Assembly (NCBI GenBank): GCA_026770025.1
Contig: JAMXDE010000015.1
Coordinates: 434,001 to 498,000 of the forward strand
Source of the DNA: Craspedostauros australis
Lineage: Eukaryota > Bacillariophyta > Bacillariophyceae > Mastogloiales > Achnanthaceae
Length of the DNA: 64,000 bases
Reading direction: 5' to 3'
Numbering within the stretch: position 1 is the first letter of the stretch; each line of letters starts with the position of its first letter. Under the pieces are notes generated by a model that saw only the letters and a list, made by a program, of their open reading frames with translations, searched no databases and was not told the DNA's origin. A program made the translations under genes and the position numbers. Below, one piece after another: positions 1-64,000 of the stretch.

Positions 1-17
1 ACCATCAAGGGGACGGC

Positions 18-2763
18 ATGGAGATTACCAACGACGACTTTCAAAAGTCGAGCAGTACCAACACGAAGGCCGCCACGACGAAGCATAGCAATGGCTCGAA
101 GAAGCGCCAGCAACAGCAGCAGGGCAAAAAGAAGCGGCAGAAGCGCAGAGGGCGCAGGTCTGGCAGAAACGAGCCGAGACCAGTTCGATTGAGAATCAAA
201 CGAGGCGACTTGTCTTGGGTGGCACGAGGGTACAAGGCGATCTCACCGCGCGCCAACAAGGTGTACTTCCCAGCGCTGGCAGCCAGGTACCAAGAACTCA
301 TGGATGTCGGGCTCGGTGTGACGCCTAGAGGCCAGACCCCGATACCTCCCAGAGTCGTGTCCGTCTGCATCCCTTGCTTCAACGAGGAAGCTCTGGCGTT
401 GAAGAGAACCATCGAATCCTTGCAGGAGCAGTACCTCCCACGTGGCTTCCGACTCGAGATCGTCGTCGCGATGGACGGCACAGCGCAGATCTCGGAGAGC
501 ATGGCTGCCTACATGCGCATCCTGTTCGGAATATCGGTCTTGGAAGACGATGCCAAGAAGAACCCCTTCGTCACGTTCCCGGCGGCAAACACTGTCGTGG
601 TGGAATCAGCCAACATGGACGCATCCACGCGATCGAACGTCTCCCTCGTCGTGAAACGCAACAACAAACGCAAGGTCAATTCTCAAAGATGGTGGCTCTT
701 CGGTCATGCTCACGACGCGCAGTGCGAATTCGCATTTGCAACCGACTGCGGCATCGTCTTCGATCGACGGTGCTTGATGCTGATGCTGGAGCGGATGGAC
801 AGAGAGCCGAACATGTCCGGTCTCACTGGGTATCAACGCGTGATGTCACCAAGCGTTCAAGGCGACGGCCGCTTTGAATTCTTTTCGGACCCGATGGGCT
901 ACTTCCTGCGCCAGCTGCAGAGCTACGACTTCGAGGTAAGCAATTGATTTCTTCAGTGCGCCACGTGCCGTGCGCACAGCCACAACCGAGACGATCACCT
1001 TTGCGCTGGCTTGACGGTGCGCGACGTGAACAGCAACTTCGTCCCCTCCTCCGACTAACAATCAACTCGCCTTCCCTTCGACCCCTCTCTGATACTCTCT
1101 CAACCTCAAATCAACCGACAAACTCACGATGCAGATGAGTCAAAGCACAACCAAATCTCTGGTGGATTCCTTCGGCTTCATTCCGGTCCTTCCAGGTCCC
1201 TGCTCCTTGTTCCGGTATGAGCACTTCATGGGCATAATCGATGAGTACTTCTCGTTGACGACCCAGGCGCTCAGCGGTGACGGGACGGACATCGTGCTTG
1301 GCAACGTCCAGCTTGCCGAAGATCGCTTCCCTCCGGTGCTGCTGACTTTCCGCGACCGGAAAAACCCCATCGAAACGAAGAAGAACCGTCCAGTGACAGG
1401 ATTCGAGCATGATGCGATCTTTTACTTCGAGGCGGAGAAGCCACTTGGCCAGCTCGTCAAGCAGCGCCGGCGTTGGATAAACGGTGCCTACATGGCAGGT
1501 TACTGGGTGGTCAAGGAGGGATGGGTCCGCCGCGCCAACCACAGCTTGTCGACGAAGGTAGGGGCAACGGCGATCCTCGGCTTTGAGATCATCCAAGGCA
1601 TCCTCATCCGCATGATCACGCCGGCAACCATCGCATGCGGATTGCTCTTTATGGTGACCGTGATCCCGGCCATCTACTCGGGGGATGGTGCAGAGATCCG
1701 AGATATCCTCGACGGCAAACAGGTGGATCATTTGGTGATGGCATGTGGCGTGGCAGCCGCCGCGACCTACCTTTCGATCTTTGGCATCTTCATGTTCGCG
1801 CACACACCGAGAGCGGTTCCAGTCACAGACAAGGAGAGCGGTGAGGTGTTTTACCAGATCGACCCAGCCAGCGCCTTCCGGCCTTTCCTGTTTTACATCT
1901 CCTACCTGCTCAACGCCCTCGTCTCTGTCATGTTCATCTACGTGGGGGTCGGGGTGTACCGTTTCATCGGTTGGTACGATGCACCAATCTACTTCAAGGT
2001 CCTCACGTCCATGATCGCCTTCCCGTACCTGGTGGCCTTCATGGACGGTGTCATCAACAGCAAGCGGCCAAGCTTCCGAGCATTCCTTAACCTGCTCTGG
2101 CTCACCCCGACTTTCACCCTCTCGTCCATCTGGTTCTACGTCTGGTTCCCTTCCTACGCCAGCGCCCGCATCTCCGACCTTTCTTGGGGCAACAGAGCCG
2201 CCCACCAGGAATTCGCCAGCAGCGAGATCGCCCGGCATCGAGCCTACCTCGGACGCGTCGTCAGCGTCACCATCGTCCTGTCGAACTTTCTCGTGGCCGG
2301 ACTCATCCTGGGCGTCGTTAACATCGTCCTGTCGGAGTTCCTCACCATCGTGCTCTTCTCCTTGCTGGGATTCAACGTCCTTCTCCACTCCGTCAACGTC
2401 ATCGACATGGTCATCCGGCTCTTCCTTGTCCGCATCCCGCACTGGTTGTGTGGCGAACCACCGCCGCCGCTGCGTCATAGAGCAAGCAACGCTACTTCCG
2501 ATGGCGCGGCCAACGGCGATGGCAACGGAGACAATGACTCCGACAACTCATACGACGACTTGACGATGGACTTCACGATGGACCGCTTCAGTGTCGAGAC
2601 TTCCGCAGAGAAAGCTGTGGAAGGCTGGTCCTCCACGTCTTCGTCTTCTCCGTCGTCATCGGACTCCAGCGACGATGACGACGATGAAAACAGCGAGGAA
2701 GAAACATTCTCAACTTACGACAGCCGCCGCCGCAAAGGCCCTTACCGAAAGATTTCGATTTGA
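18..2763 (+). CDS. Chitin synthase (family 2 glycosyltransferase), exons 18-935 and 1135-2763
   Basis: Polymerises UDP-GlcNAc into chitin at the plasma membrane (family knowledge). Splicing 18-935 to 1135-2763 gives 848 residues in one frame. Residues 1-110 are basic and low complexity. The GT2 core starts near CIPCFNEE (about residue 117), with TDCG at 242-245, the junction DFE|MSQ followed by the LPGPCSLFRYE acceptor region, AEDR (367-370) and the QRRRW signature (416-420). Many hydrophobic spans follow, including the SWGNR motif (656-660) typical of chitin synthases, then an acidic Ser/Asp-rich tail ending in basic residues. The 17 bases before ATG 18 are open in frame, so the true start or another exon may lie to the left. 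No partner gene is visible. Family assignment is secure; a related processive GT2 such as hyaluronan synthase is less likely because of QRRRW and SWGNR. Confidence 0.88.
936..1134 (+). other. Intron in chitin synthase gene
   Basis: The donor GTAAGC follows codon 306 directly and the acceptor is ...GATGCAG at 1131-1134, giving a 199 nt phase 0 intron. About 100 nt before the acceptor contain no AG, are pyrimidine rich and include CTAAC as a possible branch site. Without splicing the frame stops at 945-947, which would cut the conserved catalytic region in two. Confidence 0.85.
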
Positions 2764-3539
2764 GGCGGCTCCGCAAACAGCGATGGAAGGCGCACTGGTC
2801 GCGTGGCACGACACAAGAATATGAATGCCACCAATCGCAATGGCAACAACAACAACGACAACGACAACAACAACAACATGATCCAACAAATCAAAACAGA
2901 ACAGAACTTAACTTAATTTGACTCAACTTCAGAAACATAACACAACGTAACAACAACAAACATTAATCAAACATAGCCAAACACGAGGGAATAGACAGAC
3001 GTAGAGAAAAAAGTCAAGGCAGCTGGCAAGCCAAGCAAACAAGCGCGCACACTCGCGAAAACGATGATGTGGGAAACGAACAACTACGAAAACCGTGACT
3101 GAAGGAAGATCAACGAGCGCCTGCGAAATCGACACCAGCCCGACCAACACTCGTGCAGAGAAGGAAGCCTCGCCAGAGTGAATGACAGCGAAATCGGGGG
3201 TATCACAACGGCAGCTCCTTGATGCTGTTCTCCGCCCTCTGTTCTCGGCTCTGCTCTGCTCGGTAAGACGTAGCTCTCATTGAATCTACCACGCTCTCCA
3301 CTCACAAGAGACACAGGAAACCAGGTCTGATCGCTGCCAAAGATGATGATTCCAATGATGAAATAGGAAGTGATTTCAACAACACTCAGCAAAGGTCGCA
3401 GCAACAACATTTCGACGGAGTGAACGATATGAGAACCGACGAAGTCGCACAAGCTCGTGCAGAAGTCCCAGAGCAGGTCAAGGCATCAAGACACTAGAAT
3501 TCTTGGAACCAAGCTCGCCTCAATCAACGTGCTTTGATG
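2764..3539. other. Intergenic region downstream of chitin synthase
   Basis: No gene recognised. It holds the presumed 3' UTR and an AAC-rich simple repeat at about 2845-2878. It ends at the TA where the first transposon is inserted. Confidence 0.6.
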
Positions 3540-3541
3540 TA

Positions 3542-3593
3542 CGACCTGCACCAAATGCAGAATGGGTCACGATAACACTAGTTGTGGAGTTTT
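3542..3593 (+). repeat. Left terminal inverted repeat, transposon copy 1
   Basis: Starts CGACCTGCACC just after the TA. Its reverse complement is at 8790-8842. The outer 25 bp match perfectly, and the inner part differs by a one-base gap and two substitutions. Confidence 0.93.
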
Positions 3594-3759
3594 ACTCGTG
3601 ATGAGTCGTGATAAAGTAGACTAAAATAGAGCACACCCAAAACCATCCAAACAACTGCTTATGATGTTATATCTCAACACCATATCGTTTAAAATTAAAA
3701 CTAGACAGTGCATTCGGACGCTTGGCTATCGCTTATTCTGAATATCGAAGTTAAATTTG

Positions 3760-5500
3760 TATGAACTTTATTTTTAATGTCATTTTGGCTTGCTGTCAGT
3801 CAGGTGGTGGGTGGCAAAAAATTCGGGGTGCCACCATGCTGCCCTACCTTCAGCACCCATGGTCATCATTATCATCCCTGGCATTTTCACAATCTGCGCA
3901 CCACATTGGCTCCGAATACTCCCCATCTATCCACTCCATGAAGATCCTGCGCAGATAGGCTCATCTCATACTCCAAACTGTCCCTGCACTGAAAAGCAGA
4001 AATTTCGAACACCCGATTCCGACGCGGATGCCGTTCGGATTTGGATCTGTATCTCGTCAATACGATCCTTGCAGCTCCTCCACATGCCCCTCATGCGTTC
4101 CCACATTCTCTGGCGACACACTGATGTGTTCAGAATGGGTGGGGCGCTCATACCTCCAAAGGTACACCTCCATGTGATGATGTCATCATGCTGTTTTTCC
4201 GACACCCAAAAAAATCCCTTTTGTGTGCATCCCAGGCTGCAGCCTCTTCCAGACCGTATCTGCGCAGGATACTTCGCCATGGCCATCTTGAGTTGATTTC
4301 GAACACATCTTGTATGAGTTGCTTGGCGATTTGGGTGACTTGTGAACGGCACCCATCACCACCGAAGTCATGTGATGTGTCTGCCGCCACCCACCAAAAA
4401 ACTCTTGCCTGCCACTTGTTTCTTGCGGAGGGCACCTTCCAGGCCACCCCCGACCCTCAAACTTCGTGTGCATCTTCATACCATCCTCTTGGATGCGTCT
4501 TGCCCATCAATAGTCGTTGGAATGGCCTGTGCATTCCAGGCAGAGGCCATGTCCAACGAGCAGATTTTCCTCCGAATCGTGTCGTGTGCGCGTGGGCCTG
4601 CCACGGCCCCAAATCGACCACTATGGCATCCCGCTCTCGCTAATCCACCAAGCTTTACATGGCGGTTCCGCCTATGCCCTCGGATCTTGCACTGGACCGC
4701 TGGTTGTGGCAGTGCCGTCGATGCCGTTCGACGGCGCTTGAGGAGTTTTGTTGTGTTTCTCCATTGTCGTGTTGTTGTGTTGTGTTTGGTGTTCTCAAAC
4801 AGTTTTTGCTGTTGGGGGCCATGGAGATTAATCACAATTCTGCCGAATGTGCCAACCAATGCGAACATTTTTCGAGTCCCGAATTGCGCCTCCATTCCAC
4901 AACGACACAGCGGAGGCACAAAATCCTCCTCACAAAGTCGACAGAGGAAACACAGCGCATCTCAAACGAGTTCCTCCTGTTTCTCTGCTGCTTGTAGTCA
5001 TAGCTTACACAGAATGTAGAATGACTGTGACCTTCCCACAAAGGAAAGAGTGGATGGTACAAGGCACCTTGTGACCATCCTCCTGTGTTGGCCATGCCGT
5101 TCTGTGGTGCGCTGCGCCGTGCTGCGCGTCAATGACTGGTGATGCGCTGTGCTGTGGTGCGCTGCGCCGTGCTGCGCGTCAATGACTGGTGATGCGCTGT
5201 GCTGTGCTGTGCTGTGCTGTGCTGTTCTCCTTGTGTGCCTGATGTGCGTCATGACCAGCCAATCTCGTACAATCAGCTTGCAACCTCTATTGACACACAG
5301 CTAGTATTCACCATGAGTTCCCTTGTTGTTAGGCCATGTGTGCTGAATCAATCCAATTGTTGTTCGAGTTTTGAGTCCTTTGTGTCAATCACACTTCGAT
5401 TCGAAAGATCCAAGAAAACTACTCGAAAGAATTCGGAAAATGTGATGCGGGTTTCAGACCCAAGACAAAATTAGGAAGATGATCCAAGAGGATCAAAGAG
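3760..5500. other. Long 5' region of transposon copy 1 without a recognised gene
   Basis: About 1.7 kb lie between the left TIR and the transposase leader. Overlapping ORFs of 97-225 codons occur on both strands, for example 3966-4352 and 4476-4919 on the minus strand and 4342-5019 on the plus strand. None carries a motif I recognise, and none has clearly better coding character than its overlapping neighbours. An accessory or spliced minus-strand gene is possible but unproven. The same region is present unchanged in copy 2. Confidence 0.4.
5102..5222. repeat. 50-bp tandem repeat plus GCTGT run in transposon copy 1
   Basis: A 50 bp GC-rich unit containing TGCGCGTCAATGACTGGTGA occurs twice in tandem (5102-5151 and from 5152), followed by a short run of GCTGT pentamers. 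It lies inside the noncoding part of the element. The same array is at 23009-23129 in copy 2. Confidence 0.85.
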
Positions 5501-5514
5501 ACTCTATTAGACCT

Positions 5515-5542
5515 CCAAACATGTGTCATAGCACATGTTTGG
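5515..5542. other. Perfect 11-bp hairpin upstream of transposase, copy 1
   Basis: CCAAACATGTG (5515-5525) and its exact reverse complement (5532-5542) are separated by a 6 nt loop, 268 bp before the transposase ATG. Its role is unknown; a protein-binding palindrome or an RNA stem in the transposase leader are both possible. The identical hairpin is at 23422-23449. Confidence 0.7.
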
Positions 5543-5810
5543 ACACAGATACACTAATTAGCAGGAGTAACCAGCAGTTTGGCATGGTTACAACACGATG
5601 GACAATGGTGAATAGCACCATTAGTGGAGCCAAGAAGTAGAAAACAGGAAGATGATGAGCTCTTATTGATGAGCTCATAATCTCAACAAACTTAACTTTG
5701 TAAACCATCACTTCAAACAAGCACACACAATAACACAGTTCTATCAACCTTCACCCACATTGGACGTAGTTGTATCATCCTGCAACCACTGAACTCTTCA
5801 CCTTGCAAGC

Positions 5811-8054
5811 ATGCTGCACGCTGGTGATTGTGTGAAGGTGGCACCCCACCAGAGCTCAAGTGGCAGGGTTCATGACCTGGGCGTATGTTATGTTGAGTTT
5901 GCAATGAAACTGACTGCTGAAGGTGCTACGATCAAACGCGATGGACCTCTTGCACCAGAAGAGGTGGCAATGGTCATGGTGACCCCAGTGATGGGGCAGA
6001 GCCGAATGTACGTTGTTCGTGAGGATCTGTGCGCGCCACACAGCCTTGCTACCTTCGCACGGACTCGCACTGCTGGTGGCCTTGCTAAGCCTTCCCTCCT
6101 TTCTCCCCAGCATCACTCCGTCGCTGTTACGCGTGTCAACAACAAGGCTAAGCCCTCCACACCATCCCCAACTACCACGGAATCGCAAGAAGCCAGCATT
6201 GCCGCTTTTCTCGAGGTCTCACGTCAGCAGAAAGAAACAGCAATCGCCCGTCTCAACAAGCAGATGAAGAGAGGCGCAACAACAAAAGGATGGCTGCGAA
6301 AGGATGGAGGGCGTACCAACACTAAGCCCACCAATAGAAAGAAACAACTTGGCAGAGATGAACAGCAAAACTACATCATTCTCTATTTCAATTTGGGTGG
6401 GATCCCAGCCAACATGAAATTGATCGCCCACGCATGGGATATTGGCACTAGCACTGTCGATCGCAACATCAAGAAATTCCAACAGAACAAGCTGGAACGG
6501 AAGAAGCACAGCAATGCGGGCAGCACCATCTTCACCTGCCCCAAGAAGCAACAGCAATACTTCACGCCGCGTGCCATCTTTGCGAAACAACTGCGGCTTA
6601 AGCATCCAAGACAACGGTTGACGACTGAGGACATCTCTTATGCCTTTGACCATGCTTCGCCTGAAGAGCTGGCATCCGCAAAATCCCTGTCTGATTCGTG
6701 GTTGGAGCGTGGTCCTCTCCTGCAATTTGAGCTCCAGGATGTGTTGCGACGATGCAACAGCGCAATCTTGTGGGACAATGTTGCACGCGAACTAGCAGGA
6801 AGGGGCAACGTCCAATGCGTTTGCGCAGAAACCATTCGAACATACGTGATGGGATTGGAGGGCAGCGAATACCGTTCTACAACAATGCTCCCCAAGATCC
6901 AGGGCGACATCAAGGTGAAGCACGACATCTGGGCGAAGGACTTCTGTGTGTTCTGGGAATCAGCTGAGCAGTTCCCGAATACGCAAGTTGTTGTTGTCCA
7001 CATGGATGAGAAGTGGTTCTACTCTATTGTCGCTCGGCGCAACCTCAAACATGTGCCCCAAATGGGAGTTAAGCCTGTGAAGCATCCTGTGCACCACAAG
7101 TGCCACATTGAAAAGACCATGGCGATTGCATCAACAGCGTTCGCTCCAACAGACAACTGCTTTGGGCAAGGAGGAAAGGTGTATCGGGTCAGCTTCGAAC
7201 ATGTTGGGCGCATGGTTCGAGCGCAGAAGACCACGTACAAGCGAACTTGGGTCTCGCCAACCAAGTACAAGCACCTTCCTGATGACAACAAAATCTCTTG
7301 CAAGAAGGGTGAACTGTACTTTCAACCACTGGAGATCACGGGCAGCAAGGAATCAGTTGGTGCGCCTGATAAGCCCAAGCCGAAATACAGCCTCAAGAAA
7401 TTCTTCCGCGAAAAAGAAATCCCTGCACTGGATTTGCTCGCCAGCAAAATCAAGGCCGAAACGGGAAAGAACGTGGTGATTCGGTACCAGATGGATGGCG
7501 CAGGGCCACACAGAGACACAGAACTGCTCAGGTTCATCAACGAGGAGTTCGACAGTCGCGGATGGCACCTACGATTCCAACCATCGAATTCTCCCATCAC
7601 GAATGTGAAAGACAATGCAATATTCCCAGCGATGTCAAAACATGTGTCAGCACATCAAGGCAAGTGCCACGGGAGTCGCATGTTCACCACTGATGTGTTG
7701 TGGGGTGCTTGTGGAACCTGTTGGGAACAATTTGGGCTGGACAAGGTGGCTTGCACGTATGTTCACCACCATCAGATCGCCTACGCAATTTGTGCTGCGA
7801 AAGGAGGTGACGAATTTGTGATGGAGCGCAAGGGCCTGAGCATGAATGTGCGGAAACACACGTTCACCGAAACTGACAAGGACGGCAATAAGATCGGCGT
7901 TACTGTGTCTCACACGGACTTCGTGTTGGAGGAGGATGCGGCAACCAACACGACCACCAAGAAACCAGCTGCAACAGGCACCCAAGGCAAATCAGCTGAC
8001 TTCAAATACGCCAAGCCCGACATCAAGGTATGTACGATGATGCGCTCAAGGTGA
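5811..8054 (+). CDS. Mariner-like transposase (DDD, near DD39D class), copy 1
   Basis: Cut-and-paste transposase for the surrounding element. ATG 5811 is the first Met of a 747-codon frame. Residues 1-175 are poorly conserved and Lys/Thr/Pro rich. A helix-turn-helix-like DNA-binding stretch lies at about 178-235 (LGRDEQQ ... DIGTSTVDRNIKKF). The RNase H-fold triad is visible: D399 in MDEKWFY, D562 in YQMDGAGPH, and D601 in the NSPITNVKD motif, with 38 residues between the last two. MDEKWF and the NSP..NV.D pattern are typical of plant, oomycete and diatom mariner-like transposases. The first two Asp are about 160 residues apart, longer than usual. The frame stops at 8052-8054, but coding-like sequence continues in another frame from 8030. 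The 747 codons are open in both copies, so the enzyme may be active. Confidence 0.92.
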   Translation: MLHAGDCVKVAPHQSSSGRVHDLGVCYVEFAMKLTAEGATIKRDGPLAPEEVAMVMVTPVMGQSRMYVVREDLCAPHSLATFARTRTAGGLAKPSLLSPQHHSVAVTRVNNKAKPSTPSPTTTESQEASIAAFLEVSRQQKETAIARLNKQMKRGATTKGWLRKDGGRTNTKPTNRKKQLGRDEQQNYIILYFNLGGIPANMKLIAHAWDIGTSTVDRNIKKFQQNKLERKKHSNAGSTIFTCPKKQQQYFTPRAIFAKQLRLKHPRQRLTTEDISYAFDHASPEELASAKSLSDSWLERGPLLQFELQDVLRRCNSAILWDNVARELAGRGNVQCVCAETIRTYVMGLEGSEYRSTTMLPKIQGDIKVKHDIWAKDFCVFWESAEQFPNTQVVVVHMDEKWFYSIVARRNLKHVPQMGVKPVKHPVHHKCHIEKTMAIASTAFAPTDNCFGQGGKVYRVSFEHVGRMVRAQKTTYKRTWVSPTKYKHLPDDNKISCKKGELYFQPLEITGSKESVGAPDKPKPKYSLKKFFREKEIPALDLLASKIKAETGKNVVIRYQMDGAGPHRDTELLRFINEEFDSRGWHLRFQPSNSPITNVKDNAIFPAMSKHVSAHQGKCHGSRMFTTDVLWGACGTCWEQFGLDKVACTYVHHHQIAYAICAAKGGDEFVMERKGLSMNVRKHTFTETDKDGNKIGVTVSHTDFVLEEDAATNTTTKKPAATGTQGKSADFKYAKPDIKVCTMMRSR

Positions 8055-8365
8055 TGGCTGTCAGTGGTCTGCAGTGCCTGAAAACGAACCTGCCAACAAC
8101 CAGCAGCCTCATTCTGTTGCTGGAGAAGCAAATCGTTGTGACCACCAAAGCCAATGAGGAGGCTGAGCAACAGAAGAAAGGCAAGAAGACGCCCAGGAAG
8201 AGCAAAGCCGAGATCATTGAGCCTCACAACAACAACAACAACAACAACAACAACAGCAACACCAAGGCAGCACCCACCATGAACGCATTCGAAGTGGCCA
8301 TTTTCGTTGGCAAGACCGAGCATCACAGCAAAGCAGAGCAGGACAGCAACACAGCAGAGATGTAA
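8030..8365 (+). CDS. Possible out-of-frame continuation of the transposase C-terminus, copy 1
   Basis: A 111-codon ORF overlaps the end of the transposase in a different frame. It reads as a Lys/Glu-rich tail with a nine-Asn run from the AAC repeat at 8226-8256. Two routes could attach it. A 47 nt GT-AG intron (8028-8074, donor GTATGT, acceptor CTGCAG) would join the frames. A small frameshift at about 8030 would do the same. The intron lacks an AG-free tract and is very short. The state is identical in both copies, so it predates the last transposition. It may instead be a dead tail. Confidence 0.4.
   Translation: MYDDALKVMAVSGLQCLKTNLPTTSSLILLLEKQIVVTTKANEEAEQQKKGKKTPRKSKAEIIEPHNNNNNNNNNSNTKAAPTMNAFEVAIFVGKTEHHSKAEQDSNTAEM
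8226..8256. repeat. AAC microsatellite in transposon copy 1
   Basis: About ten tandem AAC/CAA triplets inside the downstream ORF, read there as polyasparagine. The matching run in copy 2 is at about 26132-26162. Confidence 0.9.
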
Positions 8366-8789
8366 CTGCAAGTCGAAGTATTAGTACTATATGTTGGAGG
8401 TACACCTGTGGTTCGAATGGTTGTGTGCGCATCGTCTGCTTGATGGCATGGAGGATTGTGGTGTGATGTGTGGTGTGGGGTGTTTTTTTTGTGTTTTGTG
8501 ATGAGTGATGTGATTTTTGTGACGAGGACCGCTATTTTTGTGTTGCAGCACGGTCCGCGTGTGTTGCGGCGCGATTGGTGTGTGCGTCGTGGAGCCATCA
8601 CGTTGTGTCGCGAAGCAAGGGCCATGTGCTGCGAGAAGCACTCACGTCTTGTGTTGTGAGTGGTTTCGCATGACGTCGAATCCATCCTGTGACGTAGAAG
8701 ACGGATCATGGAGGAACAACACGAAATAGCTCTAAATGTACAATCGCCGTTGCTCCCAGAAGCAAGCAAACCAGTGGCAACAAGGGGCC

Positions 8790-8842
8790 AAAACTCTACA
8801 ACTAGTGCTATCGTGACCCCATTCTGCATTTGGTGCAGGTCG
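8790..8842 (-). repeat. Right terminal inverted repeat, transposon copy 1
   Basis: Ends GGTGCAGGTCG followed by TA at 8843-8844. It is the inverted partner of 3542-3593. Confidence 0.93.
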
Positions 8843-8844
8843 TA

Positions 8845-11800
8845 TGTGCTGAACGAATGATGATGATGCAGCATAGTGAGTGTTCCATCCGGGACTGAAT
8901 CCACGCATCTATTCTCGACAATGAGCATACCAGATTGTCAGGAATGACTCTGAGCAAGCGGTTGGAACATACTGCTCGGCCACGAAGGTACACACTTATT
9001 ATGCATTTCGAAGCATTTCGAAGCATTTCTCACCAACCACTCCATAGTCCGAAACAAGCAACGTGCCATTTCGTTGATTCTGCTCTTGCGACAGTTTGCA
9101 TTCGTTTCCAAAGCGAGCACAATGATAGAAAAACAACATCTGGACAGCACCCATCAATGCCGGTTGCGAGCGGAAGAGTCCTTCTTCAAGAACTGCAACT
9201 CGAGGTGATGGCAAATTCCAGCTTTATTGTCGGTTATGGCAGATCTTCAATGGCTTCAGAGAGAGAGAGAGAGAGAGAGAGAGAAAATGGTCAACCGTAT
9301 GGTACAGATTGCAAGATGGTATCCAAGAATTCAGTATCCGCTGGTTGTTGCCAAAACTACGTATCATCCTTCAGAACAAACGCATGACAAACCTGTGACT
9401 TCCATCTACAAATGATCGCTACGAGCCTGACGACACGGCAGATGATTCTCGAGGATTGGCCTTGACGACCAAACTCCATTGCCAAACACACTCGACGCGA
9501 TATTGTCAAGCAGAGCCTACAATTGTATTTCCAGAGCTGTCGTCTGAGAGACAACAGTCCATTAGACGCGCGAAGTGACATGGCATAATGAATCGAACAA
9601 AGTGTAGTGGTACGCATACAAGGCATGAAGGCTACGTTCTTTGCGTCATTGCACCACCACCCAGATGTTGCTGATCGCTCCAACACGAAGTTTTGCCGCG
9701 ACCTAGTGTCAGAGATACCATGTGCTTTGTGTTTTTGTTTCCTATACACCAAGGAGAGCTACAGAAAGGAACAATCTGAAGTTGAGATGAAATCTCAGTT
9801 TCATTTTGCGGAGCATTGTAAGCAACCATGGTAGAGGAATTGCGGGGCGTTCCCTACCCACTCCTGCGCGTTCCCAGGCATGACCCCTACCCACGCTTTC
9901 ACGCCTTGTGCCCCTGTGCGATTCAACGCACTGGGACTGGAGCCGATTTCTTCAAACAAATAGTAGTTTCTATCTTCGCTTCTCCATCGCGTTTTTGCCC
10001 TATTCTATCTGCGAATGGCGCCAATGATCTTTCGCTGGTACCTACTGGAACCTTCCAAGCCGCCGGCAATATCCCCACGTTGCATCCCAGATCGTGCATT
10101 TGTTATCACCGCCAAACTTCACCGAATGGCAACGGTAAGTAGTACGTACGTACCAAATTCTCGTCCTGTGCTATTTTCCTTGACCGAAATGCCGATGCCA
10201 ACATCAAGCACGACGAAGTTCGACCTAGGATAAAAACGCCCTTTTGTACAATGACCTAAGAAGAGATGACCAAACGGAAAAGGAAACAACGTTCTCGTAG
10301 CTGTTCTCATCCACGGTCGACCATGGGACTGTACAGATGCGAAGCATTGCATGGCTAGTACAAGGGAGGGTCCCCTGGCCAGTCGATGCAATGCAATTCA
10401 CTTTCCTTTCGGGAAAATATACATATTTCCTGCCGAAGCTTGAGCGATTGAATGAATCTATAATTAATTTCGCTCTGCCTCGGAAAATGTTTCAGAAAGT
10501 ACGCAAAACCACTTGCAATTCGATCTTTCACATATCTATGACCAATACGTCTTTGCCGAAAACCCAATCTTCCAGTTTTTGCCTCAGATGACTATTTCCA
10601 CTGTCGATGGAATGCACCTCTGCCATTATTATTGGAAATCAAGACTTCGTCCAATGCATTGTGAAATGCTGTTTCATGTATTGTACGCAACACCGCACAT
10701 CAGACCGTGATGTTGGGCGTTTCTCAACGCACATCTGCATGATCATGTGCATGATTTTGCTGTTACCTCCTCCCAGCCATCGTCAGAAAGGGGTAAATTG
10801 TATATTGGTTTGCATCATTTCATTTTGCCGCAAGTGATGAGCATTTCATGTCTTGCACGGGAGTCGGTCTGTATGTGAACGACGTACGGATCCACAGATG
10901 AACTCTTGTACCTGGTTCGTGATGTAGATCTGTATAAAGCACGCCGGTAGTTGAATGACTGTGGCACAAATTCACAACGACCGGGCGAGCTTGTCAGTGT
11001 CTCCAACCATTGCTTCCTGGTCTCACACAGGGTTCACACAATTCCCACTATTTCTTCGTCCTTGTGACTACTTCAGGTCGTGGCTACGGCGAAAGGATGA
11101 GAGAGACATATCAGCGTCGAACACAATCGACCACAATGTGACTCCACAAAGGAAAATCCACGCCGTCATTAAGCCCGAACACGAAGTCAATGAAGAACCA
11201 CCTTTCTTGGATATGCACCTGCCCAGTGTATCAACTCTTTTTATGGGAACGCTGCATGAATAATGTCATCAACATGGAAAAGCAGTTTCATGACAGAAAT
11301 GCCAAGCATGGGCCGCAGGGAGGACACACTCAGACGCGGAAGTGAATTGTTTGAGTTTGGTGGACGCAAATGGATGAACCAGGACAGTACAAGTCACTCT
11401 TGTCTGATTGAGAGTTTCATTTGTTTCGACAATAGAAGGAGATGTCATGTGATTCCTTTGTGTCCATCCGTAGATTCGAGCATGGTTTTCCGTGACGTTT
11501 TTGTGTTTGCAGTCAAACCTCAAATCAATATGTAGATTGTAAGATATAAGACGCTCATTTGACTGACATTCGGAATCGGTGGGACTCCGTTTTACTTTCG
11601 AAGATTGCTAGGAGAAGATCCATACCGATGCAGTGAAAGGAGGAACAATGTACCACTCCGAATTGGCAAAGGGGATGTGGACTCGATGATTCGAATCACA
11701 GTAGCAACCCTGATGTGTAGCGTTGATCTGTATGTGAAAGATCTTGTTGTTTGGCTCATTGCCAGGCGCTCAATTGAACGCTTCAACGATGGTAGCACTG

Positions 11801-13750
11801 TGTTCTTGGGTGGTAAAGGTCCTTTTTGTGGATCGTCGATGTGAAATTAAGTCCTGATTTCACCTCAAGACGACGAACAGCCATTCGTCGAGTAAAACTC
11901 ATTTGTTCCACTGGTGAAGAGTTGAAGTGCCGTAGTCAAACAATCGCAGGATGACGCTTTGCAGCAGTCACAACCAATAGTCAAGGAGCGCATTCGTTCG
12001 CGCCGAAGTCAGGGCGATTCAAGGTGGATAGAGTGGTTTGAAAGTGTCGTACCGTGGAAGTAAACCGCAAGATTTGTACTCTTAGAAACAAGAAACACAT
12101 GCTAAGTAAACTCTATCAATACCGACTGTGTACTTTTCTCCAGCCTGTAGACCAGTTGCAAGATCCGTCCCTTTCACGATTCGTCGACGGCAAAGTCAAC
12201 GACAAGTACGACGCATCAAAATAGTAGGGTCATGACTGCCTACGAAGATGAATGTCTCAACAGGCGCGCACTGGAAAGCGATCAATTCATGCCGAAGCGA
12301 CAAAGTCAGTGTATCGCATGAGGCTCCTGCGTAGGGGTGTTGAGCCACGTATGAACACCCCCAACAGCTCAATCGCGGGTTCGTCTATGCAACGACTTCG
12401 CGTCAACATCAAAGGAATCCAAGAGACCAGATTGAACACAGCGGAATGTTGTCACGCGGCATTAACGATATGCAGGGCTCAAAACGCAGAAAATTATTGC
12501 TCCAATCGATGGCATTCTGCAATCCGCGTCATTCTTTCGTGAGATGTGACAAACGAAGGCATACGAGTTGAGAAACGTCGATTCGATTGCTTGAATTCAA
12601 CACCCATTGAAGGGCGCTCACTTGTTCCGTCACGTTCTATTCGTATGCCATGTCGATTGAGACACACGACTTGAAGTGGGTTGGTTTGAGCTTCTGAACT
12701 TATTCGATATCAATTATGATTCGTCGACGAATTTGTACTTGGTCAGGAAGTCAGAACTTCCTTTGCCGATCAAGCTTCTAGTCACGCCTGTTGAAAGTGC
12801 GGGTAGTAGTTGCTTCCTGCGAAGGTGAGGTGGGCCTTGTGATAATGACAGAAACTACCACCTACTATTGCTAGTAAACCTTTTGCTAGTTCCTCTATCC
12901 TGCAGATCCGCGGGTGACTGCAACATTTTCGCAAGCTTCATTCTGATGTTGCGGGGTCAACATTGAAAGAGCCCATTGCAAAGTTGATTCAAGTTCATTC
13001 AAGAGAAATATCAAGATTGGTTTTGTATCTGGACTTCGTGTAGTATGAGGAGATGATGCCAGGATGATACTTCAAGATTCCACAGAATGATGTTTGTTCC
13101 ATTGCAATCAAAGCAAAATCGGTTTTCATTCCATTCCTCCAACATATCTCGTTAGTTTACCATGATGTTTTCCAATTCATTCTTTTGACGAAGCAACGCA
13201 GTGTGGCGATTGTTGGAGAGTTGCTTTGTCGACATATGATAGAATGAACACAATTGTCAATTTCTTCGTGGCCAAACACTAGCGTTTCACATTCTTGCTG
13301 TTGATGATTGTTGCTGGGATCGATTAAATCCGTGGGAGAAGATCCAAGTCGATGGTAGTTTTGGAGAAACATGCAATTGGGATAGCACACGTTATGTCCG
13401 TGCCGTGGCTGAGGTTTGAAATTCAGTTCCATACGACTCGAAGAATTGTAGGACGTGACCTTGGTATTGTACATCCGAAATGCCGCTGTGTCATCGATTT
13501 CAACATGGGAATGCAAAAAGCATGCTCGAGTTCTCGAAAGTGTATTGCAGCGCGGTGGAGTGCAGTATTCCACAGTGAAGTTGAAGAGTGTTGTGCCATG
13601 AAATGTTTACGATGTGTACTGAGGTGCAGGAAGGAGTACAACTGCGTAGAATTGTATAAGTAGACATAGAAGAACGATTTTTGGTTGCCGATGGAAGCCG
13701 TGGCATTCTGGATTAAGGCTATGTCTTCTTTATCGACCAACGTTTTGACT
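8845..13750. other. Gene-poor region, nothing recognised
   Basis: About 4.9 kb with only ORFs below 150 codons, none with a recognisable domain. It contains a GA microsatellite at 9258-9284. I saw no tRNA-like cloverleaf and no terminal repeats. It includes the 3' flank of the minus-strand gene ending at 13751. Short intron-containing genes or an old, heavily decayed element cannot be excluded by eye. Confidence 0.5.
9258..9284. repeat. GA dinucleotide microsatellite
   Basis: An uninterrupted run of about 13 GA units in noncoding DNA. Confidence 0.95.
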
Positions 13751-16700
13751 TCACGCGATCCTTTTGCGGTTGCACTTGATTGGCGTTCTGTCATTCTTGG
13801 AGTCCACATCGTCGAGTGCCTTGGGCAAAGGAGTCTCATTGCGAGAGCTTGAAGAATCGGAGTCTTTGCCGTCCCTTTCGGAGTGCACCTTCTTTCCTCT
13901 TGCATCGTGGTCGACGTTACGAGCTGTGCCTGTGCCTGCGCCTGTGCCATCTCCCTTGTCAAATTCGTTGCATGTATCATCTTCAATCGCGTGCTTGATG
14001 TTGTCTTCCTCATCAGTTTCATCGTCGGAATCAGTGAGCAAGGTTGAAGGGATATCGATGATGCGTTTGATGGTCCACGATCGAACTTTGGTGCTCGGTT
14101 CTCTGACTTCTGGTGACACCCACACGTCGGGACGTTGGAAAGCGCGTTCCCCGTGCAAGCTGCCACTGCAACCCAAGCTTTTGGGTGTCACCGGTGACTC
14201 GGGGATGTCATCAACCGTCCGACACAAGGTGTTTTCTTCACTCACGCTGTTGCTCTCGCTGCTGCTGTCGCTACTGCTGTCGCACTCACTTTCGCTGTAA
14301 CTGTAGCTGTCGGCTCCCATATCGCTTTCATCGTCGTCATCGTCATCATCAAAGCAATTTGCATGACTATGGGTGGTGAACTTGAAATTGGGTTTTTGGG
14401 ATCCGTTCGAATTTGTGCCAGCTGGACTTTCGCTGGTGTGAAGATCCTCGCCATCGACTCGTATGGCGAAGCTGTCATCCGAAATACTGTCTTCATCGTC
14501 GTCTTGGACCACGTATGTCCTCTTGATTCTGTAGCTGCGGCTGGCTGGTGATGCAAAGCCGCTGCCATCCGTCGACACCCAAACATCTGGCCGTCCGAAT
14601 GCACGCAAGCTGTGGCGAGAGATTGCGTTTTTCATGTGCTGGCCGAGATTGCGTTGATCGTCTTCGGCAGCTTTTTCCTCACCGTCGCTATCTCCACACT
14701 GGTCGCGCCAGATGGACGATACTGACTCTTCGTCACTCTGCCCACCCTCTGTTTCTTTATCGGATATTTCGTCTTGCCTTTCCACGTACTCCAGCTCTTC
14801 CGTGGCCATTGTCGCCAGATGATCCATGAGGTCGTCGTCTGTCATGGAATGCTCAGAGCCGTCCTGCTCGTCCAACAGCTCGCCGTCGATATCGATCAAC
14901 CTCGTCACTCGCCATGCCTTGAAGTATTGCGATTTGACAGATGAAGGAGATTGCTGCCAGCTATCCTGGCTCACCTTCGCATTTGTGTCTTCATTTGCGC
15001 TTGCGTCTTCATTTGCATGTACAGCGCTACGTGTTTTCGCTTGCCCTGCCCCCAAGGAGTCATCGTCGACATCTGCTCCATCAGCAATGATGCCTGGTGC
15101 TGCACGAGACAATGGTGAGGCTGCTGCCTCGTTGCCACTCCGTGCAGGCACATGCAGCGCATGCCGTGAACCAAATGGTTGCCCGGCTTGGCCATCGACG
15201 CCTACCTTGTCCTTGTCGTCGGCGCCATCGTGAACGTTGTCAGGTGCTTTGGTCTCGTCTTCGGGAGGGACACCGAAGAGTTTGCGAAGGCCTTCATGGA
15301 GCTCTTCTCGTGACTCGGCGACCATTTCTTCCTCGTCCGCATCGACATGGTCGACGTACCAAACCCGTTTGATCTTCCACCTCCGCACAGGATCAGCTTC
15401 CTCTGTACTCGTGGACGGTTGGAAGGCGTCATCGTCACGTTGCTGCGCGCCGTCCGATACCGCCGCGGACGGCGTTCCAGAGGCGTCCGCATTCTCGCTG
15501 TTCGACTGACGCGCAGACATTACGCTGACATCGGAGGTGGAGAACGCAGGGTCCAAGTGGTCATTGGGGGATGCTGAAAGAACAGGCCCGCGACGGCAAG
15601 TTGTATCTCCATCTTGTCCGGCCTTTGTGCAGGCGTTGTCGTCTCGTGATGGCATGGAATTGGATCGCGTGGAGCAGGCTGAACGAATGGGCGTCACCCA
15701 AACATCTGGGCGCAAAGTGGCCTTGAGGATGTGCCCCTTGGCCTCATATTCATCATCTGATAGATGATCATCTGAAACGATCGAGCAATCAGAACCGCCG
15801 GACCCGTTACCATGCTCTTCATAGGAGGACTCGTCGTGAAGACTGTCGTCGATGTCACTTCCGCCGAGGCTCTTGGAAGTACCCCTGTTAGGCTTCGCTG
15901 GAGGCGCTGACATGCTTCGAGTGGCTGCGGAACCTTCAGACCAGGTCCGGTTGGCTTCAGTCTGCTGACGTTGGCGTTGGCTTCGTCTGGGACGATCCAA
16001 CGGGGTGGATCCTGCGTTGCCGGCATTGAAGCGGTCCCCGTCGAGGAGGTCGTGGGAGTACACCCGGTCTAACGCCAAGGTGGTCGGGCCATCGTATCGG
16101 AACCTGTAGTTCGTTCGCTCTCGTCGTGGCGGCTGATGCTTGCGGCGGCGAGCTGGGTGCAAGAGGCTCGATTCGAGGCTGTCACCATCTTCAGTCCCGT
16201 TGTACATCTGCCGATGCCTCCGTTTGTAGAGCTGCTTGAGCGGTTGTGCGCTGTGGCGGCGGAAGAGCCCGCGCGATGGCAACTTGGCGAAGAACGGGTC
16301 GTGTTCATCAAAGTCGTCGTGCGCTTCGTCGTTTTCGAAGTCGTCGTCGTATCTGCTGCCTTCGTCGTGACCACCATTGGTGCTATTATCGTCGTCAGCG
16401 AGCACGTCACGAGCGCATGTGCTGTGGTGCAACGAATGATGCAACGTTTGCGTAGAAGGGGCATCGTGGCAACCAAGTTCGGTTTTGCGGTCCTCTTCAC
16501 CAGTGCGTGTCTCATGATTGGAGTGAAATCTTCTGTCACGTTGCAGCGCGGTGCTCGCATGCCAGCTCGACCGCCGTCGCTGTGGTGGCAACAGTCGCTT
16601 GTCCTTGCCATCCAAAGGGACGCTCCCGCTTCCCCGGCTGTTGGAAAATATCAGATTCATGCTCTGACGCTTTGCCAATGCATGGGGGAGAAAAAGGCAA

Positions 16701-19030
16701 ACCCCACCTGTGCTATCCTTCGAATGGGAAAGCGGAAGTGTCTGGAGTGGGTGGTCGTGGCGTGGAGGTGCGTTAGGACGATCAGCAGGGCTCTTTTCGA
16801 CTGATTCTGCACCTCGCTGCCAATTCGAACTCCGTCGTACTGCGTTTGGCTTTTTGGCGGGTGTCATTGGAGATACTGGTGCCGACGTTCTTGGAGGAGC
16901 TGACACAGACTTTGCCGGTCTGCCACCGTCGTTTCGTCGTCTGGATCGCTTCTTGTCCCGAAGACGCTCTTTCTTCTTCCTGATGGCGGGTAGTGGAGAG
17001 TTCGATGGCGATGGTATTTGCTGAACCAGATTGGCAGTTGCCACGGCGTTGGAGACCAGTTGGAAGTGTTCCTTCCTGCGCCTGACGGTTCCACTGATCG
17101 ATTGGGTGTTGAGGTCGAGCTGGGCTCGTCGGATGCCCTTGGTGCACCACTCTGAATCGCAAGCTCCTCTGCTTGTTCTGTGATGGATATCATGTGTTGG
17201 ATTCACGTCCATGATCCCTGGCCTCCTTCGACACCGTTCTACCGCGCTCACCGCGTCATGACGACGGCTGTCGGGGCTCTCTGATCTGCGATTTGTCACT
17301 GGCGGCCAGGTTGTCTTGAGTTTTCGACGGCGGGTGGCATGCCCTCTGCTTTGTGCAGTGGCCGTTGTTGTTTGCACCGCATCTTCTTCAAGCAATCGTG
17401 CGGATCCTGTCGGTGCTGCTGCTGGTGGTGGTGGTGGTGGTGGCTGTGGTTGGCCGGCTGTGCTCGCCCGCAACGGGTTGAAATCGTCATCGGCGGCAAC
17501 TTGCTCTTGTCTTGCTGGGCTCACGTCAACCTCTGGGTGGATTGCAGCAGCTCGAGGGTACCGCTTGACGAGCCTGCTCTTCTTCTGTTTGGACGACGAT
17601 GACGGCGGCGGGGACGACGTTGGTGAAGGCAATGGCGTAGTTGGTTGCGAGGGTGGAGGCGATACAATCTCAAGTGCAGATGCGATGGCCGCAGCAGTTT
17701 CCAAGACATTTGAGGAAGCCAGGTTCTGCCCAGCCATGTTTGTTGGGTTGGCGGGTGGCGCAATTCCCCCTCCTGCTTTGTCTGCTCCAGCTTTCAGCGT
17801 GCGCTGATGAGGTTGCTGTTGTGCGCCGGATCTTGTTTGCGCTGCATGCTTTCGTTGTTGTCGTTGTCGCCGTTGCTGTCGTTGCTGCCGTTGCTGGCTT
17901 TTCTTTCGTTGTGGCATCTTGATCTTTGAAGCCTCGGATTGAGATTGCTGTGCTGGAGGCGAATCTCGCTCCCCTTGGCGTACCGTGGCATGAGGCGACT
18001 TCTGTTCTTCGTCTTCAACGGAGTTACAAGGTACGATCGCGATTTCTGCTGGTGCGGATCGACTGGTGTCTTTCAATGCTTCCTCTATCTTCTTGCGTTC
18101 TTTGGAATTGCGTACCAAGGCATTAGTGCCGTCGGCTTCGATGTGTGGCGGCCGCGACGCAAAAGGCAGCGAAGCATGAGATGTGTGACTGCCGTCTGTT
18201 TCTGTTTCTGTATTGTCCAGTGCAACGCCGGCATTGGCACTCGCATGATCGCCACTAGACTTGCGCGCCGTGTTCCCGTGTTTCGTCGCCTTGCTGCCCT
18301 GCCTCTTTGTCTTCGTCTTCGTCTTGTTGCTCTTCTTCTTCTTCCTTTCCCTGCTGTCATTGTCTTCCTGCTTGTGTTCTTGGCTGCTTGCGTTGCTGCC
18401 TTTCACGCTCTTCTTCTGCCTCTTCTTCTTTGGCTTCTTCCTTGGCTTCTTCTTGGTCGTCCCTTCTGGATCGTTCGATCTTGCCTTGCGCGCACTTCCG
18501 TCCGCATTGCTTCTCTTGTCTTCATGTTCACGTCTTGTTGGCCGTCCACAGATGTCGCCGCTCTCGCCGCCATTTGCGGTTTGGCTCTTGCGACTGGGGG
18601 AAAGGCGAAACGCAGTCTGCCCAGCCACTGAAGACTGTGAACGGCCGTCATCTGTATTCGCATTGTCTGTGCAGATACTGCCGCACGCACTGCTAACGCC
18701 GCCTTGGGCTGATGCCGGTTCCTGGCGCGACGGCCCGGTCCGAGCATGCTTGCTTCCTCGGTGGGGAGGAATGCAGTGTTGCTCGGTCACATTCTGAGCT
18801 GAGCATATCATCCTGCAGCGCGTTGTGGTGTGTGCTGTCGTGGTTGTCGCAGTTGTCTCAGTTGTCTCAGTTCTCGCAGATGCCGCAGATGCCGCAGGTG
18901 TCGTCGTTCCTCCTTGCCCTCGTCGGACCAAGGCTTCGTTTGGAAGTGTTGTAGGTGGTGGACTCGTACGATATGTTACGGTTGCAGTTGTAGCTGTGGC
19001 TGTGGCTGAGATATTGCTTGTGTTGTTCAC
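13751..19030 (-). CDS. Unrecognised low-complexity protein with repeated RPDVWV and W-x-IKR motifs
   Basis: A single open frame of up to 1,759 codons. Codon 1 at 19030 is GTG, so translation more likely starts at the first in-frame ATG (18811, about 1,686 residues) or in an unseen upstream exon. The N-terminal third is Thr/Ser rich with dense basic stretches, such as KKKPRKKPKKKRQKK near residue 195, that resemble nuclear localisation signals. A run of nine or so Pro/Ala lies near 530. The C-terminal 650 residues carry three RPDVWV(S/T) motifs (about residues 1103, 1478, 1632) and four related (R/K)x(W/Y)x(I/V)(K/T)R motifs (about 1215, 1371, 1500, 1650), most followed by acidic runs. No enzymatic domain, signal peptide or membrane span is evident. 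I do not recognise the family. Nuclear scaffolding or regulation is only a guess from composition. It lies between the two transposon copies. Confidence 0.75.
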   Translation of the reverse strand: MNNTSNISATATATTATVTYRTSPPPTTLPNEALVRRGQGGTTTPAASAASARTETTETTATTTTAHTTTRCRMICSAQNVTEQHCIPPHRGSKHARTGPSRQEPASAQGGVSSACGSICTDNANTDDGRSQSSVAGQTAFRLSPSRKSQTANGGESGDICGRPTRREHEDKRSNADGSARKARSNDPEGTTKKKPRKKPKKKRQKKSVKGSNASSQEHKQEDNDSRERKKKKSNKTKTKTKRQGSKATKHGNTARKSSGDHASANAGVALDNTETETDGSHTSHASLPFASRPPHIEADGTNALVRNSKERKKIEEALKDTSRSAPAEIAIVPCNSVEDEEQKSPHATVRQGERDSPPAQQSQSEASKIKMPQRKKSQQRQQRQQRRQRQQRKHAAQTRSGAQQQPHQRTLKAGADKAGGGIAPPANPTNMAGQNLASSNVLETAAAIASALEIVSPPPSQPTTPLPSPTSSPPPSSSSKQKKSRLVKRYPRAAAIHPEVDVSPARQEQVAADDDFNPLRASTAGQPQPPPPPPPAAAPTGSARLLEEDAVQTTTATAQSRGHATRRRKLKTTWPPVTNRRSESPDSRRHDAVSAVERCRRRPGIMDVNPTHDIHHRTSRGACDSEWCTKGIRRAQLDLNTQSISGTVRRRKEHFQLVSNAVATANLVQQIPSPSNSPLPAIRKKKERLRDKKRSRRRNDGGRPAKSVSAPPRTSAPVSPMTPAKKPNAVRRSSNWQRGAESVEKSPADRPNAPPRHDHPLQTLPLSHSKDSTGGVCLFLPHALAKRQSMNLIFSNSRGSGSVPLDGKDKRLLPPQRRRSSWHASTALQRDRRFHSNHETRTGEEDRKTELGCHDAPSTQTLHHSLHHSTCARDVLADDDNSTNGGHDEGSRYDDDFENDEAHDDFDEHDPFFAKLPSRGLFRRHSAQPLKQLYKRRHRQMYNGTEDGDSLESSLLHPARRRKHQPPRRERTNYRFRYDGPTTLALDRVYSHDLLDGDRFNAGNAGSTPLDRPRRSQRQRQQTEANRTWSEGSAATRSMSAPPAKPNRGTSKSLGGSDIDDSLHDESSYEEHGNGSGGSDCSIVSDDHLSDDEYEAKGHILKATLRPDVWVTPIRSACSTRSNSMPSRDDNACTKAGQDGDTTCRRGPVLSASPNDHLDPAFSTSDVSVMSARQSNSENADASGTPSAAVSDGAQQRDDDAFQPSTSTEEADPVRRWKIKRVWYVDHVDADEEEMVAESREELHEGLRKLFGVPPEDETKAPDNVHDGADDKDKVGVDGQAGQPFGSRHALHVPARSGNEAAASPLSRAAPGIIADGADVDDDSLGAGQAKTRSAVHANEDASANEDTNAKVSQDSWQQSPSSVKSQYFKAWRVTRLIDIDGELLDEQDGSEHSMTDDDLMDHLATMATEELEYVERQDEISDKETEGGQSDEESVSSIWRDQCGDSDGEEKAAEDDQRNLGQHMKNAISRHSLRAFGRPDVWVSTDGSGFASPASRSYRIKRTYVVQDDDEDSISDDSFAIRVDGEDLHTSESPAGTNSNGSQKPNFKFTTHSHANCFDDDDDDDESDMGADSYSYSESECDSSSDSSSESNSVSEENTLCRTVDDIPESPVTPKSLGCSGSLHGERAFQRPDVWVSPEVREPSTKVRSWTIKRIIDIPSTLLTDSDDETDEEDNIKHAIEDDTCNEFDKGDGTGAGTGTARNVDHDARGKKVHSERDGKDSDSSSSRNETPLPKALDDVDSKNDRTPIKCNRKRIA

Positions 19031-21446
19031 CTTGTTGAGCTGTGGCGCGGGTATGAGCGGTTACCCTCACAGAGGATTGGAAGGTGGTTGAACGTTGATT
19101 GTTGATCTTTGATTGGCACCCACAGATGAGATGCATGAGGTGCGGAAGTATTCGTGCTTGGACTTGCAAGTGGACGAGTTGCTCGCACGGCACGAGTGAT
19201 TCAGTATGATAGAAGTGGGCAGCGGCGACGCACGAAGGAACGTCGCTTCAGCACAGCGATGGGCACAATGCGAAAATGGATCTTCTGCTGGTTCTTGCGC
19301 TGCTGTTTGTGACAGTTTTGAAGGTGGTGCTCCTGTTGCCGTTGTTGCCATTGCCGCCGTTGCCATTGCTGTTGCCGTTGCCATTCATGCCCACAGCGCC
19401 CCAAAGGTTGGCTTGTTTCTCTGCCGTTTTTTTTTTCTAGGTGGAGGGATCCTCACGTTCGTTCGGGAGAAAAGGTGTTGTCGAGAATGTGTGTGTTTCT
19501 GCATGGACACAGAAGCCAGAAACGAAGCATGTGGTTCCCACCAGACAACGAAACCGTGATTGTTCGCGTCACGAAATCTCTCACTACTTATTGGCACATC
19601 CTATTTCCCCGGTCCATTCACTGTCATGACACGAACGCTAAGTTTTTCCGAGCGGCACTGGTTGTCGCAAATGTCAACAAGGCAATGTTGTCTTCAATTG
19701 CAAAGTGACAAAATGTGATGTTCTTAATTTGTGAGTCACTAGTTCCAGCTATTCGCAATATCATTGTCGGAACATCGCCGCTCCCAGTGAGATATCTTCC
19801 TTCCGCAAAGCCCTCTTTGGATTCTATGGGGGTTTCGCTGCGCAAAAGACGTTTGTGCTGTTGTCATCGCATCGCCTCGCAACCGACGTTTGCATCGTTG
19901 TCACCACATCGCCTCGCAAGCACAGATGCATAGTAGTACTCACACGCGTACTCGAACTCAGCTCAACTCTGCTCCAATCCAATCTGCTCCAATTTACTCT
20001 ACTCTACTCCTTGATACCAATAGTAGCCTGTTCCGATTATTCGTGCCCGTACCTCGTACATCCCCAGCAGCAACAAGCAAGAAACAGAGCAGGAGGAGAC
20101 GATATTCGGACTCCACAGGGAGAAAGAGCTTCCGGACATTTCGCAGCACAACGAACGGCCAGCGAAATACGTGAGCATTGTGAGACAGCAAAAGCGTCGG
20201 TGAGAATCGGGGCAGGCGTTCTGGAGCAGATGTGAACGGGAGGAGGAACATCTCCGACACGCCCACAGTGAAGCCGATCGGAGCCAACGAACGCAACGAA
20301 GCCAGTCTCGTTTGATGTTTTTATTTTCCGATGAACATGCTCACGCAACTTAGGGAGTTCCACGACGAAGGTTGAGCCCCGAATGATCACGTCTCCGCCT
20401 TTGTCTTTGCTCGAGACTTGTGCGTCCTGTGCCCCTTGCAGATTCCGCTCGGCGAGGACGACAAGCAACAAGCCAACACGAAACAGCCAGCTTCAACATC
20501 GCGGCCAGCGTTGCTGCTGCAGGCATTGTCGCCGGTGTTCTCAGATGATATTCTGTGCACAGCAATATAGTACACAGCATGATGCGGCGTGATGTGACGA
20601 AATGTGATGCGATACGACAGAGCGAAACAGAGTGCTGTTCCAGATTGTGTGTGGTCTGTCTGAAGCGAGAGGTCAGCACCAACACGAGGCATGTATGTCT
20701 TTGTTTCTGCTCGTCTGTTTGTTCCAACGATATCTGTCTGTTTGTGTATTCGTTTCTTTCTCTGTTTGTGTTTTCGCGGCTGTTTGTTGGTGTAGCAAAA
20801 AATCACCTGTTCCGTCTTTTCACCCATACGTAGTGTACGAACGTTCGCCTTGTAGCCGCTCGTGGAGTCAAGAACGATTACTCTACTCTACATTTGGCAG
20901 TCGGTTGTCGCAGAATTCATACAAGCAACGGACGAAGACGTGAAGATATGCTGTTGCATGGTTCTATTCTGCCCATTCCTTAGCATTCAGCTCTGTGCGT
21001 TGTGGTCGTTGTTTGCACGATGCGATTGTCTGGTGCTCGTCGACCTGGATGGTTCCTGGAGGCAGTCACGGCGTTGCTCTCACAAGCAATCTCTGCCATG
21101 ACGCGAAGGTGCAACTCGTACCTCGTAGCTCGTACTCTTCTGCTCTTCCGGACCTTGATGCGAGCAACATTCTTACCATTATAGAATATGAACATGCTTG
21201 TAGATAGTAGTATCCACACAAGCGATTGAAGCACCACATGTCTGGGTGCAACAAACATCGCCGTTTTCTTTTTGTTGTTCTTGTTTTTGTCGCAGTTAGC
21301 GCTTTGAACCAACAGGCATGTGTGGCGTGCGTGTCGTACGACACGTCCTGCTCAGCCGCAGATTGTATCAATCCCTGTGTTGTGCGTGGCGCGTTCGTTC
21401 TTGCATGCAGCACAAGCGTTCGTGCTCCAAATATCAATACGCGTGC
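19031..21446. other. Upstream region of the minus-strand gene, up to transposon copy 2
   Basis: About 2.4 kb without a recognised gene. It should hold the promoter and any 5' exon of the minus-strand gene. A minus-strand ATG at 19388 opens a short Asn/Gly-rich frame (GGC/AAC repeat, 19333-19388) that could be a leader exon, but I found no convincing donor. ORFs elsewhere are short and overlap each other. Confidence 0.45.
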
Positions 21447-21448
21447 TA

Positions 21449-21500
21449 CGACCTGCACCAAATGCAGAATGGGTCACGATAACACTAGTTGTGGAGTTTT
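21449..21500 (+). repeat. Left terminal inverted repeat, transposon copy 2
   Basis: Identical to 3542-3593. Its partner is 26696-26748. Confidence 0.93.
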
Positions 21501-23008
21501 ACTCGTGATGAGTCGTGATAAAGTAGACTAAAATAGAGCACACCCAAAACCATCCAAACAACTGCTTATGATGTTATATCTCAACACCATATCGTTTAAA
21601 ATTAAAACTAGACAGTGCATTCGGACGCTTGGCTATCGCTTATTCTGAATATCGAAGTTAAATTTGTATGAACTTTATTTTTAATGTCATTTTGGCTTGC
21701 TGTCAGTCAGGTGGTGGGTGGCAAAAAATTCGGGGTGCCACCATGCTGCCCTACCTTCAGCACCCATGGTCATCATTATCATCCCTGGCATTTTCACAAT
21801 CTGCGCACCACATTGGCTCCGAATACTCCCCATCTATCCACTCCATGAAGATCCTGCGCAGATAGGCTCATCTCATACTCCAAACTGTCCCTGCACTGAA
21901 AAGCAGAAATTTCGAACACCCGATTCCGACGCGGATGCCGTTCGGATTTGGATCTGTATCTCGTCAATACGATCCTTGCAGCTCCTCCACATGCCCCTCA
22001 TGCGTTCCCACATTCTCTGGCGACACACTGATGTGTTCAGAATGGGTGGGGCGCTCATACCTCCAAAGGTACACCTCCATGTGATGATGTCATCATGCTG
22101 TTTTTCCGACACCCAAAAAAATCCCTTTTGTGTGCATCCCAGGCTGCAGCCTCTTCCAGACCGTATCTGCGCAGGATACTTCGCCATGGCCATCTTGAGT
22201 TGATTTCGAACACATCTTGTATGAGTTGCTTGGCGATTTGGGTGACTTGTGAACGGCACCCATCACCACCGAAGTCATGTGATGTGTCTGCCGCCACCCA
22301 CCAAAAAACTCTTGCCTGCCACTTGTTTCTTGCGGAGGGCACCTTCCAGGCCACCCCCGACCCTCAAACTTCGTGTGCATCTTCATACCATCCTCTTGGA
22401 TGCGTCTTGCCCATCAATAGTCGTTGGAATGGCCTGTGCATTCCAGGCAGAGGCCATGTCCAACGAGCAGATTTTCCTCCGAATCGTGTCGTGTGCGCGT
22501 GGGCCTGCCACGGCCCCAAATCGACCACTATGGCATCCCGCTCTCGCTAATCCACCAAGCTTTACATGGCGGTTCCGCCTATGCCCTCGGATCTTGCACT
22601 GGACCGCTGGTTGTGGCAGTGCCGTCGATGCCGTTCGACGGCGCTTGAGGAGTTTTGTTGTGTTTCTCCATTGTCGTGTTGTTGTGTTGTGTTTGGTGTT
22701 CTCAAACAGTTTTTGCTGTTGGGGGCCATGGAGATTAATCACAATTCTGCCGAATGTGCCAACCAATGCGAACATTTTTCGAGTCCCGAATTGCGCCTCC
22801 ATTCCACAACGACACAGCGGAGGCACAAAATCCTCCTCACAAAGTCGACAGAGGAAACACAGCGCATCTCAAACGAGTTCCTCCTGTTTCTCTGCTGCTT
22901 GTAGTCATAGCTTACACAGAATGTAGAATGACTGTGACCTTCCCACAAAGGAAAGAGTGGATGGTACAAGGCACCTTGTGACCATCCTCCTGTGTTGGCC
23001 ATGCCGTT

Positions 23009-23129
23009 CTGTGGTGCGCTGCGCCGTGCTGCGCGTCAATGACTGGTGATGCGCTGTGCTGTGGTGCGCTGCGCCGTGCTGCGCGTCAATGACTGGTGAT
23101 GCGCTGTGCTGTGCTGTGCTGTGCTGTGC
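23009..23129. repeat. 50-bp tandem repeat plus GCTGT run in transposon copy 2
   Basis: Identical to the array at 5102-5222, with the same copy number in both elements. Confidence 0.85.
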
Positions 23130-23421
23130 TGTTCTCCTTGTGTGCCTGATGTGCGTCATGACCAGCCAATCTCGTACAATCAGCTTGCAACCTCTATTGA
23201 CACACAGCTAGTATTCACCATGAGTTCCCTTGTTGTTAGGCCATGTGTGCTGAATCAATCCAATTGTTGTTCGAGTTTTGAGTCCTTTGTGTCAATCACA
23301 CTTCGATTCGAAAGATCCAAGAAAACTACTCGAAAGAATTCGGAAAATGTGATGCGGGTTTCAGACCCAAGACAAAATTAGGAAGATGATCCAAGAGGAT
23401 CAAAGAGACTCTATTAGACCT

Positions 23422-23449
23422 CCAAACATGTGTCATAGCACATGTTTGG
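23422..23449. other. Perfect 11-bp hairpin upstream of transposase, copy 2
   Basis: Same inverted repeat as 5515-5542, 268 bp before the transposase ATG at 23718. Confidence 0.7.
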
Positions 23450-23717
23450 ACACAGATACACTAATTAGCAGGAGTAACCAGCAGTTTGGCATGGTTACAA
23501 CACGATGGACAATGGTGAATAGCACCATTAGTGGAGCCAAGAAGTAGAAAACAGGAAGATGATGAGCTCTTATTGATGAGCTCATAATCTCAACAAACTT
23601 AACTTTGTAAACCATCACTTCAAACAAGCACACACAATAACACAGTTCTATCAACCTTCACCCACATTGGACGTAGTTGTATCATCCTGCAACCACTGAA
23701 CTCTTCACCTTGCAAGC

Positions 23718-25961
23718 ATGCTGCACGCTGGTGATTGTGTGAAGGTGGCACCCCACCAGAGCTCAAGTGGCAGGGTTCATGACCTGGGCGTATGTTATGT
23801 TGAGTTTGCAATGAAACTGACTGCTGAAGGTGCTACGATCAAACGCGATGGACCTCTTGCACCAGAAGAGGTGGCAATGGTCATGGTGACCCCAGTGATG
23901 GGGCAGAGCCGAATGTACGTTGTTCGTGAGGATCTGTGCGCGCCACACAGCCTTGCTACCTTCGCACGGACTCGCACTGCTGGTGGCCTTGCTAAGCCTT
24001 CCCTCCTTTCTCCCCAGCATCACTCCGTCGCTGTTACGCGTGTCAACAACAAGGCTAAGCCCTCCACACCATCCCCAACTACCACGGAATCGCAAGAAGC
24101 CAGCATTGCCGCTTTTCTCGAGGTCTCACGTCAGCAGAAAGAAACAGCAATCGCCCGTCTCAACAAGCAGATGAAGAGAGGCGCAACAACAAAAGGATGG
24201 CTGCGAAAGGATGGAGGGCGTACCAACACTAAGCCCACCAATAGAAAGAAACAACTTGGCAGAGATGAACAGCAAAACTACATCATTCTCTATTTCAATT
24301 TGGGTGGGATCCCAGCCAACATGAAATTGATCGCCCACGCATGGGATATTGGCACTAGCACTGTCGATCGCAACATCAAGAAATTCCAACAGAACAAGCT
24401 GGAACGGAAGAAGCACAGCAATGCGGGCAGCACCATCTTCACCTGCCCCAAGAAGCAACAGCAATACTTCACGCCGCGTGCCATCTTTGCGAAACAACTG
24501 CGGCTTAAGCATCCAAGACAACGGTTGACGACTGAGGACATCTCTTATGCCTTTGACCATGCTTCGCCTGAAGAGCTGGCATCCGCAAAATCCCTGTCTG
24601 ATTCGTGGTTGGAGCGTGGTCCTCTCCTGCAATTTGAGCTCCAGGATGTGTTGCGACGATGCAACAGCGCAATCTTGTGGGACAATGTTGCACGCGAACT
24701 AGCAGGAAGGGGCAACGTCCAATGCGTTTGCGCAGAAACCATTCGAACATACGTGATGGGATTGGAGGGCAGCGAATACCGTTCTACAACAATGCTCCCC
24801 AAGATCCAGGGCGACATCAAGGTGAAGCACGACATCTGGGCGAAGGACTTCTGTGTGTTCTGGGAATCAGCTGAGCAGTTCCCGAATACGCAAGTTGTTG
24901 TTGTCCACATGGATGAGAAGTGGTTCTACTCTATTGTCGCTCGGCGCAACCTCAAACATGTGCCCCAAATGGGAGTTAAGCCTGTGAAGCATCCTGTGCA
25001 CCACAAGTGCCACATTGAAAAGACCATGGCGATTGCATCAACAGCGTTCGCTCCAACAGACAACTGCTTTGGGCAAGGAGGAAAGGTGTATCGGGTCAGC
25101 TTCGAACATGTTGGGCGCATGGTTCGAGCGCAGAAGACCACGTACAAGCGAACTTGGGTCTCGCCAACCAAGTACAAGCACCTTCCTGATGACAACAAAA
25201 TCTCTTGCAAGAAGGGTGAACTGTACTTTCAACCACTGGAGATCACGGGCAGCAAGGAATCAGTTGGTGCGCCTGATAAGCCCAAGCCGAAATACAGCCT
25301 CAAGAAATTCTTCCGCGAAAAAGAAATCCCTGCACTGGATTTGCTCGCCAGCAAAATCAAGGCCGAAACGGGAAAGAACGTGGTGATTCGGTACCAGATG
25401 GATGGCGCAGGGCCACACAGAGACACAGAACTGCTCAGGTTCATCAACGAGGAGTTCGACAGTCGCGGATGGCACCTACGATTCCAACCATCGAATTCTC
25501 CCATCACGAATGTGAAAGACAATGCAATATTCCCAGCGATGTCAAAACATGTGTCAGCACATCAAGGCAAGTGCCACGGGAGTCGCATGTTCACCACTGA
25601 TGTGTTGTGGGGTGCTTGTGGAACCTGTTGGGAACAATTTGGGCTGGACAAGGTGGCTTGCACGTATGTTCACCACCATCAGATCGCCTACGCAATTTGT
25701 GCTGCGAAAGGAGGTGACGAATTTGTGATGGAGCGCAAGGGCCTGAGCATGAATGTGCGGAAACACACGTTCACCGAAACTGACAAGGACGGCAATAAGA
25801 TCGGCGTTACTGTGTCTCACACGGACTTCGTGTTGGAGGAGGATGCGGCAACCAACACGACCACCAAGAAACCAGCTGCAACAGGCACCCAAGGCAAATC
25901 AGCTGACTTCAAATACGCCAAGCCCGACATCAAGGTATGTACGATGATGCGCTCAAGGTGA
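23718..25961 (+). CDS. Mariner-like transposase (DDD, near DD39D class), copy 2
   Basis: Translation identical to the 747-residue transposase of copy 1, with the same helix-turn-helix-like region and D399/D562/D601 triad and the same stop. That two copies share a full-length frame with no visible substitution argues for very recent mobility. Confidence 0.92.
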   Translation: MLHAGDCVKVAPHQSSSGRVHDLGVCYVEFAMKLTAEGATIKRDGPLAPEEVAMVMVTPVMGQSRMYVVREDLCAPHSLATFARTRTAGGLAKPSLLSPQHHSVAVTRVNNKAKPSTPSPTTTESQEASIAAFLEVSRQQKETAIARLNKQMKRGATTKGWLRKDGGRTNTKPTNRKKQLGRDEQQNYIILYFNLGGIPANMKLIAHAWDIGTSTVDRNIKKFQQNKLERKKHSNAGSTIFTCPKKQQQYFTPRAIFAKQLRLKHPRQRLTTEDISYAFDHASPEELASAKSLSDSWLERGPLLQFELQDVLRRCNSAILWDNVARELAGRGNVQCVCAETIRTYVMGLEGSEYRSTTMLPKIQGDIKVKHDIWAKDFCVFWESAEQFPNTQVVVVHMDEKWFYSIVARRNLKHVPQMGVKPVKHPVHHKCHIEKTMAIASTAFAPTDNCFGQGGKVYRVSFEHVGRMVRAQKTTYKRTWVSPTKYKHLPDDNKISCKKGELYFQPLEITGSKESVGAPDKPKPKYSLKKFFREKEIPALDLLASKIKAETGKNVVIRYQMDGAGPHRDTELLRFINEEFDSRGWHLRFQPSNSPITNVKDNAIFPAMSKHVSAHQGKCHGSRMFTTDVLWGACGTCWEQFGLDKVACTYVHHHQIAYAICAAKGGDEFVMERKGLSMNVRKHTFTETDKDGNKIGVTVSHTDFVLEEDAATNTTTKKPAATGTQGKSADFKYAKPDIKVCTMMRSR

Positions 25962-26272
25962 TGGCTGTCAGTGGTCTGCAGTGCCTGAAAACGAACCTGC
26001 CAACAACCAGCAGCCTCATTCTGTTGCTGGAGAAGCAAATCGTTGTGACCACCAAAGCCAATGAGGAGGCTGAGCAACAGAAGAAAGGCAAGAAGACGCC
26101 CAGGAAGAGCAAAGCCGAGATCATTGAGCCTCACAACAACAACAACAACAACAACAACAACAGCAACACCAAGGCAGCACCCACCATGAACGCATTCGAA
26201 GTGGCCATTTTCGTTGGCAAGACCGAGCATCACAGCAAAGCAGAGCAGGACAGCAACACAGCAGAGATGTAA
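25937..26272 (+). CDS. Possible out-of-frame continuation of the transposase C-terminus, copy 2
   Basis: Identical to 8030-8365 in copy 1. The same frame change or 47 nt mini-intron (here 25935-25981) would be needed to attach it to the transposase. Confidence 0.4.
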   Translation: MYDDALKVMAVSGLQCLKTNLPTTSSLILLLEKQIVVTTKANEEAEQQKKGKKTPRKSKAEIIEPHNNNNNNNNNSNTKAAPTMNAFEVAIFVGKTEHHSKAEQDSNTAEM

Positions 26273-26695
26273 CTGCAAGTCGAAGTATTAGTACTATATG
26301 TTGGAGGTACACCTGTGGTTCGAATGGTTGTGTGCGCATCGTCTGCTTGATGGCATGGAGGATTGTGGTGTGATGTGTGGTGTGGGGTGTTTTTTTGTGT
26401 TTTGTGATGAGTGATGTGATTTTTGTGACGAGGACCGCTATTTTTGTGTTGCAGCACGGTCCGCGTGTGTTGCGGCGCGATTGGTGTGTGCGTCGTGGAG
26501 CCATCACGTTGTGTCGCGAAGCAAGGGCCATGTGCTGCGAGAAGCACTCACGTCTTGTGTTGTGAGTGGTTTCGCATGACGTCGAATCCATCCTGTGACG
26601 TAGAAGACGGATCATGGAGGAACAACACGAAATAGCTCTAAATGTACAATCGCCGTTGCTCCCAGAAGCAAGCAAACCAGTGGCAACAAGGGGCC

Positions 26696-26748
26696 AAAAC
26701 TCTACAACTAGTGCTATCGTGACCCCATTCTGCATTTGGTGCAGGTCG
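26696..26748 (-). repeat. Right terminal inverted repeat, transposon copy 2
   Basis: Identical to 8790-8842 and followed by TA at 26749-26750. Confidence 0.93.
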
Positions 26749-26750
26749 TA

Positions 26751-27697
26751 TGGAGTGTTGTGGACGTTGAAGGACTGGAATGGTGCTAGTCATTCCAAGA
26801 AAAAACTCATAAGTGTGATTCGCTTTCATTTTGTCCAAGGTCATGGTGTTGGAATCGCTGTTTAACGGGCTTGGCACGTCTTGGTCTTGTTGTGACGTAA
26901 TTGTGGTGCGAATGACACAAACGCCAGCTGCACAGAGAGGGGCGAGACATGGAGGAAGACATGGCTGGAGACATAGAGACATCGACGAAATCAAGGCGGA
27001 AAACTCTGTCGACAGCATGGTCTTGTTCCACGATCTCCATCCCTTCGCCACAGTGGAGGAGAGGGAGACGCAGAGAACAACACAAAGGCGAGGCGCAATG
27101 GAGGAGGGGAAAGCTTTCCTTGTTTCGTCTCCTGAACAACACCGCAGCGCTCCAGTCTGTGTGCCTCACCTCCTCACTTGCTTACCGCATCACACCGCAT
27201 CTCGCCACACGGTCCTTCGCTTTTGCCGCGGTGCCGCAGTCCACCTCTCTCCCTCTCTCGCTCTCTCTGCAGGCAGAACTGAAGAAGAGACGAACGTGCC
27301 GGTGTTGCCTCTCGCCCATCGTACGGCTACTCGCAGAGAGTCCCCGCAGCAACGCAAGCAGAGAGAGAGAGAGAGAGAGCATTGAGCACAAGACGATACG
27401 AGACGATACGATACGATACGATACAAGACGAGACGCGACAACCCTCGAACAACGCCTGCCACCATTCTTCGGCGTCGCTCGACATCCATTCCAGAGGAAA
27501 GGCGGCATCGCAAAACTCGAACTTGCGCAACCCCAGTTGTTGCCTGATACTCACACCAATAGCTCGTGCAAGTGCAGAGCACGGATACTGACAGCACCGA
27601 CCACCCGCATACGCACACCGCAACGACGACGAGGAAGAGGAAGAGGTTGCCAACCAAGCAAGGTGCACCACACAGCCTCCCCTCCACCGTCAGCACC
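26751..27697 (+). promoter_or_regulatory. Presumed promoter and 5' UTR of the giant stalk-protein gene
   Basis: 947 bp between transposon copy 2 and the giant gene's ATG. It holds CT-rich sequence (27244-27268), a GA run (27361-27379) and GATAC repeats (about 27393-27424). Frames of 184 and 250 codons are open here but run through these simple repeats and look non-coding. No core promoter element can be named with confidence. The transposon insertion may have displaced older upstream regulatory DNA. Confidence 0.4.
27244..27424. repeat. Cluster of CT, GA and GATAC simple repeats
   Basis: CT-rich tract at 27244-27268, GA run at 27361-27379 and GATAC pentamers at 27393-27424, all just upstream of the giant gene. 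Confidence 0.85.
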
Positions 27698-30600
27698 ATG
27701 AGTCGGAGAGATGCTAGCCACGGCAAGAGAGGCGGCAAGGATGCAACCAGCGACGGCGAGGGTGCTGCCATGGACTGGGACTGGGACTGGGATGAAGAGG
27801 CCAAGGGCAGCCAGCACGGTGGCAGAATCGACAGCGGGGCAGCCTTTCGGGACGGCATGCTGGATGAAGTCATGGAGGAGGAGCACCACGAGGACCTCAA
27901 TGCTCCCTTCGGATCGCTGGACAACAGCTTCACTCTGTACGTTCCTTCCTCCTTCGGCAGGGCAGCCGCCGCGGCCTTTTGCCAGGAGCATGGTGGGGGG
28001 ATGGCGTGCAGCAAGCCATCCATTCCATTGGCTTGATCGCTCACCGCAACAATGATTCACTCACTCGGTTGCTCTTGTTGTTGTTAACTTTTGGTTCCTT
28101 GCTCTGGGGGTTTCAATCCTATCTCCGTCTCTGCTCCATCTCCGCCCCCTTTCGCGTCGCTTGTCTTGCGGCGTGCGGATGGGATCTTGCCACCACATCC
28201 ATGTTTTTGCATCCATGACGAAAGACCGCCGCTGGTTGACGACGACAGAACCGGTGGCACCAACAGCAAGCTCGACGTTGATCCATCCGCATCTAGCAGG
28301 AGCATTTCCAATCGCCTTCAAGAAGAGAGCAGCGCAAATGAGGAGGAGTTCATCGCCCTGAGAACAGGAGGTGACCGAAGCAACAGATACCGCAGCGCAA
28401 GTCCTGATGCCACCGCAATACCCGGCAAACAAAGCACAGAGTTATCGCCGATGAGGGTCCGGGCTGGTTCGGACGATGTGAGTTTCTCGTTGGGCAACAG
28501 CAACCATGTCCAAAATTTCGTTAGCCCTGCGGAGACTACTCCTATCTTACCCATGACGGGGACGGTGTTTTCGGCTTCGTTTGATCGCATGGAGGACGCC
28601 ATGGCTCCGACATCGCCGCTGACGCCACAGCCAAAGCCGAAGGTCGTCGTGGACGTAGATCTCCATAACGGCAGCGATCAGAGCCTCCAGATGGAGAACT
28701 TCTTTGACGGCAACGGCGCGTTGACAGCGTTCATGCTGGACGGAGACGGCGACGACGACTCGGATGGCGATGACTTGCAAAGTGCGTACTTCGAAGCACT
28801 GCAGCAATCGCAGAAGTCGATGAGAGCGGACGATCTGGGCGCGCATCCAACCTCGGGATCGTCGAAGTCGCCGGCACTGGACGCGGATGCGGCGGGAACG
28901 GCACGATCAGGCACCAGTCCTGCAAAGCAGCAAGGAGACCTGCAGACGCTTCCGCATGGCACGTTAAGACCACCAACTGCGCAATTCCCACCGAGGATAA
29001 AAACCATCCGCTTTGCACCTGATGTCAATTTGCCACCTGAAATGGACCAAGCAGACACGTATCATGATGCGGCGATGGTGATGCCGGTGGAAGATGGAGG
29101 CGTTGGTAGCGACGCTGGCGGTAGCTACAGCTACAGTTACAGCGATAGTGACAGCGGGAAGGACGATCACAGCACTGCCAACGACGCTCGCGCCAATAAC
29201 AAGACAAATCCTGCCGTTGCTCCCAACCAGCGGATTGAGCAAGATCTGCACGTATCAGACCCAGAGCTCGCAGCCATCGACATGGACCAATCCATGGACC
29301 TTACTGGCATCATGGGCGAGGACCAGGCGACGACGGCGACGACGGACAACAAGGCAGGTGGGGCAGATCCGAAGGACGAATCGTCTCTCAAAAGTCTGGG
29401 CGGAATATTCGGAACGAGCGCAGATGACAGTTTCGGCGTCGAAAGCTTGATGTTCAACCAGCTTCCTTCGGGGGATGACTCGCTCAAGAAATCGAACAAT
29501 GCTTCTTCCGCCATGAGCCAGGATGCTGAGACGGAGAAAGAGAAGACCAAGAAAGAACTGGAAGAAGACGAGGAGGAAAAGCAAGCCAAGGAAGTTGTGA
29601 AAGGCATGGCATTCGCTGGACTCGGCATGGGCTTCATGGCCGGGGCAGGGTGGCTATTCAAGAGAATCAGGAGTCAATCCAATGACAACGGACGCGATGA
29701 AATTGAAGCCGCAGGAGGGAGCGCCTTGCAAAACGGGGCGACAGCCAATGGTGGAGGAGCTTCTGCGACGACCACAGGAGAAGCAGCATCCGCGATGGCA
29801 GCGCCGCCACCAGCTGGAGCGGAAACCGCCTTGAGCGGTTCGATGAACGGATCCATGAACGCTTCGATGAATGCATCGTCCCAGAATTTTGCTGTCGTGG
29901 CCGCTCCGGTGAACCCTGGCGCCGCGGCAGCAACGACGGCACAGTAAGTAACTCCGCTGAAAACATTGGAGTCGAACAAAGACGCTCAGAGCGCTGCCTT
30001 CATGCTACGTCATGCCACGCACATCTCACGCCATTTGTTCCATTTGCTACTGTCGTTGCTTTACCATTTTGGATTGGGTCCACACGCACTTTCTACCAAA
30101 TAGAACGCAGGTTATCCAATCGATGGCGATCAGTGCAGCAAGCAATGCTGCATCCTCGGTGGCGGCCGTGACAACAGCCACGGCAGCCGTCGCGGCGGGC
30201 GCAGGGACGAGTGCTGGGTTGGTGGGTGGTTTGGCTGCTGGTATCGCCGGAGCTTCGACTGTCACCAAAGTTGCTGTGAGCGTCGGGTTGGTTTCAACGG
30301 TGATCGTGGCATCGAACTCGGAGTACATTGCAGAGATTGTATCCCCAGCAACAACTCTCCCGAGAAGCACATGCGACAGCAACCCTGTCACCTCGCAGGG
30401 ATATCTCTCCACTTTTCTGAACCCCGCTTTCCCAGCACTTGGGACACAAGGGATCACGACAAATATGCTTACCAAAACCTTTGAGGATGCGTACAATCAG
30501 GTATCGCTTCAGTGCAACGAGTTGTTTGAGCGCAGCATCCCAGCACAAGGCGCCGAAATCGGAAACTGGACGATTGACGAATCCTTCCTCACAATTGATT

Positions 30601-33600
30601 GGGTGGTGTCGGTGAGTTGCCGACGCCCCAAGTGCCCCGACCTTGATGCTTTATTTGGGACTGTGGCAAACCAAACAGAAGCTGACGCAACGAGAAAGCT
30701 TCAGCAAGTGAGCGACCAAGACAGCAACACCACAGACGAAGTCCAGACTGACACAAGCTCGTCCGTGTCATACAAAGACGTCATCATCCTCTTCACACAA
30801 ATGCTATCAGACATGGTTGTCGGCTCGACCAACCTAACAAGGAATGAACAGCTCGTCTACAAAAGCACGATATTCTCGCCTGAAGCCGAAGAGGTCCGGA
30901 CGGTTGTCATCACGCGTGAGGATTTGGGACTGAACAATGCAACAGCATCGTCTCCCATGCCGTCGTCCGAGTTTTCGACGTCGCCACCAACGTCGGAGGA
31001 CGACATTCCGGGAACGTCACTGTCACCAACGCCCATCGACAGTCCATTGACAGAGCCGCCCAGTACGTCGCAAGCGCCGACAGGAGCCAATCAAGTAGAA
31101 CGAACCGACCAGCCGACCTTTCCACCCTCGTCCATTCCAACAACTTCGAGCAATCCATCAGGTCCGACACTAGCACCTACCGACAGTCCGACTGTTCGAC
31201 CAACTCAAAGCCAAGCACCGACCACAGAGGATGAAAAGGAGACAGCGCAACCAACCTTTCCACCGTCCATGCTACCATCGGGTTCAATTCAACCGATAGC
31301 ACCAACAACCGCGCCGACGAGTCCACCAACATCAACAACGGTGTCGTCGCACCTGCCAACCACATCAAATGGCGAGACTGCCCAGCCAACATTTCCACCA
31401 AGTGAAACGCCATCAGCAACAGCACAGCCAACAGGTCCAACAACACAACCAACGCACCAGCAAAGTGGAGTACCATCCTCAACCTCGACACCGACACAAG
31501 AGAACAAGGAAACACGATCACCAACGTTCCCGCCGTCGAGTGCACCATCGGTCACAGGACAGCCAACACAAACAACGCAAGCAACAGAACAGCCAAGTGA
31601 TCGGCCAACATCTGCACCAGCATCATCACAGTCGCAGTCACCAACAGAGGATGATGGAAGTGACATCAGCAGCTCGCCGTCATCGCAGACTACCGGTGCA
31701 CCATCCGTGACGTCTCAACCGACACAAACAACGCAAGCAACAGAACAGCCAAGTGATCGGCCAACATCTGCACCAGCATCATCACAGTCGCAGTCACCAA
31801 CAGAGGATGATGGAAGTGACATCAGCAGCTCGCCGTCATCGCAGACTACCGGTGCACCATCCGTGACGTCTCAACCGACACAAACAACGCAAGCAACAGA
31901 ACAGCCAAGTGATCGGCCAACATCTGCACCAGCATCATCACAGTCGCAGTCACCAACAGAGGATGATGGAAGTGACATCAGCAGCTCGCCGTCATCGCAG
32001 ACTACCGGTGCACCATCCGTGACGTCTCAACCGACACAAACAACGCAAGCAACAGAACAGCCAAGTGATCGGCCAACATCTGCACCAGCATCATCTCAGT
32101 CGCAGTCACCAACAGAGGATGATGGAAGTGACATCAGCAGCTCGCCGTCATCGCAGACTACCGGTGCACCATCCGTGACGTCTCAACCGACACAAACAAC
32201 GCAAGCAACAGAACAGCCAAGTGATCGGCCAACATCTGCACCAGCATCATCTCAGTCGCAGTCACCAACAGAGGATGATGGAAGTGACATCAGCAGCTCG
32301 CCGTCATCGCAGACTACCGGTGCACCATCGGTCACAGGACAGCCAACACAAACAACGCAAGCAACAGAACAGCCAAGTGATCGGCCAACATCTGCACCAG
32401 CATCATCTCAGTCGCAGTCACCAACAGAGGATGATGGAAGTGACATCAGCAGCTCGCCGTCATCGCAGACTACCGGTGCACCATCGGTCACAGGACAGCC
32501 AACACAAACAACTCAAGCAACAGAACAGCCAAGTGATCGGCCAACATCTGCACCAGCATCATCACAGTCGCAGTCACCAACAGAGGATGATGGAAGTGAC
32601 ATCAGCAGCTCGCCGTCATCGCAGACTACCGGTGCACCATCCGTGACGTCTCAACCGACACAAACAACGCAAGCAACAGAACAGCCAAGTGATCGGCCAA
32701 CATCTGCACCAGCATCATCACAGTCGCAGTCACCAACAGAGGATGATGGAAGTGACATCAGCAGCTCGCCGTCATCGCAGACTACCGGTGCACCATCCGT
32801 GACGTCTCAACCGACACAAACAACGCAAGCAACAGAACAGCCAAGTGATCGGCCAACATCTGCACCAGCATCATCACAGTCGCAGTCACCAACAGAGGAT
32901 GATGGAAGTGACATCAGCAGCTCGCCGTCATCGCAGACTACCGGTGCACCATCCGTGACGTCTCAACCGACACAAACAACGCAAGCAACAGAACAGCCAA
33001 GTGATCGGCCAACATCTGCACCAGCATCATCTCAGTCGCAGTCACCAACAGAGGATGATGGAAGTGACATCAGCAGCTCGCCGTCATCGCAGACTACCGG
33101 TGCACCATCCGTGACGTCTCAACCGACACAAACAACGCAAGCAACAGAACAGCCAAGTGATCGGCCAACATCTGCACCAGCATCATCACAGTCGCAGTCA
33201 CCAACAGAGGATGATGGAAGTGACATCAGCAGCTCGCCGTCATCGCAGACTACCGGTGCACCATCCGTGACGTCTCAACCGACACAAACAACGCAAGCAA
33301 CAGAACAGCCAAGTGATCGGCCAACATCTGCACCAGCATCATCTCAGTCGCAGTCACCAACAGAGGATGATGGAAGTGACATCAGCAGCTCGCCGTCATC
33401 GCAGACTACCGGTGCACCATCCGTGACGTCTCAACCGACACAAACAACTCAAGCAACAGAACAGCCAAGTGATCGGCCAACATCTGCACCAGCATCATCA
33501 CAGTCGCAGTCACCAACAGAGGATGATGGAAGTGACATCAGCAGCTCGCCGTCATCGCAGACTACCGGTGCACCATCCGTGACGTCTCAACCGACACAAA

Positions 33601-36600
33601 CAACGCAAGCAACAGAACAGCCAAGTGATCGGCCAACATCTGCACCAGCATCATCTCAGTCGCAGTCACCAACAGAGGATGATGGAAGTGACATCAGCAG
33701 CTCGCCGTCATCGCAGACTACCGGTGCACCATCCGTGACGTCTCAACCGACACAAACAACTCAAGCAACAGAACAGCCAAGTGATCGGCCAACATCTGCA
33801 CCAGCATCATCTCAGTCGCAGTCACCAACAGAGGATGATGGAAGTGACATCAGCAGCTCGCCGTCATCGCAGACTACCGGTGCACCATCGGTCACAGGAC
33901 AGCCAACACAAACAACTCAAGCAACAGAACAGCCAAGTGATCGGCCAACATCTGCACCAGCATCATCACAGTCGCAGTCACCAACAGAGGATGATGGAAG
34001 TGACATCAGCAGCTCGCCGTCATCGCAGACTACCGGTGCACCATCCGTGACGTCTCAACCGACACAAACAACGCAAGCAACAGAACAGCCAAGTGATCGG
34101 CCAACATCTGCACCAGCATCATCTCAGTCGCAGTCACCAACAGAGGATGATGGAAGTGACATCAGCAGCTCGCCGTCATCGCAGACTACCGGTGCACCAT
34201 CCGTGACGTCTCAACCGACACAAACAACGCAAGCAACAGAACAGCCAAGTGATCGGCCAACATCTGCACCAGCATCATCTCAGTCGCAGTCACCAACAGA
34301 GGATGATGGAAGTGACATCAGCAGCTCGCCGTCATCGCAGACTACCGGTGCACCATCCGTGACGTCTCAACCGACACAAACAACGCAAGCAACAGAACAG
34401 CCAAGTGATCGGCCAACATCTGCACCAGCATCATCACAGTCGCAGTCACCAACAGAGGATGATGGAAGTGACATCAGCAGCTCGCCGTCATCGCAGACTA
34501 CCGGTGCACCATCCGTGACGTCTCAACCGACACAAACAACGCAAGCAACAGAACAGCCAAGTGATCGGCCAACATCTGCACCAGCATCATCTCAGTCGCA
34601 GTCACCAACAGAGGATGATGGAAGTGACATCAGCAGCTCGCCGTCATCGCAGACTACCGGTGCACCATCCGTGACGTCTCAACCGACACAAACAACGCAA
34701 GCAACAGAACAGCCAAGTGATCGGCCAACATCTGCACCAGCATCATCTCAGTCGCAGTCACCAACAGAGGATGATGGAAGTGACATCAGCAGCTCGCCGT
34801 CATCGCAGACTACCGGTGCACCATCCGTCACAGGACAGCCAACACAAACAACGCAAGCAACAGAACAGCCAAGTGATCGGCCAACATCTGCACCAGCATC
34901 ATCACAGTCGCAGTCACCAACAGAGGATGATGGAAGTGACATCAGCAGCTCGCCGTCATCGCAGACTACCGGTGCACCATCCGTGACGTCTCAACCGACA
35001 CAAACAACGCAAGCAACAGAACAGCCAAGTGATCGGCCAACATCTGCACCAGCATCATCACAGTCGCAGTCACCAACAGAGGATGATGGAAGTGACATCA
35101 GCAGCTCGCCGTCATCGCAGACTACCGGTGCACCATCCGTGACGTCTCAACCGACACAAACAACTCAAGCAACAGAACAGCCAAGTGATCGGCCAACATC
35201 TGCACCAGCATCATCACAGTCGCAGTCACCAACAGAGGATGATGGAAGTGACATCAGCAGCTCGCCGTCATCGCAGACTACCGGTGCACCATCCGTGACG
35301 TCTCAACCGACACAAACAACTCAAGCAACAGAACAGCCAAGTGATCGGCCAACATCTGCACCAGCATCATCACAGTCGCAGTCACCAACAGAGGATGATG
35401 GAAGTGACATCAGCAGCTCGCCGTCATCGCAGACTACCGGTGCACCATCCGTGACGTCTCAACCGACACAAACAACGCAAGCAACAGAACAGCCAAGTGA
35501 TCGGCCAACATCTGCACCAGCATCATCACAGTCGCAGTCACCAACAGAGGATGATGGAAGTGACATCAGCAGCTCGCCGTCATCGCAGACTACCGGTGCA
35601 CCATCCGTGACGTCTCAACCGACACAAACAACGCAAGCAACAGAACAGCCAAGTGATCGGCCAACATCTGCACCAGCATCATCACAGTCGCAGTCACCAA
35701 CAGAGGATGATGGAAGTGACATCAGCAGCTCGCCGTCATCGCAGACTACCGGTGCACCATCCGTGACGTCTCAACCGACACAAACAACGCAAGCAACAGA
35801 ACAGCCAAGTGATCGGCCAACATCTGCACCAGCATCATCTCAGTCGCAGTCACCAACAGAGGATGATGGAAGTGACATCAGCAGCTCGCCGTCATCGCAG
35901 ACTACCGGTGCACCATCCGTGACGTCTCAACCGACACAAACAACTCAAGCAACAGAACAGCCAAGTGATCGGCCAACATCTGCAACAGCATCATCTCAGT
36001 CGCAGTCACCAACAGAGGATGATGGAAGTGACATCAGCAGCTCGCCGTCATCGCAGACTACCGGTGCACCATCCGTGACGTCTCAACCGACACAAACAAC
36101 GCAAGCAACAGAACAGCCAAGTGATCGGCCAACATCTGCACCAGCATCATCTCAGTCGCAGTCACCAACAGAGGATGATGGAAGTGACATCAGCAGCTCG
36201 CCGTCATCGCAGACTACCGGTGCACCATCCGTGACGTCTCAACCGACACAAACAACGCAAGCAACAGAACAGCCAAGTGATCGGCCAACATCTGCACCAG
36301 CATCATCACAGTCGCAGTCACCAACAGAGGATGATGGAAGTGACATCAGCAGCTCGCCGTCATCGCAGACTACCGGTGCACCATCCGTGACGTCTCAACC
36401 GACACAAACAACGCAAGCAACAGAACAGCCAAGTGATCGGCCAACATCTGCACCAGCATCATCTCAGTCGCAGTCACCAACAGAGGATGATGGAAGTGAC
36501 ATCAGCAGCTCGCCGTCATCGCAGACTACCGGTGCACCATCCGTGACGTCTCAACCGACACAAACAACGCAAGCAACAGAACAGCCAAGTGATCGGCCAA

Positions 36601-39600
36601 CATCTGCACCAGCATCATCACAGTCGCAGTCACCAACAGAGGATGATGGAAGTGACATCAGCAGCTCGCCGTCATCGCAGACTACCGGTGCACCATCCGT
36701 GACGTCTCAACCGACACAAACAACGCAAGCAACAGAACAGCCAAGTGATCGGCCAACATCTGCACCAGCATCATCACAGTCGCAGTCACCAACAGAGGAT
36801 GATGGAAGTGACATCAGCAGCTCGCCGTCATCGCAGACTACCGGTGCACCATCCGTGACGTCTCAACCGACACAAACAACGCAAGCAACAGAACAGCCAA
36901 GTGATCGGCCAACATCTGCACCAGCATCATCTCAGTCGCAGTCACCAACAGAGGATGATGGAAGTGACATCAGCAGCTCGCCGTCATCGCAGACTACCGG
37001 TGCACCATCCGTGACGTCTCAACCGACACAAACAACTCAAGCAACAGAACAGCCAAGTGATCGGCCAACATCTGCACCAGCATCATCTCAGTCGCAGTCA
37101 CCAACAGAGGATGATGGAAGTGACATCAGCAGCTCGCCGTCATCGCAGACTACCGGTGCACCATCCGTGACGTCTCAACCGACACAAACAACTCAAGCAA
37201 CAGAACAGCCAAGTGATCGGCCAACATCTGCACCAGCATCATCACAGTCGCAGTCACCAACAGAGGATGATGGAAGTGACATCAGCAGCTCGCCGTCATC
37301 GCAGACTACCGGTGCACCATCCGTGACGTCTCAACCGACACAAACAACGCAAGCAACAGAACAGCCAAGTGATCGGCCAACATCTGCACCAGCATCATCA
37401 CAGTCGCAGTCACCAACAGAGGATGATGGAAGTGACATCAGCAGCTCGCCGTCATCGCAGACTACCGGTGCACCATCCGTGACGTCTCAACCGACACAAA
37501 CAACGCAAGCAACAGAACAGCCAAGTGATCGGCCAACATCTGCACCAGCATCATCTCAGTCGCAGTCACCAACAGAGGATGATGGAAGTGACATCAGCAG
37601 CTCGCCGTCATCGCAGACTACCGGTGCACCATCCGTGACGTCTCAACCGACACAAACAACGCAAGCAACAGAACAGCCAAGTGATCGGCCAACATCTGCA
37701 CCAGCATCATCTCAGTCGCAGTCACCAACAGAGGATGATGGAAGTGACATCAGCAGCTCGCCGTCATCGCAGACTACCGGTGCACCATCCGTGACGTCTC
37801 AACCGACACAAACAACTCAAGCAACAGAACAGCCAAGTGATCGGCCAACATCTGCACCAGCATCATCTCAGTCGCAGTCACCAACAGAGGATGATGGAAG
37901 TGACATCAGCAGCTCGCCGTCATCGCAGACTACCGGTGCACCATCGGTCACAGGACAGCCAACACAAACAACTCAAGCAACAGAACAGCCAAGTGATCGG
38001 CCAACATCTGCACCAGCATCATCTCAGTCGCAGTCACCAACAGAGGATGATGGAAGTGACATCAGCAGCTCGCCGTCATCGCAGACTACCGGTGCACCAT
38101 CCGTGACGTCTCAACCGACACAAACAACGCAAGCAACAGAACAGCCAAGTGATCGGCCAACATCTGCACCAGCATCATCACAGTCGCAGTCACCAACAGA
38201 GGATGATGGAAGTGACATCAGCAGCTCGCCGTCATCGCAGACTACCGGTGCACCATCCGTGACGTCTCAACCGACACAAACAACGCAAGCAACAGAACAG
38301 CCAAGTGATCGGCCAACATCTGCACCAGCATCATCACAGTCGCAGTCACCAACAGAGGATGATGGAAGTGACATCAGCAGCTCGCCGTCATCGCAGACTA
38401 CCGGTGCACCATCCGTGACGTCTCAACCGACACAAACAACGCAAGCAACAGAACAGCCAAGTGATCGGCCAACATCTGCACCAGCATCATCACAGTCGCA
38501 GTCACCAACAGAGGATGATGGAAGTGACATCAGCAGCTCGCCGTCATCGCAGACTACCGGTGCACCATCGGTCACAGGACAGCCAACACAAACAACTCAA
38601 GCAACAGAACAGCCAAGTGATCGGCCAACGAATGCATCAGCTTCGCCATCATCTTTACCATCATCTTCACCATCACAGGCACCATCGAGTGAAGAATCCA
38701 TCCACCCAACCGCCAGCCAGGCTCCAAGTGACGATCCAACGAATGCATCAGCTTCGCCATCTCAGTCACCATCATCTTCACCATCACAGGCACCATCGAG
38801 TGAAGAATCCATCCACCCAACCGCCAGCCAGGCTCCAAGTGACGATCCAACGAATGCATCAGCTTCGCCATCTCAGTCACCATCATCTTCACCATCACAG
38901 GCACCATCGAGTGAAGAATCCATCCACCCAACCGCCAGCCAGGCTCCAAGTGACGACCCAACGAATGCATCAGCTTCGCCATCATCTTCACCATCACAGG
39001 CACCATCGAGTGAAGAATCCATCCACCCAACCGCCAGCCAGGCTCCAAGTGACGATCCAACGAATGCATCAGCTTCGCCATCTCAGTCACCATCATCTTC
39101 ACCATCACAGGCACCATCGAGTGAAGAATCCATCCACCCAACCGCCAGCCAGGCTCCAAGTGACGACCCAACGAATGCATCAGCTTCGCCATCATCTTCA
39201 CCATCATCTTCACCATCACAGGCACCATCGAGTGAAGAATCCATCCACCCAACCGCCAGCCAGGCTCCAAGTGACGATCCAACGAATGCATCAGCTTCGC
39301 CATCTCAGTCACCATCATCTTCACCATCACAGGCACCATCGAGTGAAGAATCCATCCACCCAACCGCCAGCCAGGCTCCAAGTGACGATCCAACGAATGC
39401 ATCAGCTTCGCCATCTCAGTCACCATCATCTTCACCATCACAGGCACCATCGAGTGAAGAATCCATCCACCCAACCGCCAGCCAGGCTCCAAGTGACGAC
39501 CCAACGAATGCATCAGCTTCGCCATCATCTTCACCATCATCTTCACCATCACAGGCACCATCGAGTGAAGAATCCATCCACCCAACCGCCAGCCAGGCTC

Positions 39601-42600
39601 CAAGTGACGATCCAACGAATGCATCAGCTTCGCCATCTCAGTCACCATCATCTTCACCATCACAGGCACCATCGAGTGAAGAATCCATCCACCCAACCGC
39701 CAGCCAGGCTCCAAGTGACGATCCAACGAATGCATCAGCTTCGCCATCTCAGTCACCATCATCTTCACCATCACAGGCACCATCGAGTGAAGAATCCATC
39801 CACCCAACCGCCAGCCAGGCTCCAAGTGACGATCCAACGAATGCATCAGCTTCGCCATCTCAGTCACCATCATCTTCACCATCACAGGCACCATCGAGTG
39901 AAGAATCCATCCACCCAACCGCCAGCCAGGCTCCAAGTGACGATCCAACGAATGCATCAGCTTCGCCATCATCTTCACCATCATCTTCACCATCACAGGC
40001 ACCATCGAGTGAAGAATCCATCCACCCAACCGCCAGCCAGGCTCCAAGTGACGATCCAACGAATGCATCAGCTTCGCCATCTCAGTCACCATCATCTTCA
40101 CCATCACAGGCACCATCGAGTGAAGAATCCATCCACCCAACCGCCAGCCAGGCAACCATCGAGTGAAGAATCCATCATCTTCACCATCACAGGCACCATC
40201 GAGTGAAGAATCCATCCACCCAACCGCCAGCCAGGCTCCAAGTGACGATCCAACGAATGCATCAGCTTCGCCATCATCTTCACCATCATCTTCACCATCA
40301 CAGGCACCATCGAGTGAAGAATCCATCCACCCAACCGCCAGCCAGGCTCCAAGTGACGATCCAACGAATGCATCAGCTTCGCCATCTCAGTCACCAACCG
40401 CCAGCCAGGCTCCAAGTGACGATCCAACGAATGCATCAGCTTCGCCATCTCAGTCACCATCATCTTCACCATCACAGGCACCATCGAGTGAAGAATCCAT
40501 CCACCCAACCGCCAGCCAGGCTCCAAGTGACGATCCAACGAATGCATCAGCTTCGCCATCTCAGTCACCATCATCTTCACCATCACAGGCACCATCGAGT
40601 GAAGAATCCATCCACCCAACCGCCAGCCAGGCTCCAAGTGACGATCCAACGAATGCATCAGCTTCGCCATCTCAGTCACCATCATCTTCACCATCACAGG
40701 CACCATCGAGTGAAGAATCCATCCACCCAACCGCCAGCCAGGCTCCAAGTGACGATCCAACGAATGCATCAGCTTCGCCATCTCAGTCACCATCATCTTC
40801 ACCATCACAGGCACCATCGAGTGAAGAATCCATCCACCCAACCGCCAGCCAGGCTCCAAGTGACGATCCAACGAATGCATCAGCTTCGCCATCTCAGTCA
40901 CCATCATCTTCACCATCACAGGCACCATCGAGTGAAGAATCCATCCACCCAACCGCCAGCCAGGCTCCAAGTGACGATCCAACGAATGCATCAGCTTCGC
41001 CATCTCAGTCACCATCATCTTCACCATCACAGGCACCATCGAGTGAAGAATCCATCCACCCAACCGCCAGCCAGGCTCCAAGTGACGATCCAACGAATGC
41101 ATCAGCTTCGCCATCTCAGTCACCATCATCTTCACCATCACAGGCACCATCGAGTGAAGAATCCATCCACCCAACCGCCAGCCAGGCTCCAAGTGACGAT
41201 CCAACGAATGCATCAGCTTCGCCATCTCAGTCACCATCATCTTCACCATCACAGGCACCATCGAGTGAAGAATCCATCCACCCAACCGCCAGCCAGGCTC
41301 CAAGTGACGATCCAACGAATGCATCAGCTTCGCCATCTCAGTCACCATCATCTTCACCATCACAGGCACCATCGAGTGAAGAATCCATCCACCCAACCGC
41401 CAGCCAGGCTCCAAGTGACGATCCAACGAATGCATCAGCTTCGCCATCATCAGTCACCATCATCTTCACCATCACAGGCACCATCGAGTGAAGAATCCAT
41501 CCACCCAACCGCCAGCCAGGCTCCAAGTGACGATCCAACGAATGCATCAGCTTCGCCATCATCTTCACCATCATCTTCACCATCACAGGCACCATCGAGT
41601 GAAGAATCCATCCACCCAACCGCCAGCCAGGCTCCAAGTGACGATCCAACGAATGCATCAGCTTCGCCATCTCAGTCACCATCATCTTCACCATCACAGG
41701 CACCATCGAGTGAAGAATCCATCCACCCAACCGCCAGCCAGGCTCCAAGTGACGATCCAACGAATGCATCAGCTTCGCCATCTCAGTCACCATCATCTTC
41801 ACCATCACAGGCACCATCGAGTGAAGAATCCATCCACCCAACCGCCAGCCAGGCTCCAAGTGACGATCCAACGAATGCATCAGCTTCGCCATCTCAGTCA
41901 CCATCATCTTCACCATCACAGGCACCATCGAGTGAAGAATCCATCCACCCAACCGCCAGCCAGGCTCCAAGTGACGATCCAACGAATGCATCAGCTTCGC
42001 CATCTCAGTCACCATCATCTTCACCATCACAGGCACCATCGAGTGAAGAATCCATCCACCCAACCGCCAGCCAGGCTCCAAGTGACGATCCAACGAATGC
42101 ATCAGCTTCGCCATCTCAGTCACCATCATCTTCACCATCACAGGCACCATCGAGTGAAGAATCCATCCACCCAACCGCCAGCCAGGCTCCAAGTGACGAT
42201 CCAACGAATGCATCAGCTTCGCCATCTCAGTCACCATCATCTTCACCATCACAGGCACCATCGAGTGAAGAATCCATCCACCCAACCGCCAGCCAGGCTC
42301 CAAGTGACGATCCAACGAATGCATCAGCTTCGCCATCATCGTCACCATCATCTTCACCATCACAGGCACCATCGAGTGAAGAATCCATCCACCCAACCGC
42401 CAGCCAGGCTCCAAGTGACGATCCAACGAATGCATCAGCTTCGCCATCTCAGTCACCATCATCTTCACCATCACAGGCACCATCGAGTGAAGAATCCATC
42501 CACCCAACCGCCAGCCAGGCTCCAAGTGACGATCCAACGAATGCATCAGCTTCGCCATCTCAGTCACCATCATCTTCACCATCACAGGCACCATCGAGTG

Positions 42601-45600
42601 AAGAATCCATCCACCCAACCGCCAGCCAGGCTCCAAGTGACGATCCAACGAATGCATCAGCTTCGCCATCTCAGTCCACCATCATCTTCACCATCACAGG
42701 CACCATCGAGTGAAGAATCCATCCACCCAACCGCCAGCCAGGCTCCAAGTGACGATCCAACGAATGCATCAGCTTCGCCATCTCAGTCACCATCATCTTC
42801 ACCATCACAGGCACCATCGAGTGAAGATCCATCCACCCAACCGCCAGCCAGGCTCCAAGTGACGATCCAACGAATGCATCAGCTTCGCCATCTCAGTCAC
42901 CATCATCTTCACCATCACAGGCACCATCGAGTGAAGAATCCATCGTCTACCATCATGCTTCACCAGCACAGGCAAGCGCATCGTAGGTGAACTGAAGCGC
43001 ATCCACCCGAAAGCGCCGCCCAGCCAAGCTCCAAGTGACGATCCAACGACACATGCATCAGCTTCGCCATCTCAGTCACCATCATCTTCACCATCACAGG
43101 CACCATCGAGTGAAGAATCCATCCACCCAACCGCCAGCCAGGCTCCAAGTGACGATCCAACGAATGCATCAGCTTCGCCATCTCAGTCACCATCATCTTC
43201 ACCATCACAGGCACCATCGAGTGAAGAATCCATCCACCCAACCGCCAGCCAGGCTCCAAGTGACGATCCAACGAATGCATCAGCTTCGCCATCTCAGTCA
43301 CCATCATCTTCACCATCACAGGCACCATCGAGTGAAGAATCCATCCACCCAACCGCCAGCCAGGCTCCAAGTGACGATCCAACGAATGCATCAGCTTCGC
43401 CATCATCTTCACCATCATCTTCACCATCACAGGCACCATCGAGTGAAGAATCCATCCACCCAACCGCCAGCCAGGCTCCAAGTGACGATCCAACGAATGC
43501 ATCAGCTTCGCCATCTCAGTCACCATCATCTTCACCATCACAGGCACCATCGAGTGAAGAATCCATCCACCCAACCGCCAGCCAGGCTCCAAGTGACGAT
43601 CCAACGAATGCATCAGCTTCGCCATCTCAGTCACCATCATCTTCACCATCACAGGCACCATCGAGTGAAGAATCCATCCACCCAACCGCCAGCCAGGCTC
43701 CAAGTGACGATCCAACGAATGCATCAGCTTCGCCATCTCAGTCACCATCATCTTCACCATCACAGGCACCATCGAGTGAAGAATCCATCCACCCAACCGC
43801 CAGCCAGGCTCCAAGTGACGATCCAACGAATGCATCAGCTTCGCCATCTCAGTCACCATCATCTTCACCATCACAGGCACCATCGAGTGAAGAATCCATC
43901 CACCCAACCGCCAGCCAGGCTCCAAGTGACGATCCAACGAATGCATCAGCTTCGCCATCTCAGTCACCATCATCTTCACCATCACAGGCACCATCGAGTG
44001 AAGAATCCATCCACCCAACCGCCAGCCAGGCTCCAAGTGACGATCCAACGAATGCATCAGCTTCGCCATCTCAGTCACCATCATCTTCACCATCACAGGC
44101 ACCATCGAGTGAAGAATCCATCCACCCAACCGCCAGCCAGGCTCCAAGTGACGATCCAACGAATGCATCAGCTTCGCCATCTCAGTCACCATCATCTTCA
44201 CCATCACAGGCACCATCGAGTGAAGAATCCATCCACCCAACCGCCAGCCAGGCTCCAAGTGACGATCCAACGAATGCATCAGCTTCGCCATCTCAGTCAC
44301 CATCATCTTCACCATCACAGGCACCATCGAGTGAAGAATCCATCCACCCAACCGCCAGCCAGGCTCCAAGTGACGATCCAACGAATGCATCAGCTTCGCC
44401 ATCTCAGTCACCATCATCTTCACCATCACAGGCACCATCGAGTGAAGAATCCATCCACCCAACCGCCAGCCAGGCTCCAAGTGACGATCCAACGAATGCA
44501 TCAGCTTCGCCATCTCAGTCACCATCATCTTCACCATCACAGGCACCATCGAGTGAAGAATCCATCCACCCAACCGCCAGCCAGGCTCCAAGTGACGATC
44601 CAACGAATGCATCAGCTTCGCCATCATCTTCACCATCATCTTCACCATCACAGGCACCATCGAGTGAAGAATCCATCCACCCAACCGCCAGCCAGGCTCC
44701 AAGTGACGATCCAACGAATGCATCAGCTTCGCCATCTCAGTCACCATCATCTTCACCATCACAGGCACCATCGAGTGAAGAATCCATCCACCCAACCGCC
44801 AGCCAGGCTCCAAGTGACGATCCAACGAATGCATCAGCTTCGCCATCTCAGTCACCATCATCTTCACCATCACAGGCACCATCGAGTGAAGAATCCATCC
44901 ACCCAACCGCCAGCCAGGCTCCAAGTGACGATCCAACGAATGCATCAGCTTCGCCATCTCAGTCACCATCATCTTCACCATCACAGGCACCATCGAGTGA
45001 AGAATCCATCCACCCAACCGCCAGCCAGGCTCCAAGTGACGATCCAACGAATGCATCAGCTTCGCCATCTCAGTCACCATCATCTTCACCATCACAGGCA
45101 CCATCGAGTGAAGAATCCATCCACCCAACCGCCAGCCAGGCTCCAAGTGACGATCCAACGAATGCATCAGCTTCGCCATCTCAGTCACCATCATCTTCAC
45201 CATCACAGGCACCATCGAGTGAAGAATCCATCCACCCAACCGCCAGCCAGGCTCCAAGTGACGATCCAACGAATGCATCAGCTTCGCCATCTCAGTCACC
45301 ATCATCTTCACCATCACAGGCACCATCGAGTGAAGAATCCATCCACCCAACCGCCAGCCAGGCTCCAAGTGACGATCCAACGAATGCATCAGCTTCGCCA
45401 TCTCAGTCACCATCATCTTCACCATCACAGGCACCATCGAGTGAAGAATCCATCCACCCAACCGCCAGCCAGGCTCCAAGTGACGATCCAACGAATGCAT
45501 CAGCTTCGCCATCTCAGTCACCATCATCTTCACCATCACAGGCACCATCGAGTGAAGAATCCATCCACCCAACCGCCAGCCAGGCTCCAAGTGACGATCC

Positions 45601-48600
45601 AACGAATGCATCAGCTTCGCCATCTCAGTCACCATCATCTTCACCATCACAGGCACCATCGAGTGAAGAATCCATCCACCCAACCGCCAGCCAGGCTCCA
45701 AGTGACGATCCAACGAATGCATCAGCTTCGCCATCTCAGTCACCATCATCTTCACCATCACAGGCACCATCGAGTGAAGAATCCATCCACCCAACCGCCA
45801 GCCAGGCTCCAAGTGACGATCCAACGAATGCATCAGCTTCGCCATCTCAGTCACCATCATCTTCACCATCACAGGCACCATCGAGTGAAGAATCCATCCA
45901 CCCAACCGCCAGCCAGGCTCCAAGTGACGATCCAACGAATGCATCAGCTTCGCCATCTCAGTCACCATCATCTTCACCATCACAGGCACCATCGAGTGAA
46001 GAATCCATCCACCCAACCGCCAGCCAGGCTCCAAGTGACGATCCAACGAATGCATCAGCTTCGCCATCTCAGTCACCATCATCTTCACCATCACAGGCAC
46101 CATCGAGTGAAGAATCCATCCACCCAACCGCCAGCCAGGCTCCAAGTGACGATCCAACGAATGCATCAGCTTCGCCATCTCAGTCACCATCATCTTCACC
46201 ATCACAGGCACCATCGAGTGAAGAATCCATCCACCCAACCGCCAGCCAGGCTCCAAGTGACGATCCAACGAATGCATCAGCTTCGCCATCTCAGTCACCA
46301 TCATCTTCACCATCACAGGCACCATCGAGTGAAGAATCCATCCACCCAACCGCCAGCCAGGCTCCAAGTGACGATCCAACGAATGCATCAGCTTCGCCAT
46401 CTCAGTCACCATCATCTTCACCATCACAGGCACCATCGAGTGAAGAATCCATCCACCCAACCGCCAGCCAGGCTCCAAGTGACGATCCAACGAATGCATC
46501 AGCTTCGCCATCTCAGTCACCATCATCTTCACCATCACAGGCACCATCGAGTGAAGAATCCATCCACCCAACCGCCAGCCAGGCTCCAAGTGACGACCCA
46601 ACGAATGCATCAGCTTCGCCATCTCAGTCACCATCATCTTCACCATCACAGGCACCATCGAGTGAAGAATCCATCCACCCAACCGCCAGCCAGGCTCCAA
46701 GTGACGATCCAACGAATGCATCAGCTTCGCCATCTCAGTCACCATCATCTTCACCATCACAGGCACCATCGAGTGAAGAATCCATCCACCCAACCGCCAG
46801 CCAGGCTCCAAGTGACGATCCAACGAATGCATCAGCTTCGCCATCTCAGTCACCATCATCTTCACCATCACAGGCACCATCGAGTGAAGAATCCATCCAC
46901 CCAACCGCCAGCCAGGCTCCAAGTGACGATCCAACGAATGCATCAGCTTCGCCATCTCAGTCACCATCATCTTCACCATCACAGGCACCATCGAGTGAAG
47001 AATCCATCCACCCAACCGCCAGCCAGGCTCCAAGTGACGACCCAACGAATGCATCAGCTTCGCCATCTCAGTCACCATCATCTTCACCATCACAGGCACC
47101 ATCGAGTGAAGAATCCATCCACCCAACCGCCAGCCAGGCTCCAAGTGACGATCCAACGAATGCATCAGCTTCGCCATCTCAGTCACCATCATCTTCACCA
47201 TCACAGGCACCATCGAGTGAAGAATCCATCCACCCAACCGCCAGCCAGGCTCCAAGTGACGATCCAACGAATGCATCAGCTTCGCCATCTCAGTCACCAT
47301 CATCTTCACCATCACAGGCACCATCGAGTGAAGAATCCATCCACCCAACCGCCAGCCAGGCTCCAAGTGACGATCCAACGAATGCATCAGCTTCGCCATC
47401 TCAGTCACCATCATCTTCACCATCACAGGCACCATCGAGTGAAGAATCCATCCACCCAACCGCCAGCCAGGCTCCAAGTGACGATCCAACGAATGCATCA
47501 GCTTCGCCATCTCAGTCACCATCATCTTCACCATCACAGGCACCATCGAGTGAAGAATCCATCCACCCAACCGCCAGCCAGGCTCCAAGTGACGACCCAA
47601 CGAATGCATCAGCTTCGCCATCATCTTCACCATCATCTTCACCATCACAGGCACCATCGAGTGAAGAATCCATCCACCCAACCGCCAGCCAGGCTCCAAG
47701 TGACGATCCAACGAATGCATCAGCTTCGCCATCTCAGTCACCATCATCTTCACCATCACAGGCACCATCGAGTGAAGAATCCATCCACCCAACCGCCAGC
47801 CAGGCTCCAAGTGACGATCCAACGAATGCATCAGCTTCGCCATCATCTTCACCATCATCTTCACCATCACAGGCACCATCGAGTGAAGAATCCATCCACC
47901 CAACCGCCAGCCAGGCTCCAAGTGACGATCCAACGAATGCATCAGCTTCGCCATCTCAGTCACCATCATCTTCACCATCACAGGCACCATCGAGTGAAGA
48001 ATCCATCCACCCAACCGCCAGCCAGGCTCCAAGTGACGATCCAACGAATGCATCAGCTTCGCCATCTCAGTCACCATCATCTTCACCATCACAGGCACCA
48101 TCGAGTGAAGAATCCATCCACCCAACCGCCAGCCAGGCTCCAAGCAGCGGTCCTTCCATTCAACCGTCGATGACTCCGTCGCTACCCCCTAGCTCTCGTC
48201 CATCATCCTCGCCATCGTCCTTCCCAAGTGGTGTTCCCTCCGGGTCTCCTTCTGCATCCCCTTCAAGCGTTCCTACCGTCTCTGTAATGCCATCGTTTCT
48301 TCCCAGCTTTCAGCCTTCGGGAGTTCCCACTATCTCAGTCCAACCATCGCATGCGCCTAGCGCTTCCCCTTCGTCTGTCCCGACTATTTCCGCAGCACCA
48401 TCAGGCATTCCAAGCATGTTCCCTTCTGCTGTACCCACGGAATCAATCTCGCCGTCGCTATCACCCAGCGTTTTTCCATCGTTGCCTCCAACGTCGTCTC
48501 CTTCGACAACCCCTTCGAACTCGATTGCACCTTCGGCGTTGCCGAGCGATCTTCCTTCGATTGTCCCAACAAACTCCATCCCACCATCCTTCATGCCGAG

Positions 48601-51600
48601 TCACACTCCGTCCGTGACGCCAACCACCTCTCAGGCACCATCAGAGTTACCGAGCGATTTTCCGTCGACTGTCCCGACGGGTTCGTCGCAGCCTTCTTCC
48701 AGCCCAAGCGATGAGCCCACCGCGTTGGCGTCTAATATTCCATCTGCAGGCCCTTCGGAATCAATACAGCCATCTTCTTTGCCTTCCCAACACCCATCAA
48801 TTGCAGAATCGGAACATCCATCGTCGAGCCATTCACCAAGTGGAATGCCGACATCAACAGCACCGACTAAGTCCTCACAACCATCCGTTATACCCACGAG
48901 ATCGTCATATCCATCAGAGTCAACATCACAGGCGCCCAGCGGCGAGGAATCCGCATACCCATCTGGAGCTCCGTCTGGGTCAGGAACGCCATCCATCTTA
49001 CCATCACAGGCACCCAGTGGCGAGGAGTCTGCATACCCATCAACTGGACCATCTAGTTCAGCAACGCCTTCTACGTCGCCATCACAGGCACCCAGTGGCG
49101 AGGAGTCTGCATACCCATCAACTGGACCATCTAGTTCAGCAACGCCTTCTACGTCACCATCACAGGCACCCAGTGGCGAAGAGTCTGCATACCCATCAAC
49201 TGGACCATCTAGTTCAGCAACGCCTTCTACGTCACCATCACAGGCACCCAGTGGCGAGGAGTCTGCATACCCATCTGGAGCTCCATCTAGTTCAGGAGCA
49301 CCGTCGTCGTCACCATCACAGGCACCCAGTGGCGAAGAGTCTGCATACCCATCAACTGGACCATCTAGTTCAGGAGCACCGTCGTCGTCACCATCACAGG
49401 CACCCAGTGGCAAAGAGTCTGCATACCCATCAACTGGACCATCTAGTTCAGCAACGCCTTCTACGTCACCATCACAGGCACCCAGTGGCGAAGAGTCTGC
49501 ATACCCATCTGGAGCTCCATCTAGTTCAGGAGCACCGTCGTCGTCACCATCACAGACACCCAGTGGCAAAGAGTCTGCATACCCATCAACTGGACCATCT
49601 AGTTCAGCAACGCCTTCTACGTCACCATCACAGGCACCCAGTGGCGAAGAGTCTGCATACCCATCAACTGGACCATCTAGTTCAGCAACGCCTTCTACGT
49701 CACCATCACAGGCACCCAGTGGCGAAGAGTCTGCATACCCATCTGGAGCTCCATCTAGTTCAGGAGCACCGTCGTCGTCACCATCACAGACACCCAGTGG
49801 CAAAGAGTCTGCATACCCATCAACTGGACCATCTAGTTCAGCAACGCCTTCTACGTCACCATCACAGGCACCCAGTGGCGAAGAGTCTGCATACCCATCT
49901 GGAGCTCCATCTAGTTCAGGAGCACCGTCGTCGTCACCATCACAGACACCCAGTGGCAAAGAGTCTGCATACCCATCAACTGGACCATCTAGTTCAGCAA
50001 CGCCTTCTACGTCACCATCACAGGCACCCAGTGGCGAAGAGTCTGCATACCCATCAACTGGACCATCTAGTTCAGCAACGCCTTCTACGTCACCATCACA
50101 GGCACCCAGTGGCGAAGAGTCTGCATACCCATCTGGAGCTCCATCTAGTTCAGGAGCACCGTCGTCGTCACCATCACAGACACCCAGTGGCAAAGAGTCT
50201 GCATACCCATCAACTGGACCATCTAGTTCAGCAACGCCTTCTACGTCACCATCACAGGCACCCAGTGGCGAAGAGTCTGCATACCCATCAACTGGACCAT
50301 CTAGTTCAGCAACGCCTTCTACGTCACCATCACAGGCACCCAGTGGCGAGGAGTCTGCATACCCATCTGGAGCTCCATCTAGTTCAGGAGCACCGTCGTC
50401 GTCACCATCACAGACACCCAGTGGCAAAGAGTCTGCATACCCATCAACTGGACCATCTAGTTCAGCAACGCCTTCTACGTCACCATCACAGGCACCCAGT
50501 GGCGAAGAGTCTGCATACCCATCAACTGGACCATCTAGTTCAGGAGCACCGTCGTCGTCACCATCACAGACACCCAGTGGCGAAGAGTCTGCATACCCAT
50601 CAACTGGACCATCTAGTTCAGCAACGCCTTCTACGTCACCATCACAGGCACCCAGTGGCGAGGAGTCTGCATACCCATCTGGAGCTCCATCTAGTTCAGG
50701 AGCACCGTCGTCGTCACCATCACAGGCACCCAGTGGCGAAGAGTCTGCATACCCATCAACTGGACCATCTAGTTCAGCAACGCCTTCTACGTCACCATCA
50801 CAGGCACCCAGTGGCGAAGAGTCTGCATACCCATCAACTGGACCATCTAGTTCAGGAGCACCGTCGTCGTCACCATCACAGACACCCAGTGGCAAAGAGT
50901 CTGCATACCCATCAACTGGACCATCTAGTTCAGCAACGCCTTCTACGTCACCATCACAGGCACCCAGTGGCGAGGAGTCTGCATACCCATCTGGAGCTCC
51001 ATCTAGTTCAGGAGCACCGTCGTCGTCACCATCACAGACACCCAGTGGCAAAGAGTCTGCATACCCATCAACTGGACCATCTAGTTCAGCAACGCCTTCT
51101 ACGTCACCATCACAGGCACCCAGTGGCGAAGAGTCTGCATACCCATCAACTGGACCATCTAGTTCAGCAACGCCTTCTACGTCACCATCACAGGCACCCA
51201 GTGGCGAAGAGTCTGCATACCCATCAACTGGACCATCTAGTTCAGGAGCACCGTCGTCGTCACCATCACAGACACCCAGTGGCAAAGAGTCTGCATACCC
51301 ATCAACTGGACCATCTAGTTCAGCAACGCCTTCTACGTCACCATCACAGGCACCCAGTGGCGAGGAGTCTGCATACCCATCTGGAGCTCCATCTAGTTCA
51401 GGAGCACCGTCGTCGTCACCATCACAGACACCCAGTGGCAAAGAGTCTGCATACCCATCAACTGGACCATCTAGTTCAGCAACGCCTTCTACGTCACCAT
51501 CACAGGCACCCAGTGGCGAAGAGTCTGCATACCCATCAACTGGACCATCTAGTTCAGGAGCACCGTCGTCGTCACCATCACAGACACCCAGTGGCGAAGA

Positions 51601-54600
51601 GTCTGCATACCCATCAACTGGACCATCTAGTTCAGCAACGCCTTCTACGTCACCATCACAGGCACCCAGTGGCGAGGAGTCTGCATACCCATCTGGAGCT
51701 CCATCTAGTTCAGGAGCACCGTCGTCGTCACCATCACAGGCACCCAGTGGCGAAGAGTCTGCATACCCATCAACTGGACCATCTAGTTCAGCAACGCCTT
51801 CTACGTCACCATCACAGGCACCCAGTGGCGAAGAGTCTGCATACCCATCAACTGGACCATCTAGTTCAGGAGCACCGTCGTCGTCACCATCACAGACACC
51901 CAGTGGCAAAGAGTCTGCATACCCATCAACTGGACCATCTAGTTCAGCAACGCCTTCTACGTCACCATCACAGGCACCCAGTGGCGAGGAGTCTGCATAC
52001 CCATCTGGAGCTCCATCTAGTTCAGGAGCACCGTCGTCGTCACCATCACAGACACCCAGTGGCAAAGAGTCTGCATACCCATCAACTGGACCATCTAGTT
52101 CAGCAACGCCTTCTACGTCACCATCACAGGCACCCAGTGGCGAAGAGTCTGCATACCCATCAACTGGACCATCTAGTTCAGCAACGCCTTCTACGTCACC
52201 ATCACAGGCACCCAGTGGCGAAGAGTCTGCATACCCATCAACTGGACCATCTAGTTCAGGAGCACCGTCGTCGTCACCATCACAGACACCCAGTGGCGAA
52301 GAGTCTGCATACCCATCAACTGGACCATCTAGTTCAGCAACGCCTTCTACGTCACCATCACAGGCACCCAGTGGCGAGGAGTCTGCATACCCATCTGGAG
52401 CTCCATCTAGTTCAGGAGCACCGTCGTCGTCACCATCACAGGCACCCAGTGGCGAAGAGTCTGCATACCCATCTGGAGCTCCATCTAGTTCAGGAGCACC
52501 GTCGTCGTCACCATCACAGACACCCAGTGGCAAAGAGTCTGCATACCCATCAACTGGACCATCTAGTTCAGCAACGCCTTCTACGTCACCATCACAGGCA
52601 CCCAGTGGCGAAGAGTCTGCATACCCATCAACTGGACCATCTAGTTCAGCAACGCCTTCTACGTCACCATCACAGGCACCCAGTGGCGAAGAGTCTGCAT
52701 ACCCATCTGGAGCTCCATCTAGTTCAGGAGCACCGTCGTCGTCACCATCACAGACACCCAGTGGCAAAGAGTCTGCATACCCATCAACTGGACCATCTAG
52801 TTCAGCAACGCCTTCTACGTCACCATCACAGGCACCCAGTGGCGAAGAGTCTGCATACCCATCTGGAGCTCCATCTAGTTCAGGAGCACCGTCGTCGTCA
52901 CCATCACAGACACCCAGTGGCAAAGAGTCTGCATACCCATCAACTGGACCATCTAGTTCAGCAACGCCTTCTACGTCACCATCACAGGCACCCAGTGGCG
53001 AAGAGTCTGCATACCCATCAACTGGACCATCTAGTTCAGCAACGCCTTCTACGTCACCATCACAGGCACCCAGTGGCGAAGAGTCTGCATACCCATCACT
53101 GGAGCTCCATCTAGTTCAGGAGCACCGTCGTCGTCACCATCACAGACACCCAGTGGCGAAGAGTCTGCATACCCATCAACTGGACCATCTAGTTCAGCAA
53201 CGCCTTCTACGTCACCATCACAGGCACCCAGTGGCGAAGAGTCTGCATACCCATCTGGAGCTCCATCTAGTTCAGGAGCACCGTCGTCGTCACCATCACA
53301 GACACCCAGTGGCAAAGAGTCTGCATACCCATCAACTGGACCATCTAGTTCAGCAACGCCTTCTACGTCACCATCACAGGCACCCAGTGGCGAAGAGTCT
53401 GCATACCCATCAACTGGACCATCTAGTTCAGCAACGCCTTCTACGTCACCATCACAGGCACCCAGTGGCGAAGAGTCTGCATACCCATCTGGAGCTCCAT
53501 CTAGTTCAGGAGCACCGTCGTCGTCACCATCACAGACACCCAGTGGCAAAGAGTCTGCATACCCATCAACTGGACCATCTAGTTCAGCAACGCCTTCTAC
53601 GTCACCATCACAGGCACCCAGTGGCGAAGAGTCTGCATACCCATCAACTGGACCATCTAGTTCAGCAACGCCTTCTACGTCACCATCACAGGCACCCAGT
53701 GGCGAGGAGTCTGCATACCCATCTGGAGCTCCATCTAGTTCAGGAGCACCGTCGTCGTCACCATCACAGACACCCAGTGGCAAAGAGTCTGCATACCCAT
53801 CAACTGGACCATCTAGTTCAGCAACGCCTTCTACGTCACCATCACAGGCACCCAGTGGCGAAGAGTCTGCATACCCATCAACTGGACCATCTAGTTCAGG
53901 AGCACCGTCGTCGTCACCATCACAGACACCCAGTGGCGAAGAGTCTGCATACCCATCAACTGGACCATCTAGTTCAGCAACGCCTTCTACGTCACCATCA
54001 CAGGCACCCAGTGGCGAGGAGTCTGCATACCCATCTGGAGCTCCATCTAGTTCAGGAGCACCGTCGTCGTCACCATCACAGGCACCCAGTGGCGAAGAGT
54101 CTGCATACCCATCAACTGGACCATCTAGTTCAGCAACGCCTTCTACGTCACCATCACAGGCACCCAGTGGCGAAGAGTCTGCATACCCATCAACTGGACC
54201 ATCTAGTTCAGGAGCACCGTCGTCGTCACCATCACAGACACCCAGTGGCAAAGAGTCTGCATACCCATCAACTGGACCATCTAGTTCAGCAACGCCTTCT
54301 ACGTCACCATCACAGGCACCCAGTGGCGAGGAGTCTGCATACCCATCTGGAGCTCCATCTAGTTCAGGAGCACCGTCGTCGTCACCATCACAGACACCCA
54401 GTGGCAAAGAGTCTGCATACCCATCAACTGGACCATCTAGTTCAGCAACGCCTTCTACGTCACCATCACAGGCACCCAGTGGCGAAGAGTCTGCATACCC
54501 ATCAACTGGACCATCTAGTTCAGCAACGCCTTCTACGTCACCATCACAGGCACCCAGTGGCGAAGAGTCTGCATACCCATCAACTGGACCATCTAGTTCA

Positions 54601-57600
54601 GCAACGCCTTCTACGTCACCATCACAGGCACCCAGTGGCGAAGAGTCTGCATACCCATCTGGAGCTCCATCTAGTTCGGGAACGCCATCCATCTTACCAT
54701 CACAGGCACCCAGTGGCAAAGAGTCTGCATACCCATCAACTGGACCATCTAGTTCAGCAACGCCTTCTACGTCACCATCACAGGCACCCAGTGGCGAAGA
54801 GTCTGCATACCCATCAACTGGACCATCTAGTTCAGGAGCACCGTCGTCGTCACCATCACAGACACCCAGTGGCGAAGAGTCTGCATACCCATCAACTGGA
54901 CCATCTAGTTCAGCAACGCCTTCTACGTCACCATCACAGGCACCCAGTGGCGAAGAGTCTGCATACCCATCAACTGGACCATCTAGTTCAGGAGCACCGT
55001 CGTCGTCACCATCACAGGCACCCAGTGGCGAAGAGTCTGCATACCCATCAACTGGACCATCTAGTTCAGCAACGCCTTCTACGTCACCATCACAGGCACC
55101 CAGTGGCGAGGAGTCTGCATACCCATCTGGAGCTCCATCTAGTTCAGGAGCACCGTCGTCGTCACCATCACAGACACCCAGTGGCAAAGAGTCTGCATAC
55201 CCATCAACTGGACCATCTAGTTCAGCAACGCCTTCTACGTCACCATCACAGGCACCCAGTGGCGAAGAGTCTGCATACCCATCAACTGGACCATCTAGTT
55301 CAGCAACGCCTTCTACGTCACCATCACAGGCACCCAGTGGCGAGGAGTCTGCATACCCATCTGGAGCTCCATCTAGTTCAGGAGCACCGTCGTCGTCACC
55401 ATCACAGGCACCCAGTGGCGAAGAGTCTGCATACCCATCAACTGGACCATCTAGTTCAGCAACGCCTTCTACGTCACCATCACAGGCACCCAGTGGCGAA
55501 GAGTCTGCATACCCATCAACTGGACCATCTAGTTCAGCAACGCCTTCTACGTCACCATCACAGGCACCCAGTGGCGAGGAGTCTGCATACCCATCTGGAG
55601 CTCCATCTAGTTCGGGAACGCCATCCATCTTACCATCACAGGCACCCAGTGGTGAGGAATCCGCATACCCATCTGGAGATCCGTCTGGGTCAGGAACGCC
55701 TTCTACTGCACCATCACAATCACCCAGTGGCGAGAAGTTTGCATACCCATCAACTGGGCCATCTGGATCAAGCTCGCCTTCCAGCATACCATCGACAGGA
55801 CCATCAAGCTCAGGACAGCTTTCTGATGTACCATCACAGACACCTACTGGTGACGGGTCTACACACCCATCAACAACACCGTCTACTGAACCATCTGCGT
55901 CACCATCAGATTCTGAAAACCCATCTACGTTGCCTTCACAGGCACCCACAAGCCATGAATCTGTATACCCGTCAATATCACCATCTGCTGAGCCATCAGT
56001 AGCACCAACTGGATCAAGCGCGCCTTCCACGGAGCCATCACAAACACCCACTCAAGACGAATCTGAACATCCGTCTATTCGTTTGTCTTCAGCACCATCA
56101 ATGCAACCATCAGGATCAATAGTGCCATCGAGACAACCCTCTCAAAGTCCGGTTGTGGAACTATCGCCTCTTCCAACCAACAGCCAGTCACCAAGCGCCG
56201 ACCCGACATCATCGTCATCCTCACCATCCATGAATCCATCGAGCATGCTAACAGAGTCAAGTGGACCATCCACAGTACCATCACAACGTCCATCGGCTCA
56301 AGGATCTGCTGACCCAACTCAAAGTCAAGCACCAAGCAGTGAACCATCCGCTGCATCAGCAGCACCATCATCTGCGCCATCACAACGTCCATCGGCTGAA
56401 GAGTCTGCCCATCCCACCCAGACTCAAGCACCAAGCAGTGAACCATCGGCTACATCAGCAGCACCATCCACAGTACCATCACAACGTCCATCGGCTGAAG
56501 AGTCCGCCCATCCCACCCAAACTCAAGCACCAAGTAGTGAACCATCGGTTACATCAGCAGCACCATCCACAGCACCATCACAACGTCCATCGGCTGAGAA
56601 GTCCGCCCATCCCACCCAAACTCAAGCACCAAGCAGTGAACCATCGGCTACATCAGCAGCACCATCCTCTGCGCCATCACAACGTCCATCGGCTGAGAAG
56701 TCCGCCCATCCCACCCAGACTCAAGCACCAAGCAGTGAACCATCGGCTGCATCAGCAGCACCATCCACAGTACCATCACAACGTCCATCGGCTGAAGAGT
56801 CCGCCCATCCCACCCAGACTCAAGCACCAAGCAGTGAACCATCCGCTGCATCGGCAACACCATCCACAGTACCATCACAACGTCCATCGGCTGAGGAGTC
56901 CGCCCATCCCACCCAGACTCAAGCACCAAGCAGTGAACCATCGGCTACATCAGCCGTACCATCCTCTGCGCCATCACAAAGTCCATCGGCTGAAGAGTCC
57001 GCCCATCCCACCCAGACTCAAGCACCAAGCAGTGAACCATCGGCTGCATCAGCAGCACCATCCACAGTACCATCACAACGTCCATCGGCTGAAGAGTCCG
57101 CCCATCCCACCCAGACTCAAGCACCAAGCAGTGAACCATCCGCTGCATCGGCAACACCATCCACAGTACCATCACAACGTCCATCGGCTGAGGAGTCCGC
57201 CCATCCCACCCAGACTCAAGCACCAAGCAGTGAACCATCGGCTACATCAGCCGTACCATCCTCTGCGCCATCACAAAGTCCATCGGCTGAAGAGTCCGCC
57301 CATCCCACCCAGACTCAAGCACCAAGCAGTGAACCATCGGCTGCATCAGCAGCACCATCCACAGTACCATCACAACGTCCATCGGCTGAAGAGTCCGCCC
57401 ATCCCACCCAGACTCAAGCACCAAGCAGTGAACCATCCGCTGCATCGGCAACACCATCCACAGTACCATCACAACGTCCATCGGCTGAGGAGTCCGCCCA
57501 TCCCACCCAGACTCAAGCACCAAGCAGTGAACCATCGGCTACATCAGCCGTACCATCCTCTGCGCCATCACAAAGTCCATCGGCTGAAGAGTCCGCCCAT

Positions 57601-59661
57601 CCCACCCAGACTCAAGCACCAAGCAGTGAACCATCGGCTGCATCAGCAGCACCATCCACAGTACCATCACAACGTCCATCGGCTGAAGAGTCCGCCCATC
57701 CCACCCAGACTCAAGCACCAAGCAGTGAACCATCGGCTGCATCAGCAGCACCATCCACAGTACCATCACAACGTCCATCGGCTGAAGAGTCCGCCCATCC
57801 CACCCAGACTCAAGCACCAAGCAGTGAACCATCCGCTGCATCGGCAACACCATCCACAGTACCATCACAACGTCCATCGGCTGAGGAGTCCGCCCATCCC
57901 ACCCAGACTCAAGCACCAAGCAGTGAACCATCGGCTGCATCAGCCGTACCATCCTCTGCGCCATCACAACGTCCATCGGCTCAAGGATCTGCTGACCCAA
58001 CTCAAAGTCAAGCACCAAGCAGTGAACCATCGGCTACATCAGCAGCACCATCCACAGCACCATCACAACGTCCATCGGCTGAAGAGTCCGCCCATCCCAC
58101 CCAGACTCAAGCACCAAGCGCCAAGCCATCGGCTGCATCGGCAGCACCATCCTCTGCGCCATCACAAAGTCCATCGGCTGAAGGATCTGCTGACCCAACT
58201 CAAAGTCAAGCACCAAGCAGTGAACCATCGGCTGCATCGGCAACACCATCCACAGCACCATCTCAGAGTCCAACAGCTGAGGAGTCTGCCCATCCCACCC
58301 AGACTCAAGCACCAAGCAGTGAACCATCGGCTATATCAGCCGTACCATCCTCTGCGCCATCACAACGTCCATCGGCTGAAGAGTCCGCCCATCCCACCCA
58401 GACTCAAGCACCAAGCGCCAAGCCATCGGCTACATCGGCAGCACCATCCACATCACCATCACAACGTCCATCAGCTGAAGCGTCCGCCCATCCCACCCAG
58501 ACTCAAGCACCAAGCAGTGAACCATCGGCTGCATCGGTAGCACCATCCTCTGCGCCATCACAAAGTCCATCGGCTGAAGAGTCCGCCCATCCCACCCAGA
58601 CTCAAGCACCAAGCGCCAAGCCATCGGCTACATCGGCAGCACCATCCACATCACCATCACAACGTCCATCAGCTGAAGCGTCCGCCTATCCCAGCCAGAC
58701 TCAAGCACCAAGCAGTGAACCATCGGCTGCATCGGTAACACCATCCACAGTACCATCACAACGTCCGACAGCTGAGGAGTCCGCCCATCCCACCCAGACT
58801 CAAGCACCAAGCAGTGAACCATCGGCTGCATCAGCAGCACCGTCCACAGCACCATCACAACGTCCAACAGCTGAAGAGTCCGCCCATCCCACCCAGACTC
58901 AAGCACCAAGCGCCAAGCCATCGGCTGCATCGGCAGCACCATCCTCTGCGCCATCACAAAGTCCATCGGCTGAAGAGTCCGCCCATCCCACCCAGACTCA
59001 AGCACCAAGCGCCAAGCCATCGGCTACATCGGCAGCACCATCCACATCACCATCACAACGTCCATCAGCTGAAGCGTCCGCCCATCCCACCCAGACTCAA
59101 GCACCAAGCAGTGAACCATCGGCTGCATCGGTAATACCATCCACAGTACCATCACAACGTCCGACAGCTGAGGAGTCCGCCCATCCCACCCAGACTCAAG
59201 CACCAAGCAGTGAACCATCGGCTGCATCAGCAGCACCGTCCACAGCACCATCACAACGTCCAACAGCTGAAGAGTCCGCCCATCCCACCCAGACTCAAGC
59301 ACCAAGCGTGACGCCTTCGGGTGTTACATCAACTACTCCGTCAAGCTTGCCGACCCTCGTACCTGAGATATCCGAAGACCCATCAAATCGCCCGTCCTCT
59401 GCCCCTTCACAACTTGATGCCTTCACACTTTCACCAGAAATGTCACCATCGAGTTGCGGCCTTCCCTGTGGGGCTGACATCAGTTCAGAAAGCAGGCAAC
59501 TGGTCTGTACCGTCAGCACCAGCAGGCAAAGATGCAAGTTTGCCTCATCGGGACTCACTACCCGCGAAGCATGTGGATGTTGTTCTGGCACATACGTCGA
59601 TTCGCCGGCTTGCCGTGCCTCGAACACGCCCGCTGAATACGCAGCAAACTGTTGCGTATGA
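27698..59661 (+). CDS. Giant membrane-anchored Pro/Ser/Thr-rich repeat protein (mucin- or adhesin-like), three exons
   Basis: Proposed exons 27698-27936, 28249-29943 and 30104-59661, about 31.5 kb coding or 10,500 residues. ATG 27698 has A at -3 (ACCATGA). Exons 1-2 encode a polar, acidic region ending in a hydrophobic Gly-rich segment (29594-29670) followed by KRIR. Exon 3 starts with an Ala/Gly/Val-rich hydrophobic stretch (30126-30330), then an ectodomain of about 200 residues with Cys and several N-glycosylation sequons (NWT, NQT, NTT, NLT, NAT). Next come a degenerate Pro/Thr linker, arrays A-D and a 10-Cys C-terminus. The design suggests a surface or wall-associated stalk held in the membrane at its N-terminal side. 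The frame is interrupted about six times in the arrays (near 40153, 41447, 42676, 42827, 42945-43045 and 53096). These could be consensus errors in repeats or real damage. Frame-consistent unit lengths on both sides favour one gene. Function is inferred from composition only. Confidence 0.7.
27937..28248 (+). other. Intron 1 of the giant gene
   Basis: Donor GTACGT follows a phase 2 exon end. No AG occurs between about 28015 and 28223. The first two AGs after this tract (28223-28224 and 28247-28248) are both in the right phase to join the downstream open frame; the second is a CAG and is preferred. Without splicing, the upstream frame stops at 28034-28036, and the downstream frame has no ATG near its beginning. 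Confidence 0.7.
29944..30103 (+). other. Intron 2 of the giant gene
   Basis: A consensus donor, GTAAGT, overlaps the apparent stop codon at 29945-29947. The preceding exon ends in phase 2. The next AG after an AG-free tract of about 110 nt is AAATAG at 30102-30103, which restores exactly the frame of the downstream 3,384-codon ORF. The alternative AG at 30109-30110 would give the wrong frame. Confidence 0.75.
30126..30945 (+). other. Hydrophobic anchor plus small ectodomain of the giant protein
   Basis: The Ala/Gly/Val-rich segment is long enough for one or two membrane passes. It is followed by a Cys-containing domain (TCDSN, LQCNELFERS, VSCRRPKC) with an NWT sequon and, after NQT/NTT sites, a predicted globular tail up to about residue pair NNATAS. 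A Cys-bearing domain ahead of a Pro/Ser stalk is a layout I associate with diatom surface proteins, but I cannot name a domain. Confidence 0.5.
30946..31544 (+). repeat. Degenerate Pro/Thr/Ser linker before array A
   Basis: Irregular QPTFPPS and APTxSPT-type motifs without a fixed period. These may be old, diverged repeat units next to the homogenised array. Confidence 0.7.
31545..38629 (+). repeat. Array A: 156-bp (52-residue) tandem repeat, about 46 copies
   Basis: The marker TCGGCCAAC recurs at exact 156 bp steps from 31601 to 38621, i.e. 45 periods. Units contain QPSDRPTSAP and PTEDDGSD and differ almost only at a few fixed synonymous sites plus the VTS/VTG alternative. One unit near 35983 has Thr for Pro. 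The frame is intact throughout. Confidence 0.97.
38630..48145 (+). repeat. Array B: 111-bp (37-residue) tandem repeat, about 86 copies
   Basis: Units contain PSQAPSSEESIHPTASQAPS followed by DDPTNASASPS. A 9-12 bp Ser/Pro segment varies (CAGTCA or TCTTCA forms, or absent). Period checked over 20 units: 2,220 bp between 43561 and 45781. Five of the six frame breaks of the gene fall in this array, between 40153 and 43045. The NAS tripeptide in each unit is a potential N-glycosylation site. Confidence 0.96.
42945..43045 (+). other. Degenerate patch inside array B
   Basis: About 100 bp in which the repeat is recognisable but carries many substitutions and indels, unlike the near-identical units on either side. 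It contains stops in more than one frame. It could be a poorly resolved stretch of the assembly or a real scar. Confidence 0.7.
48146..48925 (+). repeat. Diverged PSxxPS linker between arrays B and C
   Basis: About 260 codons of PS(A/G)xPS(S/x)-type motifs, including repeated VPT and GVPS steps, each unit different from the next. In contrast with the flanking arrays there is no recent homogenisation here. Confidence 0.8.
48926..55740 (+). repeat. Array C: 78-bp (26-residue) tandem repeat, about 87 copies
   Basis: Units read (A/T)PSG(E/K)ESAYPS followed by either TGPSSSATPSTS, TGPSSSGAPSSS or GAPSSSGAPSSS, then PSQ. These variants recur in ordered groups, giving a higher-order structure. One 2-nt frame change occurs near 53096 at a hybrid between the two variant types. 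The array decays into diverged units after about 55660. Confidence 0.95.
55741..56271 (+). repeat. Diverged Pro/Ser linker between arrays C and D
   Basis: PS-rich, with individually different units, including EHPS and YPS motifs related to the arrays. The frame is open. Confidence 0.75.
56272..59310 (+). repeat. Array D: 99-bp (33-residue) tandem repeat, about 31 copies
   Basis: Units contain PSQRPSAEESAHPTQTQAPS and SEPSA(A/T)SA. From about 56648 to 57538 the pattern repeats with a 297 bp (three-unit) higher-order period. Toward the 3' end units are more diverged, with AKPS replacing SEPS in several. Confidence 0.95.
59311..59661 (+). other. Cys-rich C-terminal domain of the giant protein
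   Basis: After a short Ser/Pro tail, the last 70 or so residues hold ten cysteines, including CGLPC, CGCC and the terminal CCV. The even number and spacing suggest a disulfide-bonded head at the end of the stalk. No hydrophobic GPI-type tail follows. I do not recognise the fold. Confidence 0.75.
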
Positions 59662-60593
59662 GAATGATTGTTTAGAAGAACGATCGAGACATACGTATGC
59701 AGCAACAGCACACGGGCCCACCCGTAGTACAGAGCAACGCTCCACCATCGCCCACTCTTATTTGTGTTTCATTGGGCTTCAACTTCCATCGTGTTCCAGA
59801 ATTGTCAAGACCAAGGCAAATCAATTTTGAATCGATAGCTGCTGTAATATAATAGTTTCATTAAGTATATATTAAGTATGAGACACTCTTTTTCGGTATC
59901 GCTGGTACTCTGATCTCGTCCTCGAGTGCGGACAGTGTTGTTCCAGTGATCATGCCTGGATTATTTCACAAGGTGTGCCAATTGATGCGCTTGGCTTCCG
60001 TGCTTCGTTCCAGTCTGACAGGATTAGACAAGATGGAGTGTCGGCATTCTGCTTGTGTCATCCCTCGACGTGAGTCGAGCACGAGATGTTCATGCCGAGC
60101 AAACTGTAAAACTACCCCCGGAAGCACCATCATCGATGAGGATAGAGACGACCGCCACATCTGAAGAGAGTCAGCGAATCGCGCGCACCCCCAACTTCGT
60201 TCCGGTCGACCCACTCCCTTTCCAGCCTAATGCGCAAAACATTGAATGGTGACAGTTCCCGTGGAGTTGAAATCGGTTTGTGAACCAAAGGCACATTAAA
60301 CGTCTGGGTTCCTGCCTATCAATACTCTCAACTCGTACTCGATCATTTTGGGGCTCGCCGGCGTGATTGCATTCGTTTGTGGGCGTGGGTGTGCTAGTAG
60401 TGGCAGCACCATGTTTACGTGTGTACAAGACCAGACTAGTGATCCTATAAATTCTTCCTTCGAACACGTGTAGGTAACAGCTGGCATCGCATGTTGCACT
60501 TGGTGTGCGTGAGCATGCTGAAGCTTCTATGCAGTTCTCACCGTTAGCCTCAACGAGCGTTCTTTCCAAAGCGTATGATGTTTTCGCAAAAGG
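59662..60593. other. Intergenic region between convergent genes
   Basis: About 930 bp with no recognised gene, holding the 3' UTRs of the giant gene (+) and the DUF3684-like gene (-). An AT-rich stretch lies around 59840-59880. Confidence 0.6.
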
Positions 60594-63500
60594 TTATAGG
60601 GTGGCAAAAACAGCCGCAAGTTTGGGCAAAAAATGCGCCGCGTAGCTCTCCGTGTAAAATCCGTGCTCCTTGTTGTGGGCAGACACGATGTGATGGGCCA
60701 ACTCGTGCGCAAAGACCACGTACCAGTACGAGTAACATGCTTGGCTCTGGTGTTGGTCTTGCAAGTAATGCAATGCATGGTAGAAGCGAATGTTAAAGTG
60801 AAGTGCTCGGTTGGAGTTGAATGCAATCGTCCCACCAGTTGGGTCGTGGAAGATAGCTGCGGCTGCCATTTTGATGCCGTACACCTCGCATAGACGCCCA
60901 ATCACGACGGCGAAACTCTCGATGACCTCCGGGTTGTTTCGGAGAAAGGCCTCGGACGATTGGTGCTGGCGCGCCGAAAACACCTGGATATTGTTGCGTG
61001 CTCGGCCATTTGGGTTCGAGGTGACGAACGGCTTCAAGTTCTTTCCGGAGATCACCTCGCAAGCGTTGCCGCGATCGAGTCCTTCTGGAACGGCGATCTG
61101 TGTATCCGGAGACTTGATCCCTGCTCGATTCACTGCGTTGGATTGACCGGCGGTGCGTTCCAGCATCCTCTCCATATTGGTTTGAAGGGAAGCGTCTCGC
61201 TGTGGTGTGGAATGGGCGGTCGGGTCTCCGGCGGCATTGCCTGTGGCAGGGGCTGCCATCCCGCCCGCGGTCGTTGCGTTCGGCGTCTTCGCCCGATTCC
61301 CCACAGACCCAGATGTCAACGAACCGGCATTCTCAGCTGCCTTTCCCAGCGTGCTGTTCCGAAGTCCTCCAAATGCACGCGCGAGCCGCTTCGAGCCGAA
61401 GACTTTGCTTCTGCTGTCAGACGACTTTACTGAGCTGCTGTCGTCAACGTCGTTCTTGCGATGTTTCTTGGTCTGGTCCTCACGTGGGTATCCTTCGGTT
61501 GCCATGATCTCAGCAATCACACGGAGGTCATCAAGAGTGGGATTGGGGCCCAACCGCTTTCTCAGATAGTCCTCGTCTGCGTCGGGGAACATCTGTTTCA
61601 GAACTCTCACGTGTTCATCCTGGCCCATTGGCTGCTGCTCTCCGTCGTCTGCTTTGTCGCTCTTGTTGTGTTTGATGGGGGCAGGAGTTGAGGTTGAGGT
61701 TGAGTTCGAGGTTTTGGACGTGGCTGCGTCTTGTCCTCCCGATGCAACGTTGCTTTGGTGCGGAGTAGCGCCTGGTGGCGCTTCCGGTGGAAGCTGGGCC
61801 ATCGTCCCTTTGCCACGCAATGGGGCTCTCGCTGACTCGGATGTCGGTTCATGCGGATCGCTCGAACGCGAAGGTTTGTCCTTCATGGACGGAAGAGCGA
61901 TGGGGGTGACTGCTTGCGCCTTCTTCTCGATGGGAGCCGGCTTTGGTTGAATGATTCTGTCCACCGGAAATCCTCTGGCGCGCAGCTGCTCGAGCGGCGC
62001 ATCCAGCAGGGAGCTGATGAAGAAGGCATCTTCCAGTTGGCAACGTTTTAGTATCAGTTCACCGATCGCATATCCCACATCGAACCAGTCGAAGTCTTTT
62101 GTGATGTACAGCACGTTCTTGTTTCGGTTGCCAATCCCCTTCACTGGCAACGCGCAGCATGTGGTTGGTTTCATTCGCACGGATTTTCCCAACGAGAAAA
62201 TGACCTTGAGCTCCTTGGCCTCGCAGATTCGTAGGTTTTTGTCGGTGTCCAGGATTGCAGCCGCCTTGTCTACCAATGGTCTTGACGTGATGCTCGTTGA
62301 GACAAGCAAAGGGCTGCGCTCGCGAAGGCATTTCTTGAGAGTGAGGATTAGCTTGGTCTTGTCGAGAGGACTTTCGCCAACAACGTCGAAGCGTTTCTTC
62401 ACCTCCTTGGAAATGTGCTTCGATCCGATCGTAGTGTAAAACTCTTCCAGATCAGATTCATGGGGTGCCTGCTTGACGGGGAACATCCTACCGAAGAAGG
62501 AATTGTCCACAATGTAAATGTCCTCCGCTTTGGCCAGCTGGAATTGGGTGGCTTGTCCTGGCGCTTCCTCGCCGGCCTTGTCTTTCTTTTCTTCGCCAGG
62601 CGTAGGCTCGTTGGCGCGGTCCATGGTGTAAGCAAGCAGGAATGGAGTCTGCCGCATCTCCTGTGTGACGCGGGAGAATGGAGGATCCGCAGCGATGCGT
62701 CGGAGCACAAGCTTGTACTTGTCTTCGCCCATTCTCAATACCTTCTGGGGTGAATCCAGCACCAGCCGTAGCAAGTCTTTGGCGGACGCCTCGTGCCTAA
62801 CACCGGCCGCCGCCAAGAACGGGCTGAAGCTGATCATGGGGAAGAGTGCTTCGTGGAAGTTATGCTTGTCGTTGGAGTGCTCTGATGCGGAGGAGTTGTG
62901 GAAGAACACTTGCTCACTGCTGTACCAGATGATCTTGCTTGTCGTCGCGTTCTTTTCTAGCACTGGGATGAAGGCTCGCTTTCGCAGCGGCGACAGCATG
63001 GATGCGTTCATGTCCGAACACCTGGAGGAGAGGTATGCAAAGAGCTTGTCGAATGTTTGAATGAGGTGTTGCTGCAGCGCTTCGTCCAACGGCTTGTCGC
63101 TCAGCTGCGCTTTGGCCTTGTTCGTGAGGTTTTGGAATTGCTGGATGCAAGCCGTGGGCGACGGATCTTGCACTATTTCAAAGCGGTTGGCAAAGAGAGA
63201 CAAACGGTCCTTGCCCAACAAAGCTTCGTCGAGGATAGGGAAACCCATGACACCGCATTGCTGCGACGCACAGCAATGGATGGGTGAGTAGAAGACGCCT
63301 TCCTCACGCTTTTGCTCGATCGGGTTATCCACGACGCAAGGCATGATCTTCAGCGACGCTCGCTGCTGCTTAGTCAATCGTTTGCTGTACATGGTCGCGT
63401 AGGTGCCGGAATACTGCTTCAGCTCGCCAGCTACGAAATCAAGGCAGGAAATTTTTGCTTTGTCGTCCTTGATTATGTTCGACACGCAATGTAAGACGTC

Positions 63501-64000
63501 CAACAACGGAGGGACATCTTGGACACCAAGCTCTTGAACCAGAAATTTCCCATTCACAGAGCTGTCGGTCAATTCTTCGTCTGGCCACTGCAGCAGACGG
63601 ATGATGCCTGTTTCTGCCAGGTGGCGGTATTGCTTGTTCTTTGGTATGTACAGCTCATGGGGTGCAAACATCCGGCTCGCGTCGTTTTCGCAAGGTAGGT
63701 AGGAGCTGGTTTGCAACTTCGTCAGATCTTGCTTGGAGTACACAGCGGAGCGCAGGTACTCCACGAGTGGCTTTGGATTGGTGCTCCATTGCAGTGTTTC
63801 CAGGTTGGTAAACAAGAAGTCGATGGAAACGGACTCGCGAACACCGAGCGCGATACAGAATTGTTCGGAAAGGATGCCCTTTGCAAAGTACCGAGCCGCC
63901 ACCTTCCGGAAATGGTCGCCATCGATCTCGGAGAAGGCCTTGAGTTCCGCAGATGGGAGGTAGAGATCAATAGGGCGGTCCGCGACGATGGCCGTGGTGG
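60594..64000 (-). CDS. DUF3684-like / Hsp90-like ATPase family protein with CUE-like and HExxH domains (5' end outside window)
   Basis: The frame is open from the right edge to TAA at 60594-60596, at least 1,134 residues. The first in-window start candidate at 63902 is GTG, and coding continues upstream (ADRPIDLYLPS...), so the N-terminus is missing. In this family an Hsp90-type (GHKL) ATPase precedes DUF3684; it would lie off the window. Visible parts in order: the DUF3684-like body (about 64000-62000, with ALGVRES, CLDFVAGEL and VMGFPILDEALL); a Ser/Lys/Pro-rich linker; a CUE-like ubiquitin-binding motif with QMFPDADEDYLRKRL (about 61484-61622); a second low-complexity linker; and a C-terminal domain with HELAHH (60690-60707) followed by a further His in HNKEHGFYTES, as in zinc metallopeptidase-like tails. 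A chaperone or protein-quality-control role is plausible from the family but not established. Confidence 0.72.
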   Translation of the reverse strand, partial: TTAIVADRPIDLYLPSAELKAFSEIDGDHFRKVAARYFAKGILSEQFCIALGVRESVSIDFLFTNLETLQWSTNPKPLVEYLRSAVYSKQDLTKLQTSSYLPCENDASRMFAPHELYIPKNKQYRHLAETGIIRLLQWPDEELTDSSVNGKFLVQELGVQDVPPLLDVLHCVSNIIKDDKAKISCLDFVAGELKQYSGTYATMYSKRLTKQQRASLKIMPCVVDNPIEQKREEGVFYSPIHCCASQQCGVMGFPILDEALLGKDRLSLFANRFEIVQDPSPTACIQQFQNLTNKAKAQLSDKPLDEALQQHLIQTFDKLFAYLSSRCSDMNASMLSPLRKRAFIPVLEKNATTSKIIWYSSEQVFFHNSSASEHSNDKHNFHEALFPMISFSPFLAAAGVRHEASAKDLLRLVLDSPQKVLRMGEDKYKLVLRRIAADPPFSRVTQEMRQTPFLLAYTMDRANEPTPGEEKKDKAGEEAPGQATQFQLAKAEDIYIVDNSFFGRMFPVKQAPHESDLEEFYTTIGSKHISKEVKKRFDVVGESPLDKTKLILTLKKCLRERSPLLVSTSITSRPLVDKAAAILDTDKNLRICEAKELKVIFSLGKSVRMKPTTCCALPVKGIGNRNKNVLYITKDFDWFDVGYAIGELILKRCQLEDAFFISSLLDAPLEQLRARGFPVDRIIQPKPAPIEKKAQAVTPIALPSMKDKPSRSSDPHEPTSESARAPLRGKGTMAQLPPEAPPGATPHQSNVASGGQDAATSKTSNSTSTSTPAPIKHNKSDKADDGEQQPMGQDEHVRVLKQMFPDADEDYLRKRLGPNPTLDDLRVIAEIMATEGYPREDQTKKHRKNDVDDSSSVKSSDSRSKVFGSKRLARAFGGLRNSTLGKAAENAGSLTSGSVGNRAKTPNATTAGGMAAPATGNAAGDPTAHSTPQRDASLQTNMERMLERTAGQSNAVNRAGIKSPDTQIAVPEGLDRGNACEVISGKNLKPFVTSNPNGRARNNIQVFSARQHQSSEAFLRNNPEVIESFAVVIGRLCEVYGIKMAAAAIFHDPTGGTIAFNSNRALHFNIRFYHALHYLQDQHQSQACYSYWYVVFAHELAHHIVSAHNKEHGFYTESYAAHFLPKLAAVFATL

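Follow-up and report, generated by a model that had tools for sequence, protein, structure and literature searches.

A probable megadalton mucin-like tether gene spanning four tandem repeat arrays, and its membrane-associated relatives, in the diatom Craspedostauros australis

Adhesive-trail proteins described from a diatom reach very large sizes, and the available passages on Craspedostauros australis give about 900 kDa for CaTrailin4 and more than 1 MDa for Ca5609 (PMC11420354), while work on gliding diatoms puts adhesive-trail proteins at a length of roughly 2 micrometres (PMC11420354, PMC13056149). How they are linked to the cell interior is left open in the passages of both sources available to us (PMC11420354, PMC13056149), and in the gliding-diatom paper, as far as its available part goes, the drawing of the adhesion machinery shows a transmembrane complex without a name where the membrane is crossed (PMC13056149). 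For Seminavis, the excerpt at hand counts 61 VWD proteins that also have GDPH (PMC7335047). Here we describe a locus of C. australis within a 64,000-nucleotide stretch of DNA (the window; C13:434001-498000 of a 74.8-Mb, 90-contig genome) that probably holds one gene, whose product of about 10,500 residues would be a mucin-like tether at the cell surface and may act in adhesion. Coordinates are those of the window, and features of the gene lie on its + strand. At about 1.0 MDa before glycans, the protein was fairly placed by an earlier note on this DNA among the longest of its kind, but it is not unique, as the passages just cited already hold diatom proteins of about 900 kDa and more than 1 MDa (PMC11420354).

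Translation and codon phase begin the gene at an ATG at 27698, and exon 1 (27698-27936) encodes an Asp/Trp/Glu-rich N-terminus that runs to a GTACGT donor. Exon 2 (28225-29943) encodes an acidic N-terminal region, and the terminal exon 3 (30104-59661) encodes the ectodomain, the arrays and a 10-Cys tail before the stop codon at 59659-59661, with six frame breaks as assembled. We placed the introns at 27937-28224 and 29944-30103 by inference from phase and GT-AG signals; alignment to relatives whose N-terminal parts lie in single open frames backs the position at which exon 3 starts. Both the start and the stop given by the earlier note are present, as is its 10-Cys C-terminal domain (59455-59658). 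Its single gene of about 10,500 codons agrees with our codon sum without the two introns, 10,505.3 (about 10,505), the fraction being due to the net frame shift; the frame is discontinuous, however, and a single gene is read across the six breaks. Similarly, the N-terminal membrane anchor proposed before corresponds to a hydrophobic region that does exist ahead of the ectodomain, but this sits about 540-720 residues from the protein start and not at the extreme N-terminus. A weak hydrophobic segment (29597-29659; hydropathy below the 1.4 mark) occupies, by eye and unaligned, the place of a stronger first hydrophobic segment in the relatives, and is followed in exon 3 by an Ala-rich hydrophobic segment (30105-30350) common to the three relatives. 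The ectodomain with its conserved Cys residues (30351-30950, outer limits approximate) is likewise common to the relatives on contigs C1, C55 and C36, and four copies of a PTFPPS motif (31113-31538) lie inside a PS-rich stretch ahead of the arrays. Exon 1 had no Pfam match, and exon 2 had neither a Pfam match above the cut-off nor a relative in the genome itself. The 10-Cys tail found only itself in the own-genome search and had no significant match in Pfam, NCBIfam or PDB; the NCBIfam search returned solely matches far under the cut-off, and a single PDB profile match of the tail (E 0.32) was rejected. Single-sequence structure prediction gave a mean pLDDT of 49.8 for the tail and 35.7 for the ectodomain, too poor for a fold search with either.

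Most of exon 3 consists of tandem arrays, whose limits we took from TRF and whose regularity we counted as inter-unit intervals. Array 1 (31566-38629) has a 156-bp unit, kept in 45/45 intervals, and array 2 (38613-48144) has about 84 units of 111 bp, kept in 76/83. Array 3 (48919-55764) is built of about 87 units of 78 bp (85/86 intervals) arranged in higher-order repeats, for which TRF reports periods of 156 and 234, i.e. multiples of 78, and array 4 (56265-59311) has a 99-bp unit (25/27 intervals, the remaining two being 198 bp). Interval counts and TRF therefore agree on four successive arrays with units of 156, 111, 78 and 99 bp, as had been claimed. The accompanying figure, over 27 kb, slightly overestimates the extent of the arrays, since TRF totals 26.47 kb and 27.7 kb is reached only when the degenerate PS-rich linkers are counted. 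That the arrays are homogenised is true of array 2, in which 64 of the 76 regular units are identical, and array 1 is also nearly homogeneous, but it fits array 4 poorly, with 14 unit types among 25 regular units. Repeated blocks occur in the unit order of arrays 3 and 4, which is the expectation under unequal exchange.

We found that all five joins (array to array and array to flank) are in frame by the units' own phase, with frame 0 leading from the ectodomain through array 1 into array 2, frame 2 from array 2 into array 3, and frame 1 from array 3 through array 4 into the tail. One continuous frame, as claimed previously, is nevertheless contradicted by the assembled sequence, which has stops at 40164, 42932 and 56000 and six intervals not divisible by three, on which the earlier note is silent. 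Frame 0 is open across array 1 until the stop at 40164, the open part of frame 2 extends from the stop at 42932 to that at 56000, and frame 1 is open over 53032-59659, which includes the 3' end. The six intervals (five in array 2, of 83, 112, 112, 110 and 290 bp, and one of 80 bp at 53063-53143 in array 3) all lie inside arrays and none at a junction, and array 1 has no frame break at all. Those of array 2 fall in one stretch (40122-43112) that includes a scrambled 290-bp patch (42822-43112), which is 71 edits away from three consensus units, while 64 of the 83 array 2 intervals are exact consensus. With so many edits among near-identical units, the patch looks like poor consensus within a repeat, although homogeneity alone is no predictor of breaks, as near-homogeneous array 1 has none. 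The breaks might instead be real, in a recently broken member of its family (pseudogenised, or truncated in one allele) whose arrays were coding until lately. This would accommodate the six intervals and the stops within the claimed frame, and the relative on contig C36 is broken as well, in 5 of the 68 intervals of its 135-bp array (C36:1-18000). Yet five of the six breaks in the window gene lie within 3 kb, one of them the scrambled patch, unlike scattered decay, and the frame is kept in the rest of the arrays and at all five junctions, which makes recent breakage unlikely in our judgement. Most likely, the six breaks are chiefly errors of assembly or consensus calling where the repeats are near-identical, and the gene would be intact in the cell.

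Evidence for coding comes from variation among the repeat units. We sorted the distinct unit variants into synonymous and non-synonymous ones and took the non-synonymous/synonymous ratio per site, using regular units only (irregular intervals left out were 0/45, 7/83, 1/86 and 2/27 for arrays 1-4), with one-sided, uncorrected p values. Ratios in the claimed frame were 0.13 for array 1 (p 0.0016; 8 synonymous, 3 non-synonymous), 0.28 for array 3 (p 0.0006; 17 and 12) and 0.48 for array 4 (p 0.03; 14 and 18), and codon position 3 was the commonest variant site of that frame in these three arrays, whereas the other two + frames gave 0.84-3.6. In array 2, with five distinct variants only (2 synonymous, 3 not), a selection signal was absent (p 0.38). 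With fixed tiling, the ratios were 0.13-0.39 in arrays 1, 3 and 4, and in array 2 they were 0.52 in the clean block and 0.74 in a block with a register shift. Together these counts support the observation that the units of arrays 1, 3 and 4 vary preferentially at synonymous sites of the claimed frame. The minus frame with coinciding third positions scored 0.36 in array 1 (p 0.095), 0.31 in array 2 (two variants), 0.39 in array 3 (p 0.01) and 0.47 in array 4 (p 0.03), the last slightly under the 0.48 of the claimed frame. In this minus frame a stop interrupts the consensus of arrays 1, 2 and 4, and that of array 3 is free of stops. The strand was accordingly chosen by these minus-frame stops and by the connection to the N-terminal exons. 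Open reading frames of at least 1,000 codons do occur out of frame on both strands in the arrays, as one might find if the region held several separate genes, or a non-coding satellite left open by the chance of its three-multiple units. We consider both very improbable, as among the + frames the synonymous bias is confined to the claimed one, and exons homologous to unbroken relatives run on into the arrays through linkers that are in frame.

Additional support for a single coding unit comes from these relatives. The 279-aa N-terminal module recurs at three further places in the genome, on contigs C1, C55 and C36. Counted from its Met, the C1 relative has 8,532 aa (806 kDa) in one unbroken frame, that on C55 is an unbroken frame of 3,901 aa (372 kDa), both proteins being P/S/T-rich (64-65% in the slices measured), and that on C36 exits the contig start within its array. 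N-terminal identity to the C36 relative is 48% for C55, 37% for C1 and 30% for the window protein. In the own-genome search the window module found C1 with an E of 9.7e-9, and its ectodomain without the Ala-rich part did so by BLASTP at 5e-6; moreover, against a profile of the other three the window ectodomain scored 13.3 bits, beating all of 1,000 shuffles, which peak at 8.5. The PTFPPS motif is present ahead of the arrays in four copies in the window gene, two in C1, three in C55 and four in C36, with none in shuffles. Having both the Ala-rich membrane segment and the Cys-containing ectodomain, the window gene groups with this family. Considering this N-terminal homology to three repeat genes, two of them unbroken, and the protein-sparing unit variation, the product is supported as a predicted membrane-associated, very long P/S/T-rich protein. 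PDB profile matches of the N-terminal alignment (E 0.016 and 0.3) fall in Ala- or Gly-rich parts and were rejected. Within its first 200 residues the window protein lacks a strict IQ-like pattern, and the motif is weak in the relatives, where Pfam IQ reaches an E of 0.057 on C1 and the strict pattern occurs in C36 only; since the Pfam match is below the cut-off, we treat a cytoskeletal link as a lead only.

The far ends of the family differ. A C-terminal domain of about 130 aa is common to the relatives on C1, C55 and C21, the last being the 3' part only of a gene, with an open frame of 5,519 codons to the contig end. When used in an own-genome search, this domain matched C1, C55, C3 and C21 and not the window gene, which is unlike its relatives at both ends, as its long acidic N-terminus and its 10-Cys tail are each without relatives. 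Plausibly, the assembly has divided a single gene between C36, with the N-terminal half, and C21, with the C-terminal half, but the two have 0 40-mers in common. Giant repeat genes can evidently be broken or split in this way, C36 and C21 both ending inside arrays, and such genes may therefore be absent or fragmented in other annotations. The relatives' C-terminal domain had zero PDB profile matches, and among 52 pattern matches in bacterial and archaeal genomes there was no relative, so that at this sensitivity we see no sign of a recent bacterial origin. The match on C3 (C3:2090750-2091148, minus strand) belongs to a short gene for a 246-aa Lys/Ser-rich protein, which we take to be silaffin-like, with a start that resembles a signal peptide by eye and an end domain of the C1 type (39% identity, E 1e-29, pairwise). 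One docking domain of the giants, if such is its function, thus also occurs on a short Lys/Ser-rich protein.

Composition was measured on arrays 1 and 4 without their edges and on about half of arrays 2 and 3. Ser, Thr and Pro make up 54-64% of these pieces, which are net acidic and Cys-free, and as long P/S/T-rich tandem repeats the arrays are mucin-like. N-glycosylation sequons number 27 per 1,000 aa in array 2, with none in the other arrays, and Lys and Arg are scarce; in the consensus units of arrays 1 and 4 the Arg is followed by Pro. Seven window pieces were scanned with Pfam. The PT disordered repeat (PF04886) matched a three-unit piece of array 2 (E 9.2e-7), the sole model over its cut-off; it came just under the cut-off in the linker at 48170-48919, and the remaining five pieces had no match. 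No VWD domain was found by Pfam in exon 1, most of exon 2, the ectodomain, sample array units, both linkers or the tail. With regard to topology, the relatives have a Gly-rich loop between two hydrophobic segments, and the window protein has two such segments, the first weak and followed by positive charges by eye, so that topology is ambiguous and the protein may be N-out or possibly even have both ends inside.

We propose that the N-terminal part would be inserted in the plasma membrane, or in a secretory or silica-vesicle membrane, and that disordered, O-glycosylated arrays would extend from it as a stalk measuring a few micrometres at most (arithmetic with an assumed 0.3 nm per residue), with the disulfide-bonded Cys tail docking in wall, mucilage or substratum. 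Unequal exchange or gene conversion would set the array length, which the earlier note expects to differ between individuals, and at the same time homogenise the units. The protein could alternatively be a glycocalyx mucin, protective or lubricating and not load-bearing, with a Cys tail that multimerises or caps and grips nothing. The composition of the Cys-free array pieces and the disordered-repeat match would suit such a mucin, and according to the available text one C. australis protein of mucin-like character may reduce friction (PMC11420354), but an end domain conserved in three relatives suggests binding at the far end, and although this alternative deserves to be taken seriously we hold it to be the less probable one. 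A broader version of the tether reading is that, in algae with silica walls, the family forms the membrane-spanning link from the cell interior to the wall or to adhesive strands, each member combining a cytoplasmic or membrane module, a micrometre-long glycosylated stalk and one of several interchangeable docking domains; at this stage we offer this generalisation as speculation with a rather small chance of being right. For experiment, the family offers concrete genes to tag or delete, encoding membrane-associated giants that differ in the far-end domain.

Several features of the surroundings are recorded here for completeness. Two direct 5.3-kb copies (3540-8846 and 21447-26752; 99.98% identical), one of which stops some 950 bp ahead of the ATG of the giant gene, each contain a 747-aa ORF that presumably resembles a DNA-transposon transposase; the one copy scanned had no Pfam match. 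At the window edges lie an open frame with a glycosyltransferase family 2 match (18-944, + strand; chitin synthase below the cut-off) and one cut by the window end with a DUF3684 match (60597-63995, minus strand; E 1.7e-58). Elsewhere in the genome, the Rubisco large subunit scores almost equally (1049-1072 bits) against five PDB Rubiscos, a spread that does not separate pennate from centric; we take the genome's enzyme to be red-type and the five to be from diatoms. Small-subunit rRNA was found by DNA pattern on two contigs, which by eye and recall we assume to be mitochondrial, and the plastid contig has a G+C content of 29.8% over the part examined. The silicon-transporter family PF03842 has 88 matches on many contigs, some of them exon pieces; 32 are near full profile length, 28 of these without an internal stop. 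This copy count is at the high end of the range of 2-3 to more than 30 given for diatoms and Parmales in the passage available (PMC13403384). By themselves, Rubisco and silicon transporters would point most probably to a diatom and less so to another silicified ochrophyte.

A search of the literature by titles and passages turned up no paper that we recognised as describing this family of giants. The window protein is thus of a known kind, the giant mucin-like surface proteins, with a combination of modules for which we found no description in the titles and passages searched. It resembles CaTrailin4 and Ca5609, as far as the available passages describe them, in size class and as one of the very large modular extracellular proteins proposed as a bridge from the cell to a surface. 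Set against the description of these two, it may differ in that the window pieces scanned have no VWD domain, and an N-terminal membrane module common to several giants is a feature of the window family. The diatom wall protein CaFAP1 is mucin-like by its description in the passages at hand (PMC11420354), and to that extent the window protein is like it. Similar to FMG1 of the Chlamydomonas ciliary coat, finally, it would be a membrane-anchored, mucin-like algal glycoprotein (PMC12021028, available part). However, FMG1 is described there as having folded repeats with almost no sequence identity between them and a C-terminal anchor (PMC12021028), whereas the repeats of the window protein are near-identical and probably disordered, and its membrane module is N-terminal.
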